From Impatiens glandulifera (lineage: Eukaryota > Streptophyta > Magnoliopsida > Ericales > Balsaminaceae): 64,000 bases of DNA. Under the pieces are notes generated by a model. The model ran no database searches and had not been told where the DNA came from. It was given only the letters and a program-made list of their open reading frames with translations. Shown piece after piece: positions 1 through 64,000 of the stretch. The stretch is from contig NC_061867.1 in the NCBI RefSeq assembly GCF_907164915.1, positions 45,232,242-45,296,241 on the forward strand, given 5' to 3'. Made by a program: the position numbers and the translations under genes. Position 1 is the first letter of the stretch, and each line of letters begins with the position of its first letter.

Positions 1-199
1 TGTTCTGAAATGTTGCCTTTTCAAAGAAAACTGGTCGCGCCTAAAAAGACGTGAAGATCTTTTGATATCTTTCACGGTTCAGGCCTATGACCGACACCTA
101 GACTGCAAACATACCCATTTTGGTGAAAAACATTTTATCCTGCAGTTAATAAATGTCATTCCATTTAATGTCTGGACAATAGGATAGCCCCTAAACTAG

Positions 200-207
200 T
201 ATTTAAG
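200..207 (+). promoter_or_regulatory. TATA box of the first retrotransposon ORF
   Basis: TATTTAAG lies 74 bp before the ATG at 274. It is followed by a C/A-rich leader (ctcaccacaaaactcacaag) typical of plant 5' untranslated regions. The same arrangement recurs before the next two ORFs. Confidence 0.5.
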
Positions 208-273
208 AGAAGGCAACACTCACCACAAAACTCACAAGTCACAAGAATACTCTCTCACTAAGGCATACTAACC

Positions 274-1008
274 ATGTCTCAATTCCCAAACATCCTCCAA
301 GTAGATTTTGAATCCTGTATCGGTACCGAACACTATGAAGTGTATCGGATGATTAAGAAGTTAGAAGATACTGGTCTCCAGTATTTTCTGGATGATAAGC
401 AAATCATCTATCCTGCATCAGTTATGGAATTCTACTATAACGCCAGGGTATTCCGGGGCACACCCCATTTTGAGACCCACATTCAATCCAAAGTTGGGGG
501 GGTAATTTTCGACTTCACCGAGCAGGACTTTGGTCGGTGTTTCAGTCTGCCCAAGCAGGGGATCACAGATCTCAATCCTCCTGCAGACATTAAGGCTGAG
601 GTATCCCTAGCCTTTGCCCGGTCGGATGAGCCTGTCAACGACCGTGGCTCTAAATCTCTCCTGAGGGCTGAATACCAGCTCCTCAATGATGTCATAGGTA
701 GGGGCATCTTTGGAAGAGATGTCACCAATACCTACTGCGTGGCAAGTTTCAACATGATGGCCGCAATCATCACCGGCACTCCGGTAAATTGGTCCCGGGT
801 GCTGTTCGACACCTTGGTCTGGATGATTAACGTCCAGTCCGTTAGTCTCATTCCCCAAATGAGCACCCTCCTGGTGGAACTCGGTGTTCCAACTTGCCCT
901 GGCGAAGGCCTAAACCAGGCTCAGGTGCTAACTAGGGATATGACCGACTCTTTCTATAGTCGGTTTGAAAGAGAATGGAGGAGGAGAAACTTCAACCCTC
1001 CTCGTTAA
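274..1008 (+). CDS. Retrotransposon accessory ORF 1, 'putative plant transposon protein' type
   Basis: An intact 244-codon ORF. It is paralogous to the next two ORFs: an N-terminal 'VDFESC' strand, 'TGLQYFLDD' around residue 30, an aromatic 'VMEFYYNARVF' helix at about 50-60, 'FTEQDFGRCFSLP' at about 80-92, and 'TPVNWSRVLFDTLVWM' at about 168-183. These shared positions match the plant family usually called putative plant transposon protein (Pfam Transposase_32). No catalytic residues are known for that family and none can be pointed to here. The start is the first ATG after a TATA box and leader. Function is unknown; its place upstream of a 3' LTR, in the same sense, indicates cargo of the retroelement and not a host gene. 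GC content is higher than the flanking genome to the right. Confidence 0.7.
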   Translation: MSQFPNILQVDFESCIGTEHYEVYRMIKKLEDTGLQYFLDDKQIIYPASVMEFYYNARVFRGTPHFETHIQSKVGGVIFDFTEQDFGRCFSLPKQGITDLNPPADIKAEVSLAFARSDEPVNDRGSKSLLRAEYQLLNDVIGRGIFGRDVTNTYCVASFNMMAAIITGTPVNWSRVLFDTLVWMINVQSVSLIPQMSTLLVELGVPTCPGEGLNQAQVLTRDMTDSFYSRFEREWRRRNFNPPR

Positions 1009-1403
1009 GTCACTCCATCTGGCATCCGGTCGTTTTGCTGCATGTACCGGATGCACCATTAACCATATCGGCCTTATCCATGTCCATTTCGGTTTTATTT
1101 ATGCTTCCCTTAACTTCATCATTTATGTATGTCATTTTCGGTGTTGTCTCTACCGTCTTCGGTCTCCATCTAATATATATCATTATGTGTTAAATGCATT
1201 TAATGAGATAATCCAATTTAATGAGATAACTCCTAACCACCTGCACACTTAATTCCCAACTAATCTGGTTACTTTCCAACAAATATTTATCTCGAGATCT
1301 GCAAACCGCTACTTCCCAATGCACTTTGGAAAGGAAAAGATTCTTTCCCTTAATAAGACAAAACCAACCATCAATGCTCTGATTTTCCCTCCAAAAACAA
1401 TTC
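1009..1403 (+). other. Intergenic spacer between accessory ORFs 1 and 2
   Basis: Holds the 3' end of transcription unit 1 and the promoter of unit 2. Short overlapping reading frames here have no recognisable content. I see no repeat or RNA gene. Confidence 0.4.
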
Positions 1404-1411
1404 TATATAAG
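1404..1411 (+). promoter_or_regulatory. TATA box of the second retrotransposon ORF
   Basis: TATATAAG stands 87 bp before the ATG at 1491. The stretch between it and the ATG is a pyrimidine-rich leader ending in a CT microsatellite (tctctctctctac). Confidence 0.55.
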
Positions 1412-1490
1412 GAGCCATCCTCCCTTCACTTTCTCACATTCACAATTACCTGCACCCTCTTGAATCTCTCTCTCTCTCTACATCATCATC

Positions 1491-2198
1491 ATGCCAAGCC
1501 GAACCTTGGGAAATTTTCTAAGTGTTGACTTCGGCTCTTGCTTGGCCGAATGGGACTATGACCACCCAAAGAAACACATGTTTGAAAGTCTCATTGTTAC
1601 CGGTCTTCAAGCCTTCCTTGACGAATCTGGTCCCATACTGACTGAGGATGTCAAGGAATTTTTCAGAAATGCCGTCAACTGGGGAGACCGCATTGTAACC
1701 ACTGTAAGGAATCATACCTTCCGGCTTGATGAAGCCGAATTTGCCTCCCTCTTCAATCTGCCTAAAGAAGGGTTCTCTGATTTTCCGGCCTTAGAGGGCA
1801 CTGATGAATACTACTACGTGTACCGCTGCTTAGGAACCTTCGAGACGGTGGACACCTATGGGTTAAAAACCCGCCTCGGTCGAAGCACTCAGTTACTTCT
1901 TGAGATTGTCACTCGGTCCATTCTGTGTCAATCTGTAAATCAGCGGTTTTCAAAGAATACCTATAATATGATGACCCACATCTACAACCACACGCCCATC
2001 AATTGGGCAGCGGTCCTCTTTCAAACCTTGAGGAAAATGGTGCGGACCAAGAAGGGTCTCGGCTTTGCACCCCACATCAGCAGGCTGATTCTCAAGTACC
2101 GGCCAGATTTTGGGCCGGGCACACCGGCATCCCCCTCAAATATTCTCGATAGAGATGCCGTGATGGAAAAGTACTCCAAAATGGTGTTTACTGATTAA
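1491..2198 (+). CDS. Retrotransposon accessory ORF 2, paralogue of ORF 1
   Basis: An intact 235-codon ORF with the same architecture as ORF 1. It has 'SVDFGSCLAEWDYD' at the N-terminus, 'VTGLQAFLDESGPI' near residue 36, 'VKEFFRNAVNWGDRIV' near 55, 'LDEAEFASLFNLPKEG' near 80, and 'TPINWAAVLFQTLRKMV' near 165. The conserved tryptophan in the last block matters because the third paralogue has a stop codon there. Divergence from ORF 1 is large at the protein level, so the duplication is old compared with the element's insertion. Product and role are unknown. It is preceded by its own TATA box and followed by an AT-rich tail with an 'aataaaa' motif near 2248. Confidence 0.7.
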   Translation: MPSRTLGNFLSVDFGSCLAEWDYDHPKKHMFESLIVTGLQAFLDESGPILTEDVKEFFRNAVNWGDRIVTTVRNHTFRLDEAEFASLFNLPKEGFSDFPALEGTDEYYYVYRCLGTFETVDTYGLKTRLGRSTQLLLEIVTRSILCQSVNQRFSKNTYNMMTHIYNHTPINWAAVLFQTLRKMVRTKKGLGFAPHISRLILKYRPDFGPGTPASPSNILDRDAVMEKYSKMVFTD

Positions 2199-2570
2199 AC
2201 ACCTTTATTTAAATGTCTTCCTTTCGATCCTATCGGTTTCCATTCTAATAAAATACTGTTTCAGTTTTGATCGCTTCTCTTTACTCTTTGCATCTATCTC
2301 ACATAACCGGCTTCACATCGTTCGTATCCGGTTTCATAAAATATGCTTAAAACTGTTAAAATCAAAAATCTGAAACACTATTAGAAACCGATCTGCCATT
2401 CGGTCTCAAAGAAATGATTGCGTGACCGATGACATAGGCAAAGTAACTTTGGAGGGAAAATCTCCCGCCCAAAGACACCGCACACTGTTTCGTACGAAAC
2501 CACGTCCTTTCGTTTTGGAGGGAAATTTACCGCCCATTCATGATGGGACGGTTTGGCTTCCAAACCGTGC
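2199..2570 (+). other. Spacer between accessory ORFs 2 and 3
   Basis: Contains the 3' tail of unit 2 and upstream sequence of unit 3, including the direct repeat 'ttggagggaaa..(t)..ccgccca' at about 2449-2471 and 2515-2536. No gene is seen. Confidence 0.4.
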
Positions 2571-2579
2571 CTATAAAAA
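2571..2579 (+). promoter_or_regulatory. TATA box of the third retrotransposon ORF
   Basis: CTATAAAAA stands 112 bp before the ATG at 2683, followed by a CT-rich leader. It is the third TATA element in register with a paralogous ORF. Confidence 0.6.
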
Positions 2580-2682
2580 GGGGGCCTTCGTCATATTTTT
2601 CATTCTCACAGAAATTCACTTTCTCTCTCTAAGCTACTAAATCCTTCGAAACCGATTTCTCTCATTCTCAAACTATTCAAAC

Positions 2683-3201
2683 ATGGGTCGTGATGCGGTA
2701 TTGTTCAAACTATACTCTCAAGTGGACTTTGATGAGATTCGGCAACATGGAACAACCGAGGCAAAAGGCGTAATTGACCGACTCATTAAAACCGGTCTGG
2801 GATATTTTCTGGAGGGACCTCACGTAATCTACAAGAACGCGGTTGAAGAGTTCTTCAAAACCGCAACCGTCTCCTACGACAGGATCCTCGCAACGGTTTG
2901 CGGCTCCCAAATAGAAATCACAGAAGCCGTAGTGGCCGAAAGCCTGCATCTCCCAACAACCGGTATGGACGCAACAGCAGAGATGGACGACGACGTTTTT
3001 AAGATGGCTTGCCGCCGTGTATCAGCAACAAACAATCCGGTTCCCACATCCGGAAAGAAACAACTGCTGAAACCGGAGCTCATCCCGGCGTGTGACGTTT
3101 TTGCCAGGGCGATACTGGCAAGGGGAGGAAATTTCAGCAATCTGACCAAGGACAAAATCAGAATGATTTTTCGTCTAATGGAAGGCACAGAGATCAACTA
3201 G
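2683..3201 (+). CDS. Retrotransposon accessory ORF 3, N-terminal piece (cut by an in-frame TAG)
   Basis: 172 codons, paralogous to ORFs 1 and 2: 'QVDFDEI' near residue 11, 'KTGLGYFLEGPHVIY' near 35, 'VEEFFKTATVSYDRI' near 53, 'ITEAVVAESLHLPTTG' near 78. It stops at TAG 3199-3201 just after 'MEGTEIN'. Both paralogues have tryptophan at that position (N-W), so the stop most simply comes from TGG to TAG. The reading frame continues without shift into the long ORF that begins at 3226, and the codons between (ARSVFGNL) fit the family. It is therefore the front third of one broken gene covering 2683-5508, unless the stop is read through. Confidence 0.65.
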   Translation: MGRDAVLFKLYSQVDFDEIRQHGTTEAKGVIDRLIKTGLGYFLEGPHVIYKNAVEEFFKTATVSYDRILATVCGSQIEITEAVVAESLHLPTTGMDATAEMDDDVFKMACRRVSATNNPVPTSGKKQLLKPELIPACDVFARAILARGGNFSNLTKDKIRMIFRLMEGTEIN

Positions 3202-3225
3202 GCAAGATCGGTCTTCGGCAATCTT

Positions 3226-5508
3226 ATGGAAATGGTGAGACCGGACTCAGATAGGTCCTGGGGGTATGCAGTTCAACTCGGCAAGATCTTCTTACATCTA
3301 AAGATCAATGTCGGTCCCGGTGTTGGAATACTAAAACGCAGCATCATTCGATCAAGGCATTTTCTTCCAAGAAAGCAGTCGGCCTCCAGTTCCACAGGTG
3401 GCCGAAAGAAGAAAGCCGCGAAGAAAACTACCCCGGCAAAAGCAGGAACCGGAGGAAAGAGAAAAGAAAAAGTGACTTTCGAAGACCTACCTCAACAAAC
3501 AGAGGATGAAGAATGGGACGATGAGGAAGCCGATTCAGAGGGAACCGAAAATGAAACGGTCCATGAGGACGATCTCTCGGCTCGGAGTCCAACTGATGCC
3601 GAACAAAGCTTCAATCCTGAGACCACCGAGGGTGGGGAAGGGAATCATGAGGGAGCCGATAATGAAGGCCTCAGCAGGGAAGAAGCCGATGATGCCGAGG
3701 CCGAAAGATTAGCCCAGAATATCTTTCAGGGCATCATCAGGCGGAATGAGGACGTTATAAACTTATACTTGGAGTGGCATGAGCACCGCTTCAACACGAA
3801 CTATAATAACATGATGACGGACTTGAACCAAGAGGATTGCTTCGCCAGGTTGGAGGACGTAGAGGACAATATCTTAAGCCTCACAAAATCCGGTACCATT
3901 CATGAGGTACAGTGCCGAACTTGCCTACTGATACCGAGAAGTCATCTTCGACAGTTAAGAAGGCGTATCAGGAAGATTAAGGAAGAATATGCCGAAGGAG
4001 GATCGGTGTCTACCGTAGCACCGCGAGTAATAGAAAAACTTCAAAAAGGCAAATGGGAAGTACACCAAGAGATAGCGCGGTTAGAAGCAATTTGCGTTCA
4101 GAAACAAGTTCCGGTGTATACCGCTCCGGTCATCGAAGACTTTCAAATGGACTGGGCATCAACTTCGAGAGAAGAAACCGCGACACCGAGGGACATCGAG
4201 ACTCCGATGCCAGAAGATGATGAGGTATCGACTCCAAGAACTATTGAGATATCGACTCCAAGAACAATCGAGGTACCGACTCCAGGAACTGTTGAGGTAC
4301 AAACTTTAGAGGATGTCGAGGTACCGATCCTGGAAAATGCGGCACTAAACTTGGTGGATGCGGTCGCATTAGAAACACCTACTGAGGTTGTTGAAATACT
4401 AGACTCCGATGTTGAGAGAACCGACCCTAATCAGACCGAGCAGCCCGCTCCCACTCCTCCACCGGCAGCCACCGTCTCAGTTCCTCCTAAGGAATGGATT
4501 GATGACCTATTTCAAAAATTTGAAGTAGTTGTTTCGAAGCGGATTGAGGACCGACTCCGGCAGTTTGACACTTCAATATCAGAGAAGATTGATGACCGCA
4601 TACTTGACCACAACGTCTCCAAGCTTCAACCGCTCAAGGATAGATGCGAGACCGTTTTCGATTCGGCCATGCAGTTCGCCGATGTGACAAAGAACGTTGT
4701 GGATTACCATCAAACGCGCCTGGAGCAACTTAGCACCGGACTATGGGAAGAGGCCGGTGAGCGAGAAAATTGTGCTCATCATATTTTAGCTCTGGAGAGT
4801 CTCACTTCGAAATTACAGAAGGATTTCGAACGAGTTGATCCGACAATTGAACGAGTCTCGGTACTGGAAAAGAAAAACGATGATCTCGTGGCCGAAGTAA
4901 AGGCACTAACTGAGCAGATGGCCGAAATTCTGAAGGCCAAGGAAAACGCAGATGCCGCGGCCATAGAGGCCGATGCTCTAGTTGCAAAGAGGGTCCAAGA
5001 AAGGCTGGACGCCGAAGCCAGCAAGGACAAAGAACCGCAGCGAGTATCTCAGATGACCGACGAAGAAATAGAGGCCGAAAGAGCAAGAAGGGGCGAGGCC
5101 TTATTCCCAGGATATGCTGAGAAAGCGGCCAGACTGGCTGCGGACGATGCCGCACGACTGGAAGGGGAAGCACGAAGGCTGGCCGGCTTTGCAAAGGAAA
5201 ATGAGAAAAAGAAGAAGGCAGCCGCTTCCGCTTCAGCACCAGCAACTTCCGTTTCAGCACCGGCAGCCTCAGCTTCGGCATCAAAGAAAAGAAAGAGGCC
5301 GGCTAGTAAGAAAGTTCGAATTCTCGAGACGCTCAACACGATCTCTGAACCGGCAGAAACGGGCCCCTCGCAGCAAGCCGACCTAATCGAGGAGGAAGTC
5401 GTAGAACAGTTGCGGTCCCGATCAAAAAGGCCACGATCTTCCCAGCCGCAACCGCCACCACCACCGAAGAGAAAGAAGAGTGCCTACGAATTCACGGACT
5501 CAGAATAG
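3226..5508 (+). CDS. Retrotransposon accessory ORF 3, C-terminal piece: long coiled-coil, basic-tailed protein
   Basis: 760 codons in the same frame as the preceding piece. The ATG at 3226 is an internal methionine of the family domain, so it is probably not the native start. Residues 1-45 finish the shared domain. About 55-90 are Lys-rich (GRKKKAAKKTTPAK), and 90-160 are acidic. About 325-380 hold imperfect Pro/Thr repeats (STPRTIEVPTPGTVEV). About 405-420 are proline-rich, and about 424-640 are a predicted long coiled coil rich in Glu, Lys and Ala with few helix breakers. About 665-685 are an Ala/Ser tract, followed by the nuclear-signal-like KKRKRP (687-692) and a PPPPPKRKK tail. Such a layout suggests a structural or nucleic-acid-associated protein. 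Role is unknown; an env-like assignment has no support, as no signal peptide or membrane segment is seen. Confidence 0.6.
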   Translation: MEMVRPDSDRSWGYAVQLGKIFLHLKINVGPGVGILKRSIIRSRHFLPRKQSASSSTGGRKKKAAKKTTPAKAGTGGKRKEKVTFEDLPQQTEDEEWDDEEADSEGTENETVHEDDLSARSPTDAEQSFNPETTEGGEGNHEGADNEGLSREEADDAEAERLAQNIFQGIIRRNEDVINLYLEWHEHRFNTNYNNMMTDLNQEDCFARLEDVEDNILSLTKSGTIHEVQCRTCLLIPRSHLRQLRRRIRKIKEEYAEGGSVSTVAPRVIEKLQKGKWEVHQEIARLEAICVQKQVPVYTAPVIEDFQMDWASTSREETATPRDIETPMPEDDEVSTPRTIEISTPRTIEVPTPGTVEVQTLEDVEVPILENAALNLVDAVALETPTEVVEILDSDVERTDPNQTEQPAPTPPPAATVSVPPKEWIDDLFQKFEVVVSKRIEDRLRQFDTSISEKIDDRILDHNVSKLQPLKDRCETVFDSAMQFADVTKNVVDYHQTRLEQLSTGLWEEAGERENCAHHILALESLTSKLQKDFERVDPTIERVSVLEKKNDDLVAEVKALTEQMAEILKAKENADAAAIEADALVAKRVQERLDAEASKDKEPQRVSQMTDEEIEAERARRGEALFPGYAEKAARLAADDAARLEGEARRLAGFAKENEKKKKAAASASAPATSVSAPAASASASKKRKRPASKKVRILETLNTISEPAETGPSQQADLIEEEVVEQLRSRSKRPRSSQPQPPPPPKRKKSAYEFTDSE

Positions 5509-5823
5509 GGACTATCCTTCTTTTTCTTACTTACCTTAGTATTTTTGCTTAGTACTTTCCGATTATCTATGAATATTTAAAGTTATTTTTGAACACCGGC
5601 CTTCCTTTGCATTACTACTTGGTTTTGATAATTTTAAATAAAATAATCAAAAAGGGAGAAATTGTTAGATAAAAGATAGAGATTCTTACCAAACCCCTCC
5701 CTCAAAATTTTTGAAAATTCTCTAAGTCTTTTTCAAAAATCGGCCAAACAAAACAACCGGCCTATGGTTGCAAACTTACATAATTTTGATAATTTTAAAT
5801 AAAATAATCAAAAAGGGAGAAAT
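5509..5823 (+). other. 3' untranslated spacer and polypurine region before the LTR
   Basis: Follows the stop of the long ORF. It holds two identical copies of the polypurine tract plus LTR-start sequence, listed separately. Confidence 0.5.
5623..5673 (+). repeat. 51-bp direct repeat, copy 1 (polypurine tract + TGTTAGAT)
   Basis: A 51-bp stretch contains the purine tract aaaaagggagaaa followed by TGTTAGATAAA. It is repeated base for base at 5784-5834, 161 bp further on. Either copy could mark the LTR start; the downstream one is taken as the true junction. Confidence 0.85.
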
Positions 5824-5834
5824 TGTTAGATAAA
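5784..5834 (+). repeat. 51-bp direct repeat, copy 2 (polypurine tract and LTR junction)
   Basis: Identical to 5623-5673. The purine tract ends at 5823 and TGTTAG begins at 5824, which pairs with CTAACA at 7153. Confidence 0.85.
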
Positions 5835-6318
5835 TTCATACCGGTTCAAATAAACCTAACTTAAACAAACTTCCTATGCAGGAACAAGGAACCGGACCGG
5901 ATGAACAATAAGAAAACCAAATAAAGCAAACGAACCGGTCAAGGAACCAAACCGATCAAGCACACCTGGAACATGACCGAACAAAGGAAGGATCGGCCAA
6001 AGCTCAAACAGCCGATCAATCCACAAGACCGGAAGAAGTCCGGTCACTTCACTATCAAAAGATACTCGGCCAAGTCAAATGGCCAACCTAGGCCAAGTAA
6101 AGAGGCCGACCTGCACAAGAAGACACTTTGGGTATCTGTTGAGAATGATACCAAAGGAACAGACTGAATACTTCCATATCCATGCAAGTCTGAGGAAAGA
6201 CTGCAGGCTGCAGAAAATAGTACTACCGGATCCTTCTACTACGGGAAAAGCCAGAGAGGAGATCTTCAAAGTACAGACAACTGTCCAAGCAGACAGAGCC
6301 TACAATAAGTAAAAGACA

Positions 6319-6417
6319 AACCCGGCAGGTTTGCTTTACAGACCGGCAGGTCTGAAACAGGATGCCAGGTCTGAGATTGACCGTCAGGTCTGAGGAGAAG
6401 ACCGGCAGGTCTGAGAC
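6319..6417 (+). repeat. Short tandem repeats in the LTR upstream of its TATA box
   Basis: Four to five imperfect copies of a unit built on 'gaccggcaggtctga', spaced about 20-30 bp apart. They sit directly upstream of the LTR promoter, the usual place for retrotransposon enhancer repeats. Confidence 0.6.
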
Positions 6418-6489
6418 ACTGAATCACTGCACCGCTGACCAGCCAATCAGATTCAAGGAAGTGAAATATGACCGTTGGCATATTTCACC

Positions 6490-6497
6490 TATAAAAG
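6490..6497 (+). promoter_or_regulatory. LTR TATA box
   Basis: TATAAAAG follows the repeat block within the LTR and probably sets the U3/R boundary about 30 bp downstream. Confidence 0.55.
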
Positions 6498-7305
6498 GAG
6501 GCAGTTGCAGAAGAGTAAATGCGGGATTTTGAGCAGTTACTAAGAGTTATTAAGTGGGACAAACATTGGGATAACAAGAGCTAAGTGCATTTACTACAAG
6601 TGATAACAGTGTGGTATTCTAAGAAAGCCTAAGTGCTAAATTCTAAGTGTGTGTGCTACAATTTCAGTGTGAATTGTAAGAGTGTTATCGAGCAGGAAAT
6701 AAGTCTCGATCGAATTGTATTTGTATTCCTTAGTGAATATCCTTCTCGCGGTTTCGAGAGGAAGGGGTGACGTAGGAGTTTTATCTCCGAACATCCATAA
6801 AACTCTGTTGTGTTATTTACTTTCTGTTGGCTTCCTTACATAACCGACTAACTTAACCATACCGCTCCAAACCGACTCACTACTGACCATACCGAATATC
6901 CAGATAACCGAAACCGATCCACCATTCTTCAAATCTCCATCATCCGAAACCGACTTCGCCTATCATACACGTGTACCGCTTCAACTTGAAAGCAAACCTC
7001 TTCCGCGCTTGAACCTAGTTCAAGGGTTTGTGACAGGTTGTGTAGTATTGAAACCCCGGTGTTAATTTCTAACCGGATTAATCACCACCCTACGAGTGAG
7101 AACCGCTAACCGGTCCAACCCCCGGTCCACCAGCGGCGACCTAGATCCTAACAGAGTTTATGTATTTTCCTAGACAAACTTAGGAAAATTAAGTTCATTA
7201 TGGTCTAAAAATAAATGAATTACAAACAATCATCAGAATTAAAAAAAAAAAAATTAAATTACGTTTATCTCACTAAAAAACCGCGTCTTTGATGACTTTC
7301 TGATA

Positions 7306-7373
7306 CCTTCCCCTTCCCCTTCCCCTTCCCCTTCCCCTTCCCCTTCCCCTTCCCCTTCCCCCTCCCCTTCCCC
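7306..7373 (+). repeat. (CCCCTT)n hexanucleotide tract
   Basis: About eleven near-perfect CCCCTT units (one CCCCCT variant near the end). On the - strand this is (AAGGGG)n, so it could form G-quadruplexes. It lies about 150 bp beyond the LTR end. Confidence 0.95.
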
Positions 7374-7479
7374 AAGGTTTTATAACCAGCCTCGCTAATC
7401 ATATGAATTTATTGATTAGTGCAATTGCATTGGATCTCCTAACACATGTAAACACTTTTATAGAAAGTTTTTTCATTCA

Positions 7480-8600
7480 TTCATATATATAGGAGTTAAT
7501 TTAGTTGTTGTCCCTAATCTATTTCTCTTCAACTTATTTTTTTAATATATTTTTTATCTCTATTTTTATATTTGTCTTTAATTAATTTTAATTTTTTATT
7601 GGATTTTTTCATTTAGCTTTCTTCAATGTATTTGTCTATAAATATGAACTCTATTGTCTAATTTTATTTTATTTAAACGCCTACAAAATTATGACATTAA
7701 AATATCAGATGTCCCACCAATTCAACAGCTTGGATGTTCTCATACTCATCTATCGATGAGTGTCGGCTGGAAATTTCCATCCTGCTTCGTTGAAATTAAC
7801 GTTTTTAATTAAAATTAATGTTTTTAATTAAGGATGATATTGATTAGAATAATATGGAAGGTATATTTAAGAGAATTTTTTTTTTAATTTTGATTATGTA
7901 TTTACCTAGTAATGCAATGGTATGATTGAACAACTAGAAAATAATAATATTTCATTTCTTTTGTAACTTTCCTTCCTTATTTTTCTATTCAACCCAATAG
8001 GCCCTAGGTTTACCCTGCAGGTTCCAATGACGACAATGTTTTGACAATATAGTTACTATAGTTGGATTCGGGCTTATCATTAATATTGTAGATGTCTAAA
8101 GAAAGAATATAATTACAAGATCGTCCCATAAAATTGACTATCTAAGGAGTTATGGTCTTAGGAAGTTACGATTGTGGGATGAATTTCAGGTGAAGATTTG
8201 ATGGAGATGTTTCAACATAACATCAGTATTGAATGAAATTGGTTCCTTGGTGTGAGTAGATGATAATTACCAAATTTCAGAATCTTAAATGAGATTTTGA
8301 GCTAGATAAATATCTAAGATGTTTTGAGAAAGAACGTGGATTTCAAATTCGACTTCTAGATTGGATTGCATTGCTTGATTTTGAAATTTAAATAACCAAA
8401 TTTTGGGATTTTGTTTTGTAAATTTTAGTTGAATTCACTTATTTTTCACAAGTTAATTGAGTAAAATAAGCTTGTAAATGATTTTACTAATTAATTAGTA
8501 ATAAAGAACTGCATGCTTAATTAATTGAGTTAAACTTTCTAAAAGAATCTCGCTAGAGATATTATTATTATTTTTTACTTCAAATTCAAACACGTTTTTG
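7480..8600 (+). repeat. Duplicated block X, copy 1
   Basis: Diverged similarity to 22670-23470 in the same orientation. Shared landmarks are 'atttagttgttgt', 'caccaattcaaca..tt', 'tttaccctgcaggtt' and 'atctaaggagttatggt'. No coding content is seen. In the second copy, X directly follows the MIR395-bearing block Y, so X and Y were probably one duplication unit. Confidence 0.65.
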
Positions 8601-8810
8601 TTGAAGTCGTGTGCATGGACCCAATGATAACATTCAAATTCATTTAAATAGAAAGATGACAATAGTAAAAATTGGATTTTTACCAACAAATTTTTCCGAA
8701 ATATATATAAATATGTCGGTATAAATATCAAAAGGAAGAAATCTTTAGTAAATAAGAACATATACCGATATATGCACAAAATATGTCGGCATGCAATGCT
8801 AACATAAATA

Positions 8811-9140
8811 GTCCAAATCTGTCGGCTTTGGTTCCTTCCAAAAACAACATAAAAATTGGAGGGGAAATGTCGAAAAATTTGGACTAATTCTGTTTGTTTT
8901 GGCCATTTCCAATAAAACAGACAAAATTCTAAAATTTGGGTTTTTTCTGAGTTGATATATCGAAAGATTTAGACTAAATTTGTCAGTTTTGACCCCTTCC
9001 AAAGCACAAATTTTTTTTATAAGTGTTGAATTTTTCCAAGTTGATATGCCGAAAGATTTAGACTAAATCTTTTGGTTTTGACACTCAAAAACAAATATAA
9101 GTGTTGGGCTATTTTGGGCTGATATGTCTAAAGATTTAAA
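8811..9140 (+). repeat. Diverged tandem repeat, unit about 105-120 bp
   Basis: Three imperfect units share 'gatatgccgaaagattta', 'gactaaat.t.t..gttttga' and 'ccttccaaa'. No function is recognised. Confidence 0.5.
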
Positions 9141-10384
9141 TCCTTAAATACATAAATAAATAAATAAATTAATTAATAAAACTAAAATTGAAATAGAATT
9201 AAAAGTCAAAGTAAAAAAAGTGAACGAGAACTTTCAAATTAAACAACAGGGAATAAATTATGATAGAAGAAAGTAGCCAAACACTATGGAATAAATTATG
9301 ATAAAAAGAAAGTAGTCAAACTTTGTGCTCTATGGAAAAAAAATATTTACCCTTTTTTGACGATTATTATTAAACAATAATTTTATTAATCTCTATTCAA
9401 CGCTTTAAATAATGTTGTTATATATTACTTAATATCAACCGTAATAAGGCCTATTATTATTTATCAATAACAACTTTTTTATGAGTAATTATTATTGGAG
9501 GCCGGTTACTGTTAAGCAAATAATAATCGTTTTATAAGTAGTTATTAAGCAATATAAATTGTTTCAAAGGTCATTACTCAATATTAATTACCATAATAGT
9601 GAGACCATTTTTTAAAATTACGTTTATTAAATTTAAATTTGAACTAAAGCTTATTTCAACTAACAAACTAACTTTATCATCAAATCAAATTGCATTCAAT
9701 CTTAGCCGACTTTTTGGTGTAGATAATGGTTGGTTGATTGATGCAAAACAAATTGTGGGTTTCACTGTATTTTATTATTTTGTTACGCTATAAGTGTTGA
9801 AACAATGAAATAGATTCTGAATTATTTTAAAGTGGATGCATACGAAGAATATGTAGGAGAGAAGGTACATTTTTAAGATAATCAACTGTCTTATTAGTCT
9901 CCAACACTGTTGTGAATGAATTTAAAAAAAGTTATATGAAGATGGAGTCTAGTATTTGTGGGCAATTTAGAAAAATAAAAATTTGATATGTAACGTATAT
10001 GAGAAATTTATGTCTATTTTCAACCATAATTAACGATGTTATAATATTTTAATTCGTTTTAGATGTTGAGGAAGTAAATTCAAATAAAATTTAGTATATA
10101 AAGAAAAATTTCAAATAAAATCATGTATATAAAAATATTTCAAACTAAGGAAAAGTGTACTGATTATCCATATATATTATTATTATTATTATTATTATTA
10201 TAGTAAATGAGATGGTTCCTTGTGTGATTAATCTGTTTATTTCTATAAAAATTATCTAAAAAAATTGAAACGTCATTTTTTTTATACTTTCGATGGTTTT
10301 CTATTATTTTAAGTTATTTCGATTTTCTTTTCATCATTCAAATTTAAGTAGATGTTAAACTTTGTTCAGTTCGGTGTCATTTTA
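9141..10384. other. AT-rich interval with no gene seen
   Basis: Only low-complexity AT sequence, an (ATT)n run near 10175-10201, and short chance ORFs. Confidence 0.5.
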
Positions 10385-11685
10385 AACGGATCAGATTTTT
10401 CGTCTCAGATTTTTGTAATCGGAATAATACTCTTATCCTTTGGTGGGTTGTTTGTTGTTCATACCCTCTGATTGTGTTAGTGATCTTTTCTCGAATCCGT
10501 GTTCATCTCCTTCTTATCAGCAAAGAAGATGAAATAATCGAATTTGAAATTATTTTTCGTTTTCCAACAAAGACTTACCGAAACTTGTATTTCATACGAC
10601 CTTTTATAGGTATGCTCTCGTGATTTGTACGAGGGTCTCACTATTTTAATCATATATGTAGATTTTTTTTATTATTTGACATGACTTTTTTCGGCATTGT
10701 TTACCATTCATCGGCTAAAGATAATTTTAACTATTACTCATAATATTTGGTAAAAAATTTTTTTAACACAGTTTCATTTGTTTGTTAGGTTTTCTCTACT
10801 TAAACTCTCAATAATTTCGTATTTAGAGTTATCGTCAACAAGTTGTATGAGCGTTAAGTATTTTATTGAGAATTTCATTTTGTAACTTGTTAATACAATT
10901 TAATATTTAGATAATCAATTATTTATTTTAATTTTTTAACATTATTTGGTATTATTTACTAATTAATATTATATATTTAACTTTCAATTGAATTTAATAA
11001 ATATTAATCCTCTTCACAATAAACAACTTAGAAAATATTTATTAGTCAACAAGTAACTCAATTGAAGATAAGTTAATAGAAGAGAATCAAACTTAAAAAA
11101 ACAAAAATAGAAAAACATTTCAAGTTAAAAAAATATTTTAGATGAATATTTTCAAATTCCTAACCTTTTTTTGAAATCAGGTCATTAATCATATATAATA
11201 AAAATACAAATTATGAAAATAAAATAATTTATTAAGTTAAATGAGAAAAGATATGATAAAAAAATAGCTAACAAAAAATGTAAACCTATTAATAGAATTA
11301 TGTTGGCCAAACAAACATAGAGATTAACATACAATTATGATTTTTTATGGAAAAAAACATAAAAACAATATACTTCCTAAATTCATTATTTTTTATGTTA
11401 AAGACAAAGTTAATTCATTATAAAATTGGTAGAGTATTATCAGACCCTGAAGATAATATGAGATTACAAATTTTATTGGTAAGTCAACCAAGATTTGAGA
11501 AAAAAAAAATTGGATGCATTAGGTACCAAACTAGTGCATTCCTGAGCCAAGAAAATTGAAGAGAAAGTGCTAGACTAGGTTCAAGGTCTGTTCCTAGACA
11601 TATAAATAGGATATATACAGAAAAGATTAGGTATCTGGGTCATTTTGGAATTTTGAGCATGATTTCTCTAGTCTTACATTCTTAA

Positions 11686-11735
11686 AGGATCTTATTCTTT
11701 TAGTTTCCCCATGCACACAATTGCAGCCATGTACA
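11686..11735 (+). promoter_or_regulatory. Conserved MIR395 upstream block, copy A
   Basis: Holds 'ATCTTATTCTTTTAG' followed by CATGCACACAATTGCA. The same block, in miRNA-sense orientation, lies upstream of all seven MIR395 copies. Its factor is unknown; sulfate-starvation control through SLIM1/EIL3 is established for MIR395 in Arabidopsis, but I cannot match this block to a published site. Confidence 0.65.
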
Positions 11736-11770
11736 AAGCTCAAACTACTTCCGGCTTGTCCACAGATAGC

Positions 11771-11777
11771 TATAAAT
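11771..11777 (+). promoter_or_regulatory. TATA box of MIR395 copy A
   Basis: TATAAAT, 147 bp before the mature miRNA 5' end. It is conserved as 'ctataaatt' in five other copies. Confidence 0.65.
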
Positions 11778-11843
11778 TGGATTTGGTTTCACATAATAAT
11801 TGGATCATCAAGAAAATAGAACCCATAAGGTGAAGGAGTTAAT

Positions 11844-11948
11844 TGTCCCCTTGAGTTTCCCTTGGACACTTCAATGAGAATTGTAATTAAAACTCCAATG
11901 GAGTTATTAACAATCTACTGAAGTGTTTGGGGGAACTTAAGGTGGCAC
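11844..11948 (+). ncRNA. MIR395: MIR395 copy A: microRNA395 precursor
   Basis: The mature miRNA is at 11918-11938 on the 3' arm. Its core TGAAGTGTTTGGGGGAACT is that of plant miR395. The final base is T where canonical miR395 has C. The 5' arm (gtccccttgagtttcccttggacacttcaatgag, about 11845-11878) pairs with it over more than 30 positions with a few mismatches, leaving a loop of about 40 nt. Plant miR395 guides cleavage of ATP sulfurylase and SULTR2;1-like transporter mRNAs and rises under sulfate starvation (established knowledge). A TATA box and a conserved upstream block precede it. Folding and small-RNA evidence are not available here, but the mature match and complementary arm make the call strong. 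Confidence 0.93.
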
Positions 11949-12079
11949 TTAACATGACAGAAGTTCAAAACACATCAAATTTATTTCACATTCAGAGTGT
12001 GTCTTAATTAGATATACCAATAATTAAATAAAATGGATGATATGGGTTAAATTGAGTTTATATCTAATTATTAATTTTT

Positions 12080-12720
12080 TGTATGGTGTGCACGTCAAGG
12101 AAATGGAGGTGATCAACAGTGTCGTGTGCAGTCACAGGACCACTGCAGCCGGCTTTCGGCAAACAACCGCGACCCAGCCCAGGCGAAGACGGGACTAGAG
12201 CCTCGGACCCATGCGGAAGGCCAGACCACAGGCCCAACACGTGCAAGAAATAGGCCTAGACCCAAGAGCTTAGGGAGTCAATGTCCAAAGGCATGGTCAA
12301 CATCGCTCGACCGCAATATGCCTCGCGTCCGCGGCTTGCGACCAACACTGCCCCCTCATTTTTCCTCCTCGTGTAGGCATGGAAGTCAACTGCATGGCTC
12401 ATTTAAAAAGGCTGCCGGATTTCTATCTTCTTAATTTCTCTACTAAATGATAAGATTTAAAAAAGGAAAGGGACCCTCATGCGAGAGGGAACATTTCCCC
12501 ATATTCTCGTAGCGCGCTAGTGTCCACAGCGAGCCTATCTTTCCTTCCAGTCAGTCTAAGATTAACGACGAATTATGGTCGAGAGTGTGGAAGGCCATAA
12601 ATGGCTTCTGTCCCAAATTAGACCGAACTTTGAGACGATTCAAGGTCGGATGCCTTTAAAAGGATTCACATATCGTTTCAAATAGTGAAGAGGATTCACA
12701 TGTAGACGAGAAATGAAGCT
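12080..12720. other. GC-rich island of unknown origin
   Basis: About 640 bp of markedly GC-richer sequence within AT-rich DNA, beginning around 'gtgtcgtgtgcagtcacagg'. A 102-codon ORF at 12126-12434 (+) lies inside but has no recognised domain and a composition (Arg, Pro, Ser, Thr) typical of chance ORFs in GC-rich DNA. It interrupts the spacing between block Y copy 1 and the copia element. It may be an LTR or TRIM fragment; no ends were found. Confidence 0.45.
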
Positions 12721-15001
12721 CAATGAACAAATGTACCGATAAAATAAAATAAAAGAAGTTAGTTTAAAGGAGAGTAAAATCCAAACACTGTTATTTCAAA
12801 TTTATTATTTATATTTATAAATAATATTTTTTATGTTTTATATTTTACTTTTTTTTTGTATTAATTAAGGCAATGAAATGAAAAATATAACGAAAATAAT
12901 AAAACAAGATAAACAAACTGGCCCAAAGGCCAGTTGGCGGGTCGCTCGCGGGTGTGGTATGCGAGCTGGAGCAAGGGAAAAGGCTTAGTACTTTGTGTTA
13001 TTTATCTAATAAAGATTTCATGGTATAGGTCTAGGTGTATCATCACAGCAAGGTTAGGACAAACAACCAAATCTTATGCAACTTCAATAAAGATAATAAA
13101 AAAATGGATTTCAAAAGTAAATTGTAATCAATTTCAGAATATAATCAATCTGTAGTAACCAAACTAATGATAAAACAGTTACATATCTTGTCTTTAATTA
13201 AAAAAAATGTATATACATGATGTTACAAATAAATTAAATAAATTAGAATATATAAAGGACAAAATCACTAGAATATAATGTTGATTTGAGGAATGTATTG
13301 AACACATTTCCCTTAAAACAGTTACATCGTCTCCTGTTTGTGTTGAAGTTTATCTCAGATAACTGTCTCCCAAGGTACAACGAATCTAGTAATGATTCTG
13401 CACTGAAACCACCACGCATCGAATTTGATTAATGTACCTGAACTATCACCAGTTTTCAACGAAAAATATCGAGCAAAGAACTCGAAGAACACTCACAAAA
13501 TAAGAAGAGGGTTTTTGGAATTCTAAAGTGAGAAAAAATAAAAGATGAAATATTGTAAATAAATAAAAAATTGGTATATATTGCTGAAAATTAAACTTTC
13601 AAATAAAACATGCAAACGTTTATTAGAAATAATTACCCATTCATTTATCAATTAATATATAACTAATTAACATCTTTGCTTATACGTTCATTTGCTGAAA
13701 TGCAATGCTAGACATTAATTATTTCATTCTAGCTAATGAAAACTCCATACGTTATCAAACTAATTAAAGTCGAATGTTTATCATAACATTAAACTTTAAT
13801 TTTATAATTAGGCATTAAATATTAATTAAATAATTACTATTTAGTTATAATTTAGATTAAATTCACGTTAATTCACGTTTAAATTTGTGTGAATTTTATT
13901 TGATTTTAATTATTCATAATTTTATTTCCATTCATTAATGAAATTAGTTTAATTCCAACAATTTTCCATATTAATATAAATTGAAAGATTAACCCGGTGA
14001 AATGTTCAACAATTGAATTCTACATAGGATAGGTAGATGTAACACTTTGAACATTCTCTTATGAAAGTATATAATTTTACTAACCGATTAGTATAATCAA
14101 TGTCCTTGAACTATTCTGTCATTTGTGTAAACGATTACACACTTTTACATAGAATTCTCCATGATACATGTTAAACTCTCATGGTTGTGTCCGTTTTGGC
14201 CATGGAACACATGTCTAGCTCTCTGTGAGAGGATCTAGAATTGAGTCGTGCAATTCTTTCGAAGCGGCCCCAATTCTCCCTCACATAGGTGATCTTTTTG
14301 CTCATAAAGAATCATTAAAAATGATATGCTTATCCTCGTCAAAATATATATTATTTCATTATAAGATTAATCCTTAACAATAATTTTCCAAGTCAGTACA
14401 ATTAGGTTGTCCCATTAAACCTAGTTCTTGGGATCTCCAGTCTTCATATGTTGAGTTTTCATTCATATCAACTTATAGTTGACTCATGTCTTAAAAAACT
14501 TTCAAACTAACTCTCTATTCAATAATTTAGTTAGTGGATCCACAATGTTATCTTTGACTTATATAGTTAAATTTGATAACTCGATTGGAGAGTATAGTCT
14601 AATGACATTATGTTTAAGATTTGTATGTCTATACTTTGTCATTGACTCTAAGCTTGTCCAATTTCAAATTACTATCACAATAATTAGAAATTTCTGTTGA
14701 TACATTGTTAGTTAACCTTGTAACATCTTTTAATAAGAATCATAGTCATTCGTACAATTTTATCATTTAATTTTTTTATGAAAATATTGTTTACTTAGTT
14801 AACTAGAAGACAAAATGTCTTTGAACTATTATGTCTTATGTAAACGATTATATATATCTATATATATTACATAAAAATATTTTACTTTTCGACATAAGTC
14901 AAAAATATAGATTATAATGTTTAATTTATCCATCATAATTTTCTTAGAAGATTTCCATACATAGATTGCACTTCTATGTGTAAACATATTTACTTTTAGA
15001 T
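12721..15001. other. Interval with no gene seen
   Basis: Mostly AT-rich. A less AT-rich stretch at about 14160-14310 ('gtccgttttggccatggaacac', 'gcggccccaattctccctc') looks like degraded transposon DNA, but I cannot assign it. The phrase 'ttgaactatt.tgtc...gtaaacgatta' occurs twice (about 14104 and 14822), so part of it is duplicated. Confidence 0.4.
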
Positions 15002-15006
15002 GTTAA
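15002..15006 (+). repeat. Target-site duplication of the copia element, left
   Basis: GTTAA, identical to 19393-19397, directly abuts the LTR start. Confidence 0.9.
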
Positions 15007-15376
15007 TGTTGAGTTATGGAGCCTACACTTATAATAAACTCTACAATTATCAATTATAGTTTATTGAGTTTGTATTTGGTTTTGGGCTTGGGCCTGACCA
15101 AGAGTTATTTATGTTTTATTACCTTAATATTTACCCTATAAATATGTGATTATTAAGGGTTTACATAAGTTAGACAAAATTCTAGAGATATAAAGTGCGA
15201 GGCAAAAACTTTGTATTCCTTCTTTTTATTCATAATGAAATCTGGTGGCGGCTGAAGTGGACGTAGCTCAATTTGAGTGAACCTCTATAAATTTGTGTCT
15301 TCTTGTGTTCTTCTTTCTTGAGTGTTTTTATAGATCATTTCAGGCAGGTCGGATTTGGGAGATACAAATTCTAACA
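15007..15376 (+). repeat. 5' LTR of the copia element
   Basis: 370 bp, TGTTGAGTTATGG to ATTCTAACA, with a 'ctataaatatg' TATA-like element near 15136. Confidence 0.95.
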
Positions 15377-15378
15377 AC

Positions 15379-15390
15379 TTGAATCAGAGA
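15379..15390 (+). other. Degenerate primer-binding site of the copia element
   Basis: TTGAATCAGAGA starts 2 bp after the LTR. It resembles TTGGTATCAGAG, the initiator-tRNA-Met site used by most plant copia elements. Confidence 0.55.
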
Positions 15391-15415
15391 AGCTAGGCTA
15401 GATCTGAGCATTGGA

Positions 15416-15892
15416 AATGATGGAAAACGAGAACAGTTTAGGACACGGTATTAGAAGATTCGATGTGATAGATTATGTCTTCTAGAGGATGCAGATTGAA
15501 TATTATCTCTATGGAAAGAAGCTTCATATTCCTTTGAGTGAGAAACCAGAGAAGACGGATGAAGCTGAATGAAAACTCCTTGATAGACAGGTTTTGAGAG
15601 TTGTCCGATTGACGCTAACCAAGACAGTTGCTCACAATGTAGCAAAAGAGAAGACCACCATGGGTCTAATGAAAGCTCTTTCTAATATGTATGTGAAACT
15701 ATCTGCTAACAATAAGGTATATCTAATGAAATGACTCTTTTACTTAAGAATGGTTGATGGTACTTCTGTCACTACTCATTTAAACGAATTTAATACAATT
15801 GTGAATCAACTACTATCTGTTGAGATTGATTTTAGGGATGAAGTTAGTGCCTAATTTTGTTAGCATCTCTACCAAATAGTTGAGAACCTATG
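15416..15892 (+). pseudogene. Copia gag (UBN2-type) remnant
   Basis: In one frame from the ATG at 15416 the translation reads like a plant copia gag: 'RFDVIDYVF-RMQIEYYLYGKKLHIPL', then 'LDRQVLRVVRLTLTK', 'MGLMKALSNMYVK' and 'THLNEFNTIVNQLLS'. Stops interrupt it at the expected tryptophans ('F-W-x-M-Q' and 'E-W-K-L-L') and at three or more later sites. The CCHC zinc knuckle that should follow is missing: only about 25 bp separate the gag end from the protease, so a deletion has removed it. It encodes nothing functional now. Confidence 0.8.
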
Positions 15893-15912
15893 ATAGCCCG
15901 ATAGATTCATGA

Positions 15913-17205
15913 GTTTTGGACTCGGGAGCGTTTTTCCACACCACTCCCCACAAAGAATTAATGAAGAATTGTGTGGCTGGAAACTGTGGTAAGTTTATCT
16001 CACAGATGGTGAGCCACTAGATATTGTTGGCATGGGGGATATCAAATTGAAGATGGAAAATGGTTCTGTTTGGAAGATTAATAAGGTGAGACACATTTTA
16101 GGTTTAATGCGCAATCTGATTTCTGTTACACAACTTAATGAAGAAGGTCACAATTTCAGTTGTGGAAATAGTGCGTGGAGGGTGACTAAAGGAGCAATAG
16201 TTGTTGCTCGAGGTTACAAAACAGGAACGTTATACACGACTTCAACTTGTAGAGAAACATTTATTGCTGTAGTTGATGACTCAAAGAACAATGAGTTGTG
16301 GCATTGCAGGTTGGGCCATATGAGCGAAAAAGGGATGAAAATTCTTTTGAAGAATTGACAGATTCCAAAACTGAAGTCTGTTGAACATCAATTATGTGAA
16401 AACTGCATTCTTGGAAAATAGAAACGAGTGAGTTTCTTAAAGATTGGAAAGGAGCTCAAAAAGAAAGACTAAAGTTGGTACACACTGATGTGTGGGGACC
16501 TGCACCTGTTTCTTCTATTGGCGAATCATACAACTATGTGACTTTTATATATGATTCAACAAGAAAAGTATGAGTTTATTTTTTGAAACACAAGTCTGAA
16601 GTATTTGTTATTTTAAAGAAGTGGTAGACTTTGGTTGAAAATGAGACAAATCAGAAGGTTAAATGCTTAAGATCCGACAACAGAGGGGAGTACATCAGTT
16701 CATATTTCAAAGAATATTGTGATATAAATGGGATCAGTATGGTGAATACTATTCACAAACGCCTCAAGAGAATAGAGTAGTTGAACGAATGAATCGAACA
16801 TTGAATGAACGTGCTAGGAGCATGAGATTACATGCAGGACTGTCTAAAACTTTATGGGAAGAAGATATCAATATTGTTGCCTACTTGATAAACAGGGGAC
16901 CCTCTATTCCTCTTGAATTCAGAATTCCTAAAGAAGTCTGGAGTAATAAAAAGGTAAACATTTCTTATTTGAAAGTGTTTGGTTGTTTATCATATATTCA
17001 TATTAATGAATGTGATAGGAGCAATCATGATCCAAAATCTAATAAATATTTTTTTATTGGTTATGGTGATATCGATTTTGGTTATCGTTTCTGGGATAAT
17101 CAAAATCGGAAGATCATTCGTAGTAGAAATGTTATCTTCAATGAATAAGTTCTCTACAAAGATTATGTTGGGAAGGCATCAGATGGTGATTCTAAATTGA
17201 AAGAG
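15913..17205 (+). pseudogene. Copia protease and integrase remnant
   Basis: The protease active site D-S-G is at 15919-15927 ('VLDSGAFFHTTP'). After a frameshift the pre-integrase region is open at 16032-16358 (108 codons, 'ELWHCRLGHMSEKGMKIL'), and the 'LCENCILGK' that completes the HHCC zinc site follows a stop. The integrase core shows 'HTDVWGP' and 'SDNRGEY' (first and second acidic residues of D-D-E) with several stops. It then reopens at 16789-17148 (119 codons), which ends in the copia 'FGCLSYIHI' and 'FIGYGDIDFGYRFWD' motifs. Confidence 0.88.
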
Positions 17206-17489
17206 ACTAGTATGGTCGATTTGAGATAATTTTCAGCTAAATATATACTGACTATCGAAGAAGACCAGTGTGTTATTGAAGATGAAATCGTTGAGAACGT
17301 GGCCCTAGAGACAAATCAGCAAACACCGGTTATACAAATGAGAAGATCATCAAGGAATCGAAAACCAGTTGAGAGGTGGGCTCCATCTTTGAAATATATA
17401 TTGTTGATAGATAGAGGTAAACCTGAATGCTATGAGGAAGCAATATAATCTGATGAATCGGTTAAGTGAGAGTCTATGATGAAAGATGA

Positions 17490-18960
17490 GAGGGACTCTT
17501 TGACGTTGAATTAGACTTGGGAGCTCACTAAGCTACCAAAGGGAAAAAAAGCACTTCACAACAAATGGGTCTTCAGGATTAAAGAATAACATGATAAAAC
17601 CATGAGGTATAAGGCAAGATTGGTTGTGAAAGGATTTCAACATAAAGAAGGTATTGACTACAATGAGATCTTCTCTCCAATAGTTAAATTGATGACAATC
17701 AGAACTATTTTGAGTTTGGTTGTGAAAGAAGACCTTCATCTTCAACAAATGGATGTCAAAACTGATTTTCTTCATGGTGATTTAGATGAAGAGATTTACA
17801 TGCAACAACCAGAAGGATTTGAAATCAAAGGAAAAGATGAGCTTGTGTGTAAACTTTAGAAAAGTCTGTATGGTTTGAAATAAACTCCAAGACAATGGTA
17901 CATGAAGTTCGATATCTTCATGAAAAGTAATAATTTTCTAAGGTGTGAAGCTGATCATTGCTGCTATATCAAGAGCTTTGATAAATCGTACATTATTATA
18001 CTCCTATACGTTGATGACATGTTGATTGCTGGAGCAAGTTTGTATGAGATTAACAAGCTCAAGAAAGAGTTGTCTGAAAAGTTTGCAATGAAGGATTTGG
18101 GTGCTGCAAAACAAATCATTGGGATGAGAATTTTCAAGGATGGAGAAGTTCTCAAGCTTTTACAAGAAGAATATGTGAAGAGAGTTCTTAACAGGTTCAA
18201 CTTGTATGATGCAAAACCAGTTACCACCCCCTTAACTAGTCACTTCAGACTATCGAAAGATTAGTCGTCTTCAACAGAGGATGAAAAAATTACATGGACA
18301 CTATTCCATATGCCCTTACCATTAGTTGTATTATGTATGCGATGGTTTGTACAAGACCATACATAGCACATGCAGTGGGAGTTGTTAGCAGGTTCATGAG
18401 CAACCCAGGTAGACAACATTAATAATCAATAAAGTGGATACTACGATACTTAAGAGGAAGTACGAGTCTCACTTTGTGTTTTCGAAAGTCTAATATGGGT
18501 TTGGAAGGATATGTTGATGCTGACAATGGTGGTGATGTTGATAGTAGGAAGAGCACAACAAGGTACATTTATACTCTAAGAGGTACTGCAATCAGTTGGG
18601 TTTCAAAATTGTAGAAGATTGTTGCTCTTTTTAGTTGTGAGGAAGAGTATATTTTTGTGACAAAGGCTGCTAAGAAGATGATGTGGTTATAACCCTTTTT
18701 GCGAGAATTAGGTCAAGACTTTGAGAAGTGTGTTGCGATGCGACAGTTAGAGTCTCATTCATTTGGCAAAGAATCCAGTTTATCATGAAAGAACGAAGCA
18801 TATACATGTTCGTTATCATTTCATCTGGTTAGCTTTAAAAGATGGAGTATTAGCTCTTGAGAAGATTCTAGGGAGTGAGAATCCAACTGATATGTTGACG
18901 AAAGCTGTGACAAATGACAAACTGAAGTTGTGTGCAACTTCAGTTGGTCTTCTTCGTTAA
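17490..18960 (+). pseudogene. Copia reverse transcriptase and RNase H remnant
   Basis: The reverse transcriptase begins 'WELTKLPKGKKAL.NKWVFRIK' near 17519. The open part 17602-17859 has 'RYKARLVVKGF', 'FSPIVKL' and 'QQMDVKTDFLHGDL'. The part 17902-18264 holds the catalytic Y-V-D-D (18007-18018) and 'KFAMKDLGAAKQIIGM'. Stops fall at 'KSLYGLK' and at the following 'TPRQWY'. RNase H is recognisable at 18510-18660 ('GYVDADNGGDVDSRKSTT', 'AISWVSKL', 'SCEEEY') and the tail at 18763-18960 ends 'MLTKAVTNDKLK'. Most stops look like transitions from TGG, CAA/CAG or CGA codons. Confidence 0.9.
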
Positions 18961-19010
18961 GACACCGGATGGAAAATTGCCACCGATCTAGAGATGATAA
19001 AGTTAGTCTC

Positions 19011-19022
19011 CAAGTGGGAGAT
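19011..19022 (+). other. Polypurine tract of the copia element
   Basis: AAGTGGGAGATT directly precedes the 3' LTR start, the classic copia arrangement. Confidence 0.85.
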
Positions 19023-19392
19023 TGTTGAGTTATGAAGTCTATACTTATAATAAACTTTACAATTGTCAATTATAGTTTATTGGGTTTGTATTTGGTTTTG
19101 GACTTGGGTTTGACCAAGAGTTATTTAGGTTTTATTACCTGAATGTTTACTCTATAAATATGTGATTATTAAGGGTTTACATAAGTTAGACATAATTTTA
19201 GAGATATAAAGTGTGAGGCAAAAACTCTGTATTCTTTCTTCTTCTTCATAGTGAAATCTGGCGGCGGCTTAAGTGGACGTAGCTCAATTTGAGTGAACCA
19301 TTATAAATTTGTGTATTCTTGTGTTCTTCTTTCTTGAGTGTTTTTACAGATCATTTCAGGCAGGTCGGATTTGGAATATACAAATCCTAACA
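19023..19392 (+). repeat. 3' LTR of the copia element
   Basis: 370 bp, same length as the 5' LTR, ending ATCCTAACA. Confidence 0.95.
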
Positions 19393-19397
19393 GTTAA
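19393..19397 (+). repeat. Target-site duplication of the copia element, right
   Basis: GTTAA, matching 15002-15006. Confidence 0.9.
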
Positions 19398-20904
19398 GTC
19401 TTTCATTTAATAATATTAATATATCACTTGATAAGAGTATTATATTTTGTGTAGTGCAATTCACATCCTTAATGAATTTAATCATTTTTATCGTAATTTT
19501 CAACGATAAAAATATCGTACAAAAGACACGTAATGAATTATTTTTTATTGTCTTCATGATATATATAATTGTCACATTCACTCTTAATCAAAGTATGATC
19601 AAATTTTCATATCATTATTTTTCAAAAAAAAAAAAAATTTCATATCATTATTAAAAATTGTTATAAGTCATACAAAGACTTTATAAAAAAAATCATCTAT
19701 TTCATAAAACCATTTTGAAGACATTGGTTCTTCAATTTTTTTATGAGAGTAATGTCAAAGAAATGACATGTTTCTTGATCTCAAATCCTCAAATTTTAAA
19801 TATGGATTTAAACATCAACTCAACAAATATAAACAAGACATTTTCTTGTTATTTTATTTTTTTTATAAATTGCGCAACTTTATCTTTTATAGAGAACATA
19901 TTTTTCTAACAATAAATTATCCTTTTACATAATATACACAATTATTTGTGTATTATTATCAATAAATATATTTGCCCCCACAATTCATGTTGGTACCCTT
20001 TCTTTTAAAAAAATCACACACATTTATGATTTAAATCAATGATTTTCTAATCAAGAAAATGTCACACAATTCCTTTACAAATTTCTTTTGTTATACTTAT
20101 CATACAAAGAATAAGATAACATTATTATAAATATTTAATTGAATAAAACATAATTTCTATACAAGATATTAGAATATTTATTCATATATAAATCATTCTT
20201 CACATAATCTCTACATAAGAAATTATAATATTTAATCAATTAAAATATTTAATCAAATAAATATTCACCATGTCATATTATTTCTACAAAAGAAATCATA
20301 ATGTTTCAAACATCTTTGCCGAAGCCGCTTAAAAATTTATATTGGTTGCACGTTTGCATCCCATAATATCGACACGTTTGCCACATTATTTGTCAAATCA
20401 AACACAACTTTTCTGGTAATTAATAGATTTTAAAAACATCAAATTAAACAAGTCTTTATGATGAAATTGAACCATGTATATCAAATATATAATAAAATAA
20501 TATAATCAAATATGTCATATATATTATAATTACTTCATATATCATTAAGCAAATACCTTTCTAAAATACATCAATAATGGACAATTTATCTTTAATCAAA
20601 TATAAAATAACTAATTATTATAAATAATTATTCATGTCATCAATTCGTCAATTTCTTAATTAAAGATGACTTTTAACTTTCCGCAAAAGTTATTGTATAC
20701 CAAAAGAAACAATAATGTTACGAAAAAATTTAGAATATTTTATTAAAACAAATTAGATATACAATAATATTTATTCACGTGTATATATATAAATAACAAT
20801 TTAATCATACATATTATGAATTAACACAATTTACATGTATAAGCAATCACTTAGTAACACAATATATATAACTACAAATGTTACACTGTATTTGGTTCTG
20901 CATC
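19398..20904. other. AT-rich interval with no gene seen
   Basis: Strongly AT-rich, with chance ORFs of low-complexity composition only. Confidence 0.5.
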
Positions 20905-22140
20905 ATGTTTAGCCGGATCAGATTTTTCATCTCGGATTTTTGTAATTCGAATAATACTCATATCCACTGGTGGGTTGTTTGTTATTCATATTCTCCGATT
21001 GTATTATTGATCTTTTCTCAAATTTGTGTTTGTCTCCTTCTGAACAAAAAAAAATGAAATAATCGAATATGAAGTTATTTTTTATTTTTCAGCAAAGAGT
21101 TACCAGTACTGGTATTTCATATAAAGACCCTTTTATATGTATTCTGTCATAATTTGTATAAGTTTTTAACTATTTTGATCATATATGTGGATTGTTCATC
21201 ATCATTTTATTCGGCCCTTCATCGTTCTGGAACTTGACTAAGTTCGTTTTTAGAGTGATCCTTAACGAATTGTATAATCGTTGGATCTTTTCCATTAAGA
21301 ATTTTATTTTTATAAATTGTTAATACAATTTTATTTCTAACTATCAATGGTTTATTTTGATTTTGTTTATATTATTTTGTATTATTTATTAATTAATTTT
21401 TTATGTTTAAATTTCAATTGAAAATAATAAAAAAATAATACTTTATCACCCAAAAAAAATTAAAAAAAGAATTATTAGTCAACAAGTAACTTAATTGAAG
21501 ATAAGTTAATAATAGAGAATCAAACTTAAAATGAAAATAGTAAAACATTAGTCAAAAGTATTTTAGATTAAATATTTTCAAATTCCCAACATTTTTAAAT
21601 AACTTCATTAATAAATCATATATAATAAAAAAAGAAATCATGACAATAAAATAATTTATTAAGTTAAATGAAAGAAATATGATAAAAAAAAAGTAATTGA
21701 CAAAAATGTAAAACTATTAATATTATGTTGGCCAAACAAACATTCTGATTAACATACAATTATGATTTTTTATGAAAACAAAACCATTAAAACAATATAT
21801 TTCCTAGAATCATTATTTTTGGATGTTAAAGAGAAGGTTAATTCATTATAAACTTGGAAAAAGTATTATCTGAAATAAGATTCCCTGAAGATAACTTGAG
21901 ATTACAAATTTTATTGGGTAAGTAAACCAAGATTTTAGAATAAAAATGGACACATTAAGTACCAAACTAACACTCCACCGAGTGTTTTGTGAATTCTTGA
22001 ACCAAGAAAATTGAAGAGAAAGTGCTAGACTAGGTTCAACGTCTGTTCCTAGACATAGAGATAGGATAGATACAGAAAAGATCTGGTATGTGGGTCATTT
22101 TGGAATTTTGAGCATGATTTCTCTAATTTTACATTCTTAA

Positions 22141-22190
22141 AGTATCTTATTCTTTTAGCTTCCCCATGCACACAATTGCAGCCATGTACA
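22141..22190 (+). promoter_or_regulatory. Conserved MIR395 upstream block, copy B
   Basis: 'TATCTTATTCTTTTAGC' then CATGCACACAATTGCA; nearly identical to copy A. Confidence 0.65.
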
Positions 22191-22225
22191 CAGCTCAAAT
22201 TACTCCCAGCTTGTCCACAGAAAGC

Positions 22226-22232
22226 TATAAAT
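22226..22232 (+). promoter_or_regulatory. TATA box of MIR395 copy B
   Basis: TATAAAT in the context agctataaattgg, 147 bp before the mature miRNA as in copy A. Confidence 0.65.
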
Positions 22233-22298
22233 TGGATTTGGTTTCACATAATAATTGGATCATCAAGAAAATAGAACCCATAAGGTGAAGGAGTTAAT

Positions 22299-22403
22299 TG
22301 TCCCCTTGAGTTTCCCTTTGACACTTCAATGAGAATTGTAATTATAACTCCAATGGAGATATTAACAATCTACTGAAGTGTTTGGGGGAACTTAAGGTGG
22401 CAC
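22299..22403 (+). ncRNA. MIR395: MIR395 copy B: microRNA395 precursor
   Basis: The mature miRNA at 22373-22393 is identical to copy A, including the terminal T. The 5' arm (about 22301-22333, 'ccccttgagtttccctttgacacttcaatgag') differs from copy A by a G to T change. The loop differs at a few bases. It is a sister of copy A within the duplicated block Y, now 10.5 kb away because of the copia insertion and other DNA. Function as for the family: sulfate-assimilation control through ATP sulfurylase and sulfate-transporter mRNAs. Confidence 0.93.
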
Positions 22404-22669
22404 TTAACATGATAGAAGTTCATAACACATCAAATGTTTTTCAAATTTAGAGTGGATCTTAATTAGTATTAAACATTTCTTTTTCCAGAAGGTAACATGA
22501 CCCCACAACCATGACTTTTCGCTTCCATTTAAGAAGTTCTAAATAAGAATCGAACTCGTAATTTTCGGTCTCATAGGAACTACGTACTTTTAGCACTTGA
22601 GATACCTTCTTCAAATATAAGTTAATTAAATTATTGTTGGCGTAATTGAATTGTACTTTATACAACAAG

Positions 22670-23470
22670 TTAATTGTTTTATGAGAATCAATTTAGTTGT
22701 TGTGCTTAACATAATTCGCCTCAACATCTATTTTTCTTTTTACACTATTTTTATATCTGTCTTTAAATAATTTCGTTTGTAGCAGGAATTTTCATTTTAA
22801 CTTTGTTTAATATGTGTCTTTAAGTAAGAACTCTATCGGCTATTTTCATATATGTCTAACGCAAGCAAAATCATGTCACCAATTCAACAACTTAGATTTC
22901 CTCATACTCATCTATAGATCATTATATATATAAGTTGTCACGACTCCATCAAATTAATGAGGCAATCTCAAATTAATGAAAAATAAAAATGATGGTTGGC
23001 TGAGAAATTTTAGTCGACCCAAGAGTTTACCCTGCAGGTTTCGACGACAACAAAGTTTTAATTTGATGATGATATATGCTTTGATTGGATCGGGCTTAAT
23101 ACAAAAATTAATATAGAAGGTTCAAAATCAAAATAGACAAGTACACTCTCGTTGCGTACCGTTTAGTATCTAAGGAGTTATGGTGTCACGAATTTATAGT
23201 TGCAGAATGAATTTGAGATAAAGATTTGACAGAAGTAGAGGTTTCAATCGTAACTTTAGTCTCGAATGAAATTGGATTCTAGGTGTGTGTTAATTGAGTT
23301 CATGAATAAACTTGTAAAAGACTTTGCCAACTAGTTATTTTACTAACTAATATTATTAAAGATTAGCAGCTTAATTGAGTTAAACATTTTTAAAAAAAAT
23401 CTAGTCGTGAGTTATTATTACTTTTAAAAATCTTCTTCAAACGCGGTTTGGTGATACAGTGTGTATGGAT
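22670..23470 (+). repeat. Duplicated block X, copy 2
   Basis: Partner of 7480-8600. It lies immediately right of block Y copy 2. Confidence 0.65.
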
Positions 23471-24250
23471 ATTTTAAAATTTAATGTCAATCTTGTTTTA
23501 TCAATAATATTTTTGTTTTACCTCTGATTGCGACGGTTTTTGAACTGTTGCGTTGGTAATTCGCAAATCTTCTTCCCAGTATTTTGTTTCTAGAATTTGG
23601 TACACATGAAATTTGACCACCTTTTGTTGGATAATTGCATAAGAAAAAATATTTAATACATTCTATTTGTTGAAATTTATCTCAAACAACTTTTCATTTT
23701 TCTCATATGAGATTGTCTACCATTAGTTTGACAAGAACTATTTCCATATTAATTTAACTTTTGTAGATCTTTATAATCAAATTCGTTGTGTTTGTGTTGA
23801 CATGCATTAAGATAGCGAACTTTTTTTTATCTCCTGTTTTGTTTAACCAAGAGAAAGAATGTAGCACAACGTTTTTTGTGAGTAGCTAGGAATTGAAAAA
23901 ATACAATAGTCCATATATAATGAAATGATGAAAGTTGATTAAACAAAACAACTATGAACTCATTTTACTAACCTCTCAAAAGCTTTATGAGGGCTCAATT
24001 TAGTTCCCAGTTGTGTTGATCATTCATAATCATTTATCTAGCAAAAGTATTGAAACAAAAGTATGAGGATACAAGTTATAAGTTATGAATCAAATAAACT
24101 ATAAAACAAATCTCCAATAAGTTATTGAAGATAACAAAAAAATTAATTATAAGACAAATCTTGTGGAAGAGCACAAAGTTTGACTCTAGATAACAGAGGG
24201 GATTCAATGTATTTACTCCTTCGGTTAATTTAAATTTTTTTTTCACTTTC
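23471..24250. other. AT-rich interval with no gene seen
   Basis: No ORF, RNA or repeat of note was recognised. Confidence 0.45.
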
Positions 24251-24379
24251 TGTCACGCCCGAACTAAACAAATTAAGCGTGCACAAGGGGAAGTTACATA
24301 GATGGCGGGATTGGGTTGCAGCCAGGTTATTAAAACTTTATATATATAGTCCCGATGACTTGAGTGTTGAACTATATAA
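24251..24379. repeat. LTR-like terminus (TGTCACGCCC) fragment
   Basis: TGTCACGCCC plus 'gaactaaacaaat' matches the start of the LTR-like sequence at 28631. After about 35 bp the two diverge, so this is a related end and not a proven partner LTR. Confidence 0.4.
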
Positions 24380-24387
24380 CGGAGGCA

Positions 24388-24691
24388 CAGGACCGGCCCT
24401 GAGAATTTGGGGCCTATGTAAATTTAAATTTTGGACTCCTAAAATAGTTTAAAAAAAATTGAAATTTTAATTAATAAAATAAAATATAACTAATTAATAT
24501 ATTATAATACGAGACTAAAAATAAGATAAAAAAGTTATTTTTATAATATATATTTAATATTAAAAGAGAAAAAAAGAAAAAATAATATTAATAATATAAT
24601 ATTATTAAATATAAAAAATGGAGGGTCTATAAAAATGGGGCCAGTCTATAAAAATGGGGCCAATGCAACTGCATTGGTTGCTTTACCCCTA
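24388..24691. mobile_element. Non-autonomous hAT-like element (MITE), 304 bp
   Basis: Flanked by a perfect 8-bp duplication CGGAGGCA (24380-24387 and 24692-24699), the size made by hAT transposases. It begins CAGGACCGGCCCTGAG and ends CTTTACCCCTA; the terminal inverted repeats are weak. A related copy in reverse orientation lies at 35755-36035. It has no coding capacity. Confidence 0.7.
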
Positions 24692-24712
24692 CGGAGGCAG
24701 ACTATCTAACCT

Positions 24713-25660
24713 GATTTTAAAATATAATAATTATTAATTACATATTAGTATAAATTAATATATAAATAAGATTTATTTATATAAGGTTAGAATATAAGAA
24801 ATTATATATAAAATAATATTAATTATATAAAAGTATTATTTATTTTAAAATTACATTTATATGATCATTATATGTTATATTTTATTAATTTCAATATAAT
24901 TAATATTATAATTTACTTATAAGATAAAAATAAAATAATTATTTATATAAATATAGGGTTATAGTCTTTTATATGTCCTTAATTTTATAAAAATTATTTC
25001 AATTTTAATTTCTTTATTATATTTTAAAATATAATAATAATTAATTATATAAATAATATTATTATTATTATTATTATAAACTAATATATAAATAAATTTT
25101 ATTTATATAATTATAAAAGTTAAAGTATAAGAAATTATATAAAAAATAATATAAATCATATAAGTATTATTTATTTTAAAACTACATTTATAGTTGTATA
25201 TTATTTTTTTATTAATTTAAATATAATTAACAATACTAAGATAAAGATTAAAATAATAATTTATATAAATATAAATGTATAGTCTTTTAGATTTTTTAAT
25301 TTTTAATTAATTTTAAACTATTTCAAAAATTTATAAAAAGTATAAATTAATATTTAAACAAGTTAGAAAAGTTATATTTATTTGGTTCGATTATTTAAAT
25401 AAATAAATTGATATATTTTTTTATTATTTTAAAACGATTTATAGACATTAATATTTTCTAATTGTCTTTTCGAGTTTCTACTCACTTAATAATCGATTTT
25501 AACAATGATTTTACATTTTCTTCTTAATTTTATAAAATTTATTACAATTTTAATTTCTTGATTATATTTTAAAATATAATAATAATTAATTATATAAATA
25601 GTGATATTATTGTTATTATAAATTAATATATAAATAAAATTTATTTATATATTATTATTA
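24713..25660. repeat. Diverged AT-rich tandem repeat, about three units
   Basis: Units begin near 24713, 25020 and 25565 with 'attttaaaatataataat.attaatta' and continue with 'taatatataaataa..tttatttat'. Unit spacing is unequal (about 307 and 545 bp). No gene. Confidence 0.55.
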
Positions 25661-25869
25661 TTTTTTTTAAAAAGGTCCATTTATATTAAAAATGAAAAAT
25701 AAATTGTTTAAGGAAAACGAAAAAACATGACAGGAAAATAATAAATAAAAATAAGAAAAAACAATACTTAATAAGTTATCGAGGTCGTAAATTCTCAAAA
25801 AAAAAATGATTAACTCCCCAACAGACTCAACTACCTTTTCTAAACGAATCTCAGAAAACATATAATAAT

Positions 25870-26700
25870 AGTATTATGAATGATACGTATCGAATGACTA
25901 CGATCATTAAAAGTTTGACCATTTCTCTCAAACTAAATAGTCCACCAAAGAATAATTGAGATGGTAACCCAAATATATAGGTCTATCATATCAGTCGCAT
26001 CTATCTAAATGTCCAATCAACTACCTAAAGACTCGGGCATCACCTAATAAATCATAGTAATACTCCACAAAAGACTCTAAATATTAGTCACCCATCGATA
26101 ATGCAAAAATAAATGAGTTGTTGATTCAGCTTCTTCTTGACAAATACGACTAAGCATAATACAACATTTTTTCATGCACATATCATCTGTTAGAATTGCA
26201 CCATGAATAACGCTCCATCAAAAGAACGAGATTTTGGATGAAATTTTTGACTCCCAAAGTATTTTCCCAATAAAAGTTATATGGAATCATTTTAGCAAAC
26301 AACTTTTAGCAATGCCCCACATAAAAACTATCCATATCTTGTCAACGCATAATATCTTGTTCAGATGGGGACACTTGTTTGGGTCATACTAAAAGTTCAA
26401 CTCTAATATGGGACGAAGTCTCCATAATGTTTAATCTCCTTCTATATCTAATTCGGCTAGCAAAACCACTAGACCAATGATGAAACATGTCATTAACTAT
26501 GGCATTTCTACATATAGCAATGGAAGCAAACACAAGATACATTATAGCTAGGATTTTGATACTACACCAAATGTCGTCCGAAAATCTAATCGAATAACCA
26601 TCCCCCACAATGAATCTAGACTGCACACGAAAACATTTCCACATAAGATAAATTCCCCTCCAAATGATATTTTGGTGAACCAACCAGACCAATCATTACC
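25870..26700 (-). pseudogene. LINE C-terminal zinc-binding (zf-RVT) remnant
   Basis: The open part 26384-26692 (102 codons) shows 'IIWRGIYLMWKCF..QSRFIVGDGYSIRFSDDIWC', the region after the L1 polymerase. Further along the same strand, out of frame, a cysteine-rich 'CMKKCCIMLSRICQ' stretch and 'STTHLF'-like residues mark the zf-RVT domain. Many stops. Confidence 0.7.
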
Positions 26701-26884
26701 ATATACTATATTTGATTATCGATTCCCAAAGACTATTCAGTTCCATTGCAAATCTACTACACTATTTTGATAGAAGATCTTTATTAAAAGAAATAAGATC
26801 TCGAATATCTAGACCTCCTTGATCTTTAAAACATTTAACTTTATCCTAACTAACTAGATGACAAAACGATAAGTTAGAAGATCC

Positions 26885-27665
26885 TCATAAAAATTTACAC
26901 ATTATTCTCTCCATTTTCACCGCCACTCTCTTGAGGAGAATGAATAACGACATCATATATGTGGGCATAAATGACAACACGCTCTTAATGAAGATTACCC
27001 GGTCCCCTTTAGAGATTATTTTACTTTTCCATCTAGACAAATTACATTTCATTTTAGTGATAATTGGATCCCAATAGACCTTAGATCGTAATTTAGCGCA
27101 TAATGACATACCAAGATACGTTGACGGAAGATCACCAATTTCGAACCCCAACACATTTGTCAATTTTATCCTTCTTCTTTTTAAAACAGAATTTGAAAAA
27201 AAATAGATGTCTAACTTATTAAGATTAACTCGAAGACCGGAACATGCACCGATTAACCATAAAATATCTCGAAGGTGTTTAAAACTCTTATAAGTAGCTT
27301 GAACCATGCATAACGTGTCATTAATAAAAAAACAAATGTGATATGGTAAATGAGTATCTTCTTGACCCAAAACTCACTCCACGGAGAAGTCCTGAATTTT
27401 CTATGAAAATCATCAATTTTAGAGAGCTTTCATAACAATGACGAAAAAAAATGAGAGAGTGGATCACTCTGTCTGATCCCACTAGAGCTCTCGAAAAATC
27501 CCTAAGAACTTCCATTAACAATGACATAAACTTAACCGTCGAGAGGAAAAATCTAATCCGACCAATCCATTTTGCACTCATTCCTATTTTGTCCATTATA
27601 TTAAATAAAAATTCCCAATTGACACAATTATAAGTTTTTTCGATGTCTGACTTGACAAAAGCACA
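26885..27665 (-). pseudogene. LINE reverse transcriptase remnant
   Basis: On the - strand the piece 27321-27596 has 'MDKIGMSAKWIGRI' and 'LSTVKFMSLLMEV' of the L1 polymerase. The piece 26885-27370 (161 codons) follows with 'CFFINDTLCMVQA' at the position of the F-A-D-D catalytic box. There the usual A-D-D reads I-N-D, so one catalytic aspartate is lost. After that come 'GLRVNLNKLDIYF', 'DLPSTYLGMSLCAK' and 'LSRWKSKIISKGDRVIFIKSVLSFMPTY', all standard plant L1 landmarks. Frameshifts join the pieces. Confidence 0.85.
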
Positions 27666-27689
27666 TTTTCACCTTTTGAATTAGTTGAG

Positions 27690-28600
27690 TTAATGCACTC
27701 ATTTTTCACCCCCATTATCTATGATTCACCATTGGATTTTTGCCTCAATTTTTTAACGAGAATGATCCTTGAGAACTCATTGAAAAACTTTGTTTCCTTT
27801 TTGTTCGTCTTCAATTAATTTAGTTGCATTCATATTCATTTCAATCAATAATGATTTTTCAACCATTGCACTAAATGTATTAATCTGAAATGGAACCAAT
27901 ATTTATCGAATATGAGGTTGTAAACCCATCTCAAACTTCATCGTCTTGCCTGTTTCATCTTTGATCCATCTTCCAATAAATTTGGTGAGCTCGAAGAACT
28001 TGACTAGATATTTTTACACTATCATCGCTCTTTCCTCAAGTTTTACGAACTCTACTTCTTTTTGTTGACGAGTATTGTGGGAAAATAATTATCGTAGAAC
28101 AAGTTCTTAAACTTGTTCCATGAAATTGTAGCAACTTCTTGCACATGTGCCATCTTCTCTACTTTCCACAAATCCCGCGCATTTTCATGCAATTGATACA
28201 CAATGAAAAATACCTTCTCATTGTCATCGCATTCTAGTAATTCAAACATCATTTCCATCTCTTCTAACCATTTATCAGCCTTCAAATGTTCCATATGTCC
28301 TTCGAAAAATGGTGGAGGTAACTTTTTGAATTCCTTAAAATTCTTGAAATTCTTGAAATTCTTATGTAATGCATGTTTTTCTGTTGGTGTTGTTGCTCCA
28401 CTCTAACATTCTCCCTTTCTTCACTTGTACCATATTTTTAGGAATTTGTGTCAGACATATTATTTTTCTTCGAGGAAGATTTAAAAGTACTTCATTATCC
28501 TCCATACCTATAATATTCAAATCACTCATAAACATGATTTCCCAAATGATTTGTATATCTATATCATATTTGTTTTGGAACTACATCCTTAATATTTGAG
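27690..28600 (-). pseudogene. Ty3/gypsy gag remnant
   Basis: On the - strand the ORF 28052-28294 (80 codons) reads 'KADKWLEEMEMMFELLECDDNEK' then 'ENARDLWKVEK', 'ISWNKFKNLFYDNYFP', a clear Retrotrans_gag domain of plant gypsy elements. Further 3' (to about 27690) is degraded gag continuing with 'FVKLEERAM', 'LQPHIR' and stops. It meets the truncated LINE at about 27670, so one element has interrupted or deleted the other. No protease or polymerase remains. Confidence 0.8.
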
Positions 28601-28610
28601 GTAAACTTTA

Positions 28611-28950
28611 TTCTCTAATACCAAAAAAACTGTCACGCCCTGAACTAAACAAATGAGGTGTGCAGTCGCCGCATGCATTATACATACAAAATAGACTAAC
28701 AAAACTCTTTAAGTATTGACATAATAGACTAAGACCTTCATCATCAAAAGTTTTAAACTTACATAATTTTTTTTGTCACTTCAACATTAGTTCAAAATAA
28801 ATGATGACAAAAACTATATTTTCCTATTTGTACACTCTCTATACATCTATACTAATACAAAATAAAGAGTTAAATTTCTTTACCGGGTAGTCTAAATATA
28901 TACCGTCTTATTTCCAATCGTCCTCCTAACTAATCTTTGTTTTGATTTGA
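28611..28950 (-). repeat. 5' LTR remnant and primer site of the gypsy element
   Basis: 'ctctaataccaaa' at about 28613-28625 is the reverse complement of a tRNA-Met-type primer site (TGGTAT.AGAG). TGTCACGCCC at 28631 begins the LTR as seen on the + strand. The outer end was not found; 28950 is a rough limit. Confidence 0.5.
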
Positions 28951-30540
28951 AAAAATCCATTTAAATGGATGGGCTAAACACGCCCCCGTAAGAAAATCAC
29001 ATTTTTCTACGGCTGGATAAAAAAGTATCTATAACTTGATAGAAAACCAATTACTACATTGATGTAGAAATTTTTTATCAAAAAATCGTATATGTACTTA
29101 AAATAGCTCTAGGATGAAGATAATGATTGTGGTATCGTAATAACTTAATAATAAGCCATCTATCAAGACATGAAAGTCTTGTATAGACGCAATAGTCATC
29201 AATCAGGTGACAAGTTCTGTACCTGGATAAATGTTAAGTGTGTTTATGGGCTATTTGTTTAACCCGCGTGGATTACTCGCACTCCATAGGAGAAGCGGAA
29301 GCCAATGTTCTAAAAAAATTTCCTCTAGTCTTCTTTGTTTTATTTTTTTTTATATTTGATATTTTAAATGCCTCAAAATTATTTTTACAAAATTTAAATA
29401 AAAATATGAAATGCGTTTAAAATATTTTTAGAACATTTAATAAAAACATATTTCATTAAAGACTTGTTTTAATTTATTTTTAAATCTAACCCCTTTAATT
29501 GATATTTTTAGGTATTGATTTTTATAATTTTCGACATCAATAACATCTGATATTTTTATAATTTGATGGCATTTTCCTGTTAGTTGTCTGCAACAATTGC
29601 TATAAGCTCCGTGAAATTGGTAATTCCAAAATGAAGATCGACATCTTGGAACTCTTTGGATTCCATAGACAGAAAATGACTAATATAATATATAACAGTT
29701 GGGATCAAATTGTTTGGTTTGGTGTTTGCACTTTGCACACCGCGCACTCAACTTTCTTGGATTCCATTGATGTAAAGAAACGAGAGTTAATAATCAAATT
29801 TATAAAGGATGTTTAAGGGATGGATAGTTTTGATATTGTGATATACCTTTGGAGAATCCCTTCTTTATATATAGAGTATATGAGAAAAAGTTTAATTAAT
29901 GGGTGGTTGAATTTTAGGAAAAAAACTTTATAATAAATAAATAGTAAGATAACAATTTGTAATCTCCTATAATAAATAGGAATAAATAAATCATTGGTTA
30001 TCCTTAACTAAAATGTTGTAATATATATTTATCAAAAGAACCATCATTGTCTTTTTATTGCGACTAGGACATTAATTAGATATCCAAAACTAATATGAAT
30101 ATTTGTACATTCATTCCTTAGCCGATAAGAAGAATTTTTCCTTGTTTGTTTAAATAATATCAAGATGAAGGTCGATGAATAAATTGAACAAGAGCCGAAG
30201 TGGGGCCCCTCGGTGTTGCCATATAGAAAAACAGGACCATGTCAAACGAAATCATTTCATGATAAAATGCCTAAAAAAGTTCAAATGGAATAAATCAAAA
30301 TATAAAATTATATTTAATTTATTTTAATATTATTAGTTATATATTGTATCCAAATATCCAAATAATCCACATTTTATATCAAATGTTTTTTAAATGACTA
30401 GCTAATTTATTATTCAAATCATCCTACATCAAACAAATCTCATATTCCCAAAATGATGTTCTTACCTCTTCTTTGTATGTATCCTATCTCTAAGACTAGA
30501 TCTAAGTCTAACATATCTTGTTAAGGCTCTTTGTAAGTAT
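28951..30540. other. Interval with no gene seen
   Basis: AT-rich with short chance ORFs and no recognised repeat. Confidence 0.4.
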
Positions 30541-30544
30541 TTTG

Positions 30545-31215
30545 ATGGGAATTATTTGAGATGATTTCAAATATTTTGTATCTAACCCAAACTCATTTTC
30601 TCTCCAACCGATACCAATACTTAAACCCTTTTTTCCCTCCAACCGATACTCAATCACAAACTCAAAATCGGTTTTCTCCAATTTTTCATCTCTCACAAAC
30701 CCATTTATGCGTTTGCACGGTACATAATCTCAAAAAAAAAATTCGTTTATAATTTAACCCAAGACTTAATTTAGGTTAATTTTATACATTAAACTTATTA
30801 TATAATTTATTGTTTAAATTTATTTATATAATTTAATTTATTTATATAATATTTTTTATATAACATAAATTTATAATAATATTTAAAAAATTATAATAAT
30901 GTTAAAAAAAATATAATACTGTTAAAAAAACAATTATAATAATATTAAAAAATTATAATAATGAACAATATTTAATGATGTTTATTTTAAAATAATTGGG
31001 TGATATTTAAATATTGCGTAATTTATAATATTATAAAATATATGAGATAATATTAAAAAGTTAAAAAAGTTGAAATAAATAAGAATATTATAAGAATATT
31101 CTTTTGGGTTTAAGAATAAGTTTTCGGTTGGAGATTAACATTTATATCAATATGAGTTTGAAAATAATTTTTTTCATGGAGAAGGTAATAATGAATTTGG
31201 AATTATCATTATTTT
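30545..31215. mobile_element. Possible foldback/MITE-like element with long imperfect inverted arms
   Basis: The left arm (about 30545-30645) contains 'cccaaactcattttctctccaaccga...cttaaaccc'. The right arm (about 31105-31210), on the other strand, contains 'tcaaactcat...tctccaaccga...cttaaaccc'. Both arms also share 'ggaattat' near the outer ends. The centre is AT-rich and non-coding. No target duplication was established. Confidence 0.45.
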
Positions 31216-32121
31216 GTATCTATATATATATTATAAATGGTCCGATTTTGAAGAAATTTTCTTGACCGCAAGGATGTAATGTATTATACTCTACCGCTAA
31301 ACAATAGTTCTATATATATATTTTTATATATATTTTGTTATTGTGGTTCATCTGAGACTCTTGCATATATCTTCGAACATAGTACTTTTTTTTTAAAATG
31401 ATACGATGAAATAGTAAAAGCAAAAATCACCTTGTCAAATTTCTTTCCTCAACCAAGACACCAAAGATAGTCATTCAATGAAAAACGTTCGCATGCAACT
31501 CAGGAGAATTCACAAACAATAAATATTGTTACAAATCACAATGAAGGAGTAGGTGAACAAGATTTTCCTCATCTTTTTACATAACACGACTAATCAAAGT
31601 GACTACATCATGCTTCAATTTGACAATTTGGTCGATTTGGTAGCGTAATATTTCTAATTTTTTAAATAAATTTATAAAACATATTATTATATCAACAAAA
31701 AATAATTTAATGTAAACGAATTGACTAATAAATTATCTTTGTTCAAATCTTGATATATGCTTATTTTTTTTATAAAAAAATTATGATTAGGGGAGGGTCA
31801 GCTGGGGGTGCCAAGGCTGCTCTTGTTTAGCCATACATTGGATTGGGCAGTATGTAATAAAAGAAATTGTATATCAAATTATTTTGATTGATTTCAGATT
31901 TCAATTTGATCTGTAATTGAATGTAAATATTGCATTTTTATCTCTATGTATATTCCAGTGTAACACAATTTTAATTCATTAAAAAATGTGAAATATCCTT
32001 TGGTCAAGAAAATTAAAGAGTTAAAAAAGTCTTCCCTTTACAATAGAAAATGCTAGATTAGGTTCAAAAGTTTAATGTCTCCAATAAAAATAAATAGACC
32101 ACAATCTTAAATAAAACTAAA
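31216..32121. other. Interval with no gene seen
   Basis: AT-rich; no repeat or RNA gene was recognised before the tRNA gene. Confidence 0.4.
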
Positions 32122-32195
32122 TAGTCCCGGCGGGGCTCGAACCCGCGACCTTCGGCTCATAAGACCAACGCTCTAACCAACTGAGCTACGGGACT
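32122..32195 (-). tRNA. tRNA-Ile (anticodon UAU)
   Basis: On the - strand the sequence folds as a full cloverleaf. The acceptor AGTCCCG pairs with CGGGACT over 7 bp, and the D arm is GCTC...GAGC. The anticodon stem TTGGT/GCCGA has two G-U pairs, and the loop is CTTATGA. The T arm is GCGGG-TTCGAGC-CCCGC. The anticodon is TAT (plus-strand 32159-32161), decoding AUA isoleucine. There is no intron and no encoded CCA. A T-run (AAAA on the + strand at 32113-32116) just downstream can end Pol III transcription. The GC-rich gene stands out in AT-rich DNA. Confidence 0.9.
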
Positions 32196-32437
32196 TACGT
32201 TTTTCAATTTAATCAGGTATATTAAAGTTTAGTTTACATAACTCTTTTTTTATTCATTTTTATGTGTAATTGCAAAGTTATCATTTAAAACAATCTATAG
32301 CCTCTTATATTATGTTCCAGGAAACTAGAGATGGGTAAAGAGTTAGATAGGACAAAAGCCTAACCGTTTTAAAATCATACTGTCTTTTCTTTTGTATTCA
32401 AATCCTAAAATGTTGGGTTTGGGGGTTATATTTGAAA

Positions 32438-32440
<3 letters not shown>

Positions 32441-32535
<95 letters not shown>
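32441..32535. repeat. (TA)n microsatellite
   Basis: About 47 uninterrupted TA units. Confidence 0.95.
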
Positions 32536-32536
<1 letters not shown>

Positions 32537-33352
32537 TTTATGGGTCAGGCTTAAAATAATGCTTATATATCACGTGGTTATGAGTTATAATATAATTAAT
32601 TATATATAAATATTTATATGTGGTTATGATAAAATACTACTCCTTACTTTATTGTTAAAGTCAATGGGGTCTCGGAATGCTAATTTAAAGAGGGGTATTG
32701 TTAATGTCATATTTTTGTTCATCAGAAAAATCATTAAATGTATCATGTCTAAACTCATTATATCTCATCCATTCCACCCTAAATTCAGTAAAGGTATTCC
32801 TAAAGTTTGATGAAGCTTGCTTAAACAAAATTAAGGTCACATTGATTATGTTTTTTTTTTTTTTTTTTTATCTTAGTGGTTTAAATATTATTTACAAGGA
32901 AGAAAAAAGCTCCTTTGGTTTTCTAAGAAGTGTAAATCAATCCTGACCGGTTGTGTTCTGGTAGATTATTTGATTGGAAATATAGATAAAAGGTTCTTTT
33001 ATAATAAAGATGTGACATTGAAGGATCATTTACACGTGTTTTTCTAAAAATAATTACAATAGGATATTAGTCATTTAAGTCTAACGTCAAAAACTATAAA
33101 AAAAAACACGAGTGTTTAAAGTACCATAAGTATAACCGCTATCTTATAATCCTACTATTTTTAAAAAAAATAAATCTGCATATTTCATATTCCAAATTAC
33201 AACTTATATTGGAAAAATAAAAAATTGTATTGATGGAATGGCCAACAAAAACACTTATGTAGTAAGAATTCAACTCAAAATTAGTACACTCATTAAAAAG
33301 ACAATATTTCCTCTTCTCCCTAATGATGAAGAACTTTATAACTAATCATGTC
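32536..33352. other. Interval with no gene seen
   Basis: AT-rich, including a T19-type run near 32850. The 82-codon ORF at 32698-32946 has no domain. Confidence 0.4.
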
Positions 33353-33353
33353 A

Positions 33354-33465
33354 AGTGTCACCCAGAGTTCCCCCAAACACTTCAGTGGGCTTGTTTATCT
33401 CTTAGACAATAACAACAATTTACCATTGAAGTGTTCATGGGAAACTCGAGGGGAGAACTGACTTT
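33354..33465 (-). ncRNA. MIR395: MIR395 copy C: microRNA395 precursor
   Basis: The mature sequence is on the - strand at 33365-33385 and is the canonical form ending ...GAACTC. The complementary arm lies at about 33424-33455 (plus strand 'cattgaagtgttcatgggaaactcgagggg'). The loop (plus strand 'tgggcttgtttatctc...caatttac') differs from both the A/B and D/E/G groups, so C is the most separate member. A TATA box and the upstream block are kept. Target set as for the family. Confidence 0.93.
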
Positions 33466-33524
33466 CCCTTCTTAATCATACATGCATGTTTGATGAGTTA
33501 TTCATAATACTTGAGACCAAATTC

Positions 33525-33533
33525 AATTTATAG
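33525..33533 (-). promoter_or_regulatory. TATA box of MIR395 copy C
   Basis: GCTATAAATTG on the - strand, in the same sequence context as copies A and B, about 145 bp upstream of the mature miRNA. Confidence 0.6.
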
Positions 33534-33620
33534 CCATTTTGTGGTGATCATCAGCCATACTATAAGATATTACGAATTGACAAAGATTTTGAGAATCAGG
33601 ACATAGTTAATTGGAGCTTT

Positions 33621-33670
33621 GTACATAGCTGCAATTATGTACATGGTGAAGGTAAAAGAATAAGATCTTT
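33621..33670 (-). promoter_or_regulatory. Conserved MIR395 upstream block, copy C
   Basis: 'AAGATCTTATTCTTTTACC' is kept; the palindromic part reads 'catgtacataattgca', two changes from the consensus. Confidence 0.6.
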
Positions 33671-35754
33671 GTGTAAGTGGTCCTTATATTCAATACACAG
33701 AATTTATGTATGATTCTCTTATCTCCTCTCTGCATCTAGCCTTCTCTATATGACTAGATACATAATTTATATATCCAAACTAGCAGTTTTTTTGTTAAGG
33801 TTCTTCTCATTCTCAACTTTTAAACTAGTGGCAATCCTGGGAACACCCATATGAGTTTTTCAGGAGTTCTTGCCATGAAGAATGTTGAAACTAGTTGTTA
33901 AGTATGTGTTAACAAATAAATTGATCTTACATTTGCATATTTTTGCCAAGAAATTACCAATAACTTACTGTGTTAATGGCAATGTTCTAGTTCACAAGCT
34001 GTTTAATGATTTAAATGAACAAATCCTAGGTTCAATGGAGAAAATAGATAATAAGTTTTATAATGAGCTATATGAAATTATCCACAATTTTCAATTAAAT
34101 ATATATTTCTGTTAAACCATTGCATTAAGCACGGAATTGAAGGCCGTTATGTTTTAAACATAAGTTTGGAGGTGAACCTCGAGTTTAGATAAAGAAAATA
34201 ACATTTGGTAAAATTATGTCCAAAGACATTAACTTCATTAGATCATGCAAACAAAATACATGAAAAGTAAAGAAGAATGTCGCAAGATATGTGACGGGCC
34301 TTTGGATAATCATATTCTTCGAAATAGTCAGATGATAAAAGTGAAAATAGACATGCAAAGCTCGACCCAGGCCTCCTAGAAGAAGCCCATAAAAGACTTC
34401 TCTGCATGCCCCTAAGCACATCATGCATTAAGACTTCTTTCTGTATTGATAGCAAGTTCTAAAAAAATTAAAGAAGTTAAAATTAATACATTTGTTGATA
34501 AATTAAGGAGTTGAAGAATTAATGAAAAGAAGTTTAACTGCCCAAGGAGAAAACACAATTCAAAAGTGTTTGTTTTGGAAGTTTTGATATGGATAATGCC
34601 ATTTAATTGATCCAAGTCTTGAAATTGACTTTTTGGGAGTTGGTTTGAAGACACAATGGTTACGAGAAAAATAGGGACAAAGATTGCAGCGCCCTTGCGG
34701 AAACGTGGACAAGAATTCCAAACATGAAGGAAAACTGGAATATTTGTAGGAACTGAATTTTACCGTTTTTTAAACTCACTAGAATTGAAAACATTGTAAT
34801 CAGATAATTCATTTACGTTTGTAACTTTTTAGCTTTTATTTAGATTTTTACGACTTCAAAATCATTCTAGGCCTGTCTATAGAATGATCTTTTAAACTCG
34901 TGGTTTGTTTCCCATTTTTGGGAATTTTTAATGAAATTATGTTAAGTCGTTTTTTCCCCCAAAAAAATAGGGGCAAGGAGAAAATGTTAATTTGAATTTA
35001 TAATTGTCTAATCAAGGCCGAGAGTGTCATCATTGCCACAATTGTATTTATAATTGACTAATCTCATTTTCTTTAACTTTGGAATTTTAACTATATAACT
35101 AAGTTCAATGCTATCCACAAAGTTGTGAGCAAAAATATGAAGTGATTAGAGAGAAATTGAGTTACCTATATAGCTACTCGAGAGAATAATCAAACTTAAA
35201 GCTTTCATATATTTTTGTGTATTTTGTGTGATAAAACTTATGTTAAGAAAATTATTTTTGATTCTTAATATTCATAAAATAGTATTAATGGTTTTAGGCT
35301 GAGTGTAATAACTTAAAGATATGAGTGACAAACATATTTAATAAGCATCATGATTTATTTTGACATTTGAAGAAGCAAATACTTTGCTATAAAGACTCAT
35401 AACAATTTAATTAATATGAAAAAGAAGAAATATAGAGATTAAAAAAACAAAGTCTTATAAACTCTTTTGTTTTCTATCTTGTTACCAACAAATTAATATC
35501 AGAGTTTGTGTGGTGAAAAATAGATTAATAGATTATATTGCTCATGTCTAGAATAAAATGTGTTAATTATGTAGACAAATATAAGCTGAGTGAGAAAGCC
35601 TATAACCCAAAGTTGTAAATAACTTAGCTGTAGTTAATTGATGTTTATTATATGGATGTATCAAAATATAACATACATACCCAAAATCTTTTGAAAATTG
35701 TAAGTATTCCGGAATGCGATTGAAAAGTACATCATAGGTGATTTTATATACTAG
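33671..35754. other. Interval with no gene supported
   Basis: A few ORFs of 70-80 codons on both strands have no domain. The tail near 34780-34967 ('gtttgtttcccatttttggg...taatgaaat...ccccc aaaaaaa') resembles the 3' end of an L1 element on the + strand, but no coding part is recognisable. Confidence 0.35.
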
Positions 35755-36035
35755 CAGGACGACGGCCCTGCATAAGGCAACCTACATGCCCCACTTTATA
35801 GGCACCCAATTTTTAATAATTGATAATATTATATTATTAATCTTACTTTATCTTTTTTTTCTTTTTTAATATTAAATATATATAACTTTTTATCTTCTTT
35901 TTAATCTCTTATTTATTATAATATATTAATCATTTATATCTTAGTTTATATTATTAAAATTTTTAATTTTTTTTTACTATTGTAGGGACCACAAAATTTA
36001 AATTTGAATAGGGCCCAAATTCTAAAGCCGACCCT
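35755..36035. mobile_element. hAT-like MITE, second copy (reverse orientation)
   Basis: Read on the - strand from 36035 it begins 'agggtcggctttagaatttgggccc', matching the start of the element at 24388 ('ccggccctgagaatttggggcc'), followed by the shared 'aaatttaaattttg'. The far end has 'cctgc' and 'ggccgtcgtcctg'. The flanks are AT-rich, so no 8-bp duplication can be read with confidence. Confidence 0.55.
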
Positions 36036-36794
36036 ATATATATATGTAGGTAGGCAGATGTACAAATGCATGTTTCGTTACATGACAAGCCATACATTCA
36101 AAAGTTCCATTTTTGTGGGGAGTTCTCCTTTAATTCCAATTTACATTTTGTTCACTATGCTTTAGGACATGATAATCAATGTTGGATACCACCTAAAGCT
36201 GTTGTAACTTATATAGTCTAGTATTCACCTCCCAAATTTGTGTTCAAAATTTGTATGCATCTGCCAAATTGATATTCAAGAAGATTTCAAAACTTAATAC
36301 AGTACTATATAAGAACATAAACGCCTCTAAGTTTAGAGTTTGAGCTGAGTCTAAATGTGGATAAGAAACTGAAAAATAATTTATGTTTGCATTTCTAGTT
36401 ACATTTCATTTGAACAAGTTTATCGAATTTTTAAATTGTCATTTTTAATGTATAAAATTAAAAATAATATTAAAGTTGTCATTTTCAATTTATAAATAGT
36501 AATAATAATAATTTATTAAAATTACATATTTTTTAAGAAAATATAATTAAGAGATAAGAAAAGAGGAAGAAGGAAATTGAATTAGGATGAGAGACGAGAC
36601 TAGACTAGTTGAGAGTCCTTTAATTGTTTGTGGAGAAAACCCATTTTCCAAATCTTATTCATTACACAATATAAAGGATGAAATTAAAAAAAAATATATA
36701 TTATTAGTAGTTGTAAACTGCAACACTTATTAGATGTGTCTCTTCTACAAAGATCCAAGGTTTAAGTACGTACATTGATCATCTTCTCCAGGTC

Positions 36795-36900
36795 AGGTGA
36801 CTCCCTGAGTTCCCCCAAACACTTCAGTAGATTACATAAAGTATACAACAACTTAATTCCATTGAAGTGTCTAAGGAAAACTCAAGGGGACAATTGACTC
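36795..36900 (-). ncRNA. MIR395: MIR395 copy D: microRNA395 precursor
   Basis: The mature canonical miR395 is on the - strand at 36807-36827 (3' arm). The 5' arm at about 36861-36895 reads, in sense, 'tccccttgagttttccttagacacttcaatgg' and pairs over its length. The loop (plus strand 'tagattacataaagtatacaac') is shared with copies E, F and G. TATA box and upstream block are present. Confidence 0.94.
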
Positions 36901-36953
36901 CTCTTTCTCAGTTCTACTTTCTTGATGAATTATTCACAATGGATGAGATGAAA

Positions 36954-36965
36954 TCAAATTTATAG
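36954..36965 (-). promoter_or_regulatory. TATA box of MIR395 copy D
   Basis: On the - strand 'aactataaatttg', about 135 bp before the mature miRNA. Confidence 0.6.
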
Positions 36966-37020
36966 TTTTTTTGGCGGTCATCAACCATTCTTTGGAGCAA
37001 GAAGTAGATTTGAGTCTTGA

Positions 37021-37070
37021 ATATGGATGCAATTGTGTGCATGGTGAAGGTAAAAGAATAAGATCTTGGA
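37021..37070 (-). promoter_or_regulatory. Conserved MIR395 upstream block, copy D
   Basis: In sense: 'AAGATCTTATTCTTTTACC', then 'TTCAC', then CATGCACACAATTGCA. Confidence 0.65.
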
Positions 37071-37990
37071 GTTGGTGGTGGTCCATGTATGAACCTTTTT
37101 TATGTAGAGAGAAAGAGTTAACTGTTGTAGGAAATAGAATCCATGCCCAAAATTCCAGCATGATACTCTTATTGGGTCTCCTTTATGTATATATCCCATC
37201 TTTATGGCTAGATACAAACCCAATCGAGCATTTTCTTTTGGTAAGGCTGATATTTATCATTCTTCAACTCGATTGGCTAAGAAATGCACAACCCACCAAT
37301 GCATATTCTTTCCAAACAATTACTAACTAGGTCAAAAAGGCAATAGTTTTGTTCTTGATCCTCTAATATGTCCATAATGGAAACTAACATATAAATTTGA
37401 TGGGTTATTAATTTGAAAATATTTGGAAGTTTAAAATTGCAAACCATTTGTTAGCGACTCGTGTCTAGATTTCTATGTTTGATGGCACACTTTAAATATT
37501 AGTGAGGTCTATAGCAAGATAGTTAAAATCGAGAATTTATTTAAATTATTATTATCGGTTGTAAACGTGTAAAATCAATAATTTACTTAAATGATAAGAG
37601 TTTGATTGAAAAATGTATTAGTTATATATTATTATTATTTATATATAATTAAGTACTTTAAATACTGACAATTTAAAAATAAAAATATTTAATTATAAAA
37701 TAATTGAATAAGTACTGTAACAAATTTATTTAATTATATTAATTCATTTTTTTAATAAATTATAAATTTTGTTTAATTTATAAATATAATTTTTTAATAT
37801 AAAAATGTAAAATCAAAATTTGGTAAACTTAAAATCGTAAAACTTTAACTAAGAAAATTTTAAATCACTAGCTATTAGCTAGTATTCACAAATTGTAACA
37901 TCGTATAATATTTTTACAAATTCAATTGACATTTTTTGTTATAAAAGAAAACATAGTAAATAGAACTCAGTTATGGATGCATTGTTTTAT

Positions 37991-38823
37991 CCAACATAAA
38001 TAATATAAAAACAAAGCCCTTAAAATATTATATATTAATATATTATATATTAATATAACACAAAATTCTTAAAATATTAAAATATTTCATATTTAACTTT
38101 TTCTAATATTTAAAAAAAATATTTATATATAATTGTTATTTCATTTTTAAGTTTTTATATTTTAATTTCATTATTAATATAAAATATTTAAAATTAATTA
38201 CATAAAAATATTATATTATTATTATTAGTTATTGTAATTATTATTAAATTTTATTTTATTAATTATATTTTATTTTAAATAATTTCTTGATATTATTTAA
38301 ATATTTGAAATAATTGAAATAATTTTTTAAATAAATTAATTAAAAAATTTATTATTATTTTAATTATAAAATAACATCTAATATAATTATAAAAGAATAT
38401 ATATATATATATATAATATTATAATTATAATTATGAGAGTGAACGTGTGAGAGGGACATCATAGGAGAGAAAGTGCATCACACAGAAATTAGATTCATTC
38501 TTTCCAATTTAGAGAGGAATGGATGATTCCTGAGTATCAGTAATCAAATAAATGTGTTGGAATAAAACTCATCAACCAAACACCTCATTGTATTCTCTTT
38601 CTCATTTTTTAGTACAAAACCACGTACCAAGCATCCTCTTTGATTATTTATATATTAGATTATTTGTATGTTAGATTATTGGATTAATTAGATATGTTGA
38701 TTGTAAAATTTTGAATTGTTTGTTTGAATATTTGATTAATTAGATATGTTAATTGTAAATTTTTGGATTGTTTGTTAGATTATTGGACTAGCTAGGTATA
38801 TGAATGATTTAGGAAGGATGTAC
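37991..38823. other. Very AT-rich interval with no gene seen
   Basis: Low-complexity A/T, including a (TA)n run near 38399-38416. Confidence 0.5.
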
Positions 38824-38833
38824 TTTATTTAAC

Positions 38834-39412
38834 ATGTTAATATTTTGTCTAGTCCCAATGGAAGTTCTTGACAAAACATGGATGACTATACTTCGTACTA
38901 ATCCAAAATATATAGAGGGGATTGACAACTTCATAGAATTTGATGAAAGGTCTATGGGTAAATCTTCGATTGCATGTCCTTGTGTAAAGTGTGCAAATCG
39001 AGTATATGAGAATAAGAATATCGTTAGAACTTATCTGATTGTATTCGGTATAAGACAAAACTATGATTTTTGGTATTTTCACGGGGAAATGAGAATTGAA
39101 CGTGAGAATGTAATTGCTACTAGTGAGAGTGGGAAAAATGAATTAGATGATGAGCTTGTAGAAGAACCAATGAATATACAAAAGAATTATGAGAGTAATA
39201 CCATCAACGAACTTGTTGACGTTTGTGATGATCACCTAATGAAGGATATTATCGTTGATTTGTACCTAATGATAATGAACATCCTAGTGAAAATGATCAT
39301 CACATTGATGATGCTAAGGCATTTTACAAATTGTTGGATGATTCGAAACTACCTTTGTACGAAGGTTCTCGAATTTCCAAAGCCTCATCTCTATTTAAAC
39401 TTCTTCAAATAA
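38834..39412 (+). pseudogene. CACTA transposase-associated domain
   Basis: A 192-codon ORF. From about residue 9, 'MEVLDKTWMTILRTNPKYIEGIDNFIEF', then 'CPCVKCANRVYENKNIVRTYLIVFGI' and 'YDFWYFHGE' fit the Transpos_assoc domain found at the N-terminus of TNP2-like proteins, including its C-x-C-x2-C zinc residues. The rest (residues 100-192) is the usual acidic linker, then frame drift. It is broken from the transposase core by frameshifts and is not functional. Confidence 0.85.
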
Positions 39413-39419
39413 AAATGTA

Positions 39420-40290
39420 GGCCAGTGGACAAACACATCATTTGATTTGTTGTTGAGATTATTGAATGATGAAATTCTACCATTCATAATCAACTGCCAA
39501 ATTTGTATTATGAGTGCAAGAAATTCATTACAGACATGGGTCTATCGTATGAAAAAATTGATGTGTGTAAGAATGATTGTATGCTTTTTCGTAAAGAACA
39601 TAAAGATTTCTAGAATTGCAAAATCTATGGGCTCTCCATATGGAATATCAATAAATCTAGTGGTGCAATTCGGAAAAAAGTGAATGGCAAGTTTTTTACC
39701 AATAAGGTGTTGCGGTATTTTCCATTAAAACTGAGGCTGCAAAGACTTTAATGTGTTCCAAAACTTCTTCACTGATGACTTGGAATAAAGATAGCAATTC
39801 CGAAGTTGATGTGTTGAGGCATCTGACTAATTCAGTGACATAGAAGACCTTTGATAACTTGTACATAGATTTTGCAGCAGAACTTCGAAATGTGCAACTT
39901 TCTTTGGCAAGTGATGGATTTCAACCATTTGCTAACGGGAAACATCGTACAGTATTTGGCTCATCCCTTACAATGTCCCTCCCACTATATGTATGAACAC
40001 AAGCAAATTTGTTTTTCAGTCAATGTTTATTCCAGGACCAAAAGGTCCTAGAGATTGCATTGACGTGTTTCTTGAGCCACTTATTGAAGAGTTGATGAAA
40101 TTGTGGCATACCGGTGTGAAGATATACGATGCAAGCAAATCACAATATTTTAACTTGCGGACAACTCTTACGTGGACTATTAATGATTTTCCAGCATATA
40201 CAAATTTGTTTAGATGTAGTAGAAAGAGAAAACTTGCATGTCCGTCTTGTAATCAGAACACTGCATCATTGAGGTTAAAAAATTTCTAGA
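39420..40290 (+). pseudogene. CACTA TNP2-type transposase core
   Basis: In mixed frames: 'KIDVCKNDCMLFRKEHKDF' near 39558-39610 and 'VLRYFPLKLRLQRL' near 39707-39750. Then 'FDNLYIDFAAELRNVQLSLASDGFQPF' near 39850-39930 carries the expected catalytic aspartate (A-S-D-G-F). The open piece 39993-40289 has 'MFIPGPKGPRDCIDVFLEPLIEEL', 'VKIYDASKSQYFNLRTTLTWTINDFPAY' and 'KLACPSCNQNT'. These are diagnostic for the family. Confidence 0.88.
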
Positions 40291-40940
40291 AGGAGTGTTA
40301 CATGAGTCATCAGCACTTCCTCCCGCCTAATCATCGTTGGCGCAAAGAGTCCGTTATGTTTGATGGGCGTACTAAGCATAGAGTGCCTCATATTCTACAA
40401 TTGAGATCCAAAATTCAATTGCAAGCACGCGATCTAAAGGATATTTGTTTGACAAAGTACTGTCATACTAGTTCCTGAAAGATATTAACATGTTAGACGG
40501 TTTTTGTTCAAATATTGGCGTGTGTGTAAATATAAAGGAGAAGAAAATATCAGAATTGAAGAATCACGATTTTCAAATTTATTATAGCATCTCATTCCAC
40601 TAGCTTCACATGGCTTACTTACCGATGATGTGTACGATGATGTAGTGAATTTATCAAGGTTCTTTCGTTTGCTTTGCCAAAAAGGTTTACAATGTGAGCA
40701 ATTGGAAAAACTATAGGACGATATTGTCTTGACACTTTGTAAACTGGAGAATATCTTTCCACTATCTTTTTTTTGATATAATGATGCACTGGCCAATTCA
40801 TTTAGCTTTTTGAGGCTTGCCTTGGAGGGCCTGTCAAATATCGATGAATGTATCTAGTTGAACAATATATGAGCACACTAAAGAAATACCTTAGGAACAT
40901 GAACTTTCCAGAAGGTTCAATTAGCGAGAGTTACCATGTG
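40291..40940 (+). pseudogene. CACTA transposase C-terminal part (DUF4218-like)
   Basis: 'FLPPNHRWRKESVMFDG' near 40317 and, in broken frame near 40730-40900, residues like 'LCKLENIFPLSFF', 'MMHWPIHLAF', and 'EQYMSTLKKYLRN' match the region after the catalytic core. Several stops. Confidence 0.7.
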
Positions 40941-41320
40941 AATGAGAGTATGAGCATGTGTGCCCGGTATTTAGAGGATCAAGAGTCACAAGATGCCTCG
41001 ATACAAACTAGTACAACATTGTCTATATTTATTTTTGCTATGGAAGAGCTATCTAATGACACAACTTACCCATATCAATCGTGGGATCGTCAGCGTGCTC
41101 ATTCGTACAGGAACATTCCAGAAGGTTTAAAAAAGCGAGAGTTACCATGTGAATGAGAGTATGAGCATTTGTGTCCGATATTTGGAGGATCAAGAGTCAC
41201 GAGATGCCTCGATAAAAACTAGTACAACATTGTCCATATTGTTCTCTATGAAAGAGCTATCTAATGACACAACCTACACATACCAACCGTGGGATCGTCA
41301 GCCTGCTCATTTGTACCTCT
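40893..41320 (+). repeat. Two-copy tandem duplication, period about 211 bp
   Basis: 'gcgagagttaccatgtg' at 40924 recurs at 41135, and the following 'aatgagagtatgagca', 'gaggatcaagagtcac', 'gagctatctaatgacaca' and 'cgtgggatcgtcag' recur at the same spacing. It lies at the 3' side of the CACTA remnant. Confidence 0.85.
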
Positions 41321-41360
41321 TAAAAAATTGCCGCGAAGCTAAAGAATATTATAAGTAAGT

Positions 41361-42300
41361 GAAACAATTTAATTACTAGCTATGGTTGGTTTTAGTACTT
41401 TTAACAATAATTTAATTTAACACATCTTCAACGATTTCATGCAATCATGCCAACCCAATATTTTAAATGAAGAACGGATAAACGATACATTAGTTATTTC
41501 AAAGAAAAAGTAAGTAAATCGTTTCAAATGTTTTTTTTAGTAGTTAGACAATGTGTTTAACAACAATTTCTACTAAATAGGTGGAGCAATATTGAAGCCG
41601 AATAGTTCATTGCACCAAGCAATCTCGATGCGCTTAAAATATATTTTGTATAATATCAAGCTATCCGCAGAACGGTTTAAAACTCGACCTTGAAAGAAGC
41701 TTATTTCAACAAGATCCAATCTCAACTTTTGTATAACTTGTAACATGGATAGATGACTCATGTACGAATTATAGAGACCTGATTATTCTTAATGCAAAAA
41801 ATAAAGGAGAGGCAACCTGTATTATGGGCCTGGACACACATACATAAATAAAACTCCAATCACTTCCTCAAGAAAAAGAGAAAATCTTCTAAGAAAGGAA
41901 GAAACTCTTGATCTCATTCTAAAGTCGATGTGATGGATTTTAAGAAACAAGTAGGGGCAGATATAAGAACATCGATTCCATTCGAGTGATCTTCTTAGAA
42001 ATAAAACGAGGATTTCACAATAACTTTTATTCAAGAGATATCGGTCATAATCTCTTTTTCTTTTGTATGCAATTATCCAAAAAGTAACCATCCACATAAG
42101 ATTTTTGAAGAGAATAACATAAATAAACCCCATAAAAGCGAGGCCTAGAGCCCCAAATTGAGAAATGACATATCATTATTATTTTTGTTAAAGAGAGAGG
42201 GGTTTGAAACTCGATGTTTTAGGAAAAAACACCAAAAAAATGAAAATCCCAAAAAGAGAACTAGGATAAACCTCGAAAATATCTTAAGAAAATTGAAAAA
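41361..42300. other. Interval with no gene supported
   Basis: Contains a 103-codon - strand ORF (41822-42133), open but with no domain I recognise and overlapping TE-like sequence. I see no repeat structure until 42310. Confidence 0.35.
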
Positions 42301-42309
42301 TGTTTTTAT

Positions 42310-42548
42310 GATGGTTGAGGTATTGAAATCACCATTCGTCCTCACTCAGACTCTAATCATGATTGTTACGACAAAAGCACAATGTATTGATTCTACCATA
42401 TATACCCCGGAAATGAAAAAAGAAAACGGCTCAAGTGGTTGAGATTTTGAAATTACCTTCCTTTGTCACTCAAAGTCTAGTCTTGATTGCTATGACAATG
42501 GAAATGATGTATCGATTCTACTAGATATACCCACGAGTCAATAAAAGA
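42310..42548 (+). repeat. Two diverged tandem units of about 124 bp
   Basis: 'gattctac.a.atatacccc' ends both units (about 42390 and 42514), with 'tgattgttacgacaa' and 'tgattgctatgacaa' before it. A related single unit is at about 56034 ('gattctatcagatacacccga'). Confidence 0.6.
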
Positions 42549-42982
42549 AAAAAAGAGAAAATGGCAAATGGAAAACCAAAAAATAAAGTCAATAGGCCTC
42601 TATAAAATATATTAGGATGAGTTTGACTTTCAAGAAATTTGGTTCAGAACCGGGAAACCAAAAATAGTCGCACACATGTCAAAACATTTTTTTGACTATT
42701 TTCTCCGAGGGTTTGATTCTGATAATTTTTTGTACACGAGATTGAATTTATAGATGATATCTCAAAAGTTATGGAAAAAAATATTATTCATTGATGAAAT
42801 AAAAATCATTACAAAGGACGGAAAAGATGTTCAAAGCCTAACCTTGAATATGTTTCGAATCCAAAAATATCATGATTCATTCATAGGGAACAATGTCCAT
42901 TCTAATCTCGAAAAACGGAGAAAAAAGGATAGGAACTGGAAGAACAAAAAAATGTTTCTTTATCCAAAAACATTTGTCAATA

Positions 42983-44220
42983 GGTACATGAGACTGTTCG
43001 TACATGATCTCATTTAAACCCTACTTGTAGTTAGGTATCTAAACCCTATATTTCAATAGGTACGTGATATCGTTTGTACACGATCCCTCTTAAACTCTAA
43101 TTGTAGTTAGATATCCAAACTCAATATGTCTATAAGTACATGAGATCGTTCGTACACGATCCCGTTTAAACCCTAATTGTAGTTAGGTATCTAAACTCTA
43201 TATGTCGATAGGTACGTGAGATCGTTCGTAAACGATCCTGTTTAAACTCTAATTGTAGTTAGGTATCCAAACCCTATCTATTAATAAGTATGTGAGAACA
43301 TTCGTACACGATCCCCTTTAAACCCTAATTGTAGTTATGTATCTAAACCCTATCTGTCGATATGTACGAGAGATTGTTCGTACATAATTCTGATGTAAGC
43401 CTTGTTTGTTGACAAGCATATAGATAATTTTTAAGATGGTCTATTAACAATCTTGTCTGTCGACAAAGACATGAGATCATACATACATGATTCAGTGGAA
43501 AACCATATTTGTTAATAGATCGAGACATTGTTTATATACGAATTCGTTAGAAACCCTATCTATCTATAGGTGCGATGATCGTTCATAAATGATTCTGCTT
43601 GGAAAACCCTATTTGTTAATAGGTCGAGATATCATTTGTATACGATTCCGCTGAAAACCGTATTTATTGATAGGTGCACTAATCGTTCGTATATAATTCT
43701 GCTCGAAAAATCCTATTTATAGATAGGTCAAGACATTGTTTTTATACGATTCTATTAAACCCTATTTTTTGATAGGTGCGTTGATCGTTCGTACATGATT
43801 TCGCCTGGAAAACCGTATTTATTAATAAGTTGAGACATTATTTGTATACAATTCCACTAAAAACCCTATATGTATATAGAAGTATTAATTGTTCGTACAC
43901 GATCCTGTCTGAAAACCCTATCTATTGATAGATGCGTTAATCATTCGTACACGATTCTGTCTAAAACTCTATATTTAAATAGGCATTCCCTCTCGCAACA
44001 TCACTACAACCAAAATATCCAAGCTTTGTTTATCAACCAACATAGTGATCATTCGTACATGATCCTAACAAAACTCTATCGCTCGAATAAGTATCCTAAA
44101 TCCTATCACTCGAATAGGTATTCTAAACCATATCTCTCGATAGATACTCAAAGATAAACCCTATCTCTCGATGGGTATATCAAAATCCTATTCTCAATAG
44201 GTACTTCCTTTTAATTTACC
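42983..44220 (+). repeat. Large tandem array, 76-bp units degenerating to about 55-65 bp
   Basis: The first six units are exactly 76 bp apart (starts near 42983, 43059, 43135, 43211, 43287, 43363). Each has 'ggtacgtgagatcgttcgtacacgatcc' and 'aaaccctaattgtagttaggtat'-type words. Later units shorten and diverge. The core 'atcgttcgtacacgat' can pair with itself (ATCGT/ACGAT). Non-coding. Confidence 0.9.
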
Positions 44221-44989
44221 AAAATACGAAAATATATTTGTTGACAGTACTATATTCCTATGTATATGAGCCTTCAATCTTACATATTGGTAACCTTCGT
44301 GGCATGTTTGTCAACTTCCGCGATAAACCTATTTATGGATAGTACTCTAATCATATGTTTATGATCTCTCAACGCGTTACTTATTAGTAAGCCCCATAGG
44401 TAAGCTTGTTAGCTTTCATTAAGCTTTATCTATTAATAGTCTTGCGATCATGCACATATAATCACCCTAAGTGTTACGGTTAGTAACCTATATGAAATGT
44501 TACTAAAACATTCATGTTCCCTGGCATATATCATAAATGAATTATTAGCCATTTGTACATGACTGATCCTGAATAATTTAATGATATTTCATTCTAGATA
44601 GGAATTGATATTTCAATACCTATGATTATTTCCATTCTCCGAATTTTACGGATACTTTGTTAATATCTGTAAAATAGGATTCCCAAAGAGTTATCCTTGT
44701 TAGGATAATCATCAAGGAAAAATCCTTAAAGCAACGCTTGGAAGCACCTAGACAAAATTTTATACACAACATCACCAGATCACTCAAATATTTGCATGCT
44801 ACAAGTTCTATCTTTCTAAATACCCTCATTATAAATTGGATAAGATAACTTAGTGTTAGACGTCATACTCAAATCAGCATGTTCAAAACCAGTTTGTTGT
44901 ATTCAAACTCGATTCGCGAAGGGCACTCTTTAAGCACACTAAAAATCTACATTCCCAATATATAAAATTAAAATCATTATTTCGATTTA
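44221..44989. other. Decayed continuation between the tandem array and the LTR-like repeat
   Basis: Scattered remnants of array words ('tgttgacagtac', 'ttattaatagt') but no regular period and no gene. Confidence 0.35.
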
Positions 44990-47900
44990 TTTTTAAATAA
45001 ATAAAATCTAAATCATTAACCCTAAGGCCAAAACCTAATTAAAATAATTAATTAGATAAATTATTATGATAATTAAAAACTAATTAATTAAGAAAAATGG
45101 CAAAAATAAAAATATAAAATTATTTGGGATAAATATTTTACTCATTATATCTTAAAATAATTTTAGAAAAAAATTAAGGGATAAAATAAATAATTTAAGA
45201 TTAAATGAGTTACCCATTTCATCTCCAAAAATTATTTGTGATTTCAAAAATATACAAAAAATAAATTGACAAAATATTTGTCATATTTATTTTAATATTT
45301 TGTGAATTTAAAAAGATAAAAATTAAAGCCAAAAGTGTAAAAGAAAAATCACTTTCAAACAAACCCTTAAGGTTTTTTTAAAAAAAAAAATTCCAATCGG
45401 GTGTAGTCGAAACTCAAAGAGAAAGCTACAGCCGAAATAACATTCACTAGATGAGCGCTGGAATGTCATCTTAGCTCGTTGTAGCCGAAGAAATGCACGC
45501 CTGAGTCTCACCTGATCGACTAATGCACGTTAGTTGAAATGCTAACGGAGTACCCGATCGCTGACGGAACCGAATGGAATGCGGATAGAAAGCTCCGCGA
45601 CCGTGTTGTCCCTCAAAACATCGTCTTTTTGAGCCCCAATTGTCTTCTTCCTCGCGATCTCCGGAGGGATAAAAACAGTCGCCATCTTTGATTTTTTAAA
45701 GATGGAACTCAACCGTTTCTCAACTATTTCGGCTAATTTGAAAGGTGAAATGATCACCCTACCACAGTGTTTATTTCCTCTACATCAATAGGTTGTGATC
45801 ATGCCTATTCCAGCAATTTGATCCAAGAACAACCAAAACGCCATTAATGACTTTTGGCTGAGTCGATCCACTTGAAGCCTCCACCGATTCAAGAAGGCTA
45901 TAAATAGCCTCCCTCAACACTTCCGGTCCTAAGGGATAACATCTCAAGCCTCAAATCAAAGAATTTCGAAAATCCGGCATTGAAGCTCAAAACTTTTATT
46001 TGATCAAAATATTTGTATAAGTATCTAATGCTTGGATCCAGGCATTCCAAAAGCTTCTTTAAGGTCTAAAAAGTGTTCTCCAATCCTTGGTATGCTACCA
46101 ATCATCCTTTAATTCATAAATGAAAATTTTTATATTTTAGTTTGCACAAGTTTGTATGTTGTCTGGTTGTTGGATTTTTGATTGGAAATCAATTCTATGA
46201 TCATTTAGAAGATTTTTTTTAGGTTAGAATCAATCAATCAACCTTAACAGAAAAACCCAAATTTGAATTTTGAAAATCCAAAAATCGGGTTTGATGTTCT
46301 TAGGCTAATCCTCAAGAATAGTAGTTCAAAAAGCTTTCAAACATGTTTCTAATGATGTTGGGGAAAACTATTTGGATCATGTTTGATCCATCCTTATCAT
46401 GTTTGATCCATCCTTATCATGTTTGATCAAAATTAAAAAATTTAAAATAAATGAAATTTTTGAGTTTTTGAATTGGTCCAAACAAACAATCAATTTTCTT
46501 GTTTTGGTATCAATCAAGTACATGAAGTATAATGAAACTATTGGCAAAGTCCTTTTATTTCAAAACAACTTTAAATCCAAAAACCCAATTTTTGGTTATA
46601 AACTGTTTTAAACGAATTGAACATCACCCATGTCGATTAATACATAGAAACGATGTTTTAAATGTTCCTAGGAGCTTTTTAAAGCTACTTAGTCCCTAGA
46701 TTGAAGAATCCAAGCCTCTATCAAAATTAAAAAACCCTGCAATTTTGATGTTCTTGAGGACCAATGGGTCCGACGAAGGACTAAGAGGTTCATCCAAGAA
46801 ACTTAACCGAGGACCGACAAGTCTAACCGAGGTGTTTTCACTAGGACTGAGAGGTCCGACCGATGTTCTTCACCTAAGACCGATAGGTCCGACCGAAGAT
46901 TTTTACATCAGACCAAAAAGTCAGATCTAGGACCGAGGTGTCTCGCACCCGACTGACAACTCCCAAATCGAGGACCGATGACTTCCACCCAAGATCGAGA
47001 GGTGCGACCAAGAAATCAGACCTAGGACCAATGACTCTCGCACCCAACCGAGAACTCCCAAACACATGACCAATGACTTCCACCCAAGCCCGAGAGGTCT
47101 GACCAAGAATTCTACCACCCGACGGAGAATTTAACCTAGGACTGAGAGTCCTTAGCACCTAGGATGAGACTTTTCAACTAGGACTAACAGATCCGACCAA
47201 GGATCATAAGCCCTGAAGGGAGGCTCCTGACTTAGGACCGAGGGTTCTTAACCCTCGATCAATAAAATGAACCCATGACTTAGAACATCGATCTTAAGGC
47301 CATTCTAAAATTATTTTAGTAATATTAGAATTTCAAACCATTTTCTAAAATCCCAGAAAAATAGAAAATGATTTCAATATATATTTGGGATATTTCCATT
47401 AAAAAATATTTTGACAAAGACTCGTTTAGGATTTATTTTTAAACCCTAATGTCTTAAAAAAAATTATGTTCTTTAGTTATTCTTCGTAGTCAACAAAATT
47501 CACGACATGTACTAACATTTAAATAATTGTTGTATAATTCTTTAAATAGCGCTAAAACATATGCATGCCTATAACCGGAAGAATAATCGGTAAAATTAAA
47601 ACGTTATACAATCGATTTTCAAAAATCCAAAATTATAATTAGTGACCATTTTTAAAATGGGTACGAAGGATAAAACGCAAAAATCATTTCCTAAGTATCA
47701 CCAAACTACAAACTTAAATAAACTATGGCAAAAATACGTTTGTACACCTATGCCTTTTTTATTGATTTTTAAAAATTAATTGGCAACTTTGTTTCAAATA
47801 AATAATCTTTTAAATTCATTATTTTAATTAATTTAACTAACGGATTTCTAAAAAATCAAATTGTAATTTGATTACTGCAAATTCCTAGATTATTCAAATT

Positions 47901-48060
47901 TAAACTCGAATGAATATTTTTTAATTAATTTTGAAAGCTGTCAGTAGTTATTTAAAATCTTTTAAAATAATATTTTATTGTAAAAAAATTCTTTAAACGC
48001 AAACTGATGTTGGAATTCCCGAACCTAGAACTTTCTGTGGAATCAAACTGATGGGGTTAT
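44990..48060. mobile_element. Non-coding LTR-retrotransposon-like repeat, copy P
   Basis: Similar along its length to 57220-59640. Shared marks are 'aattatttgggataaa', 'tttcaaacaa.c.ttaag', 'gatgagcg.tgga.tgtcat', 'gttctccaa', 'tgatcatgtttgatcaaaa', 'gatgttcttga.gacc', then 'ttt.ggatttatttttaaa.cc' and 'cca..acatttaaat.attgttgt'. Long non-coding LTR next to tandem arrays recalls Tat/Ogre-type gypsy elements, but that is only inference. The LTR ends were not fixed. Confidence 0.55.
46745..47250 (+). repeat. Degenerate short repeats within copy P ('aggaccgagaggtccgacc')
   Basis: Many irregular units built from 'cctaggacc', 'gaccgag', 'gaggtccgacc' and 'cacccgac'. This makes chance ORFs on both strands. 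The counterpart in copy Q is 58670-59010. Confidence 0.7.
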
Positions 48061-48656
48061 ATATATATATATATATTAATATAAAAATAAAAACGAGAGA
48101 AAAAAAAAATATATATATATAAAAATGAAAGAAGAGAAAACAATATTATTATTTATTTTTAATTTTCTCTCTTTTAATTAGGAAAAATGTGTTAAAAATA
48201 CAGTACACTCTTTATAAAGTAATAACGTTGGACCAGTTAAAAAAATTTATATTATCGAAATATTATTTGATCGATAAAGTAATAATTTATTATTTTACAT
48301 GTATAATAATAATATATAATTTTATTGAATGTTGTTGAATTTCAAAATTCAAATTCTATATAGTGGGGTTCATTTATTGTATAAGTTGTTAAAGTATAAT
48401 TAATTGTAAAACGTTTTCTATTCTCAAAGTCATTTAATATGTACTGTAAATGGTGTAATATTTTATGTTGTAAGATGATTTTAATATCAAAATATTCATC
48501 TTCATGTACATACATACAATACACAATCTTCTACTACTCTTCGATCTTATTTCTTCCCATCTTCTCTAATCAATCTTATACCACTCTCTTCTTTCTTGAT
48601 GTATTAATCTCTAATGACTTCTAATCTCAAAGGAGTGAAGCATACAACCATGACAT

Positions 48657-49014
48657 GTGAAATGCGTAAAGCATTGTGCGAGTATAAAAGCGAGAATCCA
48701 GTTTCGTCTCAAAAAACTACAAAAATGGGTTTCTGAAAAAATTATCATTCAGATTAATCAAGCGACAATATTGAATATAATTCCGCGGTCATCAAAATAT
48801 CTCTCGGCTGATTTGACGAAAAATGACGTCAAACGACACAAATTCGCAAAGTTTTCAAATCTAGAAAATGCTTTGTATGAATGGATTCTTCAGCATCAAG
48901 AGCGGGTAAATATATTGGGGGAGTTAATTCATAAGAAGGCACAAGATTTTATGCAAATATTATATGGTGTTAATGGTGAATATCACAATTACAAATTTCT
49001 TTCATCATTGCAAA
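48657..49014 (+). pseudogene. Pogo-like transposase, N-terminal DNA-binding part
   Basis: The open frame starts at 48657 and remains transposase sequence up to the LINE junction at 49014 (about 119 codons). Further codons to 49133 are LINE sequence. 'KNDVKRHKFAKFSNLENALYEWILQHQERVNILGELIHKKAQDFMQILYG' (described in two parts here: K..NLENALYEW near residue 75-85 and GELIHKKAQDFM near 95-107) is a CENP-B/Tc5-type helix-turn-helix. The preceding region corresponds to the first helix-turn-helix but is degraded. Pogo transposases bind their terminal repeats through these domains. Confidence 0.8.
49000..49014 (+). repeat. Target-site duplication of the nested LINE, left
   Basis: TTTCATCATTGCAAA, identical to 50105-50119, 15 bp. 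Confidence 0.93.
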
Positions 49015-49204
49015 TTTTTTTTTTTGGAAAACAGCTTAGTGCCATTTCATTAAAAAAACCCAGAAGAGGGAAAAAAATACAAAAGTTTAAGATCAGATCT
49101 AGACAATTTCTAGATTTGACAATGAAACAATAATTGAATTACAGACAATAACAATAATCAATTAACGCCTACAACGTTTTTACTTTTATTCTACTTATGA
49201 CCTT

Positions 49205-49705
49205 CTAAAACGAAATATCCCATATATGGCTGAGCTTTCTATTCTCTTCATTCCTTTCGATTCCTCTCCAGGATTGAATGAGTGCATTTCCATCTGAAGT
49301 TATATCTCTCCAAATATCTTCAGCGGTTCTATTTCTTCCACTGTGAGTTCTTGAATTTCTTTCTTTCCAGATATTGTAGATTACTGCTCCAAAGTAGCAT
49401 TTCAACATACTTACATAGAAGGATCTTCCTTTTGCTTTATTCTTCATCCACTCTTGGATTTCTTCCCATATTCTTGGAAAGTTGATGATGTTCATGTTTG
49501 CAGCATACATCCTCCAGATTTGTATTACAAAAGAGCATTCCCCAAATAAATGGTTTATGTTTTCCTCAACTCCCGAACATAGGACACAGTTGATATCAGT
49601 AATGTTTATATATTTTCGAATTCTGTCTTTTGTTGTCAACCTTTTCCTGTATACCAGCCAGAGAATAAATTGGTGACGATGAATAATCTTTGGAGACCAT
49701 ACCAC
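49205..49705 (-). pseudogene. L1 ORF2 C-terminal zinc-binding domain (zf-RVT)
   Basis: 166 open codons on the - strand. 'MVWSPKIIHRHQFILWLVYRKRLTTKDRI', then 'CVLCSGVEENINHLFGECSF' with the C-x2-C...H...C zinc residues, then 'IWRMYAANMN' and 'VIYNIWKERNSRTHSG'. These are the standard tail of plant L1 ORF2 proteins. The intact frame suggests a relatively recent insertion, although the copy is truncated and cannot move alone. Confidence 0.88.
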
Positions 49706-49789
49706 ATTATGCCAATCTACCTCATGTCCTCTTGTTCTAACAATTTCCCATGCCTTTCCTGTAATAAACTTCTCATTGCTTTCTGTTTT

Positions 49790-50104
49790 TCATCTTATTT
49801 CATCATTACTTTCATTGAGTTGCTTCTGCCTCATTAGGTTTAGTATTCTATCACCTTCTGGAATATGCCTCAAAAGTGAATCACATCTACCTTCATATAC
49901 GTCTCTAAATGAGTACTTGATGTATTCTCTTCTAACTCTGTTTCTTTGCATTTCTTCTTTGAATATAATGGGAATATTATCCAGCCAAGGATCATGCCAG
50001 AATAGTACCCCTCTTCCATTTCCAATTGTGGTTTTCACCATTTGAAAGGCATCTTTTCTTGTTTTTAGGATTTTCTTCAATGACCATGTCATTCTTTGCC
50101 CCAT
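49790..50104 (-). pseudogene. L1 ORF2 fragment upstream of the zinc domain
   Basis: On the - strand about 105 codons: 'WSLKKILKTRKDAFQMVKTTIGNGRGVLFWHDPWLDNIPI' (positions about 10-50) and 'RREYIKYSFRDVYEG'. This is the post-polymerase region of plant L1. A frameshift near 49780 separates it from the zinc domain. The open frame runs a few codons into the flanking pogo DNA past the truncation point. Confidence 0.85.
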
Positions 50105-50119
50105 TTTCATCATTGCAAA
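50105..50119 (+). repeat. Target-site duplication of the nested LINE, right
   Basis: TTTCATCATTGCAAA, identical to 49000-49014. Confidence 0.93.
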
Positions 50120-50445
50120 CTTCGTTCGGTAGAAAATGTGGTTTCACAGTCTTTAGAAGAAGAAGGCATTAGAGAATTATGGTCAACAATAAAGGAGTTA
50201 TATTATCGTGACGCAATGTGGATCAACTCTATGATTATCCGGGTGAAAACGACATGACCAAGATTTTAACTACTGAAGAAATCATTGAGGGTCATAGAGA
50301 AAAAAATCAAGATGAAAACAATGACAATGATAGTCATGTTTTGGATCTTATTTCTCGTAAAGAAACAATTAGAGAAACAATGAAACTTAGTGATTTTCTC
50401 CTACAATATGATAGAAGAACTCAACAACTTCATAAAGTTTTATAA
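50120..50445 (+). pseudogene. Pogo-like transposase, C-terminal part
   Basis: After the LINE, translation shows 'SVENVVSQSLEEEGI' and 'STIKELYYRD' in one frame. After a frameshift the open piece 50218-50445 has 'VDQLYDYPGENDMTKILTTEEII' (written here as two overlapping motifs DQLYDYPGEN and ILTTEEII). This is the C-terminal region of plant pogo-like transposases. The whole D-D-D catalytic core expected between the DNA-binding part and this tail is absent, so it had been deleted before the LINE arrived. Confidence 0.75.
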
Positions 50446-50691
50446 AAAGTGAGGGATGAGATTCATATGGATATAAATGTTCATACAAAGTAGACAACGG
50501 TGAACTCATATTTCATTAAGGCACTCTAAATTATTAAAAAAATAGTATATTATTACTTTATATATCGGTTGAGACCTATATGCGCCAAAAAATTATACTA
50601 CTTAATAAATTTATCGAAATATTACTTTAGGTCGGGACTGTAAGAATTTATTACTTTATCGATGTTATAATTTTATCGAGAGTCTACTGTA

Positions 50692-51099
50692 TAAATAATT
50701 TATAAGGGTCACATGATTATATATAAATAAAGAAAATAAAAATATATAGGTAAATATTATATATATATATATAATAAAAATATAAATATATTATCTAAAT
50801 ATTATATATTAAGAAATAAAAAAAATATTCATTTATTTTTTTAAATATATGTTGGAATTATGGAAAATAAAGATGTTGTTAAAAGTGTGAAAGAGAACTA
50901 GAAATATATGTAGTGGTTTTTTAATTTTATTTTACCATGTAACCTTGTATACGGGTGAAAAAAAATACTGATATTATAGGTTTATAGAAAATACAGTACC
51001 ACAATATATCGAAAATATTAATTTTTAAGTTTTGTAAGGTATAATACCTATACCGAAATCAATTATACGGTAAATGTAGGAGATTTTTAAAATATATAT

Positions 51100-51130
<31 letters not shown>

Positions 51131-51843
51131 TATAAGGAAATAAATAAATTTAATATTAATTTAATTACAGAAACATAACTTTTAAAAATTATACGGTAAT
51201 ATTATTTAATATTTGTAATCTCTAACTTGAGAATAAGATTAAGAAAAGATTTAATCAAACTTTCAATCTCTTGGATTGGTGAAATGAGATAAAACTAGGT
51301 ACCCGATCCTTTAACTTAATTTTAAGGATATTTTTGCAATCTCATCCTCAACGGTTGCTTGTGAATCTACTTTTAGCTTGGGTAAAAAGATACTGAATCA
51401 TTTTAAGAGCAATTTGAGTACTAAAATAGTGGAGATATTGGTGTGCACAAATGATTAGCTAAAATGAAATAATTGAATTTATGAAAAGATTATTCAAATG
51501 ATGAACTTGAATTTTTTAAGTAAAATGAACCAATAAAAAAGTGAGTTTTTTATCACTAAAGTCAATTAACTGATATTTATTATTATTATAAAGATAGAAA
51601 TGGAAGAGAGAAGCTTAGAGTATTTTGCATCTTTGCGGAAACTAAAGGTCACCATTCATGTCATTTTTTCATTGATCATTTGGCTCGAATGCAAATGTAG
51701 AATGGTAAACTTTGGTAGACTTCATGTTCTCCTTATTTATAGTGTTATCCATGAGAGCTTTGTACTTGACTTTCTACAGACATTATCACAGATATGATTG
51801 TCCTTTGAAAGAGTTCAAAGCATGTTGATGTTTGGCTTGGATT
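50692..51843. other. AT-rich interval with no gene seen
   Basis: Low-complexity A/T with short (TA)n runs near 50760 and 51103; one chance ORF of 65 codons. Confidence 0.45.
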
Positions 51844-51848
51844 CCTTG

Positions 51849-52049
51849 TGTTAGAATAAAGAGAAATTGTATTAGAATGATATATATTGAATTACATAAG
51901 TTATGTCTATTATATAGACATTACATTGAGCATATAAGGAAACTAATAATATAATATAATATTGATATAATATAATATACTAATGATATTATCACAATTT
52001 ATAATATTGTGATAATATCTTACATTATATATTATCTTATATTCTAACA
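51849..52049 (-). repeat. 3' LTR of the TRIM element
   Basis: 201 bp, bounded TGTTAG/CTAACA. Confidence 0.93.
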
Positions 52050-52060
52050 TCCCTCCTCAA
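52050..52060 (-). other. Polypurine tract of the TRIM element
   Basis: TTGAGGAGGGA on the - strand, directly next to the 3' LTR. Confidence 0.8.
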
Positions 52061-52149
52061 ACTCAAGATGGAAAATGCTTAATCAACTTGAGGTTGAAGA
52101 CGAGATGATGAAATGTTGATGTTGTATTCTTCAAACTTCAAAAACTCGT

Positions 52150-52420
52150 GAGCTCCATCCAGTTAAAGGATGGCAGTGTGTTGACGGATAAACCAACAAA
52201 GAGGTAGAATCCCATAGGAATAGAATACTGGGGTGAAACAACAACCGAATGAACTCCAAAGTTATTCGCGAGTCTCGAAATCCATCCAACGACGGGATGG
52301 CAGTGTGTTGCATTAAAGAAAACCAGCGAAGAAGGTATGTAGAATCCCATGGAAATAGAATGTTGGAGTGAAACAACACTTGTAAAACCCATTCTAACGA
52401 GAGAATGACAGTGTGTTGAC
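52150..52420 (-). repeat. Tandem repeat inside the TRIM interior
   Basis: 'atggcagtgtgttg' or a close variant recurs at about 52169, 52296 and 52407, with 'gtagaatccca..g.aatagaat' between. Period about 108-126 bp, 2.3 copies. Confidence 0.8.
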
Positions 52421-52694
52421 TAAATAATCAGTAATAAACACATATGATTGGATTAACACCAAAAAATATGGCATTAACTATTGGGATAAAGCAACAACTG
52501 AAAACAAACTCAGAGAATATGATTGTCGAAAAAAATAAGAATATCAACATAATTATTTGAAAGAAGAAAATATTATTAAGAGATAGTAATAATAATTAAT
52601 AAAAAAATATTAGAGCCCTCCATTAATGGCTAAAGTAACCATTGATGGAGGCAGCGGAAGACTATCACTTAATTGACTCAAGAACGATAATAAG

Positions 52695-52706
52695 ACTCTG
52701 ATACCA
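52695..52706 (-). other. Primer-binding site of the TRIM element
   Basis: TGGTATCAGAGT on the - strand, complementary to initiator tRNA-Met, immediately inside the 5' LTR. Confidence 0.88.
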
Positions 52707-52907
52707 TGTTAGAATATAGAGAAATTGTATTAGAATGATATATATTGAATTACATAAGTTATGTCTATTATATAGACATTACATTGACCATACAAGGAAA
52801 CTAATAATATAATATAATATTGATATAATATAATATACTAATTATATTATCACAATTTATAATATTATGATAATATCTTACATTATATATTATCTTATAT
52901 TCTAACA
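52707..52907 (-). repeat. 5' LTR of the TRIM element
   Basis: 201 bp, same ends as the 3' LTR. Confidence 0.93.
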
Positions 52908-52912
52908 CCTTG

Positions 52913-53580
52913 TTTTTCTTTTGCATAAGTTTTCGTCCACCTCTTTGCGAGATTCGTTTGTAAAATTTCTTTTATTTTCTCCCTGTCATTTTTTGATGAA
53001 TTCAAAAGACCCTCTCCTCTATATATTGCAACAAACCTTTTCGTGAGGAAAAATAAATTAATTGGGAAAATCTGATTTGTTTTTGAGACCTCTAAGAAGA
53101 CTTTTTGGCCAATTAATTGAATTTCTTTTTCTTTCTACTTTTCCTTTTGATTTTGAACATAAATGATTTTTATTTAATTTACATGAATCATTTAAAAAAA
53201 AAAGTGTTCTGTCTCTTTTGTTTTTGTCTTTCTATTGAATAAAATTTTAGGTTACATTTTCTATGTATATAATAAGATGGCTTAATCAAGACATTAAGAC
53301 AACAAATAACAATAATTTAGGAAAAATCAAACCTGTTAATTATTTGGAATTATATGGATAATCTTGCATAGATATCATGCTCATTGATGATCAATCGATT
53401 CAAGTCCAGAGCATGCGTGTATTTGGGATGACTTGGTTTGGACCTGAGACATGTCTTTTGCCTTTGCTTGGATTAGAAGAGTGTGTTTCTAACGTTCTCC
53501 TTCAACTGAAATTGTAAGGAAGACATTGCCACAAAGAAGGAGAATAAGAGACATAAAAGTCTTCGATCTAGTTCATATTG
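52913..53580. other. Interval with no gene seen
   Basis: AT-rich, no recognisable repeat. Confidence 0.4.
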
Positions 53581-53779
53581 TCATTCACTATACAATATTA
53601 AGGATGAAAATAAAAATAATATATATTATTATTAGTTGTAAATTGCAACACCTAGTAGGTTCCTTGTTATTGAAGTAGGTAAGGAAAGAGACCTACTTAA
53701 ACTTGAAATATTATAATTAACTAAACTTACCATTCCTACAGCCACGATTTTCATACTTGCATAGTTTACATGCAGTTGA

Positions 53780-53781
<2 letters not shown>

Positions 53782-53832
<51 letters not shown>
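53782..53832. repeat. (TA)n microsatellite in unit E
   Basis: About 25 TA units. The matching place in unit G has only a short 'ctatatatatatc'. Confidence 0.95.
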
Positions 53833-53835
<3 letters not shown>

Positions 53836-53998
53836 ATTGCCCCTGAATCAGGATACCATGTTGGTTGTGTGTGTTGCAATCAAGTCAGATTGTTGAGTAG
53901 TTCAATTAAATGAGTTTAACCTTATCATATCTCTTACATAGATCCGTTCCTTCTGTAAGGATCCAAGGTTTAAGTACATCGATCATCTTCTCAATGTC

Positions 53999-54103
53999 AG
54001 GTGACTCCCTGAGTTCCCCCAAACACTTCAGTAGATTACATCAAGTATACAACAACTTAATTCCATTGAAGTGTCCAAGGAAAACTCAAGGGGAAAACTG
54101 ACT
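53999..54103 (-). ncRNA. MIR395: MIR395 copy E: microRNA395 precursor
   Basis: Mature canonical miR395 is on the - strand at 54011-54031, 3' arm. The 5' arm is at about 54064-54096 (sense 'ccccttgagttttccttggacacttcaatgg'). The hairpin is nearly identical to copy G and differs from D at single bases in the loop and star. TATA box and upstream block intact. Confidence 0.94.
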
Positions 54104-54154
54104 CCTCCTTCTCAGTTCTACTTTCTTGATGAATTATTCACAATGGATGAGATC

Positions 54155-54166
54155 AAATTTATAGTT
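54155..54166 (-). promoter_or_regulatory. TATA box of MIR395 copy E
   Basis: On the - strand 'aactataaatttg', as in copy D. Confidence 0.6.
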
Positions 54167-54220
54167 TTTTTGGGTGGTCATCAACCATTCTTTAGAGCAA
54201 GAAGTAGATTTGAGTCTTGA

Positions 54221-54270
54221 ATATGGATGCAATTGTGTGCATGGTGAAGGTAAAAGAATAAGATCTTGGA
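54221..54270 (-). promoter_or_regulatory. Conserved MIR395 upstream block, copy E
   Basis: Same sequence as copy D. Confidence 0.65.
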
Positions 54271-55250
54271 GTTGGTGGTGGTCCATGCATGTATGTACCT
54301 TTTTTATGTAGAGAGAAAGAGTTAACTGTTGTAGGAAATAGAATCCATGCCCAAAATTCCAGCATGATACTCTTATTGGGCCTCCTTTATGTATATATCC
54401 CATCTTTATGGCTAGATACAAACCCAATCGAGCATTTTGTTTTAGTAAGGCTGATATTTATCATTCTTCAACTCGATTGGCTAAGAAATACCCACCAATG
54501 CATATTCTTGCCAAACAATATTACTAAATAGGTCAAAAAGGTAATAGTTTTGTCCTTGATCCTCAAATATGTTCTACTCTACATATGCTAACTTGTTAGT
54601 CCAATATGGAAACTAACATATAAATTTGATGGGTTATTAATTTGAAAATATTTACAAGTTTACAACTGCAAACCATTTGTTAGCGACCATGTCTAGATTT
54701 TAATGTTTGATGACACGCTACAAATATTAGTGACGTCTATAACAAGATAGTTAAAATCGAGAATTTACTAAAATTATTATTATTAGTGGTAAATTCGTAA
54801 AATCAATAATTTATTTAAATGGTAAGAGTTTGATTTACAAATGTATTAATTATATATTATTATTATTATTTATATATAATTAAGTACTTTATATATTGAT
54901 AATTTAAAAATAAAAAATATTTAATTATAAAATAATTTAATAAGTAAATAACACTATAAAAAATTATTTAATTTATTTAATTATATTAATTCATTTTTTT
55001 GAATAAATTATAATTTTTTTTTAATTTATAAATATATTTTTTTAATGTTAAAATTTAAAATCAAAATTTTGTAAAAACACGTAAAACTGTAATAATTTAA
55101 TTAATTTAAGAATTTTTTAAATCAGACTAGCTATTAGTATTCTCAAATTGTAAAATCGTATAATTTTAAAAATTAAGTCGACATTTTCTTGTAATAGAAG
55201 AAAACATGGTAAATACAAGTCAGTTATAGATGCATTGATTTATCCAATTT

Positions 55251-56000
55251 GTTAATTAAAATGCATTTGTTGTTGGGATCGACCCTTTTTTTTTTTTTTT
55301 TTTGGTTAATTATATCCCTATTCATATGATAATATTGCAGGTTTAAGTCTTTTATTAGGTTAATTATATAGTTTTTCTAGGATTTCGTGAAAATGTTCAT
55401 AATTTAACATTTTGTTTGAATATAGTTTAGATCGATAAATCCACTCATATATTGATTTCGTACAACATTATATTTATTATCGATGAGGTTCTTTTATGAA
55501 AGATTGGATTTTGTGTGTGGTGTATTTGCGGCTTAATTATCCCATCACACTTGTATTGGTAATAATATTTTAATTTTGAAATCATTGAAAATGTACTATA
55601 ACCTTGTTATTCGCAAATAGTGCATGCAAAGCTTCAATATTTGGGTAGACTTCTACTCGATGATCTCAAAACTATTACTTGTTTCTTGGTTTTCCATTAA
55701 ATTAGAGAATTTCCAAAAAATCAATAACCAATAACTAATTTTTTTCCTTAATATGCATGTTTCCCAATCGGGATTAGAATATGAATTTATGTTTATGCTG
55801 TTATTTGATTCATAAACTACTCCAAAATTTAGTAGAATTTATGTTTATGTTTCTTTTTTTAAGATTCTTTAAAATTTGTTTAGCAACATTTTCATTTGTG
55901 TTTTTTTTTTGTTTTTGTTGTTTTAAACATGTATTTTGACAATTGCTGAACACATAATGTTATACAAGACCTAGTTAGATTTAGATATATTAATCTACCA
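55251..56000. other. Interval with no gene seen
   Basis: AT-rich, with a T20 run near 55290; no ORF or repeat recognised. Confidence 0.4.
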
Positions 56001-56342
56001 ATCTTTTAAACGACTTGCAAAAGTTAAAGATCAATTGTACCGATTCTATCAGATACACCCGAGGTCTAATAAAACTCTTCTTCAAATACGCAAGTTATAA
56101 AACATCCTCTAAAACCCGTACGAAAGTGGAGAGAGGCAAACTCTCAATAGAAGTGGCTCAAGTTCAAATGATCATATTGGTGGGAAAAAATAATAAATAA
56201 ATGTATTCATTAAAACCCCTAGTTCATACACTACAAGAATTTTAAAATGCATTCATCCAAATCTCCTATTTCATGTAGGAGGGGTATTTTTAAAATGCAT
56301 TCATCCAAATCTCCAAATTCATATACTAAGGACATTATAAAA

Positions 56343-56527
56343 AGAGTAATGACAGGGAGCGGGAAAAAACTTAACAAGAATGTATAGGGAATGATGTGTC
56401 ATTTTTTAATTGGACTGAAAATCTGAAAATTTTCTCTCCTATTAGATTTTCAATCCATTTAGAAAGTGACACATCAATTCTCTATACATTCCTGTCAAGG
56501 TTTTTCCCGCTCCCTATCATTACTCTT
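56343..56527. mobile_element. Foldback MITE, 185 bp
   Basis: Almost the whole element is an inverted repeat. The left arm 'agagtaatgacagggagcgg' (56343) pairs with the right arm 'ccgctccctatcattactct' (ending 56527). The match continues inward through 'aatgtatag.gaat.gatgtgtca' and 'attg.actgaaaatct' for about 80 bp per arm. Flanks suggest a 'TTATAA' or 'TAA' target, not certain. The RNA would form a long hairpin and could feed small RNAs. Confidence 0.8.
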
Positions 56528-56814
56528 ATAAATAAATGTATATATCTAAACCATCTTAGTTTGTATCTTAGCTTGTATGCATTTTTCCAACCCTCTAATC
56601 CATATACTAATGGAACTTGAAAAATCCATCAATAGTTAATGATTTGGAGACCCTCTCTTAGGCCAAAATTCACTCAATTGAAATCCTTAGACTCCTAAAC
56701 TAAAAAGGGGGAACATGTGTCATGAAACCAAGGTTGTTTCTGAGGTGAAATACGGATCATAAACAAGGACAGTCATAGAATGACAAAAGTCTGAACACGA
56801 TCCCAATAAAATAA

Positions 56815-57020
56815 GCTTAGCCGGAGTAAAAAGCTAGAACCCTAACCGGAGTAAAAAATTGAAAAACCCCTAGTTGGAGTAAAAAACTAAAATTATAGTC
56901 GTAGTAAAAGATAAAACCCTAAATGGAATAAAAAGTTAATTCTTTAACCGGTAAAAAAACTAATCAAACCCTAGCTGGAGTAAAAAGCTAAAACCTTAAA
57001 CCCGAGCAAGAGTAAAATTA
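56815..57020 (+). repeat. Tandem repeat, unit about 28-30 bp ('accctaaccggagtaaaaagcta')
   Basis: About seven imperfect units of 'ccctaa.cggagtaaaaa.cta'. Non-coding, next to LTR-like copy Q. Confidence 0.75.
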
Positions 57021-57079
57021 AGATAACCTCTAACCATTAGTCGGGTAAAAATGTGAATTACGACAAATCAAATTTTATC

Positions 57080-57210
57080 TTGGGTCTTAAGCTAATCAAC
57101 TTCTAGCTTATGTTTTAATTTAATAACTTTAAGCCCAGATTTAAAGTTAATCAACTTTTATCTTATGTTTAAATTTAATCAACTTCTAACTTAGTTTTAT
57201 AGTTAAACTA
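57080..57210 (+). repeat. Short repeats 'ttaatcaacttctaacttatgtttaaa', left of copy Q
   Basis: About four units of 28-35 bp. The same unit recurs at 59655-59790 on the other side of copy Q. Confidence 0.7.
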
Positions 57211-57219
57211 AAAACTAAA

Positions 57220-59640
57220 ATTCACTTACTCAATTTATAAATTATTTTAAATAAATAAAATTAAGGTCAAAAAAATGATTAAATAATTAATTAAATTAAT
57301 TATTATAATAATTAAATATAAATAAATTAAGACAATGGCCAAAAAAATTAAATAAAATAATTTGGGATAAAGGTTATACCCATTTTATCTCAAATTAATT
57401 TGAAAAAAATGAAAAAGATTTAAAATAAATAATTTTGGATAAATGTTTTATACATTTTATAAAAAACAAATTATTTATGAAACCCCAAAAATATAAAAAA
57501 AAATAATAATAATAAATATCAAAATAAATGTCATATTTATTAAAAATATTTTGTAGGTTGAAAATTAAACAAAACAGATTGAAAAAAAAAATCAATTTCA
57601 AACAAGCTTAAGGGCTAAAAAATGGTCGGATTTTTGTCCAGCCAAAATAAAGAGGAATCAGTGCAACAGACCTCACAGCCATCGGATGAGCGTTGGATTG
57701 TCATCCAATGCCAAACAGCCAACTACGTCGCTTGGTGAAACGAAACAGACGCGCGTTCGCAAAGTAGAGGATTGACTATCTCTAATCTGCTCGCATCGCC
57801 ATTAGCCTAGATGGGACAAAACACCCATACGCCAACGGAACAAGGGCGAAACGTGAACGGAGCATCTCGCATCCGATTTTTTTGTTTGAAACGACGTCAT
57901 TCTCGGAAAACCGAAGGCAAGATATCCATTATCCTCTCTCAATCAAGCCCGAGCATAAATCCACCATTAAAGCTCTTTAAGTTTTTCTGAAAATTCGGAA
58001 ATTTTGTGTAAGGCTATAAGGCTCTAATTCAGGCATTTAGGAAGATTCTCTAAGAGTTAGGAAGTGTTCTCCAACTCCAAGTTGAATATTTTATATTTCA
58101 GTTTTTTCCAGTTTTATATATATTGTATGATTATCTAATTTCTTGATCGGAGAACAATCCTAGGACAATTTATAAGATTTCAGTTGAAACAAAATAGAAT
58201 CTCAACATATATCCGAAAACCACAAATTTATTGAAAATTTTAAAAATTGGATTTATGTTATTGAGTTATTGCACAAGAATGCAACCTAGAAAGGTGCCCA
58301 ATATGATTCCAAGGATGTAGGGAACATATTTAAACCAATTTCAAGACATCCTGATCATGTTTGATCAAAAACTAATTTTTTTATAAAAATAAAATTTTAG
58401 TTTTTGAATAGGTTAAAACGAACTACCAGTATTCATATTTTGGTTTCATTCAACCGTATGAAGCATTATAAAGTTATTGATAAGCTCCTAATAATTCATT
58501 AAAGCATAAATACCAAACATTCATTTTTGTATTACCTCAAAACAGTTTGAATTGAATGACATCTCGGGATAATGTTATAAATGATCTATATGACCATATG
58601 AAGCTTTCCATGCCCTTGTATCAAAGAATCAGGGCCCAATCAAAATCATCAAGCTTGTAGTTTGATGTTCTTGAAAACCGAAGAAAGTTAGCATGTGGTT
58701 AATCTAGGCCTGAGAGCACTTCGCACCCGGAATCAAGAAAAGTTAGCCTAAGGCTAACCTAGGACCGAAAAAATTAGCCCAAGGCTAACCTAGAACCGAA
58801 CAATTCCTTTAATCTCGATCGAGGATTCCAACACCCGACCGAGGACTTCCGCACAATGACTGAGGATTCCTACACCCGACCGAGGATTTCTTCACCCCGA
58901 CCGATGAATCTTGCACCCAGGATCGATGACTTTAGCACCCAACCGAGAGTCTCCAACACCACGATCAAGAGTTCCGGCACCCCTACTGAGGGACCTCGAC
59001 CTAGGATATTTGATAATGGCCTGTTTGGGATTTATTTTTAGATCCTAACACCCCAAATTTATTTTTATAGATTTATTCCTCACTAATCGTCGACACCAAC
59101 CCCTAGGACCAACATTTAAATATTGTTGTTACAATTTTAAATACACAAAAATTATATGCATGTCTAGGACCTGAAAAATAATTGGTTAAATAAAACATAA
59201 TAAAACTATTTTTTTAAAAGCCAATACTTATTAAGTAGAGACCGTTTTAAATGGTTACAGGGGATATAGCGCGAAAGCCTTTTCCCGAGTATCACCTAAC
59301 ATCGAACTAAATTGTTATTGGTCAAATATTCGTTTGTAAACGTATAATTTTTTATTCATTTTTAAAATCAATTGGCAACTCTTATCAAATAAATAATCTT
59401 TTAAATTATTTATTTTTAATTAATTTAAATATAGAATTTTTTTAATTAAAATTTAATTTGATTATTCTAAATATAAAAAAAAATATTTGAATTTTGATCA
59501 AAATTAATTATTGTTATAATTAATTTCAAAAGGTCGGGACATATTTCTATATATATTTTAAAAATAATGTTTTATTAAAAAAGATTCGTAATACACAAAC
59601 CGATATTAAAATCTCTCAAATTTCGAGCTTTTTCCAGGAC
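57220..59640. mobile_element. Non-coding LTR-retrotransposon-like repeat, copy Q
   Basis: Relative of copy P at 44990-48060, diverged. It is bounded on both sides by the same short tandem repeat, as if a 2.4-kb solo LTR had landed inside an array. Its internal 'cctaggacc...cacccgaccgag' repeats lie at 58670-59010. No ORF of significance. Confidence 0.55.
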
Positions 59641-59654
59641 AAGAGTTTTTTGAG

Positions 59655-59790
59655 TTTCAAACTTCTAACTTAGGTTTAAAATTAATCAATTTCTAACTTG
59701 TGTTCAAATCTAATCAACCTCTAACTAAGGTTTAAAGCTATTTGAAAGATAGTCAACTTCTAGTTTATGTTTAAAACTAATCAACTTCAG
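59655..59790 (+). repeat. Short repeats 'taatcaacttctaacttaggttta', right of copy Q
   Basis: About four units, same family as 57080-57210. Confidence 0.7.
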
Positions 59791-59799
59791 ATTCAGATT

Positions 59800-59887
59800 T
59801 TTTTTTAAACATAAAGAGAGAAAAAAATAATAATTATTGATGATTTTAAGAAGGTAACGATTGTTTTTGGTAAATATACTTAAATGG

Positions 59888-59920
<33 letters not shown>

Positions 59921-60317
59921 AAAAATAATAATTAAAAATATATAATCTTTTAGTATTTTGGTTAATAATTTGAGTGATATGATGGATGAGAGGAGAGTAA
60001 AATGATGTTTGATTTTGTCTGGGTAATTTAAAAACCTCAAAGAACTATTCCTAAGTTTAGAGTTAATTATCTATTGTCCTGATTCAGAATATCATTGAAT
60101 AACTCGCTTAAAATTTTGGTCAATGAGTACATATGAGGTATGATTGACACTAACATGATAGAAGGGACAATCTCATTCTCATAAGTAGGAATGAAACCCC
60201 AAATTAGAATTAAGATGTGTTTGAACTTAATGTAAAAGAGCAACTAATATATTATTATTATTATTTTATTTTTTTAAAAGATTATATACATAAAAGTTTA
60301 GTGGTAATGTATATATT
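59800..60317. other. Interval with no gene seen
   Basis: AT-rich, including a (TA)n run at about 59889-59916. Confidence 0.4.
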
Positions 60318-60408
60318 GTTTTAACTGAGTTTAAGCTTAGTACAACTACTAAATAGATTTCTCTTTTAAAAGGATCCAAGGTTTAAGTACATCGATCATC
60401 TTCTCCAT

Positions 60409-60505
60409 GTGTGACTCTATGAGTTCCCCCAAACACTTAGTAGATTACATCAAATATACAACAACTTAATTCCATTGATGAATTAAGTGGACAACTGGCT
60501 CCTCC
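60409..60505 (-). pseudogene. MIR395: MIR395 copy F: decayed precursor
   Basis: The miRNA region on the - strand (60421-60440) has lost one base of the canonical sequence near its 5' end (plus strand 'cacttag' instead of 'cacttcag'). About 20 bases of the complementary 5' arm are deleted: after 'ttccattga' the sequence goes straight to 'tgaattaagtggacaac', where the others have 'agtgtccaaggaaaactcaaggggacaac'. The foldback can no longer form properly. The TATA context is also lost ('caaagttttatta' replaces 'caaatttatag'). No functional miRNA is expected. Confidence 0.88.
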
Positions 60506-60628
60506 TTCTTAGTTCTACTTTCTTGATGAATTATTCACAAAGAATGAAACCAAATCAAAGTTTTATTAAATTTTATTTTGGTGGTGATCCAGCATTATTT
60601 GGACCAGGAAGTAGAATTTGAGTCTTGA

Positions 60629-60677
60629 ATATAGATGCAATTATGTGCATGGTGAAGATAAAAGAATAAGATCTTGG
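60629..60677 (-). promoter_or_regulatory. Remnant of the conserved MIR395 upstream block, copy F
   Basis: 'AAGATCTTATTCTTTTATC' and 'catgcacataattgca', each with one or two changes. Confidence 0.5.
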
Positions 60678-61294
60678 AGTTGGTGGTGGTCCATATATGT
60701 ACCTTCTTTATGTAGAGAGAAAGAGTTAACTGTTGTAGGAAATATAATCCATGACCAAAATTCCAGCATGATACTCTTATTGGCCTCCTTTGTGTAAACA
60801 TCCTTATCTTTATGGCTATGTACTATCCCAATCGAGCATTTCCTTTTGGTAAGGCTTATATTTATTAAGGATGAGAATAAAAATAATTCCCAATCGAGCA
60901 TTCACTACACAATATTAAGGATGAAAATAAAAATAATATATATTATTATTGGTTGTAAATTGCAACACTTAGTAGGTTTCTTGTTATTGAAGTAGGTAAG
61001 GAAAGAGGTCTACTTAAACTTGAAATAATATAATTAACTAAACTTACCATTCCTACAGCCACAATTTTCATACTTGCATAGTTTACATGCAGTTGAAGAT
61101 CATCTATATATATATCAGTTGTTAGGTTATCTATTGCCCTGAATCAGGATACCATGTTGGTGGTGTGTGTTGCAATCAAGTCAGATTGCTGAGTAATTCA
61201 ACTAATTGAGTTTAAGCTTATCATATCTCCTACATAGATCCGTTCCTTCTAAAAAGATCCAAGGTTTAAGTACATCGATCATCATCTGAATGTC

Positions 61295-61400
61295 AGGTGA
61301 CTCCCTGAGTTCCCCCAAACACTTCAGTAGATTACATCAAGTATACAACAACTTAATTCCATTGAAGTGTCCAAGGAAAACTCAAGGGGACAACTGACTC
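61295..61400 (-). ncRNA. MIR395: MIR395 copy G: microRNA395 precursor
   Basis: Mature canonical miR395 is on the - strand at 61307-61327, 3' arm. The 5' arm at about 61361-61395 pairs as in copy E, with the sense strand reading 'tccccttgagttttccttggacacttcaatgg'. Loop identical to copy E by eye. TATA box and upstream block are present. A retrotransposon LTR sits about 460 bp upstream of the mature sequence and could affect its expression. Confidence 0.94.
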
Positions 61401-61453
61401 CTCCTTCTCAGTTCTACTTTCTTGATGAATTATTCACAATGGATGAGATGAAA

Positions 61454-61465
61454 TCAAATTTATAG
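61454..61465 (-). promoter_or_regulatory. TATA box of MIR395 copy G
   Basis: On the - strand 'aactataaatttg', same spacing as D and E. Confidence 0.6.
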
Positions 61466-61520
61466 TTTTTTTGGGTGGTCATCAACCATTCTTTGTAGAA
61501 AGAAGTAGATTTGAGTCTTG

Positions 61521-61570
61521 AATATGGATGCAATTGTGTGCATGGTGAAGGTAAAGAATAAGATCTTGGA
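61521..61570 (-). promoter_or_regulatory. Conserved MIR395 upstream block, copy G
   Basis: As in D and E, with one A missing in the 'ttcttttacc' part. Confidence 0.65.
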
Positions 61571-61793
61571 GTTGGTGGTGGTCCATGTATGCACCTTTTT
61601 TTATGTAGAGAGAAAGAGTTAACTGTTGTATGAAATAGAATCCTTGCCCAAAATTCAAGCATGATACTCTTACTGGTCCTCTTTTGTGTATATTTCATCT
61701 TCATGGCTAGGTACAAACCCAATCGAACATTTTCTTTTGTTAAGGCTGATATTTATCAATCTTCAACTTGATTGTCTATGAAATACTCACCAA

Positions 61794-62350
61794 TATTGGA
61801 ATAATATCTAATATTTGGATATATATTATTTAGTGATGGTGTATTAGTTGTTATCCTATAAAGAGTAAAGTCCAATCAAAGTGATCTATTATAGTATAAA
61901 GATTATGAGTTTATTTAGACATTTATAATAAATATGGGATATATTTGTGGAAAAACAGAAATATTATTTTTATTTCGTTTATGATATGAATAATAAATAA
62001 GTATATTAGGACTAGTTCTTCAGCCTATATAGATTAGCTTACCTGTTATGTTTCTCTCATTAGACAAAAAGGTAGAGGTTGTTTATCTCTCAAGAACACT
62101 CAATTGACTATCGACAGAGGGTTGGAATACTTAAACCCCATCCACATCAGACATTCTGATCTAGGTCCAGATCCAGAACAAGAATATATAAGATCAAAAA
62201 AATCTGAAAAATAACGAAGAACGACTTAATGAACCGTTCTACATTCTAGATTTAAGTATTTTTCCGCAACTTATGTTTGTCACAATTTATCGACATAGAG
62301 TATTAAAATATAGACTTAAGGAATAAAGATTTAGACTATAGATTCTAACA
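61794..62350 (+). repeat. 5' LTR of a copia-type element inserted next to MIR395 copy G
   Basis: Ends GATTCTAACA at 62350, and a primer-site-like TGGTATTATTGC follows at 62353. The left end (TATTGGAATA) is a mutated TGTTGGAATA. The start is fixed by comparison: units D and E continue 'ccaatgcatattc' where unit G switches to this sequence. The interior after 62365 is AT-rich with no gag or pol; the rest may lie beyond the window or be decayed. Confidence 0.7.
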
Positions 62351-63119
62351 AGTGGTATTATTGCCTCTCTTTATGTGATTTTTTTGAGATTTAGGTTTAT
62401 ACAATTGAACAAACATTTTTTAAATATAATGAATTACCGAATTAAAAATGATAAATATATATTGTTGTTGATCTAATTCAAATTAAATTATGATATAATT
62501 TTAATTAGAGAATTAAAATTAATTTATAAAATCTTGAAAATATGTTAAAGAATTAAATAAGGAAATCTTCACATCAAGAATATGAACCTGTTTTGTTTAA
62601 AGGATTGTGAAAAAATATAATAGATGAATATCTAATTAATTAGATAAAGCTATGGTCAAGAAGTTGAACAATTTTATTATTTTAAGAATAATGTTTAATT
62701 ATTAATTATAAAATAATCAGTGAAATTAATAATCCGGATTTATCTGGGAGAAATTATGTCGTTAATATATATTTGATTTGAAGTTATATATTTATTATCA
62801 ATTAAAGATTTTTTTATTATATTAATTATTTAAATCATAATTATATATATATATATATAAATATTTATGAAATTGAGTAATTATAATTAATTAAAGAATT
62901 ATATATATATATATATATATAAATATATATATTTAAACTTCAGAATTCAAGTATTCTAATAATTATATGAAACCTTAACCTATTAATTAAAGAAATTAAA
63001 TTTTAGAATAATAATTTATTATTAATGTTCAAGGAATTCAGTTTTAGAATAATAATTAATTATTATAATTAATTAAAGAATTCAGATTTTAAAATATTAA
63101 TTAATTATGACTAATCATT

Positions 63120-63263
63120 AAAGATAAAATATTTTATGAAATTAAAAATTAAAAATTATGAAATAAAGTAAATTATGAAATTTAATACATTAAAGATAAA
63201 ATATTTTATGAAATTAAAAATTAAAAATTATGAAATAAAGTAAATTATGAAATTTAATATATA
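63120..63263. repeat. 72-bp tandem duplication, two copies
   Basis: 'aaagataaaatattttatg' starts at 63120 and again at 63192. The units are essentially identical. Confidence 0.92.
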
Positions 63264-63310
63264 TATATACATATAATATAGTATATTATATATATATACA
63301 TATAATATAG

Positions 63311-63420
<110 letters not shown>

Positions 63421-63927
63421 TGATTGAGAATTAAGTAAGAAAAATATACTTGTTTATATTTACCTAACATATTTATCAATATTAATATTTTATTTTATCA
63501 ATATTAATATTTTATAAATATGGATTATATTAAATACACATGAATTATTTAAATGTATGAATAAATACATTTAATTTATAATTTAATTAAAGTATTAATT
63601 ATTTATATTGTTCAGTATATTTATATGAATATATTGAGAATTAAGAAAAAGTCAAAAGGGAAATAAAATAAATAAAGAAAACATTTATTATTATTTTATT
63701 ATTAATAATAATTTATAATTAAGAATAAATAAAAAAATATTAATAACTATTTGTTATATTTATCCAGAATTAAAGAAATAAATCATGTTATATCAATTAA
63801 TCTAATAATTAATAAATTTAAAAATTTAAAATTTAATTTTTTTTTTATAATTTTTATATTATATTTGGATGAATTATAAATCATGTTATATTATACATTC
63901 GGATATATATTTACATATCTTGGTCCT

Positions 63928-63965
<38 letters not shown>

Positions 63966-64000
63966 TTTATTGATTATATTAAAAAAATATTTGACTGGAG

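Follow-up and report, generated by a model that had tools for sequence, protein, structure and literature searches.

The 64,000-nt stretch of Impatiens glandulifera DNA analysed here (hereafter the window; GCF_907164915.1, NC_061867.1, 45,232,242-45,296,241, forward strand) is very probably part of a large flowering-plant MIR395 cluster, in which the intact copies are like separate genes and which was shaped by local duplication, inversion, transposon insertion and decay. miR395 is a well-known microRNA tuning sulfate use, and MIR395 targets are ATP sulfurylase and SULTR2-type mRNAs. Going by known family biology, sulfate shortage would raise MIR395 transcription via SLIM1/EIL3, and miR395 would cut the ATP sulfurylase and SULTR2;1 mRNAs, DCL1 presumably having cut the 21-nt miRNA from the 3' arm of a ~110-nt hairpin. 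Copies would multiply by local duplication, some might switch strand by inversion, transposon insertions would push some neighbours apart, and a copy no longer needed, like the one labelled F below, would decay.

Seven copies and the cluster around them

A search for the miR395 core gave seven matches in the window against 0.19 expected, a number that none of 100 shuffles reached. Copies A and B lie on the + strand and C, D, E, F and G on the - strand, as the first-pass annotation had it; the span it gave (11686-61570) agrees with the outermost A-to-G alignment in a self-BLAST of the window (11688-61565).

Copy A hairpin: 11838..11953, + strand; mature 11918-11938 (CTGAAGTGTTTGGGGGAACTT); RF00451 64.6 bits; MFE -50.8, z -8.3; 2 unpaired mature bases
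Copy B hairpin: 22293..22408, + strand; mature 22373-22393 (..AACTT); RF00451 61.6 bits; z -8.1
Copy C hairpin: 33350..33462, - strand; mature 33365-33385 (..AACTC); RF00451 67.0 bits; z -4.9; TATA at -147
Copy D hairpin: 36792..36898, - strand; mature 36807-36827; RF00451 69.4 bits; z -5.5; TATA at -137
Copy E hairpin: 53996..54102, - strand; mature 54011-54031; RF00451 63.2 bits; z -5.9; TATA at -132
Copy F, read as a decayed relict: 60405..60500, - strand; placed by alignment; no Rfam match; z +1.43; no TATA at the homologous place
Copy G hairpin: 61292..61398, - strand; mature 61307-61327; RF00451 64.4 bits; z -7.0; TATA at -137

The core match is exact in six of the seven copies, and F has three mismatches to the 16-mer. 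The same six score 61.6-69.4 bits with Rfam RF00451 (gathering score 56), which confirms the proposed identity of the cluster. Folding of each precursor, suggested earlier as a check, returned a stable hairpin for these six (z -4.9 to -8.3; stability matched by none of 200 dinucleotide shuffles) and none for F, in line with the claim that six copies keep a complementary arm. The plant miRNA criteria of Axtell and Meyers 2018 reportedly ask for a hairpin in which miRNA and star arm pair with few mismatches, and are said to include precisely cut 21-nt reads of both miRNA and star, offset by 2-nt 3' overhangs. One or two mature bases are unpaired in six of the seven copies; F falls outside the few-mismatch limit.

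The mature 3'-arm sequence, which we take to be CUGAAGUGUUUGGGGGAAC.., is found in six of the seven window copies, F having a 1-nt deletion. It ends in ..AACTC in C, D, E and G and in ..AACTT in A and B, and the 20-nt core is identical at 20 of 20 columns in the subfamily representatives A, C and G. Exact matches to the 21-nt mature pattern numbered zero in viral contigs and prokaryote contigs, sets from which records of this genome may be excluded. The AACTT form is miR395a of Beta macrocarpa according to a passage in PMC5643120, and its letters also occur in a portion of an Acacia paper.

Some weaker candidates were set aside: a weak profile match at 30440-30501 (score 20.4, bias 9.7) was dropped, and matches to MIR6288, MIR4372, MIR4378, mir-1277 and mir-297 at 53.8 and 56.4 kb lie far below cut-offs and overlap an AT repeat or palindrome. 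The other weak profile matches in the window are the listed hairpins read from the opposite strand, plus one at E 1.8.

The cluster continues past both window ends. In a search of the host genome it covers ~180 kb of C6, the contig of the window, with at least 17 hairpins over the RF00451 cut-off in the strand order +++ --------- + - +++. A second cluster on C1 holds at least five copies over cut-off together with weaker divergent partners, giving at least 22 loci genome-wide (17 on C6, 5 on C1). The first-pass annotation had described two facing groups and thought the opposed arrangement perhaps new. The strands are as it described, but because the cluster extends past both ends the two groups are partly an artefact of the window edges, and tail-to-tail copies are known in soybean, where MIR395 went through tandem and tail-to-tail duplications in the text drawn from PMC3481472.

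Spacing, upstream regions and promoter motifs

Each intact window copy looks, from its sequence, like its own gene, a ~110-nt hairpin immediately preceded by a TATA-box promoter. A TATA box lies 132-147 nt before the miRNA in six of six intact window copies; elsewhere it occurs at -160 to -110 in 9 of 11 further C6 hairpins over cut-off and in none of the five + copies on C1.

Copy A proximal upstream region: 11683..11837, + strand; TATA 11771-11776 at -147; A/B upstream less diverged than flank, p=1.2e-4
Copy B proximal upstream region: 22138..22292, + strand; TATA 22226-22231 at -147; A/B divergence test

Alternatively, the copies could be transcribed as rice-like polycistronic precursors, with several hairpins behind one promoter. 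Rice MIR395 clusters are compact and probably have one promoter each (PMC2812943, in part), and those of maize are compact and on the same strand within each cluster, RACE having failed to detect miR395 transcripts there (excerpt of PMC2773440). The window does not have the rice-type layout (one strand, hairpins <1 kb apart): neighbouring intact hairpins lie 3.3-17.1 kb apart on mixed strands, each with its own TATA box, and the only pair under 1 kb, F and G (797 bp), includes the decayed copy. Given this spacing a single shared transcript is unlikely, and we consider the polycistronic reading very improbable. Separate promoters for separate copies have a precedent in Arabidopsis, where all six MIR395 genes were S-inducible in promoter-GFP lines, as a review relates in an extract (PMC8910084).

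As to which regulator might act on these promoters, the UPE-box consensus AG[GA]T[TA]CATTGAA[TC]CT[AG]GAC[AG], taken from a section of PMC9229004, has no match within three mismatches in the window. The UPE half CATTGAAYCTRG, with up to one mismatch, occurs six times where 1.55 would be expected, a count attained by none of 100 shuffles; three of these six matches fall in the upstream regions of A, B and C. Since only a subset of S-responsive genes is known to have UPE-boxes (a passage of PMC4212615), their absence does not exclude SLIM1 control. An EIL-like half site, YGWWYCTAG, stands upstream of the six copies, yet it is a weak hint, as it occurs 17 times across the window. The exact EIL site, presumably AYGWAYCT, was found upstream of C only (one of seven copies).

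The upstream regions also share a short conserved block. At around -240 to -190 relative to the miRNA, some 110-160 bp before the hairpin base, A, C and G, which represent the three subfamilies seen in the window, agree at 40 of 50 columns, a figure that 26 of 5000 column shuffles reach. Windows of 30, 40, 50 and 60 columns give 290, 55, 26 and 32 of 5000 shuffles reaching the observed clustering, and with 20 columns there is no significance (1494 of 5000). Given this dependence on window size, the claim of an upstream block is post hoc and modest. It is tempting, although rather unlikely, to see the 17-hairpin C6 cluster as a dosage device whose promoter block is undescribed: -240 to -190 would be the sulfate-response element, accounting for what the lack of a UPE-box leaves open, and the subfamilies on different strands would be used in different tissues.

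Duplication, transposons and decay

The cluster grew by local duplications, with alignments of roughly 0.3-1.8 kb. Several transposons lie among the duplicated blocks.

Duplicated block A: 10352..12011, + strand; partner 20878-22466; self-BLAST 79-85% identity, in two pieces
Duplicated block B: 20878..22466, + strand; self-BLAST, partner of block A
Duplicated block D: 36731..37994, - strand; partner 53939-55247; 86.7% identity
Duplicated block E: 53582..55247, - strand; 53582-54499 pairs with G block 60899-61794 (90.5%), 53939-55247 pairs with D block
Duplicated block F: 60322..60868, - strand; adjoins G; aligns to 61203-61759, 83.5%
Copia LTR element between A and B: 15007..19392, + strand; LTRs 91.9%; 5-bp flanking repeat GTTAA
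CACTA-type DNA transposon remnants: 38813..40286, + strand; Transpos_assoc, Transposase_21
Short TRIM-like element between D and E: 51849..52907, - strand; 201-bp terminal repeats 97.5% identical; flanking CCTTG repeats

The window has 28 stop-to-stop ORFs >=105 aa. Among the 21 scanned with Pfam, 11 match transposon families (in part with scores under the curated cut-off), one has a sub-threshold non-transposon match and nine have none. A protein search with one transposon ORF gave no match at E<=0.001 among 198 candidates. Could a mobile element have captured a MIR395 gene and spread its copies? Transposon domains do occur between A and B and between D and E, and B-C has a gag match below threshold. 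Against such carriage, genome searches place MIR395 copies at only two loci (counts being lower bounds), and the Copia element in the A-B interval is bordered by flanking repeats of its own. Moreover, terminal-repeat K2P is 0.087 in the Copia element vs 0.196-0.221 for the A/B flanks, and 0.025 in the TRIM-like element vs 0.12 for the D/E flanks; both elements are therefore younger than the duplications around them, and so they separated the copies and did not carry them. We regard transposon carriage as scarcely credible. The first-pass annotation's spread by segmental duplication among transposons thus holds as far as the duplication of copies goes, but the blocks are only local and the two dated elements came between copies.

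Another alternative is that most copies are unexpressed pseudogenes, the hairpins being kept only through youth. Copy F is decayed, a further C6 unit (45306241-45306448) ends before the mature arm, the mature arm is interrupted by a 2-nt insertion in three of the four aligned divergent partners on C1, and the TATA box is missing from some C6 and C1 copies. The recent pairs speak against it. We compared the hairpin and ~150 bp upstream with the flanks in A/B, D/E, E/G and D/G, leaving out C, which is without a recent partner. With p values that are uncorrected and pairs that share sequences, A/B diverges by 2.6% in the hairpin and 4.5% upstream vs 15.1% in the flank (p=3.9e-5, 1.2e-4), and hairpin and upstream are likewise less diverged than the flank in E/G (p=3.8e-4, 5.2e-4) and D/G (p=0.027, 8.5e-4); in D/E this holds upstream (p=1.3e-4), the hairpin reaching only p=0.06. 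A relict array is hence improbable, and intact copies like separate genes are the reading that we prefer.

Copy F itself is another matter. Its alignment shows that the star arm has lost ~12 nt and the mature arm 1 nt, RF00451 does not list it even at E<=1, 189 of 200 dinucleotide shuffles fold at least as stably (z +1.43), and none of its three pairs with D, E and G shows constraint (p 0.12 or higher), so that it evolves like its flanks. Given the largely lost star arm, the lost TATA box, the mature-arm deletion and this flank-like evolution, we read copy F as a pseudogene.

Relation to MIR395 clusters of other plants

The MIR395 cluster is an ordinary kind of gene cluster and leaves knowledge of miR395 unchanged. 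It adds a large annotated example, with at least 17 hairpins on one contig and at least 22 loci genome-wide, and illustrates clearly how copies are born, separated by transposons and lost to decay. Its short conserved upstream block is a testable candidate sulfate-response element.

Comparable histories are described in parts of the literature on other plants. Soybean MIR395 likewise arose by local duplications, with some copies facing each other; here 17 hairpins spread over ~180 kb. In lettuce 13 of 21 miR395 members sit in four clusters on one chromosome, and the family likewise grew by tandem and then larger duplications there (passages of PMC8739914). Arabidopsis MIR395a-c and d-f are likewise clustered, six genes in two clusters, and S-inducible with a promoter reporter for every gene (extracts of PMC5344913 and PMC8910084). 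Rice and maize have the same miRNA, likewise clustered by duplication (PMC2812943 and PMC2773440, in part). However, maize hairpins of one cluster share a strand and lie 48-580 nt from each other, according to the portion of PMC2773440 used here, whereas those of Impatiens glandulifera occupy both strands and are for the most part separated by kilobases.

Seven copies and their divergence

We confirmed by core matches the positions and strands of the seven miR395 copies claimed by the first-pass annotation (A and B on the + strand, C to G on the - strand): the window holds seven miR395 cores against 0.19 expected by chance, a number reached in 0 of 100 shuffles. Six copies pass the gathering score of the Rfam MIR395 family (RF00451; 56 bits) and F fails. 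The folding check proposed earlier held for the six intact precursors, which are far more stable than shuffles, and not for F, whose stability does not exceed that of shuffled sequence (z +1.43); in F, deletions have removed about 12 nt from the star arm and 1 nt from the mature arm. In the six-hairpin alignment 35 consensus pairs are kept, two of them changed on both sides. C, D, E and G carry the mature sequence CTGAAGTGTTTGGGGGAACTC; in A and B it ends in ..AACTT, a form given as miR395a of Beta macrocarpa in the available excerpt of PMC5643120.

Divergence between recent copies was compared for the hairpin, the upstream region and the flank; copy C, without a recent partner, is absent.

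Divergence of copy pairs, as differences over aligned bases with gaps set aside (hairpin, -80 to +34; upstream, -235 to -81; flank, rest of the duplicated block). Pairs share sequences, and region limits were chosen after the alignment had been seen.
Pair: hairpin; upstream; flank
A/B: 3/115; 7/155; 134/885
E/G: 1/115; 3/154; 62/621
D/E: 5/115 (p=0.06); 2/150; 93/932
D/G: 4/115; 3/154; 29/278
F/G: 9/115; 21/148; 36/263
E/F: 9/99; 19/155; 32/278
D/F: 11/99; 20/155; 28/261

Slower divergence of hairpin and upstream region than of flank was not seen in F/G, E/F and D/F. Judged from sequence, the best reading is that F is a pseudogene and that A, B, D, E and G remain under selection.

Clusters on two contigs

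The genome searched comprises 654 Mb in 1110 contigs, with the window at 45232242-45296241 of contig C6. There are 21 occurrences of the 19-mer core: 15 lie on C6 (45.225-45.405 Mb) and 6 on contig C1 (35.03-35.10 Mb). The RF00451 cut-off is passed at at least 22 loci (17 on C6, 5 on C1), a lower bound because scoring covered only 47 of the first-look candidates. The 17 C6 hairpins follow the strand order +++ --------- + - +++. Searching 240 kb of C6 with a profile returned 21 rows, counted as 19 units since two of the units each span two rows; besides the 17, these comprise F and a unit at 45306241-45306448 that ends before the mature arm. At C6:45362684 (+; L017:7684) a MIR395 hairpin over the cut-off has a mature sequence with an extra A (..GGGGGAAACT).

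In a FastTree phylogeny of 24 units with a 13-nt core (18 C6, 6 C1), the copy left of the window makes up one clade with A and B (support 1.0). Another split (0.999) sets D, E, F, G and four - copies to the right apart from the rest. The - copy at 45359682 clusters with the + copies at 45378843 and 45405015 (0.764), and with 45375546 (0.447). Since this - copy groups with + copies, more than one inversion likely occurred in the C6 cluster.

On C1, pieces L001-L006 (C1:35029814-35103458) hold a second MIR395 cluster of five near-identical + copies. About 1.2 kb from four of the five lies a weaker hairpin, outward-facing if read on the - strand. These partners reach 27.5-44.9 bits whichever strand is read, short of the cut-off of 56 in every case, the + reading being slightly higher-scoring in L004; in three of the four aligned partners the mature arm contains a 2-nt insertion.

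A TATA box stands 132-147 nt ahead of the miRNA in the six intact window copies, with none at the homologous place in F. Of the 11 C6 hairpins outside the window that pass the cut-off, 9 have one at -160 to -110, and none of the five C1 + copies does; a TATA box is therefore usual on C6, not universal.

Duplicated blocks, transposons and neighbouring features

Blocks around the copies can be aligned over roughly 0.3-1.8 kb (in genome-piece alignments, only pieces of at least 300 bases were counted). Flank K2P is 0.196 and 0.221 for A/B, 0.12 for D/E and 0.105 for E/G. Divergence is 0.087 between the LTRs of a Copia element in the A-B interval and 0.025 between the terminal repeats of a TRIM-like element in the D-E interval; because these values lie below the flank K2P, both elements landed after the A/B and D/E duplications.

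Features in and near the window:
32122-32195, - strand, tRNA-Ile(TAT) gene that looks intact, lying some 1.2 kb downstream of copy C
42961-43983, satellite-like array in tandem, with repeat units of about 52, 76 and 104 bp and AAACCCTAT motifs
51849-52907, small TRIM-like retrotransposon whose 201-bp ends share 97.5% identity, flanked by CCTTG repeats
L022:5826-7046 (outside the window), - strand, Cytochrome P450 coding exon (PF00067, 6e-55)

Neither the window nor the 18 C6 pieces examined contained a further tRNA, and among six ORFs scanned elsewhere on C6 the P450 exon is the sole host protein domain. A Pfam scan of 21 of the 28 unspliced window ORFs of at least 105 aa matched Copia domains, CACTA domains, a LINE-type zinc-binding domain and a Tc5-type domain. 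Additionally, there were sub-threshold matches to Transposase_32 (three), gag (one) and MerF (one, probably chance); nine of the 21 had no match. In the stretch covered by L010:1842-6993 and 262-5508, Copia-type gag-pol ORFs left of the window precede three tandem Transposase_32-like ORFs, which score below cut-off, and a 768-aa ORF; all of these are perhaps one long element. GC is 0.42-0.46 over the window's first 8 kb versus 0.23-0.34 in the remainder.

Regulation and comparison with known clusters

By analogy with the family, as described in the accessible parts of PMC4206189 and PMC4212615, low sulfate would induce these genes in a SLIM1-dependent manner, directly or indirectly, and miR395 would direct cleavage of ATP sulfurylase and SULTR2;1 mRNAs. 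According to the excerpt of a review (PMC8910084), promoter-GFP reporters show a response to S starvation for the six Arabidopsis MIR395 genes. The window contains no full UPE-box. Among A, C and G, a block at about -240 to -190 has 40 of 50 columns conserved, which 26 of 5000 shuffles reach; a 20-column test of upstream conservation in these copies was not significant.

A literature search made without the species name found no paper on this very cluster, a weak negative. The portions of the literature at hand bear out that MIR395 clusters exist in other plants (Arabidopsis, rice, maize, lettuce and soybean), and they tell against the suggestion that the opposed arrangement may be new, tail-to-tail MIR395 duplications being already on record in soybean. 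Across Arabidopsis, rice and poplar combined, miRNA clusters of less than 1 kb mostly keep to a single strand; the part of the study available counts four opposite-strand pairs (PMC2812943). The Impatiens cluster is a further member of the MIR395 clusters already known in plants.
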